Shown here: positions 1-64,000 of the stretch, piece by piece
How positions within the stretch are numbered: the stretch's first letter is position 1
Layout: every line of letters starts with the position of its first letter
Source: Liolophura sinensis
Lineage: Eukaryota > Mollusca > Polyplacophora > Chitonida > Chitonidae
Length of the DNA: 64,000 bases
Assembly: GCF_032854445.1 (NCBI RefSeq)
Contig: NC_088295.1
Location: forward strand, 20,075,385-20,139,384
Reading direction: 5' to 3'
Position numbers and translations under genes: made by a program
Notes under the pieces: generated by a model
What the model saw: only the letters and a program-made list of their open reading frames with translations
Databases searched by the model: none
What the model was told of the DNA's origin: nothing

Positions 1-313
1 CAAAGAAGTCAATCGAGTGTCCTGTCTCTCAAAACGGTCCAATCAATGCGGTCAAAAATCCCTCTCAAGTCTCTCTTACTCGCCGCCAGTAGCCGCCTAC
101 AAAGCTAAACCAATCAGCGAAGTGGCTTGTGGGTAATGTAGGGTACAATGCACAGGTCCGCCACAAACCTGGACAAAATAGACACATCAACTACGCCCTG
201 ATTCTGACGTTTGTGGCATATTCGGAGTGGAACACTGTGTTACAGATGTAACTGCAATGGTTTTCTTGCTCTGGTTTTCTCAACCTGGACAAAAAAATTT
301 ATGTGTGTAGAAA

Positions 314-563
314 CCGGCGCAACAGCCAAAAGCGATATCTACGGTATCCGGCGCAACAGCCATAAGCGATATCTATGTTATCCAGCGCAACAGGCATAAG
401 CAATATCTATGTTATTCGGCGCAACAGCCCTAAGCGATATCTATGGTATCTGGCGCAACAACCCTAAGCGATATCTATGATATCCAGCGCAACAGCCATA
501 CGCGATATCTATGATATCCGGCGCAACAGCCCTAAGCGATGTCTATTGTATCCGGCGCTAAGC
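314..563. repeat. 34-bp tandem repeat, about 7 units
   Basis: A word of the form GCGATATCTATGNTATCCGG followed by CGCAACAGCCNTAA recurs about every 34 bases, with point changes between units. Open frames across it are by-products of the repeat. No gene is proposed. Confidence 0.85.
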
Positions 564-2022
564 CGAAATGTGATCTGAGCTAGGGAGCGAAGAATAACCC
601 ACCGTGAAGTACACATGCGAGTAATACTACAGATCATTTTCATGGTAAATATAGCTGTCAGGTGATCATGCCAGATTTATATAATGTTTTACGCCATGGG
701 GTGTAAATTGGTGGAGAGGTGTTCATTTCAGCGGATCCGTCTCCAATATAGCATCGATCACCACCCAACCGCCGGCGCTGTCTCCACCAGCACCCATGTA
801 TACCTTCAGCCCAAATACCTTCAGCCACACCACCGATCGAAAAAAAGTCGACTAGTTAGCCCTAGTCCTTCGCACGAGGGAGGGGAAATCTTGATCTCTG
901 AAAGACTCAAATACACACATTGCCCTCTCCCCTCGGACATGTGGCTGCCGAGAGAGACCGAGATTCATCAACATATTTGTGCCAGCCGACTTGGAGTTAA
1001 GTATGGTAGCATATGTACTTTGATTCACTACCGGCTTAATTAAGATCTCGGAGCCATCCCTTGGCTGTGTTCCTTGACCAGTCGGGGGCATTAACCATCA
1101 TGCAACTACAGATATTTTCGGGCAATCTTCTTCGCCATAAGAAGATTAGGCAGGTGATAACGACTTTGCCGAATGCCCACCCATTTTCAAGAGTACGGAC
1201 GCTTCCATCGATGACATAATCATCACCACTGCAAAATTTGCGCTGGCTTATAACAGCATACGAGACGGATGGTAAAAGGGATTATGTTCGGAACGAAAAA
1301 TTTTGGTGGTAAAGCTGGTAATACAATGGTACCTCGCTCAATGATGAGGTACACACTTTCCAGACGTTCACTGACTACTGCCATTAAGCCTAGTCTCCAA
1401 GTAAACACCCTTTAAACAGACAGAAAGAAGTACACTAATAATTTGGTGGGCTGTAGCAGTGCGCTTTTCATTCACAAGCGGACTTTTGAACCGCGTACTG
1501 CTGGATGATCAGTCCTCTGCTGTCAGAGAAGATTTGGAAGAGGAGACTGCGACCTTCATCATTTTGGCTAAATGAAACACCCAGCCTTTGATCGCGGACC
1601 TTATTGGTGGAACCCTGAGCGGAATTTTCCACCGTCCTGATTTGTCCGTTTTGGGAGAAGGGAGCATTTCGTATACATCTTGCACCAACAAGCCAACTTT
1701 TCCCGCCCTTTTTTTGCGCGAGTGGGAAAACCCACACGAGCTGTCGTTCACGTCCGGACTCGTGACTTGACGACGGCACTGTGCAACTTCCGCCAACTCA
1801 CAACCTCACCTCAAAGCGACACCAAAGCAGGATATACCAAAGCTTGGAGCAGCACTAAGTTCATATTTAAACTTTGGCTGTTTTAATCAAATTTCTGGTT
1901 ACCGTACCAGTGGCCTGTATATAGTCATGTAGGTTCAACGACGTGATCACAGTAGAAGTCGAGCACCTATAGCTAAGGATCACAGGCTCGATCACGGAGA
2001 CCCCTGAACCTGTACAGCAAAT
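564..2022. other. No recognisable gene
   Basis: Unique-looking sequence. Several overlapping open frames of 60-103 codons lie at 1468-1796 on both strands. They lack family motifs, signal peptides or convincing splice sites, so no coding claim is made. Confidence 0.4.
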
Positions 2023-2385
2023 ATGACTCACATTACATATTTATACAAATTTATACATATTCTATCTGGGTCTACATTTGTACAAAGGTCAAAACGGTTT
2101 CTTCTCTCAGTCTTTACGACGAAAAGGGATAATTTTAATTTTGACATTGTAAATTATCCATACTTAATTGGACAGCAATATACAGAAGGCGTGTACATAT
2201 CTCGCCTTGTTGCATTGGTTAGATCCTGTGTGTTTGACGATTTCAATCAACGTCACAAGTTACTACTGAAAAAAGTAGGGTGTCAGGGTTATTTCTTCAA
2301 ACGCCTTCACTCCAAGTTTCTTAAGTTTTACAATGAGCATAATTCTCTTGTAAGTAAATATGGACAGAGCGTCCAGAATCTCTGA
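2023..2385 (+). mobile_element. C-terminal fragment of a Penelope-like reverse transcriptase polyprotein
   Basis: The 120-residue open frame contains TTKRDNFNFDIVNYPYL, then GVYISRLVALVRSC and FDDFNQRHKLLLKK. These match the region following the reverse-transcriptase core in a repeated invertebrate retroelement family (KRDDFNFxIVNFP...GVYISQLxRxARxC...DF). The N-terminal half, with the catalytic core, is absent here; a separate decayed copy at 18110-19093 carries that half. The Penelope-like label is from memory of the family and is less certain than the retroelement origin. Confidence 0.6.
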
Positions 2386-2684
2386 CACTCTGCTTCACGA
2401 CTGTGTCTAATTCCGTTTAACGCGGTGTTAGGGGCTTTATATTCATCGTGTTAAATTAGATGGCCATACGTTGGATATAGTTATGTACTAGCATGTGACC
2501 CTGTCTGAATACTGATTTCTCTTATTCTCCTAGAACATTGACTATTTCTCCTTTCGTGATTGCATTCAGTTCTATTGTCGTACTTTATATACTTCATTAG
2601 TTCTGCGTTAGTTTGCCTTGTGATGAACGTCCATCTGGACGGCTGGCATAGGCATGTCTGTTTCGATGTATAGATTCAAAAGCC

Positions 2685-2873
2685 TCTCATCAGTGCGGTC
2701 GATGTGAGTTAAATTCCAGATCCTGATGGTTTCCTCTCCGGTCGTACTGAAAAGGTCCTCCAGCAACCTGCTAATGGTCGTGGGTTTCCTCCCACCTTAA
2801 TGCTTGCCGCCATTCTATCAGTAAAATAAACTGACTGCCGTACTGCGTAAAATACCAATCAAAATAAATAAAT
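2685..2873 (+). mobile_element. Diverged tRNA-derived SINE, Nin-DC-like tail
   Basis: Contains the degraded B-box region (GCGGTCGATGTGAGTTAAAT), GGTCGTGGGTTTCCTCCCACC and the end CGTAAAATACCAATCAAAAT before an AAATAAAT tail. It is the most diverged forward copy in the first 5 kb. The A-box head is missing or unrecognisable. Confidence 0.75.
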
Positions 2874-3297
2874 CATATTTAAACTGAGGCAGCAGAGGCT
2901 AAATATTAGGTTTAAACAACGTGGACAGAATGGAACTTTGGTACACAGCTTCACATGCATGGGCATAAGGCACATGTACTTCAAACTGGGACGGAGAGTC
3001 AGATTTATGATTCCAAAGGAACCGATTGGAAGTTTAGAAGTTAAACCTCTAGTTATGTTCATGCACCGATCTTCATAAACACCTGTACAGTACACATCAT
3101 TGTGACCAGGCATGTAAGGTGTGCGATAACTAGACTACCATGGTGACATGTTGTTTTGTATCATTATACCTTATATAATTCAATATTCATTTCAGTGACT
3201 ATTGTACCATGTTAGTACCGTGTAATTAGAATTCCTTGTGTTTTTAGATTGCTAACTTTTTGTTGTACTTTCTGTACCAGTATGTATGCTTGGAGTT

Positions 3298-3545
3298 TAA
3301 CATCGTACATAGCAATTTTTCAGTCATAAAACGACGAGGCATCATTAGATGTGTATACATATACTGTGTTTTATTGAAACAGGACGAGTCCATGCCGCCA
3401 AGGTCACCAGACACGACACCCCACCCAGTCACATTATACTTACACCGGGCCAACCAGTCTCGTTTCCTTGGTCTAACCTCTCACCAGGGTCATACCCTCC
3501 TGACTTCGACGCTCTAACCACTGGGTCACCAACGCAGTCTCTCTA
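3298..3545 (-). mobile_element. Second SINE type (CAATTTTTCAGTCATA tail), tRNA-like head
   Basis: On the plus strand the copy begins with the tail words CAATTTTTCAGTCATAAAAC and GACGAGGCATC. It continues through CCCAGTCACATTATACTTAC and CCGGGCCAACCAG, shared with the copy at 47292-47625. Near 3515-3535 the minus strand reads GTGACCCAGTGGTTAGAGCG, a tRNA A-box-like head. It is distinct from the abundant ACGCCGTACTCAAG SINE. Confidence 0.6.
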
Positions 3546-3745
3546 AATTGAAGCCACGTATTCCTTACACCTTCTATACACTGAAATTTCTGTAACGTAT
3601 TGTCACCTCCCAGCAAGCGTATGGCACTGTAAGAGTCAGCATCACTGCACAACAGTTTTTCTCGGCTGCACACTTGCTGGTCGATATACACGGGACGTGG
3701 TCTAGTTTGCATAGGTTACTGTAACCTACAATGATCCCTGTGCTG

Positions 3746-4718
3746 TAAACAACGCGTTCCCAGGGTGGTAGTTATGAGAAGTAACCTACATAAACTATCG
3801 GGTCAGCCGGATACCAAAACCAAGCTTCATTGCTTGATAGAGCTTTCTGTATTTTTCGCACATCTAACTAAATTCATTTGCGATTATGAATTTTTAAACA
3901 TAATATGCACTGTTAATCTGCAATTCATCGATAAGACCCATGCATTTTGCACATAGCTCATGAATTCTTATGCAAAAGTGAAAAAAGACCATCTGGGTCA
4001 TGACACAATAAATGTTCATGGATCTGTTGAACTTCGAGCCCAAATCCTGGGAGCCATTATCAGTTCATTTGCGAGTTGGCGCAAGTTTTGCGTTAAGAGA
4101 TGGAATACCTTAATGTATCAGCAGTGATCGTTTCAAAGCTATGTAAATTTAGCTGCACGGCGCTCATGTACATGCGGAGAACAGAAAATAAGTTATCAGT
4201 CATAAGGACGTTAAAGATCTTTACTGGCTTGAGCTGCAGAAGTGTTACAGTGTGGATTTTTACGTTCCAAAGTGAATACTGTATGGGCAGATTCTCGCGA
4301 TATACGTAAGTATATACACGCTATTCGTTGACAGAAAATTAATGTCAGAGGTACTCATATTTTGGAATAAATACACTTGTCATTTGTAATAAATTTATTA
4401 AATTGTCTGTGCCATTTCAATTTTGCGTGTACTTTGTGTATTTTACACCGAGGGTTACTTCCGATGCTGTATGTGTGGTAAGTGGTTACTCTTTAATATC
4501 ATTCTAACATAGAAATGTATCTACTTTCTCCGCTGAGATTCGATACCGTAGGATCAAGTAGATACCGCATGATCTCGGATGTCTTTGATATAGGACCATC
4601 AGTTCTGGTGCACGTAATACACAGGTACCTGTTGAGGACCATGGAAGTGTTTATCATACATGCTAAGTTCTGATGTTTATGCTTGTACATGTCAGTAAGC
4701 ACAGTTTCAACATAGTAC
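3746..4718. other. No recognisable gene
   Basis: AT-rich unique sequence with short chance open frames only. No splice-bounded exon, RNA gene or repeat unit was recognised. Confidence 0.4.
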
Positions 4719-4895
4719 AATAGCCTCTCACCTTTGCGGTCGCTGTGAGTTCAAGAGTTGCAACAACCTGCGGATGGTCGTGGGTTTCCCCCCGGGCTCT
4801 GCCGGCTTTCCTCCCACCATAATGCTGACCGCCGTCGTATAAGTGAAATATTCTTGAGTACGGCGTAAAACACCAATCAAATACATAAATAAATG
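4719..4895 (+). mobile_element. SINE copy with internal deletion
   Basis: Starts at the B-box region (CTCTCACCTTTGCGGTCGCT, GTGAGTTCAAG), jumps directly to CAACCTGCGGATGGTCGTGG and ends CGGCGTAAAACACCAATCAA with an A-rich tail. The section between the B-box and the body present in full copies (42175, 53232) is missing. Confidence 0.85.
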
Positions 4896-6390
4896 AACAC
4901 ATTACAATAGATCTTAAGTTTTGCTATCTGTACATGTTGCTGAAGTTTTATGGAGTCAAATGCAGATGCACTACGGTGAGCACTAGTGTTACACAGTATA
5001 ATCAGGATGTTTACATATTTACACCTGTAATAAACATATTCATATATGGACACGTGACATGCACAGTTTACGCGTACAGACCATGCATGTTAAGTCATCT
5101 GTACGAGACGTTCCCCAAGGCCAGGGTTCCTGTTAGCCTCCAGTTGTAGTCATGTAAAAAACGCAACTATATTCTACACATATATAGGGCGTATGTATTT
5201 GTTTAAGCCCTAGGAGTTTGCTCTAACATGTATAGATGATCATTGGACATTTATTGGGACCAGCGTGTTAAATCCGCATGATAGTGAATCCGTTTCAATG
5301 TGCATATACAAGAACTTTCACCCCATGCGGTGTGAACTTGACCTCACGCTCGTGCGTAATTCTGTCAACAGTGAATATACATGTAACTCATTTGCAGTAA
5401 AGACTGATATGTGAAACCATTGCTTCATGATGCAGTAGGCCAGCCATGCACCCTTCGCAGGGAAAAGCCGCTGTTTGTAACCTGAAGCCACACCATAGGT
5501 AGTTTAACACTTTGACTTCTTTGTTTGTTCGCCAGTGAACTAAGTAAGTAGAACAAAGACAATTACGACTGAATATACAGTAGGCAATTTATTAGAAACC
5601 ATGCAGGTATATACTCACATTAAGAATGTACGAGTTTACAACATGAACGGCAGATTATTTCTACAACTTCAAACCGGAACTTATACTGTTCTTTTCTAAC
5701 TGCGAGTTATGTTTTTCTAAGTTATGCATATAATAGCCAAATATATAGGTCTATAAAGGTACAACCAAGCTATGCTCAGCGTAACGACTGTGTATACCAT
5801 GCATATTATATAGCCATCAATCAGTACAGGGCTTCCTCTGGGTCACTTCCAGCTCTATCTGGAGTTTGTCCCATTGTCTAGAACAATTGCAAAAAAATCA
5901 AACCTTTTTTCAGTTAATCTGTGTAGGGTACTAGTAAAATCCAATTTCCTCTGTCATAAAAATTTGTTACAAAATAAATTTGTAAATTTATTTCAAGGGC
6001 GGAAGGGTTAAATGTTTCAAGGGAGGTAACTTCATTTACACGTCTAACACTACCTGTATATTTATCTCCCGTAATAATTGTTTTCATTAGATTTGGCCGT
6101 GAAAGGCAGACCCAAAAATGCCATGATTCTCGTTCATTAGTCAACAAAAATGATTTTCAAGCGTTATCTAATGTAAGTCAACTTCCAAGAAAGCTGAACC
6201 TTCTTTGTAGATTTCTGTCAATCAAAATCGCCGTGACTGTTTTGTTGTTGTTTCGCCGAAATGAAGCCGTTTGAAATAAAAGTAAATGGATTGTTTTCGT
6301 CAAAAAAATAGCGAAAATACGCGTAAAACCACAGAAAACTCTCATGCCTAAAAAGTATTAGGAAAACTTTGCCAGGTAATTTGTGTATAA
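4896..6390. other. No recognisable gene
   Basis: AT-rich intergenic sequence. Nothing beyond short chance open frames was seen. Confidence 0.4.
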
Positions 6391-6770
6391 CGTTTTTTAC
6401 ATTTTCTTAGGTAAATAAATTTGTCACCAAAGACATTCGCATATTTTCGAATTTTATCGCCATTTCAAAAGTGTTCTAAATTCAACAATCGCGAGCACCA
6501 GCGGAAGCTCTGCGCACATGGTTTAGACGAAACTGTGATGGCGATCACCAACCTATTATTTCTGTTAGAAAAGAGAAGAACAACACATGGCCATGTGCAT
6601 TGCGAGTCTTCATACTGTCGCCATTTCCACCTCTTCAATAGCCAGTATAGATTCTCGAGTAAATAATTTTGTCGCCAAAAACTTTCGACATTTCCCTGAT
6701 TTTATCGCCAATTCAAATTTTATTCGCAACTAGCGAAAGTGGCGAGCGCCAGCGGAAGCCCTGCAGTATA
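6391..6770. repeat. Two diverged copies of a roughly 100-bp element
   Basis: TTTGTCACCAAAGACATTCG ... ATTTTATCGCC ... GAGCACCAGCGGAAGCTCTG near 6420-6512 is repeated as TTTGTCGCCAAAAACTTTCG ... GAGCGCCAGCGGAAGCCCTG near 6668-6765. They are probably two ends or copies of a small non-autonomous transposon. No terminal inverted repeat was established. Confidence 0.6.
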
Positions 6771-7411
6771 TAGCACCTATACACGAATCTATGGTATCTC
6801 TTTGTGTTGTATCATATTATCTCTGGATTGTATATAGAGTCTGTGATTGATTATGTTGTTCTACTACAATGATAAAGGAAATAACATCTTTTACATCACG
6901 CGGTGATATATAAATTATATACATATACATTTGACATGGATGGGAGAATTCCACGTGGTAAAGTATTATACAACTTATTATCCTGCACATCGCCATGGTG
7001 TGATGTAATGGTTGTTTACGGCTAAACAACTGTATACAGTTTACATTAACGAGTAGGCCACGTTAATAAACTTTTGGAAGATTTACGACTGTACGTAATC
7101 AGCAAAAGTATGCCGGTACTACTGTATATGGATGCAGGAGTCTACTTCGTCTTGTACACGAATAATCATTTGTTGGACCAGTCGGTATGAGCGTTTCTCT
7201 TATCTGGCATTGCCCGCGTTCCACACGTCTGTCTGCCCCAGGAGATCGGGCTATCCTGGGAAGTGCGGTATGTTTTTCATCTGCATTTCCCTCCGCCAGA
7301 GCTTCGGGGCCTCTTTGTTGGCGGGTTCCCGCGTGGCGTGCATCTTCATGCTGACCGGATTCTTGCCACAAGGCGTTAGGGGACTTGCGCATGTCGGTCG
7401 GGTTTTCACTC
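6771..7411. other. No recognisable gene; 3' flank of the orphan exon
   Basis: Downstream (minus-strand sense) of the tail exon at 7412-7527. No further receptor exon was recognised. Confidence 0.4.
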
Positions 7412-7527
7412 CTAGATTTGGCAGTCGTTATCCGGTAGGCTAACTTTGGGACTGCCAGGACCCACCTCAGAAACAGGACAGCCCCGCTCGCCACTCTCCA
7501 TGACCTTCAGAGGAGTCTGATCCGAAT
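7412..7527 (-). CDS. Orphan cytoplasmic-tail exon of a cluster receptor
   Basis: On the minus strand a good acceptor (TTGTTTGAGTACAG) precedes a frame that is open for 37 codons to TAG when entered in phase 1, as for every other tail exon here. It begins D-SDQTPLKVMESGERG. The cytoplasmic tail of gene A carries the related string DSDQTIPMIVYHSADSG just past the assembly gap. This suggests a terminal exon of another receptor, or an alternative last exon of gene F at 8.7-10.2 kb. F's transmembrane exon ends in its own stop and shows no good phase-1 donor, so the partner is unknown. Confidence 0.45.
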
Positions 7528-8054
7528 CTGTACTCAAACAACAAAGAAACAGTGGAATCATGAGACTGGGATAATTTCTCTCAAAATTTTAAAACACGAT
7601 AAAGGTACACGAAGTATGTAAGTATCAAAGCATTTCTAAAACACTGTTTTATATACACATTTATTCAAATAAGGAAGTGACACCTAGGATAACGACGAGG
7701 AGCCTTGGCTTTGGTCGAGCCATCTTGAATTACACTAAGCTTGAACAAGATGTTTGTACCAAATCAGTCTACACAATTTACAACCACAACTGTGGGATGA
7801 ATATCTATTGAATTGCCGTAAATATAACCCAGATGCTACAAGTGTCAACACATCACGTCACTATTGGAACTACATTGTGTATAATTCGGAGTACCCCAGC
7901 GCAGATATTATGCTACATTTGACCTATAACTTCACCCAGGACTGTAATTAAATAATTTCGGCCGATTCTGTTATTCAGGTGACCCTGGAAAGCTGCTTTG
8001 AGGTTTGTATAGGGATAATACATCAATGCATGAAAAATGTATGTATGTACATAT

Positions 8055-8407
8055 TTCAGCACCAAAAAAAAAAAAAAAAAGCAAAAATAACGATGATACC
8101 ACATATTCCCTCGACTCGCTGGCTTTTCATAACCAGCAATCGGTGAAAAAAAAAAAAAAAAAAAAAACATGAAATCACATATTACATAGACTCGGCGGCT
8201 TTCCATAACCAGCTATCGGCGAAGAATAAAAAAAAGGGTGATATCAGAGATTTCATGAACTTGGCAGCTTTCCATAACCAACTATGGCGAAGAATAAAAA
8301 AAGGGTTCTATCACAGATTTCATGGACTCGGCGGCTTTCCATAACCATCTATGGGCGAAGAATAAAAAAAAAAAAGGTGATATCAGAGATTTCATGGACT
8401 CGGTAGC
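8055..8407. repeat. About 70-bp tandem repeat separated by A-runs
   Basis: Four to five units share GACTCGGCGGCTTTCCATAA, CCAGCTATCGGCGAAGAATA and a following A-run, then GGTGATATCAGAGATTTCAT. The first unit (about 8085-8165) is the most diverged. The array lies just 3' of gene F. Confidence 0.8.
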
Positions 8408-8732
8408 TACCACTCGTCCATATCTACATGAAAAGGCTCATGGCGGCGTTAGACATTGCAACTTAAATCACGTGCTAGCTAGGGAATCATGTATAACACA
8501 TTCTGCGTGTATGCGCCATGGACAATCTGAATCAGATATGCCAGTTTCAAAGCAAATTCCCCTACAAACCAGAAAGACAAATGTACACATGTGAATACTT
8601 GCGCCCAAAAGAGAAATTTGACATCACTGAAGGGCCACAATGTAATTCTCACCTATGTTTGGATTCTCCTCCTGTTTTGGAACACTCGTACAGGTATCTG
8701 GCCGCGATGACGTCACAGGATGGCTGCTGGGC

Positions 8733-8974
8733 TCATATGTCTCCACAATTTTGGGAACTAAAGTTATAGGACTGGAGATCGGGCTGCTGGTACAGCCAGC
8801 GGCATTCTTGTTGTTGTTGTTGTTTTAACTTGTCAGGATTATTGATCAGCAGTGGTTCATCTTCCGGAATGGAGGCTTTGACCCTGGGCCATTTTACACT
8901 CAGGACTATCACCACAACAACCCAAACTACCGTCAGGACGGTTAGCCACACTAACACCACTACTTCAAAAACGC
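8733..8974 (-). CDS. Gene F exon 3: transmembrane and tail
   Basis: Acceptor CACACATCAG, phase 1. The frame is open for 79 codons to TGA. It has a strongly hydrophobic V/L/W span, then basic KWPRVK (stop-transfer), EDEPLLI and a (CAA)n-encoded glutamine run. Confidence 0.7.
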
Positions 8975-10150
8975 CTGATGTGTGGGTGCTTTCAGTCGGA
9001 TGTGTTAGTTAACTCCCCTGAAATATTCAGTCGTGTGTATATATATATATATACTTAAGCATGGGAGCTAAAGCAAAGACATATAAAGCAAAATAAAATC
9101 GCCAGGCTGTTACATGGAGGACATGTTCATATACAGACTAGGCCCTGGCAACAAGTCACACATATTATGAATATTTATTTTTTCTTCAATTGTTTTTTTT
9201 TATGTATACCGTGTGACATAAAACGTTGATACAAAACAACATGTAGCTACATCCTTCTGCATACAGATTAAGAAAATAAACGAACATAAACATTATGTAT
9301 ATAATCTATAGCCCCAGAATTTTGTCTTTTCAACTACAAACATAGTAGTACAAATATGAACTACTGAAGAACAGTTTTGGAACAAAATCTGCCTGCAATT
9401 GAATGGCATATGACTGAGCATAGATTAAGCTGTGCTATATCGTAAGTCTTACCTAGCTTATCTTGGCACAAACGTTTCTCTTCTTCCCTGTATGTCCGAT
9501 TCTGGTAATCTGAAAATTATAGTTAGTACACTAGTACAATGTGTAATCAATGACCTTCGTCAAACTTATAAACATTACATAAGGGCATACCCATGTTCAT
9601 ATGACCGACTATAACCATAATGTCTATGATTAATTACTGATAAAATCAGAAATAATTCACCAATGAGGTCATGGTGATAAATCGTGTTAGTTCCCAGTTT
9701 GATGAAGTAGGAATAAACCTATGCCAACAATATCATGTCTGGAGAATATTAGCACTGCTAAGTAAGGGTAATCTACTCTTCTTAGGCTGAGGACAGTAGC
9801 CGTGACATGGGTAGGTTGGGACCGTCTGGCGTGGAGAGAGTACGGTATATAGTCCGTCAGAACATAACAGTGAAAATCTTGATTTGTATTGGCCTGTGTG
9901 TAGATATGTTGACTTACCTCGAACACAAGTGCATACACAAGGCTCTGGCAGTGTGAGATAGGTCTTGCATACCCCTACAGAGCATGGAGAACAGCGCCCC
10001 TCTATATCATCGAAAAAACGAGGGATACCTGCCGTTAATGTGGACAGTCGACAGCCTGGCAGACACCAAAGATTCCCCAATCTTACATAAAAAGAGTGCC
10101 ACTATCATTGCCGGTAGCAAGGATAGCGACTGATTAGGTGTACACTTCAT
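8733..10150 (-). CDS. Gene F: BCMA/TACI-like TNF-receptor family member (three exons, frame break in exon 1)
   Basis: Predicted small type I receptor. Exon 1 (10150-9918) starts with a signal-peptide-like sequence (MKCTPNQSLSLLPAMIVALF). The cysteine domain follows in the next frame: WCLPGC, then RFFDDIEGRCSPCSVGVC and EPCVCTCV. The two frames join if one T is removed from the T5 run at 10089-10093. That same correction gives exon 1 the phase-1 end used by its siblings (donor GTAAGTC). Exon 2 (9509-9453) is a 19-codon stalk with one Cys. Exon 3 (8974-8733) gives a transmembrane span (about 22 residues, WLTVLTVVWVVVVIVLSV) and a short tail with EDEPLL, a possible acidic dileucine signal, then six glutamines. 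Corrected length is about 176 residues. Ligand and signalling are not determinable. It is either a recent pseudogene or an assembly homopolymer error. Confidence 0.65.
9453..9509 (-). CDS. Gene F exon 2: one-cysteine stalk
   Basis: Acceptor ATAATTTTCAG and donor GTAAGAC bound 57 bases, phase 1 at both ends. They encode D-YQNRTYREEEKRLCQDKL, with one Cys and one N-glycosylation motif (NRT). Confidence 0.65.
   Translation of the reverse strand: MTRIGHTGKKRNVCAKIS
9918..10150 (-). CDS. Gene F exon 1: signal peptide and cysteine-rich domain, frameshifted
   Basis: ATG at 10150. The domain frame is +1 relative to the start frame. The third cysteine of the family is replaced by Phe (RFF), and the end carries an extra Cys (CVCTC), as in gene E. 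Confidence 0.65.
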
Positions 10151-10888
10151 CCCGGCTGTCTTTGAAAATGCCTTGAAAGTGGCGCTGTATCTGGTTAGAG
10201 ACTCGGAACAGACACTGACTAATGGTCATGCGTTGTTACGTACTGAATACCCCCGGTACTTATTGTATTTAAGGAGTGGAAATCTACGTCACCCGAGTGA
10301 AAAGTATTTCCTACTCTGGAATTCCCCTGATGTGATTTCTTACACTGCCCACACACTGTGTTACACATATAATCTAAACCACTGCCACCAAAATAAAAAT
10401 ATATAGATTTTTTTGGTGAAGTGTACCCTTTCTCCCTGGGAGAAACAAGTGGGGTTTTGTTTAGGCTTAGCCTGACCACTCGATTGTTCCGCGGACCTAT
10501 GATCAACATTTAGCAGTAAACATGCTTTAGGTTTCTGGTTAGAATCAGGTTATGTACATGCGTACTACTGTAAGACCTGTTTGTCTGCGGTTGAATCACC
10601 TGCGAGACTATCTTACGTTGTCGGTTGGACACGTGACTGGCGTTTGGGGAACAAGTGTTAAATATATGCTGGACAAAGAACGCAAATGCTCTGGTGGGTT
10701 TTCACAAGTGCCACAGCCTGAGAATTTATTATTTAAGACAGAGGTAATCAGTATAAAAGTAGGAGATCTGTAAAAATATGTTCCTTTCCCTTCCTTCCTT
10801 CCTTCTGAGTTTGGATAGTGTTCCCGCTGAGGGGCTCACAAGGAGAAGCAGCCTAGAGGGTAACGTCTGGCAGTCAAGACGGTACAGC

Positions 10889-10975
10889 ACCTGGGTGAAA
10901 TGTATGAATGAAGACTGGCTGTGATCTTGGTAAAACACGTGTTGACTGCTCGGCTGTCTTGGAGGGAAATGGGGG
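10889..10975. repeat. 85-bp dispersed repeat, copy 1
   Basis: ACCTGGGTGAAATGTATGAA ... GCTCGGCTGTCTTGGAGGGA is nearly identical to 12719-12804. Only a G/C difference and a small indel were noticed. Confidence 0.85.
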
Positions 10976-12718
10976 AGCTACTAGAGCTTTCAAGTATTAA
11001 TGAGTAAATAATTTAGAACTTAGCTTTCAAAGACTTAATAGAAGTGCCATATGGTCATAACAGGTAAGTTAAACAAGTTAAGATGTTGGACATGATTATT
11101 AACCCAATTATATAATATACATGTTACATGTGTGTCCACATGTATACACAGCGACCTGTACACATACATGTAGGTCAAGGTAGGTTGAAGTTGAGAGGTC
11201 AGTCTGACAGTCAGGCCATAATGCATGTAACGTTTAAGCATGGCATCTAGAAACCAAGTGACATCATGCTAACAATGATTGCAATATAGTCAATACTAGA
11301 GAGGCCAAGGGTCACAGGGTTACCGGTATCCTGTTTAAGAGAGGCATCTAAACATAATGTCGAGTACGTTGCCAGGCTAATAAGGGGCCAGGCTCGCATT
11401 AGAAATTTAGATGACTCTATGATGGGTACAAATGCATTTTATGATGCCAGGTCATATCTCATATATAACAAGGCATACTGGTCTATGCCAGCTGACCTTC
11501 ACCTCCAACCAAAACATAACATTCGTAAGTTACTCTTTTGATCATTTAACATGCAGGTTACAAATCAATAATGTAGACTACTGTATGCAATAATAATCTG
11601 AGTGGTACATTTTTATGCTAGGGGCTGTATACATATTGTACAACCCAGAACGGTTACCGCATGAGGAACAATGATACGGGTCACGCAGGGTATTTTGATA
11701 ATATCTATAAACTAAATACAATATTACCATGCGATAGCCTATATGCATATTAACTGTATATACACAGTTAATATCTATATATATGTATCTATCAACAATA
11801 ATAACACATGCTTACTGACTGGCCATAGAGAACATGTACACTGGACTCAAAATGTCAAAGTCGAAAAGCATGATAAATTCCAGTATATGTGCATCTGCAG
11901 TGATATGTAATTTCTGAGAACTGTGTTGTGTTAGGACAATCACTGAGGCATAGCTAAATACAAAAACTCAGAACAGTTACAAGTGGTTGCTTTTGTACTG
12001 AGTTTTCATTTGGCCTGTGTACTGCTGGTGCAGCCATCTTGTTTAGCCACTTGATAAAGGCTGGGCTGATAGGATGAGATTAACCAGCAGGGGTCATCAG
12101 GGGCAATAGATGCCAAGGAGAAATTAATCCCTTCCAGATGTGCTGCCACCTTGCTTACATACACTGGGGTAATACACATGTCTGTAGCTACTGGAGGCTG
12201 GCATGGTCAGCTCAAACAAAGGAATTAGGCTTGACCATGTGTTAACCAGTGTAAAAGGAACTGTCTGCTTTGGAAGTTTGGAGATCAAGTTAAGTTTAGG
12301 CAAAAGCTAGTAGTTGATACATATAATCCTTAAATTCCAGATTAATTTAAGTAAACAGTGGTCACTTTTTAAAACTAGTGAACTTAAGTGGGTTAATGGT
12401 TCCAATGTGGGGGTTTATCCCAAACTAACACAGCTAACCATATATTTTCACTGTAAACAGGTTGATGGGAGAAGCAGTTATCCCACCTGTTTCTTGGCGT
12501 AAATTCCTGAAATCTATTCAGCCAATCCTTTTAGAATGGGTGTATCTCTTTGCAGAGATCACACTAACTTGTGAATGGCTAACCAAAGTAATAACTTAAA
12601 TTACTCAAAAAGATGTGCATAATATATCCTATATGGCACAGTCAGATAAGTGCATATGTAACAACAATTACATATATCAGTTTATGGAAATGTTCTGAGA
12701 CCACAAGGGTTAAATTCT
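10976..12718. other. No recognisable gene
   Basis: AT-rich, with stretches such as 11300-11530 and 12050-12260 that look like old repeats, but no family was identified. Confidence 0.35.
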
Positions 12719-12804
12719 TACCTGGGTGAAATGTATGAATGAAGACTGGCTGTGATCTTGGTAAAACACGTCTTGACTGCTCGGCTGTCTTGGAGGGAAT
12801 GGGG
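12719..12804. repeat. 85-bp dispersed repeat, copy 2
   Basis: Same orientation as the copy at 10889-10975, 1.8 kb away. High identity implies a recent local duplication or a recently active small element. Confidence 0.85.
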
Positions 12805-13599
12805 CTAAAACAAAGGGCCGCATGGCAAGGCTGGGGTGTGGAGGTCATGTGACCTCCCACCCCCTCTCAGACCATGGGCACTCCCCCACAAGCATAAGGC
12901 TTGGTTACTGATGTGACTAGCTTACTGGTGAACACCCAGAGCAGATCTGGCCTGCAGGTTTGGGCAGATCTGACCTGGGGGTTTACACTACAGTTAAGGG
13001 AAAAAATTGTGCATGTTATAGGCCTACATTACTTATATGAACTACTGTTGAGCCAGGGTTTTATTTTTTTCTGACTTTGCTTCCTCTATCATCACCATGA
13101 TCCGATGCAGTAATACCTGCGTGGTTCAAGATTTCTGTACAAAATTTGTCAGCGGTGACATGCAGGGAGTGCGGAGAGAGGTGTATGCGCTGCAAGGAGT
13201 ATGAGTTACACACGCCTTCACAGGCAAATTTGCAATGTTGGTAAAATGATTATTGGGCTATTTTTCCGATATCCTGTGCAAGGCAATTAATTCGCTAATT
13301 TGCAGTATCGTGCTATTGCCACATACATGTAGCTGCTAACTAACAAACTGACTGTTGACAAAGCGACAATATTTTTGCTATAATTAGCACGCATGCACGA
13401 TCAGCACTAAATTTCATGTAGTATTACCGGTAGCTAATTAGCACTTCACATCATTGTCTAATAAGATGCAAATGCATGTAGTATCATGCTGCATCAGCGT
13501 TTTATTAATCTGATGTGGTGTACAAGAAAGCATACGTACATATGTGTAGCATTTCAAAATCACTACAAACTAGTGTTCTTTCCAGCAAAAGCCTTGTTT
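12805..13599. other. No recognisable gene
   Basis: Non-coding. 12840-12990 is somewhat C/G-richer, and the rest is AT-rich. No exon or RNA was recognised. Confidence 0.35.
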
Positions 13600-13930
13600 C
13601 ATATTTGAACAACTCCATCTTGTGTTGAATTAACACAAGGTCTTGTGTTGAAAGAATTGAATGAATGAACGCTTGGGGTTTAATGTCATATTGAAAGTAC
13701 TGAACACAAGATGTGTTGTATGCTATACACAAAATACACGTTTTTGTTGTACCAACACAAGTTAGGTTTATTTGCATAAATTACCTCATTTTGGTTCAAG
13801 ACAGTTTTGTGTTTTATTATTTTGTAACACGAACATGTGTACTTTAAATTTATTTAACACATGTTTCTGTGTAGGTTCCTGTTTTTAAGTTCTTGTATTA
13901 GATTTTAACACAAGCGTTTTTGTGTGTAAT
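13600..13930. repeat. Element rich in AACACAAG/CTTGTGTT words
   Basis: AACACAAG or its complement CTTGTGTT, with close variants, recurs many times in both orientations (for example TGTGTTGAATTAACACAAGG near 13621). This gives nested inverted repeats. Probably a MITE-like element; ends and target-site duplication were not determined. Confidence 0.5.
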
Positions 13931-14125
13931 ATTGGAGAGTGAGACATCTCCACTTAAGCCCTATAGCAGTCGGCCATATGTAATATCCAGGTATTCAATT
14001 TTCAGTTTTTTGTAATGTGCCTCTCGCAAATGAAAGTGTATAGGATTGTATTCTACAACGTATAACTCTCTGATGTATCAATTTTCAAGATCAATCATGC
14101 TTTTTAGTGTCAGGTTATATTTTAG

Positions 14126-14229
<104 letters not shown>

Positions 14230-14286
14230 TGTTTCCTTCTAGGCCCTAATTGAAACTGACTTAGGTAATTATCGAAACCAAAGAAA

Positions 14287-14486
14287 TAGTCTTACTACCA
14301 AGGTTTTGGCTCTGTTGGTTGGTCATGCCCAGAAATTGCCTGTCTGTCTTCTCCAGAGAATGAACAACCAGTATCTTCCTATCTCGATTAGTCTTACTAC
14401 CAAGGTTTTGGCTCTGTTGGTTGGTCATGCGCAGAAATTGCTTGTCTTCTCCAGAGAATGAACAACCAGTATCTTCCTATCTCGAT
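14287..14486. repeat. Two-copy tandem duplication, about 100 bp
   Basis: TAGTCTTACTACCAAGGTTT ... CCTATCTCGAT occurs at 14287-14388 and again at 14389-14486. The second copy lacks one TGTC. Very recent. Confidence 0.95.
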
Positions 14487-14679
14487 CCCTTATACCTTGA
14501 TACACCTCCAAAGTATCAGATAAACAACCAGGCTATCACTGTATTAGCAAAATATACCCACTCTCGTCATTAATCCTTCAGAAAATTCTATTTGAATGAA
14601 AACAGTGTCCTACAAGCAAGACCCCATATTGCTTATCAGCGGTGCTATTTTATAACAGCTGTTCTCTGTAGCTACTGTT

Positions 14680-15215
14680 CTAAATAGCATCATAATACAG
14701 CGTCGTTATAATTAAGGGCAGATATTGTTATCTCCTGAGATATCCCGAGTGATCATCAACTTGATAACTAGCTCCTAAATACAGTGCCATGATAGCTAGC
14801 GTCGCAAATTAGCGCAGATATTGTCACGCAACAATCTTCTATTTGATAATTAGCTTAATTCTAAATAGTTCAACTGTTTATGCACCGCGTTAATTATCAC
14901 AGATAGTATAATCGCCACAGGCTGCATGCTGTTTGATCGTCAGCGTCTAAATGGCGCAATGATGGCAGAGCTAATGAGCACAGACATTTTCTTCTAACGC
15001 CTGAAAACCTACAATTAACGCTTATCTCTTCGCTACTAGAATGCTAAATGGCGCTAACATATATATCGGCGTTAATTAGGACATATATACTGCTTGTCCT
15101 TTCTTGAGGACTTGGAAAGATCATCTTAGTCACAATTTAACCTCCAGATATTAAGCATTCCAGCAGGGCTAATGAGCGCAGATATTCTCTTGTCCAGAAA
15201 ATCTGCAATCAGCCA
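14680..15215. repeat. Degenerate tandem array, period about 80-100 bp
   Basis: Units starting with GCG(T/C)...TAATTA..GCAGATATT and containing CTAAATGGCGC recur near 14700, 14795, 14888, 14968, 15068 and 15165. It is old, and no coding content is seen. Confidence 0.6.
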
Positions 15216-18109
15216 TCTGTCACTTACTCTCCTCAATCAGAGGACCGTAGCCGTAAGTTTACTCAACCGGTATGTTAAGACAGTCTGGTATAGAGAGACT
15301 ATCTGTCACTATACCTACCGTCCAATGCATCAGATTCTATAACGGCACCGTTTCAAGACAGCACATTTACAGCATACCTGCCAACACTGACCTTTATTAA
15401 AATTCTGTTCGGCTTGTCTATAATTTTTTAATTTCTCCTCTTGACACAGTTTTACAGTGTGCATTTCCACACAGTGTTATGTTTGCATCACTAATTACAT
15501 GCATGTAACTTATAGAAACGGCCGTCTCCACTCAGCACATATATGCTAAGTTCGTATAGGGGTCATTCCTAGTTAACATATTTTGCCTCGACACAATTAC
15601 TTTTTACATATCATGTATGTATAGCGGATTAATGGTGGCAATCAACGTTATAAAGTCAATGTCATCGAAAGCGCCGTACAAAAATGTAAACAGAACTATT
15701 TTGATTTATATTTTTGGCTGAGAATCTTTGAATTTATACACACTTCAATGATGTAAAAGTGGTAGTTGTTATCACGTGTCAAATAAACAGTAAAGTTTGA
15801 GTCATTGTCTCTGAGTGCATGAATCATCCCAGCTACCGGTATGCTTGGTCTTCTGAAAGAAACCTGTGTGACGTTCATCTCACATATTGCCGGCAGTATT
15901 TCTGAAATAAGCCATGCATGTGACATGGACTTTTCATAAACGTAAGCATATACATGCATGCACCAGAACTTTATTTTTGCATCCATGTGATAACCTGTTA
16001 ACCCATCTTCTATATGATTAAAGGTTTTGCTTACATGCATTCATGCATGTTCCATGCAATATATATGCATGTAGTTTCATTCAGTAAGCAAACAAATAGG
16101 TACATTCGGTAACAAGGCTATAAAAAGCTTGCCCGTAGGGCACACATGAATGCAAAACTTAAGCTCAGTACATGAAGTACTGAAATCTTGAACTTGGTGA
16201 TTTACGGTAATCAGTAAGCACACCGAGCATTAGCGATGGAACATTTCCCTCGAGTCATTGTGTTTTATATGCACGTAAAATTTCAGATCGATATACATGC
16301 ATTACTGTTGGAGTTATCCCCCCATATACATTTACTTTAACATTGATTCTTATAAATACACAATACAAAAGTCGTGAATTTTGTAATTTAGAGCAATTAG
16401 TTTCCACACAACAATATCATACCCTTCGTGTTATTGTGCTCTATACATGCGTGTAAAACTTGAGCTCAAAATATGCCGTATCTTAAATACCACTGCATTT
16501 TGTTTAACATTATTTTCCCTGCATGTTATTGGACACCGATGATAGGGCTATGACAAGCTAAGCCTGTAGCCTGTGCAAACGAATTAAGAATGAATCAAAA
16601 CATTGCGAATGTATATAACGATGTGCAGTTTTTTGAGAACATTCAAGTGATTATATCATAAACAATCAATTAGGCAGTAAATGTGAAGTAAAAAAAAACA
16701 GACAGTCAAAATGTGAAGATATAAATTTATTTTTCTTTTATCACAAATGCATCTTTCGCGCCACTTTTACAATGAAGTAAATTCAAAATTTATACCATAT
16801 GTACGCAAGGCAACTCTTTCCGTCTCCATGAAATAACTTTTAAAGGAGAAGAAAATTTAAAAACATGACACCACAGCCTGAAAAGAGCACATTTTTTTCT
16901 ATCTGGTGGTGCCTGCCGCATCATTTTGCGATTTTTTTTCGCCATACACGTAAAGCCTGAAAACGGCAAAGCTGGCATAAATCGCCGAGTCCATCACGTC
17001 CTCCATCATTAACACCCTGTAATTTATGCTGGGGGTGTGTTGCTTCTCAGCCAATGAGAGTTGTTAAAACTGCCGCCTTGTTCGTGTAAACTTGGAACCC
17101 ACGTCCAACATTCCAGTTTCCCGATCGTCAAGCGGAAAACGAACTGTACTGTTCGGAAACCTTCTGGGAAGAAGAGTTCCACCGGAAATGTACGAACTGC
17201 ACTTCGGGGGTTTCCAACGGCAATTCTCCTAACAAAGAAGACTTCAGGACTAGTTCTTAGGCAAAATCTAGTCGCCCACTGCGGATTTTGGTGCTGACTA
17301 TAATTTATCAACTTGAGGTACACATTGGAATTTTTTATGGCATGCACCTGCGAGGACATGCATACTCTTTTCAATGGTATTTGAAAGATATTTAAATTTT
17401 CTTCTCCTTTATTTAACAGACACATCGTTCTGAAAATATCAAAAATATAAATGTGGATTTAATTCCCAAACAATCTCACTGTTTCACTATGCACATATTT
17501 GCATCCTGGCCTTATAGTTTTTAATATATTACATGCTTATTTAATAATATCATACTCGTACTGTGAGTTTGAAGACTTATGGTAATCTCTCTGCAAAGCG
17601 AAAAAAGACAGTGGTGTATAGATCACAGTTGTCCACAGGTATTTACAGGCAACTCAACAGATTACACTCTCTTTGTTTTCACCCTTTTGACTCTTATTCA
17701 ACCATGGATTATTCCCTGTATACTTCATCCCATTTCCTGTAATCTTCCCTCATTGATCTTTACACTGCCTCGAGTAAAGAAAGACTATATGCATGTATAT
17801 GTAAATTACACACCCAAAATCTCTTACTCCATACAATGACTGTAACAGTGGCATGTGTAAAGGCATGCAGACTTAATTAGTCCCTAAATCCATTAATTCA
17901 GTGATTGTAACAGTACCGTGTGTATATATACACTGTATATGCAGATTAAATTACAGTCCCTCAATCCCTTAATTCAGTGACTGTGATTCGGTTTTAAGGA
18001 ATTCTCTTTGTGAGAGGCCCAATGTATAGAGAAAAGAAAAATGTCAGTATTCGATCTAACAAAAAAATATCATCTCGGCACTTGAGGAATATGTTAAAAA
18101 TGGTCAAAA
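15216..18109. other. No recognisable gene
   Basis: Mostly AT-rich. 16990-17300 is GC-richer with a CCAAT motif (AGCCAATGAGAG near 17048). Its 133- and 78-codon overlapping frames are antisense to each other and show no family features. It could be a promoter or an old element; not called. Confidence 0.3.
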
Positions 18110-19093
18110 CAGGAGAAAGTGGATTCTTGGCTCGAGATTGTCAAAAAAAAAGGTTAGTTTAGCTATGCACCATGTGGACATTGATGCTCTACCTGAGGTT
18201 GGACGGGTTCGGGGCGCCCCACTGTGCAGGGGACACTCGCTGACCTTCATGGTGAATTTGTCATCACTGTGGCAGACAGGGCTCCTAGTGATGTCATCTT
18301 TGTTTGCGGGAGTTGTTGTTAGATTCTTGTTCAGGAGCCATGTGCATCTACGATGCCATCCGCGTATTCTGCTGCTACATGTGATGCTCTGGGAGAGCTG
18401 TTTGATGTGCACGGGGCCTTTCTTGGAGAAAGGCGCATAGGTATACCTGCCTCTCATACAGAAATGCAATAGCTTTGCTGGGTTCCTGGAATGCATAAAT
18501 CCCCTTACAAAGCTCGATTTATTGCGGGTTCAAGAAGTTGTACCACCAAACTCTTGTCGACCCTACTTACGAGAGCATTACAAGAAGGAAATTCATTTTG
18601 GACTAAGTATTGTGCCATAACAAAAAACTCAGGTGTCAACTGCATGTGGATTCTTAACAACTCATAACGTCCTACAGAAGAACTTGATGCTCATATGCAT
18701 ATACCGTACAAAGACGTATCCACATGGGATTTCTCTACTCTCTATACTACATTTCCTCACAAAGATCTTATTGAAAGAATATCGGTGTTAATTGTCTCGG
18801 TATTTAATAAAACATGTCACCGTTACATTAACGTCAGAAACAATAAGGCTTTCTTTAGTTCTACTATTTATAAAGGTTACCACTCATGGGATGTTACACC
18901 ATTTATTGAATTACTTGAATTTCTCATTAATAACATCTATGTGAAATTCGGGGATGCCATTTACCAACAGTGCACAGGTATTCCAGTGGGTCAAATTGTG
19001 CGCCTCTTTTGGCAGACCTATACCTGTTTTCATATGCTCATTACATCTTTATGGACAGTTGCAATCAAAGCGCGACTGAGATACCTTGTTTAA
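18110..19093 (+). mobile_element. Decayed Penelope-like reverse-transcriptase element (N-terminal part)
   Basis: Broken frames carry, in order: ADRAPSDVIFVCGSC (about 18271), WVPGMHKSPYKARFIAGSRS (about 18480), NCMWILNNS, then an open frame at 18695 with STWDFSTLYTTFPHKDL and YQQCTGIPVGQI. These correspond to the ordered motifs of a common invertebrate reverse transcriptase (DRAP, WIPKLHKxPYKxRxIAGS, FDFSTLYTxIPH, GIPMGTxxAP). There are stops and frameshifts between blocks, and the catalytic DD box is lost. Non-functional. Confidence 0.7.
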
Positions 19094-19514
19094 TTGTTAT
19101 TTGACCTGCAACTCATTCACGGACTACAAATTTGAACTTTAATATGGATTTCATGCCTGGAATTTCCACTGTCTGTCCGGCATCATTGAATACTGATGAC
19201 CGCTTTTCTCTTGTGTGTTTCCGGCTTTATTTCCTATTTGTTTACTTTCTTACATAACTTTGTCTTTGGGAGCTAGTGTTAAACGTTATTTTGGAAATGG
19301 ATTTAGCGATTATCGACTTGGAACGCCCTTTACGGACTACGAATGGTATACGAATGTCGGACATGACGCTTATATGTATAACAGTACCACGTGTATATAC
19401 ACAGACTATACATTGGAAGCCCCCCAAATCCCCAGTGTCTGTGATACAGCAGTAACAGATCCCACTACAATCCCTAAAGGACCTGGCACGTTAAGGTGGA
19501 TAATCGGCCCTACA

Positions 19515-20130
19515 GATGCAAGATAAGAAAGTGCAAATTTCAAAATCCCAGCACAGTCTTATAAATTTCCAAATCCGACGTTTAAAGCTTGGTCGGAGAA
19601 CTCATAAAACTTATTTGGCCATAAAAGAGATGGTTGCTTAGCAGTAAGCCGCCAAAAATGCGCTCTCGATCTAAATGGCCCATTTTTCGGTCAAACGAGG
19701 CCCTTTTTTATTTACAGTATAAAGATCAACGTTAACCAAAAACATATCTTTACTGAAACTTTAATGAGTGCATTGCAACATACATGCTGAAGAATTTTTC
19801 AGAAAGTTACATTTGTGGTGTAACGCAAAAAAAGATATTTCAATGTGACTGTACCAAGCTACCATTTTTCGAATTTATGGCTTGTATGAAAGGAGATAAA
19901 ATCGTTAATGATACCTTCAGTGCATGTTTGAAGCTTTATAAGCCACATGCTTGCCATACAACAAGAAAAGAAAAGAGTTAAACAGAACTAAAAAAAGAAG
20001 CAGCCTTACGAGTGTGTCAGCAGCTGTGACTGAGAGCTATGGTCATTTTCGCTTCTTGAGGTGCACAGATTCTTGCACTGGGGCCTATTCCCTTCCTTAC
20101 AATACGAGGTCCTTTCTTACGTCTGTGAAA
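19515..20130. repeat. Diverged dispersed repeat, copy 1
   Basis: AAGAAAGTGCAAATTTCAAAATCCCAGCACA near the start, and GTGTCAGCAGCTGTGA / GAGGTGCACAGATTCTTGCACTGGGGCC near the end, correspond in order to segments of 51430-52260. An old interspersed repeat of unknown class. Confidence 0.55.
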
Positions 20131-21082
20131 TATTTATGAAGAGGCTAGGACTGGTGCAATAGTTTTACAATTTCTGGACAGGAGCCTACACTTGTTCTTT
20201 TAGTTTAAATTCCCTATTAATTTCCTATTAAAGGAAATGTCTTGTATCTCCTTTTTGACAAAACTTGTAAATAACCAATAAACCAGGACATATTTTGCGG
20301 TCCAACAACATGGTTGTATACTCTTTGTAACTTCTGTAAAAAATTTAATTTTGACAGACGTGAGATTGTATATATAGAAGTACTGTATTATAATATTTCC
20401 GTAAAATCGATACGTAATTCGGGTCAGGCTGTTGTTATCCATTAAATCCTTAGAAAATAAATATAATCAGCATCACTCAAAATGATAACAAACACACCAA
20501 TTACACTGAATAATTTCATAATATCCGACAATCAATTGACCTGTAGCAAGAGAAATACCCCATGCACGCCCTTATAGATCAGCTCTATTACTAGATAACG
20601 AGGATGAATTCTTAGAAAAAAATATTTATATGTAACATAATCTGGCGACAGACGCACACACGAATCCATAAGCTGTATGCCAAAGAATGGTTAACTGGAT
20701 GAATGATTATGGTTAAACGTCACTTGGGCAATACTGCAAAGTAACGAGAACATCCTGTGCACATAATACCGCAAAATGAATTAATGTATTTAACCTATTT
20801 GGCGAACAGTCAAGAGGACAACTACTGAAATGAAAATGAAACATCAATGTCCTAAATCTGACTGAGCTGAATCAGGCAGTGATGTTCTCAGCAAATGCAA
20901 ACAGTCCAGTTCTTCTCTGATCTTTTCTTCCTTTGTTCATTTCATCTTTGGATGGGTTAATAATGGGTGAGATCGTTAACCTTAATCATGATGGTGCTCC
21001 TGCTGAATAAAGATAATACGAATCAAAAAGTCTGTATGTAAAACGCGCGTATATTGGTAAAATTGATAGAAGTACTGAAATA
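20131..21082. other. No recognisable gene; 3' flank of gene E
   Basis: AT-rich. A further terminal exon of gene E could lie here if the donor at 21163 (GTAAGTTAC) is used, but none was recognised. Confidence 0.35.
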
Positions 21083-21318
21083 TCATTGCAAACAGCTCCC
21101 GTATACGTAATGAATTATGTAAGTAGCACTGGTACAAACGTGATCTAATGTTTTGTAACTTACTATGTCGGCAGTGTTATCTTGATGAATGAGATTGTAC
21201 TTTCCCCCAGGGGCACCCTCCGATGGGTAGGAAGGACCCACTGTCTGACGAGGCACACGCTGTATTCGACTCTCTTCCTCACTGGGCTCAATCAAGGACG
21301 TCTTTGCTGTCGTTTCTT
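21083..21318 (-). CDS. Gene E exon 4: cytoplasmic tail
   Basis: Acceptor TGTCTTATCACAG, phase 1. It continues E-ETTAKTSLIEPSEEESRI and runs to a stop at 21083. An alternative donor (ATA/GTAAGTTAC) would end the exon at 21164 in phase 0. Confidence 0.55.
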
Positions 21319-24300
21319 CTGTGATAAGACATACATTGTGTTTGATGATTGACATGAGAATAAATCCCACAAACATTCACATTAATCAACTAGCCCTTAA
21401 TTGATGCCATTCGTGTCAAGATTATAAGATTTTCCCTACGAGTTGAATGTAATTATATCTTCAAGACCTTCAATTAGCTCGAATATTCTCACAATTAACT
21501 AATGAAATAATCTCAAAACAGGCCTATCATTAATGGCATCAGCGTAAGTTCTGCAATTCAACCAAAGATCGGTATGTAAAAATGCACTTTCAGAAGCATG
21601 TAAAGTCCTCAGATAAAAGTTTTGATATCAACACTTTAGTTGTCATGATACGAAATATATAAACTTCACAAAAATTTTTACCTTGCCCTATATTAAAGTC
21701 TGATGATTCAGTCAGGATCAAGCACAATGTGTCACTTGAAAAATGCTAAACTTCAACTGAAACACAGTATATACTCTTTAGTTTCTGGTTTACCTCCTTT
21801 AGTGTTGTCTTCAGTAGCCTGAGTGGGGCGGTTCTCAGGTTGAGTGGGTCTTGTCAGACGGATTTTCAACATGGGTGGCTCAATGAAGGGAGCCTCTTCA
21901 CGGGCGTTTCCAGTGGGCTGACCACTGGCAGATGGAGGTATCCAGCCTTCAGAGGTTACCCCAGTAATTGTGGACACAGACTGTTTTCGGCAGTACTTCG
22001 TAATTTTGGACTTAATTATTTTCCTCTTCACCAGTAAAACCACCAGACCTATGCCGATTACAAACAGGGCTATCAGGACTACCACCCATACAGGTACGCT
22101 GTGTTCTGATGATAACCCACCTGTAATCCAAAAAATGACCTCACTGTGTATAATACGGTCCACAGAGTAACGACTGTTATTACCGAATACTGAATAAGTA
22201 CATTAGATTTATACACCAAATCAGTCTCAGCTTCCCGGCTGAATAATTTGAGGGTGCTGTTTATTTATCTCCAATAAGGATGGTCAAACAACAGTCTGGG
22301 GGAGGGAGGGGAGAGGGAGGGGTCGTGGGGTGCGTGAACCCAAACCTGTTGGATGCTATACACAAAAACCACCAATACAATACTAACGATGCCTGCTAAG
22401 TATTTCCCATTGTATGTAGTATAATTGGATGCGATACTCTCGCATACTCTCGTAATAACCATTTAGGCCTATACCTTCGTTCGTGGGCATAGGAGTGGCA
22501 TCTCCACATTCTCTTTCCATCACAGGGTATTCACCGCTGGGCCATTCTGCAAAACAGATAAAGATATACAGGTATATAGTCAAATGTTCAAGGAGAATTA
22601 ATACTAAAATGGAACTGTGGAACAACAGTACTGAGCAGCAATATATAACTAGCATAGTTTATCGTCCTCCTGGTAAAGATGTGAGGCAATTCAATGAACA
22701 GATGACGTCTAAGCTGCAATTCATTCCACAAGGTACAAAATGTATCATAGTTGGCGATTTTAGTACTGACCTGTGTAAAACGCCAAATCACACATGAGTT
22801 CCTTACTAACCTTAAATGTAATTTCTTTTTCCCTCGCTTAACAAAACCAACTTGTGCAAGTTCGCATTCTTATGACAATGTATTTATCAACTTTCATGAA
22901 GATCCTTACCTATCTGGCCTAATACTCACTGATATTAAAGACCATTTTCCTGTATTTAATGTTCACTTATCAGATAAGATCCTTAACACCCCAAGTATGT
23001 AACACCCAGTTTCGCAAAACAACAGAGCAAGGAAAAGGTGAATTGAAAAATTTAACAGCTGCCGTAAGATGGGAAAACGTTCTAAGCGAGTCATCTCCTT
23101 CATAATCCCTAAATACATTTTCTAAAATTTTCTCTCGTATTTATGATTCCTGCTTTCCGCTTGTTTCATCCTCTCTGCGAAGAGGAACAATTAAGTCCTG
23201 GATAACGTTCGGAACCCTTACATCCATACATCACAAAAACAAACTTTACCGAGATCATCTTCGTTCAGATGACAAGAACCTTAAAAAGGGACATAAAGAA
23301 TACAGAAATACACTTAACAAACTTCTCTCTCACTGACGTAAAGCGTATTTCGAGCGAAAGTTTAACGAAGCAAATTAAGACATCAAAGACACTTGGAAAA
23401 CTCTCAATCAAATTCTTTGTCGCAATCAATTACTGTTGACGGCAAACCAATTTCATGATAGCACAGAAAAAGTAAGACATTTTAACACCTATTATGCTTC
23501 CATTGCTGACAGTCTTAGAGAAAGTATGCCAATGTCTACAAGAAATGCCCACGAATATTTATCCCATCCTATGCAAGCAACTTTTTAATTCAGTGCAACT
23601 AATGAATCAGTTGTGAAATCTACCATACTTTCCTTAAAGTCATCCTCACCAGGTATTGACAGTGTCAGCATGTCTATTTTAAAACTTGTATTAGATAATA
23701 TTTCAACGCCGTTGGCCCACATTTTAACCTGTCTTTTCAATGCGGCCTTTTTCTTGACTCCTTGAAATGTGCCAAAATTACACCGGTTTTTCAAACCGGC
23801 GATTTTGATAAACTAGCAAAATTATAGACCAATATCGGCCTTACTATCCTTCAGCAAAATATTACAGATTAACTATCCTTATCTCTCTTGTGCTAATGCT
23901 TTATTGGGGAATGCATTTCCTAGCCATCTTAAACCTTTGTATCTTCTCCAAAAACGAGCTTTCAGAATGACAACTTTAATTCCTAGACTTCAGCACAATG
24001 AGCCTGTATTTATGACATTCAAAATATTTTACATCTATGAGCTAAACATTTTCTCTCAAGTCTTACAGGCGCATAAGTTTCATGCACCACCTATACCAAC
24101 TCCCCCGCTGACTTTCGTCGCCAGTTTAGAAGCCTGAGTGAAACACACTTTTATCCCAAAGTGTGTGTTATCTGACATATCTCTCCACCACCCCAAAGAT
24201 CAAATGTTATATTATCCCATTTATATTTACTACATGTAAATAAAACTGGTGAATAAAAAAGGGAAGTGAAAGGACCATTTCAACCTTTATCCTATCCAAC

Positions 24301-26817
24301 ATTCTCTTTGTTGCATGTCCTGTAAACAGAATGTTTTGTGGGATCAAATTTTCGCGGTCCATCACCCTGCCCGAAGGTGAAAAAAATTCCAAACATGGCA
24401 GAAGATGATTTTTTTTAACAAACATGTCCACATTGTCGACATAATATTAACAAACATTTAAGCTGATGTTAACGAAGTTGGGACTGAATTTTCTAGAACT
24501 CTTGGTGTAAAAGGTTTAACATTAAATTTGGTTCCTCGTCTGTATATTAACATGAAGTTGATGTCAAAGAAGTTGGGTTTGCATTTTAAGAGCTCTTGGT
24601 ATGATATTTTTAACACTGAACATAAGTAACCTTGTTATATTCACCTGAAGTTGACGTCAAAGAAGTTAGAATTGCACTATGTGAAACTTTGGTCATAAAT
24701 GTTTAAACAAAGATGGTCCCCTTAGTGATGAGATATTAAGTACAAGTTGATGTTGAAGAAGCTGAGATAGCATTTTCTGAAACTTTGGTCATAAATGTTG
24801 TGATCTAAAACTACTGTTGTTAAACAAATAAACATTTTTGGCACTTCACCCAAAGTATGGCAAATACGTCATTTTGTTTGACAATCTACTTAAAGAGAGT
24901 TTGTACTTTTTGTGTGAAAAGAGGATTTACATGTAAATCTGAGACTGCTATATGTAGTACACTAAAGCTTCTCTTGGTGAACAGTGCCACCTTGTATTTG
25001 AACCCAGGAGAATGCATGGTGATCATGGATAGTACCAGTGCTTGTATTTGTTCTTTTTCTGACAGTGCACTTTACTGTTATCTCTCTTTTTCTTTTTCCC
25101 GGACTCGGTTTATGCATGGATATTTCGAAAATTCAGTGACATAGACAAACCTTTGTGCTAAACATCAAAATTCTGTTGTGTAATGGCCTACTGTCATGAC
25201 TGTAGTATTTATTTTACTTACTGGTGTTTTACGCCGTAGTCAAGGATGTTTCACTTACACCATAACAGCCAGCAAAAAGATGGGAAGAAGCTGGTCAGTG
25301 CCTGGGGGAAAACCCACTACCAAGCGCAGTATATTCGCAAACCTTCACGCTTACCACCGGAGAGAAAGATAGCATGAGTTGGCCATTGCATCTTGCTTAC
25401 AGGCTGCAATCACTCGTCAGACGGTAGTTAATTAGAGCAGCGTTATCACAAGTCTAGGTAGTCCTGTGACTCGTCAATGCATAGTCATGCGACTAACTGA
25501 ATGAGTTATCTGACCAGCGGAGAGTCCATTGACCAGCGGAAGGAGTCCTTGGAGCAAATGAGCGAGTCTTTTGACCATTAAAGCGAGTCTTTTGTCTAGT
25601 TTAGTGAGTCTTTTGACTAAATGCATGAGTCTGGTGACTACTCATGTGAGTTTTATGACTGACCAAGCGAGTCTTTCATAACTCAGCTGATCTGGTCATA
25701 TGAAATTAGCTCAATTGTATAACTCAGATTATTGAGTCAGTTGACCCGAACTTTTCTCTCTGTGAAGGGTTGAGCGAGTGGTGACCAAATACCAGCTGCC
25801 GTTGGAGCCAAAAAAGGGTCACGACAAACCTAGACCAAATGGCGCTCTTTGCCGCCCAATCAAGATTAAATTACAACACAAGCAAGGCCATTTCAGGACT
25901 GTCAAGTCGTGGCCGAGTTTCACGACAATTTTGATTATGTTCAAACTTGTCGTGAAAGCTTGTCGATCACATAAGACTCAAGAAAAACGACGTTGACATG
26001 GTAAGACTTAACTAAAGCAATTCAAAGACCACTTTAGGAGTAGTGTCCCGAGTCAAGCCGACTTCAGATGTGAAATAGTCGAGAAGGTAGTTCTGACAAA
26101 TGGGAGAGTAGCTGTTCTAAAGTGCTAATTATGCTTTTCATGTTGCTAGAGATGGCACTGTAGCGTTGTATATTTTTTCTATAATATATAGTAATCGATT
26201 GTCATTTGTATTGATTTGTCTACCCTATTTCCAGCACAAAATGGTATGACAAATGGGTTCATTATTCCTTTGCTATACAAAAACTATACTAAGATAAAAT
26301 CTTTGATGGTTATGATTTCAAGCTATTTTCTAATCATATAAACAATATTAAAATGGAAAACATTATAATGGATTATATACATATTTTATCTTATAGAGAT
26401 TATTAAAAGCTTCCTATGATGAGTATAACTAGGGCAGTGTATTTGCAACCTAGATTTAAAAAAAAAAAACTTCTCTGAAATATGTATGCAATCCAACATA
26501 CATGGAGCTGGAATTCATCAAATTTCTAGCAGTTCTAAAAGAAAAAAAAATAAAACACATGCTATCGCAAGATTATCTGTACGTTACTGATAGCAAAATA
26601 CAGGTTTACTGACAATATCCTACGATACTCACCGTTCTTACAAAAACACCGGCAAGCCTCAGGGAGATATCTAGACATCTTACACACATTTAACGAGCAT
26701 GTTTCACATCTCTTTTCTATCTCATTCCAGTACCAGGGCGTTCCATTTTTCGAGGCACAGTGCCGAACCCTTGTCGTCCCTGTCATTGGTCCCATCACCA
26801 CTAACAACACAAATCAT
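21083..26817 (-). CDS. Gene E: BCMA/TACI-like TNF-receptor family member (four exons, frame break in exon 1)
   Basis: Exon 1 (26817-26633) carries WYWNEIEKRCETCSLNVC and LPEACRCFC. This is the closest match in the window to the TACI/BCMA module (aromatic pair before CxxC, then C..C..C). A short hydrophobic start (MIVLLVV) is in frame only if one T of TTT at 26811-26813 is removed. Otherwise the domain frame meets a stop just upstream and the first in-frame ATG (26795) gives no signal peptide. Exon 2 (22546-22475) is a one-Cys stalk. Exon 3 (22120-21794) has a 25-residue membrane span (VWVVVLIALFVIGIGLVVLL) then KRKIIKSK. Its tail contains PTQAT, fitting the TRAF-binding consensus PxQxT. Exon 4 (21318-21083) has PSEEE. 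About 272 residues when corrected. Intron 1 is about 4 kb and holds a LINE relic. The last exon may instead end at a donor at 21163. Confidence 0.65.
21794..22120 (-). CDS. Gene E exon 3: transmembrane and proximal tail
   Basis: Acceptor TTTTGGATTACAG and donor GTAAAC bound 327 bases, phase 1 at both ends. The membrane span follows residues GLSSEHSVP, then comes a basic stop-transfer and a Pro/Thr-rich tail. Confidence 0.75.
22475..22546 (-). CDS. Gene E exon 2: one-cysteine stalk
   Basis: Acceptor TTATCTGTTTTGCAG and donor GTATAGG bound 72 bases, phase 1 at both ends. They encode WPSGEYPVMERECGDATPMP, with a single Cys and an acidic/Pro-rich character. Confidence 0.65.
22590..24140 (+). mobile_element. 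Decayed non-LTR retrotransposon (LINE), core deleted
   Basis: Plus-strand fragments in order: endonuclease (ITSIVYRPPGKD, CIIVGDFSTDL), its C-end (DNVFINF...SGLILTDIKDHFPVF), the linker before the reverse transcriptase, the early reverse transcriptase (SSPGIDSVSMSILKLV, then the KITPVFxxGD region), and after a jump the extreme C-end (PLYLLQKRAFRMTTLIPRL). Many stops and frameshifts are present. Most of the reverse transcriptase, including the catalytic YADD region, is gone between about 23850 and 23890. It lies in intron 1 of gene E, antisense to it. Confidence 0.8.
24440..24810. repeat. About 94-bp tandem repeat, four units
   Basis: GTTGATGTCAAAGAAGTTGG and variants recur near 24463, 24554, 24648 and 24744, with GAAACTTTGGTCATAAATGT in the last two. 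Moderately diverged. Confidence 0.75.
25207..25400 (-). mobile_element. Diverged SINE
   Basis: TTTACTTACTGGTGTTTTACGCCGTAGTCAAGG, then GGGGGAAAACCCACTACCA and a worn head region (GGAGAGAAAGATAGCATGAG). Old copy within intron 1 of gene E. Confidence 0.75.
25490..25740. repeat. 24-bp degenerate repeat of GAGTC-N4-GACTA
   Basis: GAGCGAGTCTTTTGACCATT and variants recur about every 24 bases, six or more times between 25558 and 25680, with looser units on each side. Each unit pairs GAGTC with GACT or GACC, so it is partly self-complementary. Confidence 0.7.
26633..26817 (-). CDS. Gene E exon 1: cysteine-rich domain
   Basis: The domain frame ends C-R-C-F-C-KNG and splices at AACG/GTGAGTATC in phase 1. 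It lacks the second and third family cysteines (…GTPWYW…) and gains one between the last two. An alternative to the frameshift is an upstream signal-peptide exon joined at TTGTTAG (26803) in phase 1. Confidence 0.65.
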
Positions 26818-29800
26818 ACAATCTTCGCTTGGACAGTTGCTGGCGAGGGAGTAATTGTCTCATATGTCTTGTACCGCCGGTCTTCACTTCACAGACTGAC
26901 ATTGCGAGTTCTTTCATCATTCCTATTGCAAGACGTGACTAAGTAGGGTATTCCCCCTCAAAACCACCTATGAAATTCAGATGGGTTGTCTCCCCTTAGA
27001 GTTAGATTTGCGATTGCTTCAAACTGTCCACATATGGGCTACTTTGTATGTAGTGAAGATCTTCTTTACGAACTTCATTACCTATATATTATAGGACTGA
27101 CTATTCCTATTTAGTAAAGTCTATAAAGTTATAATTTGTTTGCTATCTCGTAGCCTAATTAACAGACTGGGTTAACTATAGGCGTTATCTGAATAAGCTT
27201 CCGTTTTATTCAATCATGGAGGTACGGAGGTAAACCTCCGTTAAATTCTTTTTTAAAATATGTGAGTGTGGAGAATTTTCCACACCTCTGTAACTGCTAT
27301 GACAAAACAATACAACGAAATGATGTATGTAGGTTACATGGCATATTTACGGTCTATAGCTGCAGACCATAAGCCGACGCACATATGCTTCAATATATTT
27401 TAGTCATGTAAGACTATACGAAATAGAGCATTGTGCGTATTTGAAACAGTTTATATTGAACGTTTTAAAAAATATTGCATGAAGAAGCTTGAATTTGCCA
27501 CCATATACTGTAGAAATGGGTATAATGTTTTGTGCGTGTATAGTAATCGAGGTGGTAAAAGTGCACATTCGTTGATTGTTTTGTACCGCCACGGAAACGA
27601 GAACACCACCAAGGAATTTTCACGTTTTCTCTTCTTAAATGTGCCGGTAAATCTGCGAACAGATACGTTCAGTTACCAAGTGCCGTGAGACATTATTTAT
27701 TTATTTTGCTGTATCATCCTGTATTCAAGAATGTTTCACTTAGGTCTAAACGATAGCGGTCAGTTTTATGGGGTACTCAGGTGAGCTGGGGTGGTGGATA
27801 GATATGTCGTTCCACCGACAAATCTTTGTGACACGCTTTGTATTTAATTTCAATGTTTCAGCCTACCCGTGACTAGCAAATATAAAATATGATTATATAT
27901 GTATCTTCTGGTTTTGATAAACATGGATGTAGAATGCATTTATCACTTGAGCAAGTAGACATATTCTAGGGCAGGAATGCTACATTTAACACTGGTCAAG
28001 AACTGTAATCACCCAATCGTTCTTAACAGTCCATGTCTTAAATCTGTATATTTTCATCATTACAAAGATATGTACCATATGGATACAGGATAGAAAACTA
28101 TGTCTATACTGTGACCGTTCAGCGAAGCGTGCTGTTTTCGAGCATAGGTTCGACTAAATACAAATTGATTTCCTGTATGTACTATATCAATCAACTGCTC
28201 ATCTTCGGCTTTCAGCTGGCAATCCACGGAGTCCATACTAAAAGGCGTGCATCATTATGTTTACCCTAAACAATGCTAAGCATATTTCAATTACACAGGT
28301 TTCTATATTATTTCTGCAGTGAATTCGAAGTGAGTTATCCTATTGGCTACCCCCCACCCCCACCCCATCCTGATATCACGCTAACATATAGCTTTAAAAG
28401 CACATTGCGATATGTGGTAATTGTAACAATTAACTGAAATTATTATTTTTTTTTTGTCTATGTAGCGTACACGTCATATATGTACAATTACCAGGTACCA
28501 TCATGGGTACCAAAAAATACCCCAGTATATACACGCACCTTGAATTAGTAATTTTTTTTTTATATTGAATGCCACAAAGTATTTCTTTGAAATATTGAGT
28601 TGATAATCGTTGAACAATCAAGCCAAACTATTCGGGATGACGATGATTCCCATTACAAACAATACATTGTTTATTTTCCTTATCAAATTCAACAACTTAT
28701 TTGTGGAGATTCTACAAATGATAAAGAAACAGTGTTCACAGACTAGGCCTATGTAAAGGCTTCGCACTTCATACATTCATGGACCCACTCATTCACATCC
28801 TCTTTCATATTACTACAGATAAAAAAACACAGTCATTTGCATATCCAAAATCCTCCAGTTGACACTCAAAATGAGGCACCCTGATAGTTGTGTGCAACAA
28901 TGTATACATGACTGGTTATTTGTCTTACATTTGTTTAAGGAAATAAATGCATTCAATTAAACAAAGCTGGGAGTTTGAGCACTGAGTAAAGGAGTTCAGT
29001 TATTTGATCTTCTTCCCAAACCACGGCAAATTATCCATGCAGTGAAAACTCAATACTGTTTATACTGATTTAGTATTATATAGACTGCAAACCTCAGGTT
29101 ATAAGCTAGTAAAGTGTGGAAAATATAATTAGTGGCTATTGAGTCATTTAATGGAAAATGCAGATTCCATTGTCCAAATCTGGTGGGTACGTACAGAGCC
29201 TTGCATTCGGTAACAAACATGCACGGAAATTTGGGAAAAAACACAGAAAAAAAGTTTTTTATATGTCATATATTTTTGTATACATTCGGTGACACGAGGT
29301 GATTTATGATGATACTTGATGTAAATTTTTAAGAACAAAAATAGACTTTGTTACTTTTGTTTTAAAAAAGTGATCATTACATACATCCAATCACTCACAT
29401 TATAACGATCCCGGCTATCAGACCAGTAGGGCGGTATTGGCTTCGCATTTCAAGCATGTTTAATAGTCATGTCACAATGTGATCTCTGCAATTTGCTTTT
29501 CTTGACTAACAGTGTGTTTGACAGATAAATCCAGAAGTCACTGCTTGTACATGCCATTCCTGACTTATACAATTACCACCCATATTCAGTATTATGGCTA
29601 AACCCCACGGTAATATGCTTACATGTCAAGTTTGTGTCTATAAATGAGATAAAATTGGCTAAATTTCAACACACGTATACAGTTAACTAAAGCTTTTCCA
29701 TTCCAATTCATCAGTTTAAAAAGCTGTAGTAACCAACTTATTTATCTTCAGTAGTAAATCAATTAAAGTCTGATTTTGATGGCATTTTCAGTTGTCTCAG

Positions 29801-29984
29801 TTACTTACACACAGAATGACTAAATAGCATAACTGGGTTTTTCTAACGGAGAGTCTTAATTGTTTTGGTGCTTCACACTTTGCGTTCATCAGTTAGCACA
29901 ATTTATGGCAGATTGGGAAGGAAGTCAGCATGAACTGCACTTGAACTCCCAGCGATGACGTTCTCACAAAAAAAAAAATAATAA
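26818..29984. other. No recognisable gene
   Basis: Intergenic AT-rich sequence upstream of gene E. A worn SINE fragment is at 27691-27775. Chance open frames only. Confidence 0.4.
27691..27775 (-). mobile_element. SINE tail fragment
   Basis: TATTTATTTATTTTGCTGTA, TTCAAGAATGTTTCACTTAG and GATAGCGGTCAGTTTTATGG match the 3' third of the abundant SINE, worn. Confidence 0.6.
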
Positions 29985-30240
29985 TAATCTGTTAAATTTT
30001 ACAGAAATTCTGCTGTCTGAGCGATTCTAGAATGTATTCTGCTATCGCAGCAGATTATTCTGTTAAATATAACACACACATTCTATTAATTCAACATAAA
30101 GATTCTATTAGGGTAACAGAATATTCTGTGCAATGTAATACAGTATTCTGGTATAGAATACATTCCAGTATCACTCATCCTCCAGGCAACAGGCTTTCTG
30201 TTAAAATTAACAGATTAATTCATTGTGTGAACAGCTATAG
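29985..30240. repeat. Element rich in TTCTGTTAA/AACAGAATA inverted words
   Basis: TCTGTTAAATTTTACAGA at the left end is palindromic. TTCTGTTAAATATAAC, AACAGAATATTCTG and TCTGTTAAAATTAACAGA follow. Like 13600-13930, it is a compact region of nested inverted repeats, probably a MITE. Confidence 0.5.
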
Positions 30241-31303
30241 GACACGCAGATACCCGCAACTAATTGCATGAGCATATATAGAAATCTCCATATTTCAGAT
30301 ATTTCCTTATGCATACTGATCAATGAACAGTTCAAGCGTTGAGATTTTGTTAAATTTTACTGGTCAGCACGGCAACTAACAAGTATACATGCATCCATGT
30401 TCACCAGGGAAGCGCAGCTGCATATAAGCAAAACAACTATTCTATAATCGATGGAAATCGACTATTTCACCCAAATGCCTCTCCATATACAGACCGCTTG
30501 GTCACAAACGATCGCTTAGGTCACATAGTCTGATAAGCGGTGTGGTCTTAGCAGAAGAAACACTTTATGCTGACTCATCGGAGATAGATTCTATTATGTG
30601 TACCGCTTTCTGGTTAACCCAATATATCCATGTACATACATGTTATTAAAGTGCTATATCTCTCCCTTCCGCCTCAATAACAACCTGTACTCTACATGTT
30701 AACGTGTATTGATTTGACACAATTTCATAACTCTTGCAAGCATGATTATTAATGTTTCTGAATGTGTACCTTTTCGGGTTATCTCAAGCCCTGGGTTTTA
30801 AAGAGGAGTTCTCCTGCCAGTCTTAAGTTGTTATGGTGATATGGACTATTTTATTTTGTGTGTTTTCTGCGATGTATGTATTTATACTGTTTGATTAATT
30901 GATTGGTGAATAAAACAAGGGTAAATTCTGAAAAACAAAGTTTTATTTGCACTCATCTGTAAAAGATTTTATATGTACAAAGGAGGTAGAAAGTAAATAT
31001 TAAAAATATCCTGCCGCAATCCCGTTATGCCCATTTGAAATCCTTAAGCAACATTTGAATCAGGTGTGTGGCAAGAGCGTCCAGTGGAACGTGGAACTTG
31101 ACCCATATCATTTTGTAGCAAGTGGATGACTCATATATCCCTTACATTATTTTTATAAATGATGCTTAGGTATGCTGGAAACCTATTTTCCATATTCAAT
31201 ACAAAAGTAAACTCACGTAAAACGGCTTTTGAACAATACACACGATGAGTCATGTGAATTGGCGTTGTGCCAGTAAATTTAACCGTATGGCGTGATTCCA
31301 GAT
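30241..31303. other. No recognisable gene
   Basis: Nothing recognised. Confidence 0.4.
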
Positions 31304-31412
31304 CACCCGATACCCCGACGTGTTAAGATGATGTTCACTTGTGGAGTGACGAAATTCCCCGATACCCCCACGTGTTAAGATGATGTTCACTTGTGGAGTG
31401 ACGAAATTCTAC
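31304..31412. repeat. 56-bp tandem duplication
   Basis: CCCGATACCCCGACGTGTTA ... GTGGAGTGACGAAATTC is repeated once with two base changes. Confidence 0.95.
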
Positions 31413-32069
31413 AACAGGATGCTTTAAAAGAGCGGTCCATATTGTTGGACAGTTGCCAAGGCACTTGGATGCTTCAGTGTCTGACTTAACTTTTAATAGA
31501 CTTTTGAACATCTGGACCCTGTTTCCACGTGCATATGGCTACTAAGATCGCGACATAGATTTTATAGCATGCCCTCTATATAGTGATGGAATTTTACGCA
31601 TTGACAAAAATTTATATACTGATAAAAATTATGACGATTGAATATTAAGTGTTCCGCTCCAACTATATTACTGTCTTTTCATTCCATGTTGACTTACTCG
31701 GTTTCGTGTAAAGAGAAGGGTCAAAATGGAAAAAAAGATGAAGGCCAGATATTTTTGAACAAATTTATTACTTACTAACAGTGAATGTTTCAGTTGTGAT
31801 AGCACATGGATATAGAGACATATACATGCAAGACCACACAGAATGAAGATAAATTAACCAAATGTGTGTACCTATTCTGCTCATAGTTTACATGGGCAGT
31901 TCCATACCCATGTCTAACGATACAGGTTAAAAGTAGGGACTGCCTGTGACTGCTTTCACGTGAACTCTCTTTACATATCATGAACAGGGAGAGACAAACT
32001 TGTAGAGGGAGCGAAGAAGGTGGATGTGTGGTTGTATAACGCAGCTAATCTATAGCTGGAAGGAAATAA

Positions 32070-32322
32070 TTAATATTGCTATGAAATCTATCACAGTAGA
32101 GTGTAACAAGCAACATACCGCAGCTATTTCGCAAAGAAAAAAAGTAAACCCAACAGCTCAATATCTTAACTCTGGCCTTATATGGCATTTATTTTTTAAT
32201 ATGGCTATGCAATCTATCATAGCAGAGTATAACAGACAGCAACCCGCAGCTGGTTCCCAAACCCGAAAAGAAAACCCAACACTTCTTAACTCTGGTCTAT
32301 ATGGTACTTGTGGGTTTTTTTT
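32070..32322. repeat. About 126-bp tandem duplication
   Basis: AATATTGCTATGAAATCTAT ... AACTCTGGCCTTATATGG recurs as AATATGGCTATGCAATCTAT ... AACTCTGGTCTATATGG. The 117-codon open frame across it is a repeat by-product. Confidence 0.85.
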
Positions 32323-32378
32323 TATGTGGTCTTGCACATGTTCATGTGCAATTCAGGAGCTAACATTCAGCATATAGC

Positions 32379-32928
32379 TTAGGTTAGTGGATGTAAGGAT
32401 GCAAATCCTTTCTGCATGATATCCTTTTGTGTGATGAAAACTACTGTAGCTGGGTCAAGTTTGTGACATACAACACAAAGGGAGTATACAGATGACAGGT
32501 AAGCCACGCCTTCGAGTGTGTTCCATGGGCGGAACTGCGTAACCTGTGACCCGTCCAGACAACTGATTGACATTTCCGGTTGCACGACTGATCTCGGCGT
32601 TGTGCAATGCAAGAGAATCGTTTCGGTTACGTTATGTGAACGTGTATAACTTATAAAACCATGGTGGTATGAGAGACCTATCACAATTATTTACCAAGGC
32701 AAAATATGTAACAGAGTTTTTAAGTTTGCAATTCCCGATTGCTCAAGTATGCATGCATACACGTATATGTCGACCCACAATGTACGCGCAGTTAAAAGAA
32801 TGTACATAACCCATACACAAAACAACACAAACCATGCAATAGTTACACATATATACATCAACTGATACCAAACCTGGTATATACGCATAAATGTAGGAAT
32901 ACGTCATTAGGTATTACACATCACGTCA
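32379..32928. other. Unassigned open frames
   Basis: A 101-codon minus-strand frame (32684-32379) contains several cysteines but no signal peptide, splice context or family motif I recognise. Left unannotated as a gene. Confidence 0.3.
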
Positions 32929-34990
32929 TACCTTACTTTGTTCAAAGTAAGTACAGTAGTCATCCGTACGTATATCCTAACATGTCTACAGAATAAAGAC
33001 TGACACAGCTATTCTCTGAAACCAAATAACAGATTGTCGAATCTTATGTAGACGCGTCTCTAGGTATTTTAAGGTGTGTAACAAATATAATATACACATA
33101 CAAGAATAAGTCATAGTTTTTCACAAAAACAGATCACAACACATTTACGTATATACAAATAGTCTGTAAAATACAACATGACAATGCAATTACAAAGCCA
33201 AAATATCCCCACCGTAGAAACCTACCAAGACTTTCAATAAAGAAATAGACAGCAAGTTTGCTATCGACATACATACAGATACGTCATACGTTTTTGTCAG
33301 AATAACAGCTCAGTATCCACGTATGTATCTAAACAGTTAGTGAAATACAGAATGACAAAGTAATTTTACAAAGCCAATATATCACCACCGTAGAAACCTA
33401 CCAAGACTTTCAACAAAGAAATAGATAACAAACTTGCTATCGACATACATACAGAGATACGTCATACGTTTCTGTCAGAATAACAGCTCAGTATCCACGT
33501 ATGTATCTAAACAGTTATGAAATTACAGAATAACACTGCAATTTTACAAAGCCAAAAATACCACCACCATAGAAACTTACCAAGACTTTCAATAAAGAAA
33601 TAGATAACAAAATTTGCTATTGACATACATACAGAGATACGTCATACGTTTTTGTCAGAATAACAGCTCAGTATCCATGTATGTATCTAAACAGTTAATA
33701 AAATACAGAATGACATTGCAATTTTACAAAGCCAAAATACCACCACCACAGAAACTTACAAAGACTTTCAATAAAGAAATAGATAACAAAATTTGCTATT
33801 GACATACATACAGAGATACGTCATACCTGTTTGTCAGAATAACAGCTCAGTATCCATGTATGTATCTAAACAGTTAATAAATACAGAATGACATTGCAAT
33901 TTTACAAAGCCAAAATACATTGGTAAATTTCACCATAGAAACTTACCAAGACTTTCAATAAAGAAACAGATAACAAATTTGCTATCGACATACATACAGA
34001 GATACGTCATACGTTTTTGTCAGAATAACAGCTCAGTATCTATGTATGTATCTAAAAAGTTATGTAATACAGAATAACAAAGCAAGTTTGCAACGCCAAA
34101 ATATCACTACCGTAGAAACCTACCAAGAATTTCAATAAAGAAACAGTTAACAAATTTGCTATCGACATACATACAGAGATACGTCATACATTTTAGTCAG
34201 AATAACAGCTCAGTATCCATGTATGTATGTAAACAGTTAATAGAATACAGAATAACAAAGCAAGTTTGCAAAGCCAAAATATCACCACCGTAGAAACCTA
34301 CCAAGACTTTCAATAAAGAAACAGTTAACAAATTTGCTTTCGATTTACATACAGGGATACTTTATACAGTTCTGTCACAATAACAGATGAGCATCCATGC
34401 ATATATATCCATACAGATGACAGAATACAGAATGACATTGCGATTTTACAAAACCAAAATATCACCACCGTAAAACCTACCAAGACTTTCAATAAAGAAA
34501 TAGATAACAAATTTGCTATTGATATACAGAGATATGTCATCCATTTTTTCACAATAACTTCAGGTTCTATCCATGTATTTATCCAAACAGTTAATAGAAT
34601 ATAGAACATCTACCAGGGCGTCTAGCAATGCAGAGGTTATTAGACTGTAAGGGTAATCCGTTTTACCCCATGTTAAGCAAGCCGTTTATATATGTATACT
34701 GTATATTAAGACAAACATATCCGTCTTTAACACAATTATAATTTTAAATTCATAGAAACAATTCGCAACAAACAAAGTACTAATTATTTACAATCATAAC
34801 TTACACAAGTGTTTGATATACAATATTAGGCTATATATATATACATATTTGATATACAATATAATTGTTATATTACTAACTATAATAGATACGTCATACC
34901 TTTTTACACAATAACAGTTCAGTATCCATGTACATATTTCAAAATCGTCTATAATATACAAAATTACAAGGCACCAGTAGAATCTATTTT
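32929..34990. repeat. Satellite array, monomer about 177 bp, about 8 good units
   Basis: ACCGTAGAAACCTACCAAGA, CAATAAAGAAATAGATAACA, TTGCTATCGACATACATACA, GATACGTCATACGTTTTTGT and CAGAATAACAGCTCAGTATC recur in order. The unit anchor falls near 33211, 33387, 33566, 33743, then on to about 34468 (spacing 176-179, later units slightly longer). Units at both ends (32930-33200 and 34880-34990) are diverged. Confidence 0.9.
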
Positions 34991-36469
34991 CATTGCTGAA
35001 ATGGTAAAACAAAGTTTGAACACTGCAACTGACCTCTGACCTATATTTTCTCAAGGTCAGAATTCATAACTTTCAATTCAACACTACATCTTCAGAGTTT
35101 ATCATCTAAGATCAATGAAACTACACCTACAGGAGAGTGGGATTTTAGAATCAGTGTAAATAATTGACTTATATGACCCATTTTACTGTTCTGGCCAGAG
35201 GTCATGCTTCATTCATTGTACCTGATGGACAGTACGTCTCATATTTAGTTCATTAGCCCTACATAATGAACAGAACATCTCTTTATTTATTATTAGGAAG
35301 CCAGCATGACTTGAACTCACAGCGACCGCATTGGTGAGAGGCCTCTGGGTCATTATGCTGTGCTAGCGCGCTAACCAACTGAGCCACACGCCTTTATAAA
35401 TACGCCAGAGAAAACGTATTTGCATGAATGGTTTGGACGTTTGTGAGTTGATGGGTTTTGTCCTGTGTAGGCTACTGCATAAAACTGGAATTCTGCGTAA
35501 GGTATAGGAACCATGAACCATTTTACAAAATCATCAGTACTTTCCTATTTTTGTAAATTTAGTCTCTCGTGTCAAATGCATAAAATAGTAAAATGTTCGC
35601 TGAAGAATAAGACGCTGGCAACATCAGAAGTTTACTAAAAATGATCTAAAGCCGGGTATACACGGGGTTTATTTTTTTCACGACGGCCTTAAAGTGATAG
35701 AAAGCTAAAATATGAAGTAAGGTTCATCATACGGACAACTGAAAACAATGTGTAAAAATACTTTCATTTATATTTTCAGATTTTTAAGAGAGTTGAAAAG
35801 CTTTCAGATATTTGAACACTATGGTGAGTTCATGGGCAATACTGACGGAAACCAGGAACTCTGACATCACATCACTTTTATTTCCTTGTGTTCACCAGAA
35901 GAAAGAAATTTTGAGAACATTATTTCAGTGATGTTTAACTCATGGGTGAAAAGAGTCATTCCAACATTCAGTCGCGTGATTAGAGTTTGAAAAACTTCCT
36001 GTGACGTCAGAGTTAAGCGGACCGGTCTTTATTTTGCAATATACATGTAAATTATGTCCATAAATAACTAATAATTTTATTTGTTTCTTAAAATATCTGT
36101 GGTACTGTTGAAGAACCACATAAATCAATGTAATAAGCAAAACTACATGTAATACTAGGCGGGATGTGAAAGACGTGATAACAGAGAACAATAACAAACT
36201 GTCAACATATATTGTATACATGGTTCAGTAGGACAGCGTTAAATTGATTTGTACGGTTATCGTGCTAACAAAAAGTGGGATCAGGAGCCTAAACAGTTTC
36301 TTTTAAGATACAGCAAACTGCAAAGCGATATTCATGAGCCTCATTTTGGCATACGTAGCATTAACCTCACTCCGAATCAACGTCTACCGTAGTGCCGTTC
36401 ATGATGGCATCGTATCGTTTACCGCCTTTGTTCTAGTGCTACTGTTTCATTATAGCTGATATAATTGAA
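34991..36469. other. No recognisable gene
   Basis: Holds a SINE head (35283-35395). A hydrophobic 93-codon minus frame at 35940-36221 was considered as a transmembrane exon and rejected. Confidence 0.4.
35283..35395 (-). mobile_element. SINE head with tRNA-like region, body deleted
   Basis: TTATTTATTATTAGGAAGCCAGCATGA joins the A-rich tail directly to the promoter half: CTTGAACTCACAGCGACC (B box, minus) and GCGCGCTAACCAACTGAGCC (A box, minus). The whole conserved central body is missing. Confidence 0.8.
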
Positions 36470-36570
36470 GACGTACTACCAGACGTACTACGACAGTGTG
36501 TTAGCTGGCAAATGATCACACGTATAACCGTTGAATTGGCCTCTTGTCACTTTACCTCAGTCAGAGACAT
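36470..36570. repeat. Dispersed repeat, copy 1
   Basis: CGACAGTGTGTTAGCTGGCA, AATGATCACACGTATAACCG and ACTTTACCTCAGTCAGAG match 41322-41396. Confidence 0.7.
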
Positions 36571-37264
36571 TCTCCATCCACGCAGACGTCATAAAAATGC
36601 CAAGCGTTTATTTTCGTTCCCTTTCAGAAAAAAAGCAAAATAGGAGGGCGTGCCTCAGTTTAGCATGTGAAAATCACGTCTACACTTAGAAATTCCATTT
36701 GTCTTGCTTTGTTGATGGTCGACTGATTTATTTTCTTTTTAAGGACAATGGTCAGTGGTAAGCGAAGGGCGGATGACTATCGACAACAATGATTGTTCCT
36801 AGCTTTAAACCAAGCCAAGAAATATATGTAATCATATTTTGAAATGCAAAAACCTCATAAATATAACTTACATACATTGTCCTTTTACTATCTTTTAATT
36901 TTTAATAGTTTTATATCTTTTAATATTTAATTGCAGCATCGCCAGCAACGCTGTCAAATAATTCTGTTGTAGTGACCATTGTACAGAGCGTGCACTGTCG
37001 ACCAGGATATACTTGATGCCATATTTGACATCACATGGGGCACACTTTGGGAATGTCTCCATCAGGCATAAAATTATCTTTTACACGACAAGGACTGAGT
37101 TCTGTTCGCGGCCCACGTGAGAGAGGTAGATTATATTATAATCTATCGTCTATTACAGAGTTGCCTTTTAAATGTCCTTCCATCGGGAAACCCAATGGAC
37201 GAGTTAACAATAGCCATTGAGAAAACCACTTGAGCAGAACAATGGCGATGAAGGGAAATTTATC

Positions 37265-37446
37265 CTATACAATGCGCAGGTCAAGCTCCCTGTGAGCATT
37301 GGTCTCGTCCTCTGGGTGTGTTCGGATATGGCGAAGGGACTCGCTGGAGGACCGCTGAGAGGCTAGTGAAGCTTGACTTCCGCTAATGGCTTCTCCCACC
37401 AATGGGGCCTTCTGATCTGCCGATTCTTCACCTGTCCCCACAGGGG
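37265..37446 (-). CDS. Gene B exon 5: cytoplasmic tail
   Basis: Acceptor TTGATGTTTCCAG, phase 1. Begins PVGTGEESADQ, then serine-rich SQASLASQRSSSESL, and stops at 37265. Confidence 0.75.
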
Positions 37447-40340
37447 CTGGAAACATCAACGGATATACAATCATTTGGCACACATGCAGAGAGAGTTAAG
37501 TTTACCGCTATAGATGTGGGACCATAGTTAACAACACGAGCCTTTATGGCCATATAGGCCTTATTTACTCTCTTTGCACATGGATGGAAGTTTTCAAATG
37601 ACAAGTATCAGTATTACTAAACTTCGTGCTCTGGAGTTCATAAAGCCTCCAAACCAAGGGATCCCAGTATATATGTAATGTACATGTGTAGCTTATGCAC
37701 AAGTATATGGAAATTATTTTCGGCGAATATTTATTTATTTGATTAGTGTTTTACGCCGTACTCAAGGATATTTCACTTATACGACGGCGACCAGCATTAT
37801 GGTGAGAGGAAAGAGGGCAGAGCCTGGGGGAAACCCATGACCATCCACAGGCTGCTGACACACCTTCTCACGTACGACCGCAGATTCGGCGAATACTTAC
37901 CATGTGTGACTCCCCGGAGCACGTTCAGATTCCCGCCAATGTAATAGTACAGCCGTGTCTTGATAACAGGGTGAATGAGAGCTATGTTCAGCAGAACAGA
38001 GACAAGTAGGGTCAGGCTGAGAATTGTAACCACTACACTACCATGTTGTCCTGTAACAGTTAAATAACACACCATACATATCAAATCAGCATTATGCAAC
38101 TCAAATAAATAAGCTCTCCCAACAATAGTATACACCTTTCTAACAGAACAGAATGCTTATATTATTATATTAGTGGTCAGGCTGGGTATTGAAACATTCC
38201 ATGTCTATGCCACCAGACACCAACACAGTATGTACAGTGTAGGAGGAATCCTGTGGTCGATGTGAATTCAAGTCAATACTGAAGGAAATAGTAGAATGGG
38301 GGAACGCCATGCTGTAAGTACGAATTGGCCATAGTATTATCCAGACACACTGGATGCTGTCCGTCAACTTGCGCAGAAATCATCACCAATTTGTATTGTA
38401 AATCTTAAATAGGTAAGTTTATGACACGGCAGAGAATTAACATAAGCCCCACATTAAGATACTGCATTCACCAAGGCACGCACTAACCATGATGTAAGCA
38501 TGACTTTTTACTAGTGTGTTAGTGCAAGCTACTACATACAATAACATTCTCGCACAATTCATTCGACTGGAAGGGAAACGAGTAGCGTTTGGATACTTAC
38601 CGCATTCGGATGGATTGGCGTCTTTACCGGTTGGGGACTCTGTGAAGAAAATGATATTACATTTAAGTCTTTTCAGTTTATACACGAATTCACGTTTTCA
38701 CGTTTTCACGTTTTCTCTGCATGGATGCGTACATAAAAGGTGGCTTATGAATAATACCCTTGATAGGGAATTGTCGGTACCAGAGTCTTGAGAGACACAT
38801 ATGCCTATATACGGAAAATTGTATCTGAGTATATCTCGACGGCGCAGTAGGAGCTAATTTACCTTATTTGTTCAGTAAATTGGTGGATAGAATCTGGGTA
38901 GTTTTGAGGAAGGAAAATTAATCTTTAGACCAGTTTTGTACTTACTTTTGCCGGGCTGGGTGCTGACAGAGAGGCTTTTTGTCTGTCCCTTGTCTGGAAC
39001 AGTTGTTGGGGGTTCTGTGGCAGAATGTTGAGATCCTTACATCGTGGAGAAAAATAGAACTAAAATCTTACGTAACTGGCAATTATATATTCATGTCATT
39101 TCCATTTTCAGTCACAGATTTATGAACCCTTCAGCCCTGAGCCCTGAGTTTATTATGGTGTGTATAGAGAGCCCCGCAAGTCTGAACTGATTACCACGTA
39201 TGGAACATAGATAAACCATTATCAAACCGTGCAGTATTCAGTTAATTACAAGTAATGCATAGACAAACAATCAACAAACCGTGCAGTATTGAGTTGATTA
39301 CAACAAGTTATACATAGACAAATAACTACTTAACCTGCAGTATTAAGTTAATCACGGCGTATGATGTACTAATAGAGAGATAATTAGGGAGCATCAAGTT
39401 GATTGGGACATATTATGTATAAACATATAAGCGGCGAACCCTGCAGTGTAAAATTAATCACGGCTAGTGATGAATAGACAAACAATTAGCGAGATTAGCA
39501 GTGTCGAGTTAATTACGACATATGATGTTAACACAATAATTAGCGAGCCCTATAAGATTGAGTTGATCACAACGTGATGTATCGACAAATAATTAGGAAG
39601 CTGTGCAGTGTCGAATAGGATGTATGGTGAATAACGAGCAACCCCTTTAGTAATGCGTTAATCACAGGTTATGTATAGACAATAGTTAGCGAGAACTACA
39701 GTATTTTGTTGATCATGACATGTGATGTACAGATTTATTTTTTTATTTGATTGGTGTTTTACGCCGTATTCAAAATATTTCACTCAATACGACGGCGGTC
39801 AGCATTATGGTGGGAGGAAACCGGGGGAAACCCATCGCCTTCCGCAGGTTACTGTCAGACCTTCCAACGTGCGACCGGAGTGTGATGTATAGACAAATAA
39901 TAAGCAAAGCCTGCAGTATTAAGTTAATTACTACATGTGCTATACGGACAATAATCCCAGTGGTATTTCACTGATTACGACATTTGATGCACAGAGCAAA
40001 CAACCCTTTCGAATTGAGCAGATAATATATAATTATATTCAGTTTGCGTTGGGTGCATATATACTTCTCCGTCGTGACAGTGATTCGGCGACCGTTAGCT
40101 TATGAACTTACCCCCAGAGCAGAATGCCCGGCAAGGTAGTGGTATGTTGGGAAATTTACAGGCTGATGTAGAGCATGGCTCACACCGGTCCTCCACTCCA
40201 CAGTACTGAGGGATAATCATTCCCCGGCGCGAAACAGTCCTACAAGGTATACCCCCACAAGGCAGCCAGTCTTCGCTAGTAGCCAGCTCAGTTCGTCCGA
40301 GGACGAGCAACGCTAAACAACCTACCCACAGGAGGTGCAT
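37265..40340 (-). CDS. Gene B: BCMA/TACI-like TNF-receptor family member, complete five-exon model
   Basis: Predicted 222-residue type I receptor. Exon 1 (40340-40112): signal peptide MHLLWVGCLALLVLG, then an eight-cysteine domain at about residues 28-73 (CGGIPC, QYCGVEDRCEPCSTSAC, LPCRAFC). Exon 2 (39014-38946): Pro/Thr/Ser-rich stalk. Exon 3 (38639-38601): 13-codon stalk with one Cys. Exon 4 (38050-37901): membrane span about residues 118-140 (VVVTILSLTLLVSVLLNIAL). Exon 5 (37446-37265): Ser-rich tail with TGEE, fitting a TRAF-type [PSAT]x[QE]E motif, ending in TAG. All four introns are phase 1 with canonical GT-AG sites, and the exon sum (669) is a multiple of three. The start is the inner ATG because it gives a standard signal peptide. 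No death domain. Intron 1 holds a minisatellite and a SINE, intron 4 another SINE. TNFR assignment is from cysteine spacing only. Confidence 0.8.
37730..37882 (-). mobile_element. SINE without tRNA head, in intron 4 of gene B
   Basis: TTTGATTAGTGTTTTACGCC ... GGGGGAAACCCATGACCATC ... CACCTTCTCACGTACGACCG. It stops about 20 bases from the splice donor of exon 4, so the insertion lies very close to the exon. It lacks the promoter half, like the copies at 45899 and 49734. Confidence 0.85.
37901..38050 (-). CDS. Gene B exon 4: transmembrane
   Basis: Acceptor TTTAACTGTTACAG and donor GTAAGTATT bound 150 bases, phase 1 at both ends, with one hydrophobic span. Confidence 0.8.
38601..38639 (-). CDS. 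Gene B exon 3: one-cysteine mini-exon
   Basis: Acceptor ATTTTCTTCACAG and donor GTAAGTATC bound 39 bases, phase 1 at both ends, giving SPTGKDANPSEC-G. One Cys just outside the membrane. Confidence 0.7.
38946..39014 (-). CDS. Gene B exon 2: Pro/Thr/Ser stalk
   Basis: Acceptor ATTCTGCCACAG and donor GTAAGTA bound 69 bases, phase 1 at both ends, giving PPTTVPDKGQTKSLSVSTQP. A likely O-glycosylated stalk with no Cys. Confidence 0.7.
39190..40020. repeat. About 60-bp degenerate tandem array in intron 1 of gene B
   Basis: Variants of CCTGCAGTATTAAGTTAAT, CACGACATATGATGTATAGAC and AAATAATTAGCGAG recur about 12 times. A SINE (39731-39885) interrupts it. Confidence 0.75.
39731..39885 (-). mobile_element. 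SINE without tRNA head, inside the array
   Basis: GATTGGTGTTTTACGCCGTA ... GCATTATGGTGGGAGGAAAC ... CCTTCCAACGTGCGACCGG. Flanked by TGTGATGTACAG and TGTGATGTATAG, but that word also belongs to the array, so a target-site duplication cannot be proven. Confidence 0.9.
40112..40340 (-). CDS. Gene B exon 1: signal peptide and cysteine-rich domain
   Basis: ATG at 40340; donor GGGG/GTAAGTTCA at 40111, phase 1. Eight cysteines. Confidence 0.8.
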
Positions 40341-42174
40341 CGTGATAGTCACCTGGCTCATCAGTACGTAGGACACTGCTGTACACTGTCTGGCTATCAG
40401 CGCCTCTGGTGACGGTAACATCCAATCAACAAGGTTGACTTCGCAACATCTTCGCGCACAAGGTTTTACCTTGTCCGCTGACTCATCCTGAATATCATGA
40501 CGTCATCCATCATGGAGCATGTGCCTTCACCCATTTGCTGGGTATGTATATGGGGAATTTTCACGGGTTTTCCCCTTCTCTATATTTAGAGACACAGTCA
40601 TATTACGGTTTAGCGGAACAGGGATCCGTTGTAACCATCACTTGGCATATGGTAACATCTGGGATTAAACCTATTAGCATTGGCACATTTTGGCAACAAA
40701 TATCTTGAACAGTGTGAGGACATTTCGGGACACACTTTACATGCCACATTTCGATCACGACACGACCACATCTCAGTACACGGTGGATGGGTAACATTCA
40801 TAAATCTATTGGTATATCCTTTGTCGTGCTGTATAAAAAGTTTCTCCACAACTCTACGTAAAATATTACAATGTATAAAAATAAAATATATAGATATTTC
40901 TATAAATTTAACTCATCATCCATTGGAACTTTGTAACTTTTGACTTCGAAAATTCATTGAGCATCTAACTGTCTCTTTGATTGCGGGGAAATGTTCCATA
41001 CTTTGGGGCCGCTACAATCTAAACTTTCTTAAATATTTCTATTTGCGGACGACGCACCAAGATGTTTCCCCCATTTGTTGACCTCGTGATCCTCCCATGA
41101 TAAGAAAAAACAAACCGTGCACGCGAATACGGAGCAGTGAAATTCTCTATCGTTTTACATTGGACGTTAAGATCGCTCTGGAAGTCTAAGTGTTTCCACA
41201 CTAATCGTTTCCACTTGTGCTGTGGAAAAATTGTGCTGGATGGCGCTTAGAATGGACATTGTAATATAACATAATTAAAGACGTAGGCCTACAGCATAGA
41301 GAGTAAGACCAGGGAAGCGACGACAGTGTGTTACCTGACAAATGGTCACACGTAACCGTTGAAATACGGCCTCTTCTCAATTTACCTCGGTCAGGGTTTT
41401 ATTCTAACAGTTCATGTAAATGCATAAATAGTAGGAATGGGACCAAGGGTCACGCTGTTGAATTTGTTGATAATCTGTTTTTAATCTGTTGTATAACAGG
41501 TATAAACCTTTTTTTGTGCCTGCAGATTTATTTTGTGGTCCCTCAAATCATGGAGATAGAATAAATGTATTCTGCATTCAAGCTCAGATCAAGTTAGATT
41601 ACTGCATATGCTTTTGCTTATTTAACGTGGGATATAAACCATTGATTTTTGCGCACTATTATTATAAGGGCATATATACTGTTGTATATACTCGTTCTTT
41701 CGAGATTACACCGTATTTCCACACTACTTTTATTAGTCATGCAGCCCTTTGCACAGTGTTGCGTCCATTGAATACACATTGTCTGCCACCAGCATGGCGT
41801 AAGTACAGATCTGTACGTCCACTATGGGCATTTAAGGTTTAGAATGGTGATTGTTTTACCCGGTCATTCCACGCATAAAACTGATCGCCATGGTATAAGT
41901 GGAAAATACTTTGGTGCATTGTTACCCAAGAATTAAATAAATATAAGGCGAGAGACTATTGTGGTGATGTTGAAAGACGCTGTATTGATGTCATCAAGGG
42001 TTAGAACCATTAGCCTCACGAATACATACATGTACACAGAAGGCTTATTTAAAAACACAAAAAAAAATTGTTTATCAACAAAGAAAATGTTACTGTTAAA
42101 TAATACAGATAATCTAGATGCTCTACTTCTGTTTTCCTTTATTGACGTATGCACATGTGATGGGGTGGGGTGGG
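40341..42174. other. No recognisable gene; 5' flank of gene B
   Basis: Contains the dispersed repeat at 41322-41396. 41850-41945 resembles a worn SINE tail (GATCGCCATGGTATAAGTGG). Open frames are unsupported. Confidence 0.4.
41322..41400. repeat. Dispersed repeat, copy 2
   Basis: CGACAGTGTGTTACCTGACA, AATGGTCACACGTAACCG and TTTACCTCGGTCAG match 36480-36567. Confidence 0.7.
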
Positions 42175-42433
42175 GGCCTCCATGGCTCAGTTGGTTAGCG
42201 CGCTAGCGCAGCGTAATGACCCAGAAGCCTCTCACCGATGCGGTCGCTGAGAGTTCAAGTTCAGCTCATGCTGGCTTCCTCTCCGGCTGTACGTGGAAAC
42301 GTCTGTCAGAAACCTGCGGATGGTCGTGGGTTTCCCCCGGGCTCTGCCCGCTTTCCTCCCACCATAATGCTGGCCGCCTTGAAATGTTCTTGAATACGGC
42401 GTAAAACAGCAATCAAATAAATAAATAAATAAA
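42175..42433 (+). mobile_element. Near full-length tRNA-derived SINE
   Basis: Head GGCCTCCATGGCTCAGTTGG (A box TGGCTCAGTTGG) and GAGTTCAAGTTCAGC (B box) form a Pol III promoter. The conserved body GGTCGTGGGTTTCCCCCGGG to CGGCGTAAAACAGCAATCAA follows, with an (AAAT)n tail. The body resembles the Nin-DC SINE domain of molluscs and other animals (from memory). Together with 53232-53494 it is the best reference copy here. Confidence 0.9.
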
Positions 42434-43439
42434 CATGTGATGGGGATATACCGCAGCTAAGACAGTTAAAAGGATTTTTAGTTTCAGGCACCAGGATCAC
42501 GAAGCCACATGTGTCTTAGACATACATGTAACTCAGATTTCATGTTGCCTTGGCTGTCCTCAAAGTTTCAAAGCTATAGAAAACAGGTTTGCCGTGATCT
42601 TAAAAATATATTCTGACTTCATATCACCTCACTATCTTGGAATAAAGGCCATAACGTCGAAGTTAACATCAGTATTACCGACGCATCCACTTGGACAGTA
42701 TCTGAACTTCGAGAACCGCGATTTTCGAATCCGTTGCTAGGGTGGACTCGGCAATAGTCCAAAAGTTTGGCTTACTGTCGATGCATGCGTTAGATACATT
42801 TGTGTTAATTGTGATGTATGGCCTTTATTAATGGCTATTAACCTAGTGATTGGTGAATGGAAGGGTACTGCTCTGTATTTCTGATAGACAAGTTGGAAAG
42901 AATGAAACAAATCTCCGACTTAATCGTAATCATACACTGTTTACAGTGATGTGGTATATTCGTCAACAATTTATCAAATTAAACCCAATCTCGGATTCTC
43001 AGAAAAAAGACACCGAATCAATGTTAATCTGATTATTCATCTGTTTAAGATATTTTGTTTACTATCGAGATGCTGGTTGTTGTTAGTGATTGCTGTGCCC
43101 GTTTGTGGCATGAAATTTTCCTTATTTGCTTAAGTAATATGCAATTTTCGAATACTAGACACTCCACTTCCTTCTGTCCAAGGCAGTACACTATACAGAT
43201 GTACGCGTGAAGTCGACTGGAAGAACGGTTGTGTAAATACATGCAGAGATTCCTTCCTATACAGTCAGATTGAAAACCATAAAGCCAGAGAGCTAGAACA
43301 CTCTTAACGAAGAGAAATAACATGTGTTCTTTAAGAGAAAAGAATAGAGGGTACAAATGTTTAATTGTCTATTTTACTTCAATAGTTACAGCATTTAACC
43401 ATTGGGATGCAACAGCATTGCTGCTTGCATAATAAAGTC
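42434..43439. other. No recognisable gene
   Basis: Short chance open frames only. Confidence 0.4.
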
Positions 43440-43543
43440 TAACCGTGCTCTACCCGCGGTTTCCCTCACGATATAATGCGGGTCGCGGTCATGTAAATGG
43501 AATATTCTTGACTACAGCATAAAACACCAATGAAATAAATAAG
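43440..43543 (+). mobile_element. SINE tail fragment
   Basis: CCGTGCTCTACCCGCGGTTT ... GGAATATTCTTGACTACAGC ... AACACCAATGAAATAAATAA. It abuts the minisatellite that follows. Confidence 0.75.
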
Positions 43544-43550
43544 TTTTGTG

Positions 43551-44115
43551 ATTCGATTATAGCATAACTGGTATTGTCAAAAAATGTGTGGAAGGGGAAA
43601 AACTAGCAGAGCATAGGTATGGGAAACCCCAAGAGAGGGAAAAACCCCCAAAGAGGGGAAAATCCAGTACACTGTGGGGGAAAAACCCGGTATACTATGG
43701 GGGAAAACCCAGTACATTGTGGGGGGGAAAACCCAGTATATTGATTCGATTATAGCATAACTGGTATTGTCAAAAAATGTGTGGAAGGGGAAAAACTAGC
43801 AGACCATATGTATGGGAAACCCCAAGAGAGGGAAAAACCCCCAAAGAGGGGAAAACCCAGTACACTGTGGGGGGAAAAACCCGGTATACTATGGGGGAAA
43901 ACCCAGTACATTGTGGGGGGGGAAAACCCAGTATATTGTGGGGAAAACCCAGTATACTGTGGGGGGGGGGGGGGGGGAACCCAGTATACTGTGGGGGAAA
44001 ACCCAGTATATTGTGGGGGAAAACCCAGTATACTGTGGGGGAAAACCAAGTATACTGTGGGGAAAACCCAGTGTACTGTGGGGGAAAAAACCCAGTTTGT
44101 TGGGTGGGGGGGGGG
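43551..44115. repeat. GGGGAAAACCCAGTATACTGT minisatellite with a 193-bp internal duplication
   Basis: About 20-24-bp units of GGGGGAAAACCCAGTATACT with variable G runs. A 193-bp block starting ATTCGATTATAGCATAACTG occurs at 43551 and again at 43744, leading into the array. Open frames on both strands across it are artefacts. Confidence 0.92.
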
Positions 44116-44618
44116 AACCCAGCCGAATAAAAAAAAAATTTAATTTTCACTGACGCCTAAAGCAGAAGTCCTGTCCAGGACACAGAGTATACTCCATGCA
44201 ATGGACAGGATTAACAAGACAGTGGGACCACTACACATACTCATTACTTTCGTTATGGCATGCAGTTTATTGTGGATCTGCAAGTCCCATTCACCCTGCC
44301 AAAGGCGACGAATATATTTAAGAATATTACACTTCACGTCAGCATAAGGGATTTTAACCCGAGATACAGGTTTATAGACAAGGAATAATCTTCAGAGGAC
44401 GTTGGTCGAGTAGAGAATAAGATGTTGGATGAATCATCTGGCGTGCACTATGCATATGCTAACCATTCTATGTTGTTAACAAACTGTTCACCCACGCGAA
44501 GGTCTATATTTCATACATAACGAAACGCATTAAAAAGGCACCAGAGGTAACAGCTAGAAATTTTATTTGTCGTTGACTGTGTATTACATTCACCCTGAAA
44601 TAAGTCAGTTAGGCATTT

Positions 44619-44635
44619 TGGGGGCTCGTCCGGGA
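44619..44635 (+). other. Retroelement primer-binding site, tRNA-Pro type
   Basis: TGGGGGCTCGTCCGGGA is complementary to the 3' end of proline tRNA, as used by some LTR retroelements. It sits just after AGGCATTT, where a 5' LTR would end. No matching second LTR was identified. Confidence 0.6.
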
Positions 44636-44741
44636 ACTGATTGTTTCCCTTTTGTTTTGCACCGGATATTTGAAGTTAAACATATGTGAGAAGCGATTGC
44701 TTAATTTTAACGGTGAATGATTCAGTGGCTAAATATTTACA

Positions 44742-44900
44742 ATGGGAGATTTTGATCCTAAACAGTTTGTTAATGCGCCCGATCAGGATGTTTTTGAGAG
44801 TTTGTGTACTACAGTAGTACTGATGTCTGGTTTATGTGAATTTCTGCGGAAGTCAACGTTTATTGGTGTTCGGATCTTTATTATGATTATACAGTGTTGA
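44742..44900 (+). mobile_element. Start of a Gypsy-like gag, truncated
   Basis: ATG 107 bases after the primer-binding site opens MGDFDPKQFVNAPDQDVFES, which has the acidic/aromatic opening seen in metazoan Gypsy-type Gag proteins. The frame stops after 52 codons and no protease or polymerase follows. 44901-45455 has LTR-like features (TATATATAAAGC, end AATACCGTAACA) but is not similar to the sequence before the primer-binding site. Confidence 0.45.
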
Positions 44901-45459
44901 CTGTGTCGTTTGTTTAACACGCTGACCTCACCTGACCGACAAGGTCGTCAAGGACTCTAAACTGAAGTTTTCAGTTTTGCAAAGGACGTTCGTCCTGCCA
45001 TAAGGTGACATTACTCTACGTCTCTGAACGGCTCGTTTGTGAGTTTCTGCGGGAGCTGTGATTGTTCTAAAGTGGATTATACCTCCATGCCTGTATTTAC
45101 CCTGTGTTGTGCTCTGCGGGTGTGACGTCATTCAAAGGCTCGACTGTTCCAGTTCTGTGTAACCTGTGTACTGTGTTCGCTAACCTGGCGAAGTACCTGT
45201 CTAGGACAATTTGTGACTTGTGTGAATTGTGTGTTTATCCCATGGTCTTTACGTTGGATCTCCTGGAACACGTTCCTTGGGATGCAAAGGTGAACTGGAA
45301 ACTTTTAAAGACCGGTAATACTGATGTGTATGTTGTTGTTGTTGTTGAACTGTCTGTAAAACTGTACGTCTCATTTTATATATAAAGCATTGTTTACATT
45401 GTAATATTGAGTCGCTGAGTCTGTTTTCTGTTGCTGCTTTCAATACCGTAACAGTCCCA

Positions 45460-46110
45460 CAAGTGCTCGAAGCGTGATCGATCCGGCTATAGGACAGGCC
45501 ATGGATTACCATGTTCATTTTTCTGTGCCAAGAAGTCCACAGATTTACGTGCTGTATGTGCTCTGGCGTTGTTCCGTTGGAAAGTATGCAGTTCTTGGTG
45601 TTGACGGAAACAGGGTACAATGCGACGTCTTAAAATGGCGTCCCTGTAGTAAACTGCATTCTGTGATGAAACCATCACATTTCCGCCGCCCAATCGATCA
45701 GTCTGCACAACACAATCATGAAGATAACGTTCACCGCCGGAACGCCATACATGTATACGCCCGTCGGCGTGCTTGAGATGAAATTCGTCCGAGGAGAGAA
45801 CGCCCTGCCAGCGTCGAAGCAACCATTGTCTGTTCAGTCTTGTGACATCCAAACCTTGCTGCTATAGCCCTTATGGTCAGGCCAACTTCAATCAAGGCTC
45901 CTCTCCGGCCGTACATGGGAAGGTCTGGCATCAGCCTGGGGATGGTCGTGGGTTTCCCCCGTGTTCCTCCCACCACAATGCTGGCCGTCGTCGTACAAGT
46001 GAATTAATCTTGAGAACGGCGTAAATCACCAATAAAATAAGTAAATAAATCAATCAAGGCAATGAACGTTCCCGTTTCGCAGGTGTCAGTCGCGGCATTG
46101 CGTCCTCGGT
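45460..46110 (-). mobile_element. Tc1-type transposase relic, interrupted by a SINE
   Basis: The minus strand starts near 46095 with MPRLTPAKRERS. After the SINE it resumes as IEVGLTIRAIAARFGCHKT (helix-turn-helix), then WQGVLSSDEFHLKHADGRIH, GERYLHDCVVQTDRLGGGNV and NNARAHTARKSVDFLAQ. The catalytic DDE order is recognisable (SDE, then the NARAHTA region), but frames are broken and the end is lost. Related to IS630/Tc1/mariner elements. Confidence 0.8.
45899..46049 (+). mobile_element. Headless SINE with 11-bp target-site duplication
   Basis: Starts TCCTCTCCGGCCGTACATGG and ends (AAAT)n. Flanked on both sides by TCAATCAAGGC (45888-45898 and 46050-46060). Inserted into the Tc1 transposase relic. 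Confidence 0.92.
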
Positions 46111-47291
46111 GCTATTCCGCTGCTACAGCGATTGTGTGGATAGCCTTTGAATGGATACCCTTTATACACATTTTTGCAGACAAAATTAATAACTGGATTT
46201 TTCCTGCTTTTCAAGTGTAAAAACGTACTGTGCCCTGTTGCGTTTTGGTGACTACTCACATAAAGGAGATCAAACCTGACATCTTTATAGCTTGCTTAAC
46301 TCCTAACCATGGAGATTTCCGTTGATATTTTCAAACTATCATGATATTTTCATGGATTCCTGTTGGTGCGTTTTTTAAAGCGGGTCAGTATATACAAGAC
46401 GAGGTTCTGGTTTATGGGTGGCGAAAGTCACCAAATCTCAGCAAACACACCACAACCCCCTGGATGTAATTTCGATACTGAGACGGTGATTTAACACTGA
46501 AACTCAGTGGTCAAGGGTTTATGGAATTTAGCCATATACATGTATGTCTCAATCACGCATAGGGCCAGTCAAGAGAGGGTACTCCTATCGGGGAGTTATT
46601 AGTGAGTAATAAATTACAGGCAAAGGAAACACTCATATGTCATTGTTATATGAAAGATAATTAAACACTGTCCACAACAATATTTGGATTTACATTTTTA
46701 TATACAATTGTCTCAACTCAGTAAAATGTAACTCATTTGAAAATGCATGTGTATATCTCTTTAATAGGTGACACGCGCGGCTTCTTGTAACATACTTCTT
46801 TCAGCGCATGCACCGTTCACTTTACATCACTGACACCACTAGCAAATTTTGTACAGAAATCCTGAACCACGCTGAGGACACCCGACTCACGGTGATGAGG
46901 AAAGAAGTGACGTCACAAAACACAGCTCTCAGTCTTGTTTCTAAGACAATACATCATGCACATACATTCACTTTATGCAAAGTATGCACAACATGATCAT
47001 AACTGACACCTGAAACAATTTTATTGATGAATGCTTTTTAAATAGCTCCGCGCAAGTATACCAGTGGTGAGGCTAAACCTAGACAAGCCTACCTGCGTCG
47101 CGCAGGCACCGAAGGTCAGGCTTGTTTAGCAGTGGAAATAATGTAAAGCGAGCGTAAAGAGCAACAGCCTTACAATACCAGCTAGGTCAGTTGAGGAAAG
47201 GTAAAAACCCAGCAAACAATGGGAAAAACCCACCACATTGTGGGGAAAACCCAACATATCTCAGACCTCGACAAAAGACCAAGAAAACAAT
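46111..47291. other. No recognisable gene
   Basis: 47195-47262 contains two or three GGGAAAAACCCA/CATTGTGGGGAAAACCCA units like the minisatellite at 43.6-44.1 kb. Otherwise nothing was recognised. Confidence 0.45.
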
Positions 47292-47625
47292 AGAGTGAGT
47301 GAGTGCTTGGGGTTTAACGTCGTACTCAACAATTTTTCAGTCATATGACGACGAAGGAATCCTTAGGGTGCATGTATGTGTAATGTGCCTCCTTGTTGCA
47401 GGGCGGATTTCCACCGCTCTTTTATTTAGTGCTGCTTCACTGAGACGACTTACCGAAGGCAAGTAAGCCGCCCCGCCCGAGCCATTATACTGATACGGGT
47501 CAACCAGTTGTTGCACTATCCCCTTCATGCTGAACGCCAAGCGAGGAAGTTACAACTTCCTCTTTTAAAGTCTTAGGTGTGACTCGATCAAGGATTGATC
47601 CTGGATCTACCGGTCCCGAAGAAAA
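47292..47625 (-). mobile_element. Second SINE type, nearly complete
   Basis: GCTTGGGGTTTAACGTCGTA, CAATTTTTCAGTCATATGAC and CCTTGTTGCAGGGCGGATTT, ending in GTGACTCGATCAAGGATTGA/TCCTGGATCTACCGGTCCCG. Related copy at 3298-3545; the opening words GCTTGGGGTTTAA also occur near 13672. Confidence 0.7.
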
Positions 47626-48784
47626 CAATAGAAGACCATGCTAATTGATGAACATGACAGATGTTTTATGCGATAAAATACAGAGAACATTTTTGCATTG
47701 CTAGATTTCTGCTTGCTTTTAAGTTTATCAGATCCCTGCACTTTCAGAAAGCTTCCTAAAGAACATGCCTGAGCCCTGGTTCGTTGAAATCGTCACAGCA
47801 GTTTCACCAGCAAACCTCTATGTGAGTCAGCTAGTCTATACCAGTGGTTAAGTAACTGATAGCGTGTTTTAAATAGTCATGTCCAGGTTTGGCTACGAAA
47901 AGCCTAAGCTGAATTTTAGGTACGGCAGATTCATTCAAGCGTAACCAGGGTATAAACTAGTTCAGCGTCAATCTTGTATCCCTGTAACCGATTTTTCAAT
48001 ATAATTTGGTTGCTTGTGGGTTTCAACGTCGATTTCAATGCCGACGTATTTACGTTGCCACATGCTTCACTGGGTACCCATGCCCGAAGACACACTCGCC
48101 CAGTCACAGTATTCGACCACCAAACCGACCAGAACTTGCTATACACTCCCTTGAGCTGAGTATCATATCAGAGAAGTACAAGTTAAAAAAAGGTTACAGA
48201 TTTTAAGATCTTAGGCATGACCAACTTTATGGTAGAAACACAGATCTCCAGTTTACGAGGGAGCGTTCTATGCCACACTGCAATCGAAGTATAACCTTTA
48301 CCTAAAATTGTCTTTCTTGTGTTACACTCTTAAAGGGATACAGAATCAACGCTGATTGGCTGACAGTGCAGATAAGGTTTCCTGTGTTAAACCTTAGAGC
48401 CTTGGTCACTATTGAATAAATGCACCACACCTAAAATTGAGCGTAGGATAGGAATAGCCTAAGCTTGCCTATCCCTCAGACCAGCCAATCAGAATCGATT
48501 CTGTATCCCTTTAAGATCCCACACGTACAAGTAACTGCAGAACTATTACTTCAAAACCAAGACAAGTTTATTTACAAATGATATAGATGTAAGTTTTGAA
48601 CGCATGCGTGTATATTTATTTACTGATCATAAAAATATAGCATTTTGCTTTCTTACGTGCACATTTTAATTCCTTCTATAATACATGTTGGTGAAAAGAA
48701 CTGTACTGATATGCATGTTACATGAACATCACCAACATCTTGGGGTGTACATTATCTGAATACTTATATTAAATATCGGTATTT
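47626..48784. other. No recognisable gene
   Basis: 48335-48515 contains two inverted stretches, AAAGGGATACAGAATCAACG (48335) and CGATTCTGTATCCCTTTAAG (48495). They enclose about 140 bases and are terminal inverted repeats of a probable MITE. Confidence 0.5.
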
Positions 48785-49023
48785 CACTTATTTATTTATT
48801 TGAGTGGTGTTTTACGCCCTAAAGATTTTTCATTTGTAGGACGGCGGCCAGCATTAGGGTGGAAGGAAACCGGTGAGAGCATAGGGCAGTTAAACCCACG
48901 ATCATCCACTGGTAGCTGATAGACCTTCCCACTCACGACCTGAGAGGGATCACAGGGACCGTATGGTGAGAGGCTCTCGCGTTATTGTTCTGCGCTAGCA
49001 CGCTAAACTGTCGCCCATGCAGG
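48785..49023 (-). mobile_element. Diverged full-length SINE
   Basis: TTATTTGAGTGGTGTTTTAC to GCACGCTAAACTGTCGCCCA. Both the tail and the worn tRNA head are visible. It ends 85 bases from the stop codon of gene D, in its 3' flank. Confidence 0.85.
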
Positions 49024-49065
49024 CTCACTGTCACTATTTTAACGTAACGTTCACAAACGTCAGCG

Positions 49066-49071
49066 TTTATT
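49066..49071 (-). promoter_or_regulatory. Polyadenylation signal AATAAA, gene D
   Basis: AATAAA on the minus strand 37 bases after the gene D stop codon. Confidence 0.5.
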
Positions 49072-49107
49072 TCCTCTTCACACGTTGACGACTATGGGAG
49101 CACGTGA

Positions 49108-49508
49108 TCACAAAACCATTTGACCTTTAGTACTGGAGCCGTCCTCGGGATGCGGTATGGGACGCCCTTCATGCACACTGATATTTGGGCAGCTGTGCGG
49201 TTGTGACCCTCCCAAGCGCAGTGCTGTCTGGCAGGCACAAGTTGAACATTTGGCTGGTACAGTTGATGATGGTTGTGTTGGCGCATGATCTTGTGTTTGG
49301 CTAAGTAGCATCTGCACCTCCCGATCATTAATGATGTCTACTTGATGAGATGGGCTGCGAACGACCTTCATTTCAACTTCCATAAGATTCATGTTCTTTT
49401 TCATCATGAGGGACAGGTGTCTGGCCTTCAGGGAAATACACACTAATGCAACGAGCAAAGCTAATACAAGAATCCACGCCGTAATCTCACGCCCTGAGAT
49501 CGCTTCAT
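49108..49508 (-). CDS. Gene D exon 3: transmembrane and tail
   Basis: Acceptor TTTCTATTGTCAG, phase 1. The frame is open to TGA at 49108. Confidence 0.78.
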
Positions 49509-50787
49509 CTGACAATAGAAACGAGGACATGGTATCAACGTTAAATGGAAAACGAATCAACTTCTGAAATCCCTTGTGTAAAAGGTTTGGTGAGAAACGA
49601 TTTGTGAGAGGTAATAAGTCTTTAATTTGGCGTTATTAGGTCTACTTTGTTCTAGTCAGAGTCATTATTGTTTGTACTAAAGCGAATCAGTGACACAAGT
49701 AATGGTATTGGAGCATCGATCTACAGCGATATACTCCCCGGCCGTACAAGGAAGGTCTGCCACCAACCAGCGGATGATCGTGGGTTTCCTCCGTGCTCTG
49801 CCCGGTTTGCTCCCTCCATAATGCTGACCGCCGTCGTATTAGTGAAATACTTGAGTACGGCGTAAACACCAATCAAATAAATAAATACAGCGATATAGCA
49901 CAATTTAAACTTCGCGCGAAGATCACGTGCATCGATTTTCTTATGCCACCCCATATTCTTGAAAACGCTTAACACCAAGGAGATAAAGAAATAAATACTA
50001 AAAATGCGTTAACAGTCGACTGGCCGTTTTGTGAGGAACAGAGGCCATACCAACAATTTGTGACATAGCACACAAAACAAACGCATGTTGCTTTAAATGT
50101 TTTAACATAACAGCTTACCCCAGCAGACATAGTCATTGTCGGGATTTTGAGCGTTGGGACCTGAAAGTAGAACAAATAATACAAACATGACCAAAGTTAC
50201 ACAACGGGTATAAGTAACCTATACTGGAGATACTGAAGTTTTCAGAATTATAAGCAGATCATGCCGATATGTATTAGCGTAATTAAACCTCCACAAAGCA
50301 GGCATCCTGCACTGTAGACCGATTGACTGATCGATTGAATTTTATTTAAAGCCATATGATGAAGAATTTATACGGTGGCTGTCAGCTAACTGACGAGCCT
50401 TTGTTCATGTGGTGACAACCTGTATATTGAGCCCTAGCCACTGATAAAATCACTGGTAAGATTAAAAGCATGAGGGGCTTGTATTAAGTTCTTCGGTCAT
50501 CTCGGTCAAACAACATAGCTATAGGCAGTAGAGCTGGCTACATAGACAAACTCACCTACTGTACCGCCTTGACAACCTCGCCATTGCCGGCAGACGTCTA
50601 AGTTACACGTGGAGGGCGAACAGCTTTCACAGCGACCCTGAATGGAACAGAACCTGATGTCTGTGCCTGTGGACTCACAGTCGTCGTTGACACAACTGTC
50701 AAAACCTCTAGCAACTCTTCCCTCCATAGTTCCTAGGGCACAGGCTACGCTCAAGAAAGGTACATAAAACAGGAGACATGTACTCAT
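49108..50787 (-). CDS. Gene D: BCMA/TACI-like TNF-receptor family member, complete three-exon model
   Basis: Predicted 224-residue type I receptor. Exon 1 (50787-50556): signal peptide MSTCLLFYVPFLSVACALG, then an eight-cysteine domain (DSCVNDDC, RFCSIQGRCESCSPSTC, VCRQWRGC). Exon 2 (50160-50119): 14-codon stalk with one Cys. Exon 3 (49508-49108): membrane span (ITAWILVLALLVALVCISL), then a tail with PTQPS (TRAF-type PxQx[ST]) and a Cys cluster (CSTCAC). Introns are phase 1 with GT-AG, and the exon sum is 675. The end of the domain (C-x4-C with Arg/Trp between) resembles gene A rather than B or C, so A and D form a subgroup. A frame four codons longer upstream lacks ATG. Confidence 0.78.
49734..49885 (+). 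mobile_element. Headless SINE with 12-bp target-site duplication
   Basis: Starts CTCCCCGGCCGTACAAGGAA, the same internal point as the copy at 45899. It ends (AAAT)n and is flanked by TACAGCGATATA (49722-49733 and 49886-49897). In intron 2 of gene D, antisense. Confidence 0.93.
50119..50160 (-). CDS. Gene D exon 2: one-cysteine mini-exon
   Basis: Acceptor TCTACTTTCAG and donor GTAAGCTG bound 42 bases, phase 1 at both ends, giving GPNAQNPDNDYVCW-G. Confidence 0.7.
50556..50787 (-). CDS. Gene D exon 1: signal peptide and cysteine-rich domain
   Basis: ATG at 50787; donor GTAG/GTGAGTTT at 50555, phase 1. Confidence 0.78.
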
Positions 50788-50805
50788 GTCTACAATACAT
50801 GTCAC

Positions 50806-51429
50806 ACCTTTACAGTCAGTTAGTCCTACTGACGTTTGTCAGAGGAGACAGCGCTGGAGCCAACACAGATTCCCTTCTATCTCCGTGGCGGATCCTCATT
50901 TAACCTGCTTGCGAACGGTCAACACAGTAAGAAGACCAACAACATGCAGTTAGATTTCTGTTATATAGGCTTACATGGATAAACACTGGCCTATTTTGAC
51001 TTCTGTATATATAGACTCGGAAATTCCCTGGTAATTTTTGACTTCACGTATTTTTAGATCTTCGTCATCAATAACCTACACTCCTCCCTCCCTCACCCCT
51101 TTGTGCTTCTCAGTTTAGCGCCGCTGCGGGAAAGTTTTTTTATCTGGACGTAGAAGATGGTATTCATTAATATTCTTACATCCCTCTTCTTTCTCCTCAT
51201 GAGAGTGAGTTCGAATCGATCTAACCCAAATAGGACTACGTTTTTGTGTAGTTTTATAGGGTGGAGTCTAGGTCGACTTCTTAAACTTCGGCAGTCAGTT
51301 TTTAGTAAATTTCCTGGTAAATCACGTCACTTTATGTGGTTGTTATTTTGGACAGCGCCATGTACAAAAGAATGACATGAGAAAGGACCTGCATGTATGG
51401 TCAGGCGGGGAATCGGTCCCAAAGAGGTA
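50806..51429. other. No recognisable gene; 5' flank of gene D
   Basis: Chance open frames only. Confidence 0.4.
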
Positions 51430-52260
51430 CGATACATGTAAGAAAGTGCAAGTTTCAAAATCTCAGCACAATTCCGCAAATTTCTCACGCATGCAGAAGT
51501 ATATCAAGCATGGTCTAAACGCTCATAAAAGTTTCATGGATGTAGAAGAGAGGGTTACCACAAGACTGCAACTTCCACAAAAACTGTTTTGGGGGTTGAA
51601 ATGAGGCATTGTGTTTCTATTTCGACGTTATGTGAAAATCGATGTTAAGCAGAAAATATTTTTACTGAAGCTTTTACTGAAGCTGTCAAAGTCTTGTCTT
51701 GGTTAACTTTTGTCTTCTTGTGTAAAATATAAAAATTATAATGTGATCAGTTTTGTCAGATTTTGGCATGTTTAAAATCCTTATTTCTGCCGATGTCTGG
51801 AAGGCGTCCTTCATAATACAGTGTGTTAAGGAAGTCATTCTGCAGAACAGCTAATACTTCGAGAAAGAGTCCGAATCCTAGCCATTGTATCCTTTTCCAC
51901 TGAAAGCAAAAATGCACTCATTTATGTATTTGACTGGTGTTTTTTTTGCTACATTTGTAGTACACCGATTTTCTCTATGCCGAAGTGTTTAATACAAAGA
52001 TATTTAAGTGTGTCTGGACTAGCAATAGGCTACCCTTTTTGATTTTATTACTCATACATCGCTTCTGTGCATACTTGGAGCTTTAAGGCGAACGATTGTC
52101 ATATAACCGGAAAAGAGGAGTAAAACACAACTGGAAAAAGTAGTGGCCCTACGAAGGTGTCAGCAATTGTAAGCCACAGCTATATAGTTAATTTCACTTT
52201 TTTAGGTGCACTTTTTCTTGAACCTTGGCCAATTCCCCGCCTTACCAAACCAGGACCCAG
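51430..52260. repeat. Diverged dispersed repeat, copy 2
   Basis: AAGAAAGTGCAAGTTTCAAA/ATCTCAGCACA, then GGTGTCAGCAATTGTAAGCC and TAGGTGCACTTTTTCTTGAA, in the same order as 19515-20130. 52270-52410 adds a palindromic stretch around CGTACGACAGTTTTTCAGGA and ACAATGGT...ACCATTGT. Confidence 0.55.
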
Positions 52261-52626
52261 TTTCACAAAGCGGCGTACGACAGTTTTTCAGGACAATGGT
52301 TTTTAATCGTACATTTGTCGTACGATATTTTGTAAATCACTATAACCGTACCATTGTCCTGTGTGTGTGATTACCACACATGTACGGTATCTTTGTGAAA
52401 CTCGGCCCAGGTCCTGTGATGTCCGATGCGAAAATGCCGTAAACGCCCATCCATCCATCCACTATATGCATACATACACACATAACAAGTCAACAACACA
52501 ACCAAACAATTACTAACCAACATAACTATATAGTCAATGTCTAAATATCTAGAACAGTCATCTTCGTTAAAATGTGGAATATTTCCACTTATATATCACT
52601 ACAATATATGCTACGCACAATGTCCT

Positions 52627-53183
52627 TTAATCTGATGATGTTCTTGCAGTTATCGTTTTCAGTGATGTCTCTTCGTCCAACGAGAATGTTTGTTGTAAAC
52701 GCTGAGATGACAGATTCCTGGAAATGGTGGGTACCTCTGAAGAGGTGTCTGTTATCTGACTGTCACAGCGACATAGCGGAGGACTCGATGCGGGGCTGTC
52801 ATTATCACAGCCTGTCTCACAGTCTCCAGAGTTGGACTGGCGGCAAACATCGAAGTCATATCGTAAAGCTAAGGAGCCATCTTCCACAGGCAAACTTGGA
52901 ACAGTATTCGTTACGTGTATAGGCACAGATCTCGGTTGGTGAATTGACAGGAATGGTTTAGTGGACGTCAAGGCTGATGCTGATACGCCATTAACCTTGT
53001 TCATCTGTTTTCTTGGGGCTGTCGGCTTTATGTCTGGCTTCACTCCATAACCATAAGCTTGCTTCATCACCAGCAGAAATCTCATATTAACGAGATTAGA
53101 GACAACGTTCACCACGAGCATAACCATTATAGTAGCAGCTATTATAGTGAGTCGAATTAACTGTACTTCAGTCAGCGATGTGT
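52627..53183 (-). CDS. Gene C exon 3: transmembrane and long tail
   Basis: Acceptor CTTTCTGTTTCAG, phase 1. Open for 185 codons to TAA. Confidence 0.8.
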
Positions 53184-55273
53184 CTGAAACAGAAAGTTTC
53201 ACAACTAGTAAACGTGTTTTTTTCAATATGATTTTTTTTTTTTGATTGGTGTTTTACGCCGTACTCAAGAATATTTCACTTAGACGACGGCGGCCAGCAT
53301 TATGGTGGGTGGAAACCGGGCAGAGCCCGGGGGAAACCCACGACCATCCGCAGGTTGCTGACAGACCTTCCCACTTACGGCCGGAGAGGAAGCCAGCATG
53401 AGCTGGACTTGAACTCACAGCGACCGCATTGGTGAGAGGCTCCTGGGTCATTACGCTGCGCTAGCGCGCTAACCGACTGAGCCACGGAGGCCCCTTTTCA
53501 ATATGACATGTATCTTGAATAATCATTCGTACATATTAGTCAGTACCAAATTTTATGTCTTAATTTCTGTATTCTGTATACTACTCACAAAAAAAAACAC
53601 ACGGAAGGTAAACAGAGACTATCCCGATCTGGTATTCTGAGGTAATATTGCGAACCACATTAATAACATACATATATGAATACAGTGTTAACTGTTACCT
53701 GTTGATACGCATTCTGTTAACTTGGCGTTTGCCGTCATCATTTTGTTGAGTCCTGAAGTTGGGAAAAATAAGAAAGAAAACATTATATTACATATATTAT
53801 ACCTGATATACAGTTCCAGGAATTGTTGTGTATTGGTATTTGCAAATATATGTCTTCATATAACCACCCAGCTACACTGACCCACACGGATAAGTATTTA
53901 GTAGCCAATAGACCGACACTAATTGAAAGATCATTAAATAATGGCTAATGCAAATTATACTTTTTAATATCTAAAACTAAAAGTTATTAGCAGTGATGTT
54001 CATGTTTCATGTGAATGAAATCCCAACAAATTTCTGATGTCGAAGTGCAAATTGGCTTATTGCACGTGTATAGGTACTTGAAGTGGTCCACATATTGGGT
54101 AGTCCATCTAGATGTGTTATTCAAACTCTTATTCATCGAGACAAAGGCCATCAGTATCTGAACCCAGCGCCAGCTTGGCACAGATTATTTATTTATTTTA
54201 TTTGATTGGTTTTTTTACACCGTACGCAAGAATATTTCACTTAAACGACGGCGGTCAGCATTATGGTGGTAGGAAACGGGACCTAATCCGCGCTCAAGAC
54301 CTGCAACTTGCCTGCATGGTGGTTCAGAAGTGAATAAGCTAATACCGGTATTATCATATATATATATACACGATTTTAACAAAATCCAGCAACCATTGGG
54401 TTGTACAGAGGCCAAATGGATGGCAGCAAATTTAGTTCATATCCAAGATGCTGTTACACAATTATTTTGTGGCTAAGTAACATACTGAACACTTGGCTTA
54501 ATCTTCTAAATCTGGTCTAAAATTGAACAATATAGCAAGGATGTTAGGTCTAATGACTGTTAATGTAACAAAAAAAACTATCGCAAAGTTTTCTTTGTTT
54601 TGCAGGGGGGTGGGGGGGGGGGTGGGAGGGGGTTATCTTGATGAGATTTTCTGCATTTTTTTAAGGTGAACTGTTAAACCCACAAACATTTCTTTTGACT
54701 TGCAGGACACAAACAAGTTAAAACTTTCCTTCGTTTCACCATCCTGAGGAAAGAGAGATATCGACAAATAAAGAAAAACTAGGGCGTTCATTTCAAAAGA
54801 TACGCGGCCTTTGTCTTTGGATTCGAATTCCTTATATATACAGTATATATGGAGTTACTAAATAAAATGCTTATTTTACAATGGGTAGCTGCACATTATG
54901 TTAAAATGTGACATTAGATCATATGGGTAGCATATGGGTAGCAAATGCCAGTCATTGTGTAGCAGTTATTACACTATGAGATTTTGCTACATCATGGGCG
55001 TTTGTACACGCCATACTTTGTACATGTCTGACAGTGAAACATTTAGATCTTACCAAAGCAGAAATGTTGACAGTCCTTTGGGAGATACTTCAGGCGGCAA
55101 AGTGCTACACTACACGGACTACAGCGTTCCTCCATCTTATCACAGTAAAACCCTGATCGACACAAGTCCGAAAAACAAGAGTCGACGCCCTGGCTTGGCG
55201 GATCGGACGAGACCGGTGTCAACATAATGATCAGACTCAGTATACGAAAAGCAAAGCTAAGACTGGTCGACAT
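52627..55273 (-). CDS. Gene C: BCMA/TACI-like TNF-receptor family member, complete three-exon model
   Basis: Predicted 276-residue type I receptor. Exon 1 (55273-55054): signal peptide MSTSLSFAFRILSLIIMLTP, then an eight-cysteine domain (DSCFSDLC, GFYCDKMEERCSPCSVALC, LPKDCQHFC). Exon 2 (53752-53699): 18-codon stalk with one Cys. Exon 3 (53183-52627): membrane span about residues 102-125, then the longest tail in the cluster (about 150 residues, Ser/Thr/Pro-rich with a Cys-Asp patch, DVCRQSNSGDCETGCDND). Introns are phase 1 and the exon sum is 831. The tail has no death domain. A full-length SINE sits in intron 2. An extra stalk exon in the 1.3-kb intron 1 cannot be excluded. Confidence 0.78.
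53232..53494 (-). mobile_element. Full-length tRNA-derived SINE with target-site duplication
   Basis: Complete from the A-rich end and TTTTACGCCGTACTCAAGAA to the tRNA head (GCGCTAACCGACTGAGCCAC, minus-strand A box). Flanked by TTTTCAATATGA on both sides (ending 53231, and 53495-53506). In intron 2 of gene C, same strand as the gene. Confidence 0.95.
53699..53752 (-). CDS. Gene C exon 2: one-cysteine mini-exon
   Basis: Acceptor TTCCCAACTTCAG and donor GTAACAG bound 54 bases, phase 1 at both ends, giving LNKMMTANAKLTECVST-G. Confidence 0.7.
54186..54280 (-). mobile_element. SINE tail fragment in intron 1 of gene C
   Basis: TTTTATTTGATTGGTTTTTT, then CAAGAATATTTCACTTAAAC and GCGGTCAGCATTATGGTGG. 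Confidence 0.85.
54604..54634 (+). repeat. Guanine-run tract
   Basis: GCAGGGGGGTGGGGGGGGGG and GTGGGAGGGGG give several runs of three or more G. A quadruplex is possible on the plus strand. Confidence 0.6.
55054..55273 (-). CDS. Gene C exon 1: signal peptide and cysteine-rich domain
   Basis: ATG at 55273; donor TTTG/GTAAGATC at 55053, phase 1. Confidence 0.8.
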
Positions 55274-57039
55274 GCTGATTTAGTGTGTGACTGCTATAGT
55301 CATGTCCAACCACAAGCATAAATGAATCAGTTGCATCATCATATACGTTGTGAAACTGGAAACTGCATTTAAGGGGAATCCCCTTAAACACGCAGACGGG
55401 GATTTCCGTTTTGATTATTACTCATCTAAAGTAGGTTACCTAAACTTATTTATTAGTATCATTCTTTATTTGAACAAACAGGCCTATTCGTATAATGAAA
55501 AAACATTATCTGCGGCTATGGCGTTCGTTGGTTGAATGTGAGGTCTACATTCTGACCGATACACCTGTACACCATGTTACATTATTAGTTCAAGTTTAGT
55601 CGTGTCCAGTAAAATTTCATTACATCTGATGCAACTAAATGATCACCAATTATTGATGGGAAATGAGCCATCGCCTATATATTGTCTGATTTTGAATTTC
55701 AGTTGCGCAAGACGGCATGCAGGCCAGCAAAGATGGATTCGAACTTAGCGTCAGCTGACAGTAGTCATAACTTAAGGTTGAATATACGAAGATTCTATTG
55801 AGCCTCGAATTTTCTGATAGATATTGAAATTAATGGATCAGATATAATCTGTTCACCCTGCATGTGCATGAAATACATTACTTCATTGGGCATTTATAGT
55901 GAAGTTGATCTCCACTGTTTAAAGAGAAAGAAAGCTTAAAACTCTACTAATCAGACTAACTAAAAACTGTGCGTAACAATATTTTCAAGTATTCAAAGAC
56001 ACCATAATATCTACGGTGGACCTAATTGATAAACCATATAACGGATGTTCAACATGGAGACTGACTTGTCGCTACCGTCGCAGTTTATGGCTGCTATCAG
56101 CCACCAGAGTTTAGGTACTCTAGAATGCCCCCCAAGCTAAACATACCTTTTAAAGTTGGAATATTGAATTCTACCCCCCACCCTCAACCCCTTGGTAAAC
56201 TGATTACCTAAATAAAATTCACAAAAATGACATGTGCATGTGAATCTAAAGAAAAATGAAAGCTCAAAGAACCTTACAATTCAAGGTACAGAACGTAATG
56301 CATTGGATTTTATTTCCCATTAAGGAGGGAACACGGCAAGCCCATATTCAGACGTAAACACAACTCTTACCAAAGTTAAACAACTACAAGCAATTTAAAA
56401 CATAAATAGGTAACATAACAAAATTTTACACACATGATCGTACAGTTGGGGAGTTTTTGAAAGATGTGTTTTACTTCAGAAACAAATCAAACAACATAAT
56501 TACGTCACAGACGTAACTTTAATTGATGTTAGAATGAAGTCATGGTATATGTTGGATATAGCTTGTACGGTACACAGTGAAAACAGTAAAGTTCATGGTA
56601 AATTACGAAAGGAAAGATGTACTGTTAATATGAACATTTAATTATGATGACTAATTTTCCCATAACTGCTTTATCGTGGTATCTGGTGAGCTGTTAGTAT
56701 GGTAATCTGTCGCATTCTTTCTCCATGAGCACTTAGAGAATATTGAATATTGTCAAAATGTTGGGTTCATTTATAAAAAAGAGTATTCAAGAGGCTCATT
56801 TATATACAGAGTCTGTTTAAAATAATGTGGTGTCTGACACTAGGAAACTTGACATGACTTTGGCATGCAAAAAACGATTAAAAACCACATCACCTGCAGA
56901 CAGCGTGCCAAGACGCCAGCCTAAATTTGCAGTCGTACATGTGGTATGTACTAACGTACTTTTAATTGCCTATACTTGGCGCTTCTTGATGAAATGTGGG
57001 AAAGATTATCTTCTGCCACTGTATATCAGGGTTACATGG
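55274..57039. other. No recognisable gene
   Basis: Nothing beyond chance open frames. Confidence 0.4.
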
Positions 57040-57850
57040 TCAACGCCAGGACACCTGTCCAGCCTGCAAATATCACGTGGAATATGGAGGAACATGTCCT
57101 GATTGCGAATATCACGTGAACATAAGGGCAATTGTCCTGCCAGCGAATATCACATGCACATGGGGGCGCCTGTCCTACCAGCGAATATCACGTGGATATA
57201 AGAGCCCCTGTTTTGTCAGCCGGCGAATATCACATAAACATGAAGTCACCTGTTCTGCCAGCGAATATCACATGAACATGAGAGCATCTGTCCACCCAGC
57301 CCGTATGTGAACATGAGGGCACCTGTCCTACAAGCGAATATCACGTGGATATGAGGGTCCCTGTTCTGTCAGCCGGCGAATATCACATGAACATGAGGGC
57401 ACCTGTCCTACCAGCGAATATCATGTGGATATGAGGGCCCCTGTTCTGTCAGCCGGCGAATATCACATGAACATGAGGGCAGCTGTCCTACCAGCGAATA
57501 TCATGTGGATATGACAGCCCATGTTCTGTCAGCCGGCGAATATCACATGAACATGAGGGCACCCGTCCTACCAGCGAATATCACGTGGATATGACAGCCC
57601 CCTGTTCTGTCAGCCAGCGAATATCACATGAACATGAGGGCACCTGTCCTACCACCGGATATCACATGGATATGACAGCCCCTGTTCTGTCAGCCGCGAA
57701 TATCACATGAACATAAGGACACCTGTTCTGCCAGCGTATATCACGTGAATACGAGAGCATCTGTCCATGCAGCCCGCGAATATCACGTGAATATGAGGGC
57801 ACCTACACCGCCAGACAACGAATATCACATAAATATAAGAGCGCCTAGCT
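57040..57850. repeat. 80-bp dimeric minisatellite
   Basis: Two related half-units alternate: GCGAATATCACATGAACATG + AGGGCACCTGTCCTACCA (about 38) and GCGAATATCATGTGGATATG + AGGGCCCCTGTTCTGTCAGCCG (about 42). The dimer period is 80 between 57371 and 57451. The outer units are single and more diverged. Confidence 0.9.
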
Positions 57851-58950
57851 GTCCTTTCAACAAATTTCACTATCACTGCAGGTCCAGTACAAATTAGAGT
57901 TATTTACAATCTAAGAATTTCTTGACTTTTCCAGAGCAGACATCAAAATCATCTGTAGTACAACAAATGTACTCTTCTTCTTTCTGCATGCTCATTTGTC
58001 AAACTTGATATAAGTAAAGCTGTAAAGTCAGTGGTCATTTTTTTTCAAGATGAATGAATAAACCATCTTGATACATCTTCATCATTACTTCTCAAATACG
58101 ATACATATCAATGCATGCAGTCGGGAAGCTCCATGACAAAATATGTATCTGGGAAATTACCATCCCAAACCCTGTTGTACTCAACAGAAATTTCACTACA
58201 TCTGAAATCGTCATCATAGGGCCATTGTCGTCGGCTTGCCATTGTACTGACTTTCCGTTACCCCTAATGGATAGATAGGGACATCACGTGACACCGACTC
58301 CCTCATTATCGCCACTCTGGACATCTGTCCTGAAGATGCTGTTAGATGAGAAGAAAATCTAAAGAATAATGACGGTACATAGGTGTATATAATGCTGATA
58401 TATTCTTGCTATCTTGAATAAACATGACAAATATTTGTACATATGAATTATACCTGATCTATACTTTCGGTATCTGTTGTCAATTTTATCAGATTTTGAC
58501 AATTGATGATCAAGCCCTGCATATTCAATCAGTGCTGCGTGATGTTAATATACGTCTCAAACATAGAGATAAGAGACAATCCTGATGACCAAGCAACTGG
58601 TATATTATCATTATATTTCAAACCTTTGATCGGATGTCTGGCTGTAGACTATGGGAAGCCGGTTCGGTATTTATTCGCTAATTACATACATATGTGCAAA
58701 ATAATCATATCTACAATTTCAGGGTCTTTAGCACGTATGTAAAATATTTTTTTTACATTTAATTGAATGAAACAATTTCACATCTGTATATAAGAATTTT
58801 ACTTATTAATAATAAACTCGAATACATTGTTCATATGTATTTTGTATGTATAATTAGAGAATGAATACCAAACACTGCGGCAGGTGTATCCACTGAGGTG
58901 AGTTGGGGTGGGGCATATATATACGCCTTTGATGTCAAAGTTACGCGAGA
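57851..58950. other. No recognisable gene
   Basis: Nothing recognised. Confidence 0.4.
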
Positions 58951-59094
58951 TTTATTTATTTACCTGATTGGAATTTTACGCCTAACACAAGAATATTTCA
59001 CTTGTACGAAGGTGGTCAGCAGTATGGCTGGAGCAAACCGAGCCCAGCTCGAGGAAACCCTATACACGGCCATCCGCAGGTTGCAAACGACGTG
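58951..59094 (-). mobile_element. Diverged headless SINE
   Basis: TTTATTTATTTACCTGATTG, AAGAATATTTCACTTGTACG and GGCCATCCGCAGGTTGC. 3' flank of gene A. Confidence 0.8.
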
Positions 59095-59314
59095 AGATAG
59101 AGATCTTGGTAGGAGTAAAGAGAATGTTCACTGACCCGCAAACATTGTGGGTTGATACTGACACATCATATATGATGTTCATTTAACTCTTTTTATGCTT
59201 TGTTAACTCCAGATACCCTTTTTCCTTATGTATACAATACTGATCTTCTGAATTTTAATGAAGTCAACCTTGTTTTAAGGCGACCAGGCCGATGAGATTT
59301 GTGTTTACTTTGAA

Positions 59315-59844
59315 CTAAAGTATTTCACCTGGCTGTTGAGGTAGGCGGTGATTGTGTGGTACCGGTGTGGTATGAAACTGTGTGCAGTCCTGCTCAGGCT
59401 CCTGTATACCACTGTCAGCACTATGGTACACTATCATCGGGATCGTCTGGTCAGAATCCCCTCGGTACGGTGCCTGGGAATTGCCCCGGGGCGTGGTCTG
59501 GGATTANNNNNNNNNNNNNNNNNNNNNNNNNNNNNNNNNNNNNNNNNNNNNNNNNNNNNNNNNNNNNNNNNNNNNNNNNNNNNNNNNNNNNNNNNNNNNN
59601 NNNNNNNNNNNNNNNNNNNNNNNNNNNNNNNNNNNNNNNNNNNNNNNNNNNNNNNNNNNNNNNNNNNNNNNNNNNNNNNNNNNNNNNNNNNNNNNNNNNN
59701 NNNNNNTGCCCCCGGGGCGTGGTCTGGGATTACATCTAGGACAGAGCAACTTAGGCCTGAAGATAGCTAGAATAGTGATGATAGTCAGGATGGCGACGAG
59801 TACACAAAGACCATAAAATCTGTACACCAGATCGTCGACGGTTG
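59315..59844 (-). CDS. Gene A last exon: transmembrane and tail, with gap
   Basis: Includes the N run at 59507-59706. The tail beyond the gap carries DSDQTIPMIVYHSADSG, shared in outline with the orphan exon at 7412-7527. Confidence 0.6.
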
Positions 59845-60710
59845 CTAGAAAATAAAATAAAATACATGCTAATTATTATGACCTGGGACACACAATATTT
59901 TGTATATACCACCGTATATATGGATGAAAAACACTTTCCATCAGTGTTATTCGGAAAGAAGAATTGTCTAATGTTCAGGTATAAAAGATTACTGCTCAGG
60001 TGTTAATGATGTACATATGTACTCTCTTACTTACACCCCTAGAGTGTGCACTTACCCCTCAACTTATCAACAGACTGTTGCAGCATTTCCGTCTCCCTTC
60101 TGTCCGATTCTGAATTTGATTTTGTTACCTCATCATGATGAATCTCGGATACAGGTACACCTGCTGTGATAGCTGAAAGAAAAGAGCCAGTACATGTCAT
60201 ATACGCAAAACATATCAAGCGTTATATACAAATGTGACGATATGTTTAGCAATTTACTGTCTGTTATGTTGATCAGTCTGAATGCCTCCAGCACAACCAA
60301 CAAAACCTTCTTCAGTTGGTACTGGAAAGATCAGACTATAAAGATGCCATAGAGCATTCGATATCGACAAAAGCACACTGCAGTGCATCATGTGAGGCAC
60401 TGCGGTATACAGATGGCTTATATTATATCTACCATTCCACTGTAGGCGGTGTTGTGTTGCTGCAGCCATTCCACGCGCCACAGATGACCTCTTCGCAGGT
60501 ACGAACGGTACAGCTCTCACATCGCGTCTCTACTTTGTTACAAAACTCAGGGGTGGGACGTTTTTGAGTATCACAGGTGTCCGAGCCACACGTTGCCAAA
60601 TCATGGCTGCCGGGTTTTGGGTAGGGATGAGCGTGTGTAGTCCTCACCACCCATAAACAATACATGTATATCCACACCGCAGGCCTAGCTTCGATGACGG
60701 GGAGCTTCAT
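59315..60710 (-). CDS. Gene A: BCMA/TACI-like TNF-receptor family member, interrupted by a gap
   Basis: Exon 1 (60710-60429): signal-peptide-like start MKLPVIEARPAVWIYMYCLW and an eight-cysteine domain (TCGSDTC, EFCNKVETRCESCTVRTC, VICGAWNGC). A stalk exon at 60172-60056 (acceptor TTTCTTTCAG, donor GTAAGTG, phase 1 both ends, 39 acidic codons, no Cys) and a last exon from 59844 (acceptor TTTTCTAG, phase 1) give a membrane span (YGLCVLVAILTIITILAI) and tail. The 200-N gap lies in the tail. Using the right-hand flank's five C's, the frame continues beyond the gap to TAG at 59315, about 50 more residues. Exon 1 has no phase-1 donor; the best GT (TG/GTAGATA) is phase 2. A further one-Cys exon near 60315-60254 (PTEEGFVGCAGGIQTDQ) also mismatches in phase. 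So the 5' structure is unresolved: sequence error, missed exon or pseudogene. Confidence 0.62.
59507..59706. other. Assembly gap of exactly 200 N
   Basis: Both sides end or begin with the same sequence, GGGGCGTGGTCTGGGATTA, with four versus five C's before it (TTGCCCC and TGCCCCC). The contigs appear to overlap rather than to be separated. Confidence 0.9.
60056..60172 (-). CDS. Gene A acidic stalk exon
   Basis: 117 bases, phase 1 at both ends. Rich in Glu/Ser/Asp with no Cys. Confidence 0.6.
60254..60315 (-). CDS. Possible gene A one-cysteine stalk exon
   Basis: Acceptor CTGATCTTTCCAG. Read in phase 1 it gives PTEEGFVGCAGGIQTDQHNR, one Cys as in the siblings. The only nearby donor (ACA/GTAAAT) leaves phase 2, so it does not join cleanly to the next exon. 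Confidence 0.35.
60429..60710 (-). CDS. Gene A exon 1: signal peptide and cysteine-rich domain
   Basis: ATG at 60710. All eight cysteines are present; the 3' splice position is unresolved. Confidence 0.72.
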   Translation of the reverse strand: MKLPVIEARPAVWIYMYCLWVVRTTHAHPYPKPGSHDLATCGSDTCDTQKRPTPEFCNKVETRCESCTVRTCEEVICGAWNGCSNTTPPTVEW

Positions 60711-60828
60711 CGTGATGACTGCTCAGATAATAGCCTAGAGCATGCCTTAAATGCAAAGGGAAATTTGACGGAAATCCCCCTGTTTATATACAAAGGGAAT
60801 AGGCCTATACGTGACCTATATTGATAGT

Positions 60829-61011
60829 CTATGTACCTTTGCAGCGTGACTCAATATGTCTGCTGTTGTCTCGTGGACATGAGTGTTGTTTTGGAATTAC
60901 GCAGTTCTCACCACTGATCGACTGACTTATGCTTGGTATCATTTTAAAGGCATAAAATATGGTGCTGTAGGAAATTACACTTGTAATCAAGAGTAAATAA
61001 TTTATAAACAT
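60829..61011 (-). pseudogene. Relic or truncated first exon of a seventh receptor
   Basis: ATG at 61011 opens a hydrophobic signal-like stretch (MFINYLLLITSVISYSTIFY), then CVIPKQHSC and HIESRCK-G, followed by a GTACATAG stop or donor. The string IESRC matches the family core (VEDRC, MEERC, VETRC), but the CxxC and later cysteines are missing. It sits directly upstream of gene A on the same strand. Confidence 0.45.
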
Positions 61012-61017
61012 TAACAC

Positions 61018-62452
61018 AGCGCATAGATATTATCAAATTAAACCTATTTAGGTGCTGAAAATGAAAACGGTACACGCAGTAACTGGAAAAAGTGAGAATA
61101 TGCAACTCAGGCGATGATTAGACCACTCCGCATTGGAAATCGTAAACCACGTACCTGACGTAATAATGATATATTTTCAGCGTCGGTGGTGGAAATATTA
61201 CTCCCATGAACAAAATACTTCCGTCAATCTATAAGATAAACTTTCCATTGTGAAAAAATGACAGCGTATGAAAAAAATAATTTTCTGTGTAAAAGAATAT
61301 TTTCTTTAAAAAAAGATTTACTTTGATGAAATACAGTTTGACAAGCCGCCATACAAATAAGAAAATGCAGAAAACAAACAAAATACTTGAACAAAGTTGT
61401 ATGCCATTAACAAGCCACCGTATACGCTTGTAATCTGTGTGCAGAAACCATTTTGATTCCCGTCAGAAATGTCCACAAATATGGGTAGGATAAGACAGAA
61501 TTAGGAAGGATATAATTAGTGAGCAATCTTGATATGTTCTTATTATTTCACGTGTACTGCATGAGAGTTATTTTGACGGGTTGTTGTGCTATGTAAAATA
61601 AGGTCAAAGATGGCACCATTACAAATGTCACATATTTGAGTCCTTAAAGGTACTGATGAACCAGCAGGAACCAAATTGTACATTACCTGAGGAGACATAA
61701 TTGACTGAGCCAGCAGGGGTGAGTGTTACCCTTACTTGTCATGTATGGATAATACAGGCAAGGGAACTGATGGTCAAAAGTAGTCAGAAGTTTCTAAAGG
61801 AAGTCTAAGAGTATGTCACCCTGCCCCCCAAATGACGTTAGCAATCTGTTCTGGCAAAATCAGTTGCTCTTTGTTTTTCAAATTCTAATTAAAAGAAAAA
61901 GTCTGAAATAAGCCAATTGGGGTAAAATTCCCATGCCTATATGTAGCACTATTGTCAATCACAGTGTTAGCCCTAACACAGCTAAGCATGTTAATCATTT
62001 GTGTTCGAACTTACCAAATTTTCAATTCGTGCTGGAAACATCAAACTGTGCATGGATGTGGACTTCAAGTATAACTAGTTTGATTTCTTTTTCGAACCGT
62101 GTAAAATGTATCTTTAATACATAAGATTCCACGATGGCCTTTTCTGACCAAACAGTTGTTAGTGTCACAACTTCAGTATTAAAACTGTATAAGCATGTAG
62201 AGGTATGAATGCATTTGCTCAATGGACCATGGAACATATTATTTCAAGCAGCAGACACAATTGCATGAGATGTTGGACTGGTTGAAAAATAAAGAAATAA
62301 ATAAATTTTCCAGGACAGTATTTTATGGTCTTTCATCTGACATATTTGCATCCTTCGTTTTAGTTTTTTGTCTGCCCTTAAATGAAAACCACAGACTAAT
62401 GCATCTAACAATTATTTGTTAATCGGTATTATATTTTATATATTTTTTTGAT
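61018..62452. other. No recognisable gene
   Basis: AT-rich, with chance open frames only. Confidence 0.4.
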
Positions 62453-62583
62453 TTATTTATTAGGTTGGTGTTAACACTCTACTCAAGAATATTAACCTAT
62501 ATGGTGGTGGCCATCATTATGGCGGGCGGAAACCTGTCAGAACCATCGGCAAGTGCTGGCAGACCTTTCCATGTACGACGGTG
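62453..62583 (-). mobile_element. Diverged headless SINE
   Basis: TTTATTTATTAGGTTGGTGT, TACTCAAGAATATTAACC, GGCCATCATTATGGCGGGCG and CAGACCTTTCCATGTACGAC. Confidence 0.8.
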
Positions 62584-63299
62584 AACCATGTTTAATGCTA
62601 TGTTCAAGAACTTTTTTTTATTTACAAGCACATGACAGGCGTCAGGTTTAGGGATGGAGAAAACTGGAATGCCTGGAGTATACCACTGACCTACTGACGT
62701 AGGTACCTTAAATCTCAACTTTGTCTGCATGGCAAGAGCTGAATTCAAACACATGACCTCACGGGGCATGGGCATGGTTAAAAGTCTCTGCCAGCCTGCC
62801 CTTTAATCATCCATGCCAGTGAGGAAACAAAGTGTGGAATCATATAAATTTATTTGATGAATAGCACATTTAAAAATATTCACAAAATCATCTCCCTTGG
62901 TACACGTGTGGAATGTATGGTAATTACTGAGGCATGTATGCTTGTCTGTGAGGCCAAGCTAAAAATAGAAATGTACCAAATGTGGTATTGGACGGCAGGT
63001 AAAGACTATATCTGCAGTTGTTACTGAAAAAACATAATAATAAAATAATGTAAATTTCAAATATAAATAAAAGTGTGTGAATACCACTGAATAAAGATAT
63101 TATCTTAAAGTCAGAACTCTAAAAGTGGCAAAAATAAATTAACAAAACAGTTGAAGTGATAAAACAGTGATGAATCAGTTGATAATGTATCACAGATTAT
63201 CTGACTGAACAATATGACTTCTGGGAGATCGTGCAATGATGTATCTGGTTTCACACTCTCGCAAAAGTTACTGGTCACTGTGAATATGACACTTTCTCC
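62584..63299. other. No recognisable gene
   Basis: Nothing recognised. Confidence 0.4.
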
Positions 63300-64000
63300 A
63301 CAGGGCCCACTTCTTTATACTGAGCTTGTGTTGAGAGTGACAAGATGACAGCACATACACACGCCCCCCACTCTTTTACACTGAGCTCATGATGACCGTG
63401 ACAAGATGACAGCACATACACAGGTACCTCTTCAGTTACAGCGAGCTCATGCTGGGAGTGACAAGGGAACAGTCACTACACAGCCCTCTACCCCCACTCC
63501 TTTACACCGAGCTCATGTGGAGAGTGAAAAGATGAGTCCTGTCCCCCTTCCTTTACAGTGAGCTCATGCCGAGAGTGACAAGATGAGTCCCGTCCCCCTT
63601 CCTTTACACTAAGCTCTTGTGGAGAGTGACAAGATGAGTCCTGTCCCCCTTCCTTTACAGTGAGCTCATGCTGAGAGTGACAAGATGAGTCCTGTCCCCC
63701 TTCCTTTACAGTGAGCTCATGCTGAGAGTGACAAGATGAGTCCTGTCCCCCTTCCTTTACAGTGAGCTCATGCTGAGAGTGACAAGATGAGTCCTGTCCC
63801 CCTTCCTTTACACTGAGCTTATGTGGAGAGTGACAAGATGACAGTCTCCTACACAGGCCCCTACTTCTTCACAGTGATTTAATGATGAGAGTGACAAGAT
63901 AAGAGTCCCTCCACATGTCCCCATCCTTTACAGTGAGCTCATGTTGAGAGTCCCAGGATGACAGCTTCTACAGTGGTCTCCCTTTCTTTACAATGAGCTC
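63300..64000. repeat. 51-bp minisatellite running off the window
   Basis: GTGAGCTCATGCTGAGAGTG + ACAAGATGAGTCCTGTCCCC + CTTCCTTTACA repeats at exactly 51 bases in the centre (63661, 63712, 63763). Longer, diverged units lie on both sides. Continues past 64000. Confidence 0.93.

Follow-up and report, generated by a model that had tools for sequence, protein, structure and literature searches.

Cysteine-rich module genes at the locus

The window, that is, the whole 64,000-nucleotide stretch of Liolophura sinensis DNA that was analysed, contains six minus-strand cysteine-rich modules, A to F, which belong to one family. A first-pass annotation had described them as six genes accompanied by a relic first exon and an orphan tail exon, and this observation is confirmed in part: the family and its six modules stand, but of the genes in the window C, D and E alone appear complete. 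Neither of the two additional features was confirmed: the supposed relic exon (60832-61029) scored E 100 (1.6 bits), 467th of the 4,603 listed, and the best tail-like stretch, at 9690-9974, had an E value of 0.12. The features are as follows; signal peptides were judged by eye, with no predictor, and hence are called signal-peptide-like.

Gene A, first exon: 9918..10150, minus strand; signal-peptide-like segment (start 10150) and module 9918-10065, in different frames; phase-1 donor after 9918
Gene A, candidate stalk mini-exon: 9453..9509, minus strand; phase 1-1, predicted
Gene A, transmembrane and tail exon: 8733..8974, minus strand; phase-1 acceptor not the best-scoring one
Gene B, module: 26633..26774, minus strand; stop shortly upstream, no in-frame signal peptide seen
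Gene B, transmembrane and tail exon: 21753..22120, minus strand; hydrophobic, phase-1 acceptor
Gene C, first exon: 40112..40340, minus strand; signal-peptide-like start, eight-cysteine module, phase-1 donor
Gene C, candidate stalk mini-exon: 38946..39014, minus strand; predicted
Gene C, candidate stalk mini-exon: 38601..38639, minus strand; predicted
Gene C, transmembrane exon: 37901..38050, minus strand; phase 1-1
Gene C, tail exon: 37265..37446, minus strand; phase-1 acceptor
Gene D, first exon: 50556..50787, minus strand; signal-peptide-like start, short-loop eight-cysteine module, phase-1 donor
Gene D, candidate stalk mini-exon: 50119..50160, minus strand; predicted
Gene D, transmembrane and tail exon: 49108..49508, minus strand; hydrophobic, phase-1 acceptor
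Gene E, first exon: 55054..55273, minus strand; signal-peptide-like start, eight-cysteine module; BCMA-like model
Gene E, candidate stalk mini-exon: 53699..53752, minus strand; predicted
Gene E, transmembrane and tail exon: 52627..53183, minus strand; hydrophobic, phase-1 acceptor
Gene F, first exon: 60432..60710, minus strand; signal-peptide-like start, short-loop eight-cysteine module, no phase-1 donor
Gene F, candidate stalk exon: 60056..60172, minus strand; predicted
Gene F, transmembrane exon: 59707..59844, minus strand; runs into the assembly gap 59507-59706

The signal-peptide-like start of gene A has no in-frame continuation into the module, which lacks a start of its own frame. In gene B a stop lies about 19 codons before the first module cysteine, and the in-frame ATGs that follow the stop open no signal peptide. 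Judged from the sequence, C, D, E and a further copy, G (see below), look whole, and A, B and F seem to be either damaged or not yet modelled in full.

Module family and copy number

A search of the genome for further copies, proposed with the first description, yielded two, G and H, on the same chromosome as the window. In leave-one-out profiles, run against a background of 5,617 six-frame segments (the window and six further stretches), each of the eight modules (six in the window, two elsewhere) ranked directly behind its seven training modules and above every background frame, with E values of 1.6e-13 to 6.8e-4 for the held-out module against 0.015 to 0.42 for the best background. Module D is the weakest member (E 6.8e-4 versus background 0.02). 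Modules A and H, which lie 18.6 Mb apart, are 62% identical (E 3.9e-9), with a dN of 0.25 and a saturated dS of 2.7 over 37 codons, one H codon at a gap being omitted; on these sequences their divergence is mainly synonymous.

A profile scan of 70 loci (12,600 segments) recovered the eight known modules and no others, the best non-module values being E 0.12 (L007) and E 0.24 (L050 and L055, which are the same place). The stretch L055:139-396, which gave E values of 0.015-0.6 in smaller profile searches, may be a decayed module copy. Among the genome matches of the protein search, L030, L031, L045, L046, L050, L052 and L053 were rejected as copies, since no module was found on reading them, as was L036, by eye an ephrin-receptor-type stretch. 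Eight haemocyanin units in a row were also noticed, a sign of a mollusc.

Exon structure and tails

A phase-1 donor follows the module in A to E and G, that is, in six of the seven genes A to G, F being the one without, and another can be read after the module of H. Downstream of the module, a phase-1 acceptor opens a hydrophobic exon in each of A to G, and in every gene except A it is the best-scoring acceptor within 60 bases, on splice scores taken from a generic consensus that was not trained on Liolophura. These exons contribute a 19-residue hydrophobic segment of mean hydropathy above 2.3, a property that by itself is not rare among reading frames: 14 frames pass the same threshold on the minus strand, and six of them are among these exons. 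A single predicted transmembrane helix after the module, the arrangement of BCMA/TACI-type receptors, is present in A to G. Copy H showed no convincing transmembrane exon within about 18 kb.

Candidates for stalk mini-exons were found in two of seven introns in a strict first pass and, with thresholds loosened afterwards, in six of seven for phase 1 (seven places; none in B), compared with none on the opposite strand and none across 33.5 kb of minus strand between genes. In phases 0 and 2 the sense strand yielded four and three candidates and the opposite strand zero and two; phase is not specific for the stalk candidates. Of the shared architecture originally proposed, the phase-1 donors and transmembrane exons are recurrent and the predicted stalk exons are in excess of controls, but F lacks the donor, B the signal peptide, and that of A is out of frame.

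The tails are less alike. Comparison between copies gave nothing convincing, the best value (E 0.12, A versus B) falling within the membrane segment; no Pfam domain exceeded the cut-off in the tails of A, B, C, D, E and G; and four classes of TRAF-binding motif occurred at shuffle level in the five tails of A, B, D, E and G. Given such tails, with no Pfam domain and TRAF motifs at chance, the earlier proposal that TNF-type signalling has a new branch here claims more than the data support.

These features bear on one alternative, that the genes are of the TNF-receptor kind and are now mostly decaying copies, or soluble or membrane decoys able to bind ligand but not to signal. The lack of a usable in-frame signal peptide in the first exons of A and B, the absent donor of F and tails devoid of shared motifs or TRAF-motif excess are all what it would predict, but C, D, E and G appear intact, the A-H divergence is mainly synonymous, and even A and F retain candidates for stalk exons; we regard this alternative as quite improbable.

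Cysteine spacing and predicted fold

BCMA, a member of the TNF-receptor family on human B cells, has a six-cysteine spacing of x12-x2-x3-x8-x3. Modules E and G have the spacing C-x12-C-x2-C-x4-C-x8-C-x3-C, one residue off the BCMA/TACI type (x12-14, 2, 3, 6-8, 3), whereas the other six modules range over x15-19, 2, 4, 4-10, 3-5; the BCMA/TACI spacing that had been claimed for the whole cluster is thus close in E and G but less good elsewhere. Eight cysteines are found in C, D, E, F, G and the frame-doubtful A, and seven in B and H, and the second cysteine of C-x2-C is invariant (8/8). All eight modules have I, V or M at the position four before C-x2-C, and at the position six before it four have Asp and two Asn. 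By their place in the sequence, these residues are in register with the Asp-x-Leu hairpin that TACI and BCMA carry, a motif described in PMC8024323. Asp-x-aliphatic occurs at this register in A, E, G and H, and the Asp is absent from C and D.

An AlphaFold model of module E, built with an eight-sequence alignment, had a pLDDT of 78.5 and a pTM of 0.52. Among the best 50 of 213 Foldseek matches, ranks 1-13 were all human BCMA entries (E 0.015 to 0.23), with TM by target of 0.64-0.81, rmsd of 1.3-2.1 A and 28-31% identity. Ranks 14-15 were TACI (probability 0.33 and 0.23) and rank 17 was Drosophila Grindelwald (probability 0.14, rmsd 6.5 A), with spider toxins and clotting-factor domains interspersed among them. 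No match reached E 0.001, and the thirteen best represent a single protein. The outer domain of E is predicted to fold like BCMA, as a hairpin plus two short helices. The model of module D (pLDDT 73.7, pTM 0.45) found no TNF receptor among the best 50 of 66 matches. The structural comparison supports a BCMA/TACI module for E. A search of a viral fold library returned nothing better than E 0.56; its matches, weak or incomplete, included short pieces of poxvirus TNF-receptor-like and chitin-binding proteins.

Sequence profiles and the Kunitz question

In Pfam searches at E 10, none of the six modules A to F matched TACI-CRD2, BCMA or TNFR_c6, and thus the profile comparison suggested at the outset assigned no TNF-receptor family to any of them; module E had a sub-threshold RING match alone (E 0.035). 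The profile from one alignment listed TACI first (E 0.08). That from alignment A3 listed a serine protease and Kunitz domains (E 0.35-0.98) and not TACI. The sequence-profile link to TACI is therefore alignment-dependent and ambiguous, and the comparison gave no support for BAFF-R or Fn14. Such weak scores are expected, because a TACI query itself reaches BCMA only at E 0.13. A genome search with the TACI-CRD2 family found nothing and is uninformative, since it was equally silent in control genomes, and a PDB search with the sequence of module H alone found nothing relevant.

The same profiles raise a second alternative, a chiton- or mollusc-specific cysteine-rich domain whose likeness to BCMA arose by convergence, for example a Kunitz-like fold that became shorter or some other small disulfide fold, in which case the proteins might act in adhesion or defence, or as inhibitors anchored in the membrane. 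Kunitz stood above TACI and BCMA in four of six profile versions (A3, A4, L-INS-i and core6), its score being reached by 0, 0, 3 and 11 of 2000 cysteine-keeping shuffles, respectively, fewer than matched TACI in the same four versions; the A3 profile also listed Kunitz in the PDB (E 0.68), and the unmatched model of D fits this alternative as well. However, Kunitz domains are not known to have a counterpart to the invariant second cysteine of C-x2-C, and the Gly that precedes the following cysteine in the Kunitz signature is missing from all eight modules. Nor did any of the six window modules match a Kunitz family in Pfam, or the E model a Kunitz chain among its best 50 of 213 structural matches. 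On the invariant extra cysteine and these two negative searches, a Kunitz identity was judged less likely, and convergence as a whole seems unlikely.

Ligands and known receptor systems

The search of the genome for TNF ligands, also among the proposed checks, was successful, with eight PF00229 places over the cut-off, seven of them on contig C12. Twelve TNFR_c6 places exceeded the cut-off, and the 23 TNFR_c6 matches obtained in the genome at E 1 all fall outside the window. TNF-receptor expansion in molluscs is already known, PMC4979521 giving 17 in Crassostrea gigas.

The chiton genes resemble BCMA and the second module of TACI (TNFRSF17/TNFRSF13B) in the predicted fold of E, the one hydrophobic segment after a single module, the near-BCMA spacing of E and G and the hairpin register of A, E, G and H. 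They differ in one or two extra cysteines, in tails with no excess of TRAF motifs, in the low identity of E to BCMA in the structure alignment, and in their signal-peptide-like starts, BCMA and TACI not being known to have a signal peptide. Like Grindelwald they are putative single-module receptors of an invertebrate, and the model of E likewise has a hairpin with helices after it; eight cysteines occur in C, D, E, F, G and the doubtful A, seven in B and H, but the spacing differs and the superposition on E is poor. Grindelwald is not known to lie in a cluster. According to PMC8024323, Grindelwald has a single eight-cysteine module, a hairpin followed by helix-loop-helix, that lacks the Asp-x-Leu hairpin motif.

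Proposed origin and significance

The BCMA/TACI reading rests on the modelled fold, and the original interpretation is upheld for the fold of E; the model of D and the Pfam searches lent it no support, and a signalling branch goes further than the data. Our preferred explanation, which we hold to be probable, is a birth-and-death cluster of type I membrane receptors with a single module, members of the TNF-receptor superfamily of the same kind as BCMA, the second module of TACI, Fn14 and Grindelwald, and probably a new branch. A signal peptide would direct the protein to the cell surface, where a transmembrane helix and a short stalk made by splicing would anchor a module of seven or eight cysteines, predicted for E to consist of a beta-hairpin and, after it, two short helices. 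With these helices and the tip of the hairpin the module might clasp a TNF trimer from the side, as BCMA and Grindelwald do. The tails, diverged beyond recognition, could serve a different adaptor in each copy or make it a decoy, and copies would arise by duplication and then decay.

More tentatively, and with more doubt than confidence, BCMA-type single-module receptors may not be an invention of vertebrate B cells: lophotrochozoans may keep a fast-turnover chromosomal family, invisible to current family models, in which each copy joins a conserved TNF-gripping module to a freshly evolved tail and is matched to one of the TNF ligands that the genome itself encodes. Published counts of invertebrate TNF receptors likely rest on family models such as TNFR_c6, and the present family escapes such models despite the BCMA-like predicted fold of E, the signal-peptide-like starts and the transmembrane exons. 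If confirmed, it would mean that invertebrate receptor sets are undercounted and would provide candidate partners for the many molluscan TNF ligands; it also bears on whether the BCMA and Grindelwald kinds go back to a shared ancestor or to two origins.

A Family of at Least Eight Cysteine Modules

The cluster is real, rapidly diverging and partly decayed, and it consists of receptor-like genes in a chiton. The source organism, at first described as a probable mollusc, carries eight haemocyanin beta-sandwich units consecutively on contig C8, and consecutive units of this kind are typical of molluscs. The minus strand of the window, read directly, contains six cysteine-rich exons that show the pattern noted by the first-pass annotation, and a profile built from eight copies ranks all six far over background. 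The modules lie at the following places:

9918-10150, minus strand, first exon of A (module at 9918-10065)
26633-26774, minus strand, module of B
40112-40340, minus strand, first exon of C
50556-50787, minus strand, first exon of D (short-loop subtype)
55054-55273, minus strand, first exon of E
60432-60710, minus strand, first exon of F (short-loop subtype)
C1:19757844-19758074, plus strand, copy G, ~0.32 Mb from the cluster
C1:1504820-1505053, minus strand, copy H, ~18.6 Mb from the cluster

Copies G and H were recovered by whole-genome protein searches (609,464,459 bases in 632 contigs), as the first-pass annotation had proposed, and one chromosome-sized contig, C1, whose positions 20075385-20139384 form the window, holds all eight modules. 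The family has at least eight copies, a lower bound because six of the eight exons (C to H) served as queries and the search scored only the best candidates. Beyond the modules, the eight-copy profile gives at best E 0.067 in the window plus six further stretches (a single domain value at L055 being 0.028). Over all 70 loci (12,600 segments), too, the eight modules alone stand out, the next segment having E 0.12. When left out in turn, each module was placed right after the training members among 5,617 segments (E 1.6e-13 to 6.8e-4), D being the weakest. The supposed relic first exon (60832-61029) received zero profile support. A weak module-like frame in L055 (139-396; ~0.62 Mb off the cluster; E 0.015-0.6, varying with the profile) is perhaps a decayed copy.

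Intact-Looking and Apparently Damaged Copies

To speak of six working genes was an overreach. The module of A is out of frame with the signal-peptide-like start; B carries a stop ~19 codons ahead of its first module cysteine, and the ATGs that follow this stop in frame yield no signal peptide; a phase-1 donor is missing from F, whose tail enters a 200-base assembly gap (59507-59706). In G and H, the signal-peptide-like start shares the frame of the module. Comparison of A with H gave dN 0.25 and dS 2.7 (saturated) over 37 codons; the differences are chiefly synonymous, which suggests that the module has been under constraint for the greater part of its history, the A copy included. The gap in the F tail has an identical short sequence on either flank and is perhaps a collapsed repeat.

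The module family, its hydrophobic exons and the concordance of their splice phases are shown by the sequence. A phase-1 donor follows the module in A to E and G and, on reading the sequence, in H; a hydrophobic exon starts at a phase-1 acceptor in A to G, this acceptor being the top score within 60 bases in all but A (six of seven). Fourteen minus-strand frames of the window exceed the hydropathy threshold, six of which are hydrophobic exons of the cluster, and C has an additional phase-1 tail exon.

As a group, the tiny stalk exons that had been claimed likely exist, since the candidates exceed the phase-1 controls; each single one is a prediction. A strict mini-exon scan of the introns gave candidates in C and F alone, and loosened thresholds gave phase 1-1 candidates at seven places in ~15 kb (A, C, D, E, F and G), with none in the B intron. 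No phase-1 candidate came from these introns on the opposite strand, nor from 33.5 kb of intergenic minus strand. The scan is not specific to phase 1, as the sense strand gave four places in phase 0 and three in phase 2, against none and two, respectively, on the opposite strand. The candidate stalk exons of A (9453-9509), C (38601-38639), D (50119-50160) and E (53699-53752) each encode a single cysteine, which is absent from those of F and G and from the second one of C; these lone cysteines could form covalent dimers.

The window also contains the following features, the last two judged by eye and having no Pfam match:

33167-34606, tandem repeat array, 178-base units
57048-57804, tandem repeat array, 38-80-base units
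63498-63841, tandem repeat array, 51-base units
45487-45861 and 18668-19093, transposase- and reverse-transcriptase-like remnant frames

Identity of the Module

Judged by sequence, the identity of the module is ambiguous. Comparison with Pfam, suggested by the first-pass annotation, assigned none of the six window modules to a TNF-receptor family. Against 177,635 PDB sequences, a six-sequence profile ranked the second module of TACI first (E 0.08), and the eight-sequence alignment profile returned a serine protease and three Kunitz chains (E 0.35-0.98), TACI not being listed; as a yardstick, a TACI query reaches BCMA at a mere E 0.13. Across six profile versions, the cysteine-keeping shuffles (of 2000) that reached the real score numbered 0 to 127 for TACI, 9 to 182 for BCMA and 0 to 38 for the Kunitz domain, which had the top score of the three in four versions, TACI having it in two; BAFF-R and Fn14 had no support in this test. 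The claimed BCMA/TACI spacing is approached in E and G, whose core spacing (x12-x2-x4-x8-x3) is one residue off that of BCMA. Position -4 relative to C-x2-C holds I, V or M in all eight modules, and position -6 holds Asp in A, E, G and H, Asn in B and F, and Cys in C and D; in BCMA and TACI the tip of the Asp-x-Leu hairpin falls here. According to PMC8024323, this tip is a ligand contact in BCMA and TACI and is absent from Grindelwald.

The predicted folds, which cover E and D of the eight modules, give for E a clearer answer than its sequence, namely, a hairpin-helix fold. With the AlphaFold model of E (8 sequences; pLDDT 78.5, pTM 0.52), the best 50 Foldseek matches comprise BCMA entries at ranks 1-13 (best E 0.015), TACI at 14-15, Grindelwald at 17 and otherwise unrelated small domains. 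The structural comparison agreed with the earlier assignment for E. The model of D, of the short-loop subtype (pLDDT 73.7, pTM 0.45), had nothing relevant among the matches listed. The extra cysteines in C to G resemble the doubly cross-linked hairpin of Grindelwald described in the same source, although the E model superposes poorly on that protein. With the fold taken from one predicted model, the genes fairly probably encode BCMA-like TNF receptors with a single module.

Ligands, Tails, and Proposed Function

Expansion of TNF and TNF receptors in molluscs is already published, with 17 TNFRs (PMC4979521) and 23 TNF ligands (PMC12843592) given for Crassostrea gigas; among invertebrates, receptors with a single module have been described in Drosophila (PMC8024323). 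Searches of the open-licence literature turned up no publication on BCMA-like receptors in lophotrochozoans, which speaks only weakly for novelty, and TNF goes unmentioned in the main text of the Liolophura japonica genome paper (PMC11068029).

The proposed search for TNF ligands gave eight TNF-domain places over the cut-off in the genome, seven of them on contig C12, mostly in two groups, which suggests that the ligands form clusters of their own. Separate TNFR_c6 receptors occur at 12 places over the cut-off among 23 matches, none of the 23 inside the window. TRAF sites are not in excess in the tails of A, B, D, E and G, and no Pfam domain exceeds the cut-off in those of A to E and G, so that a new signalling branch claimed too much. 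Copy G lies outside the window (L039:8281-8874, L034:1384-1614); its first exon looks whole, and past the transmembrane segment it has a long Pro/Gln/Thr-rich tail with TPQTSA repeats.

We infer that, at the cell surface, the module would grip a TNF trimer. Because the tails have neither an excess of TRAF sites nor Pfam domains over the cut-off, the adaptors may differ from copy to copy, or some copies may act as decoys.
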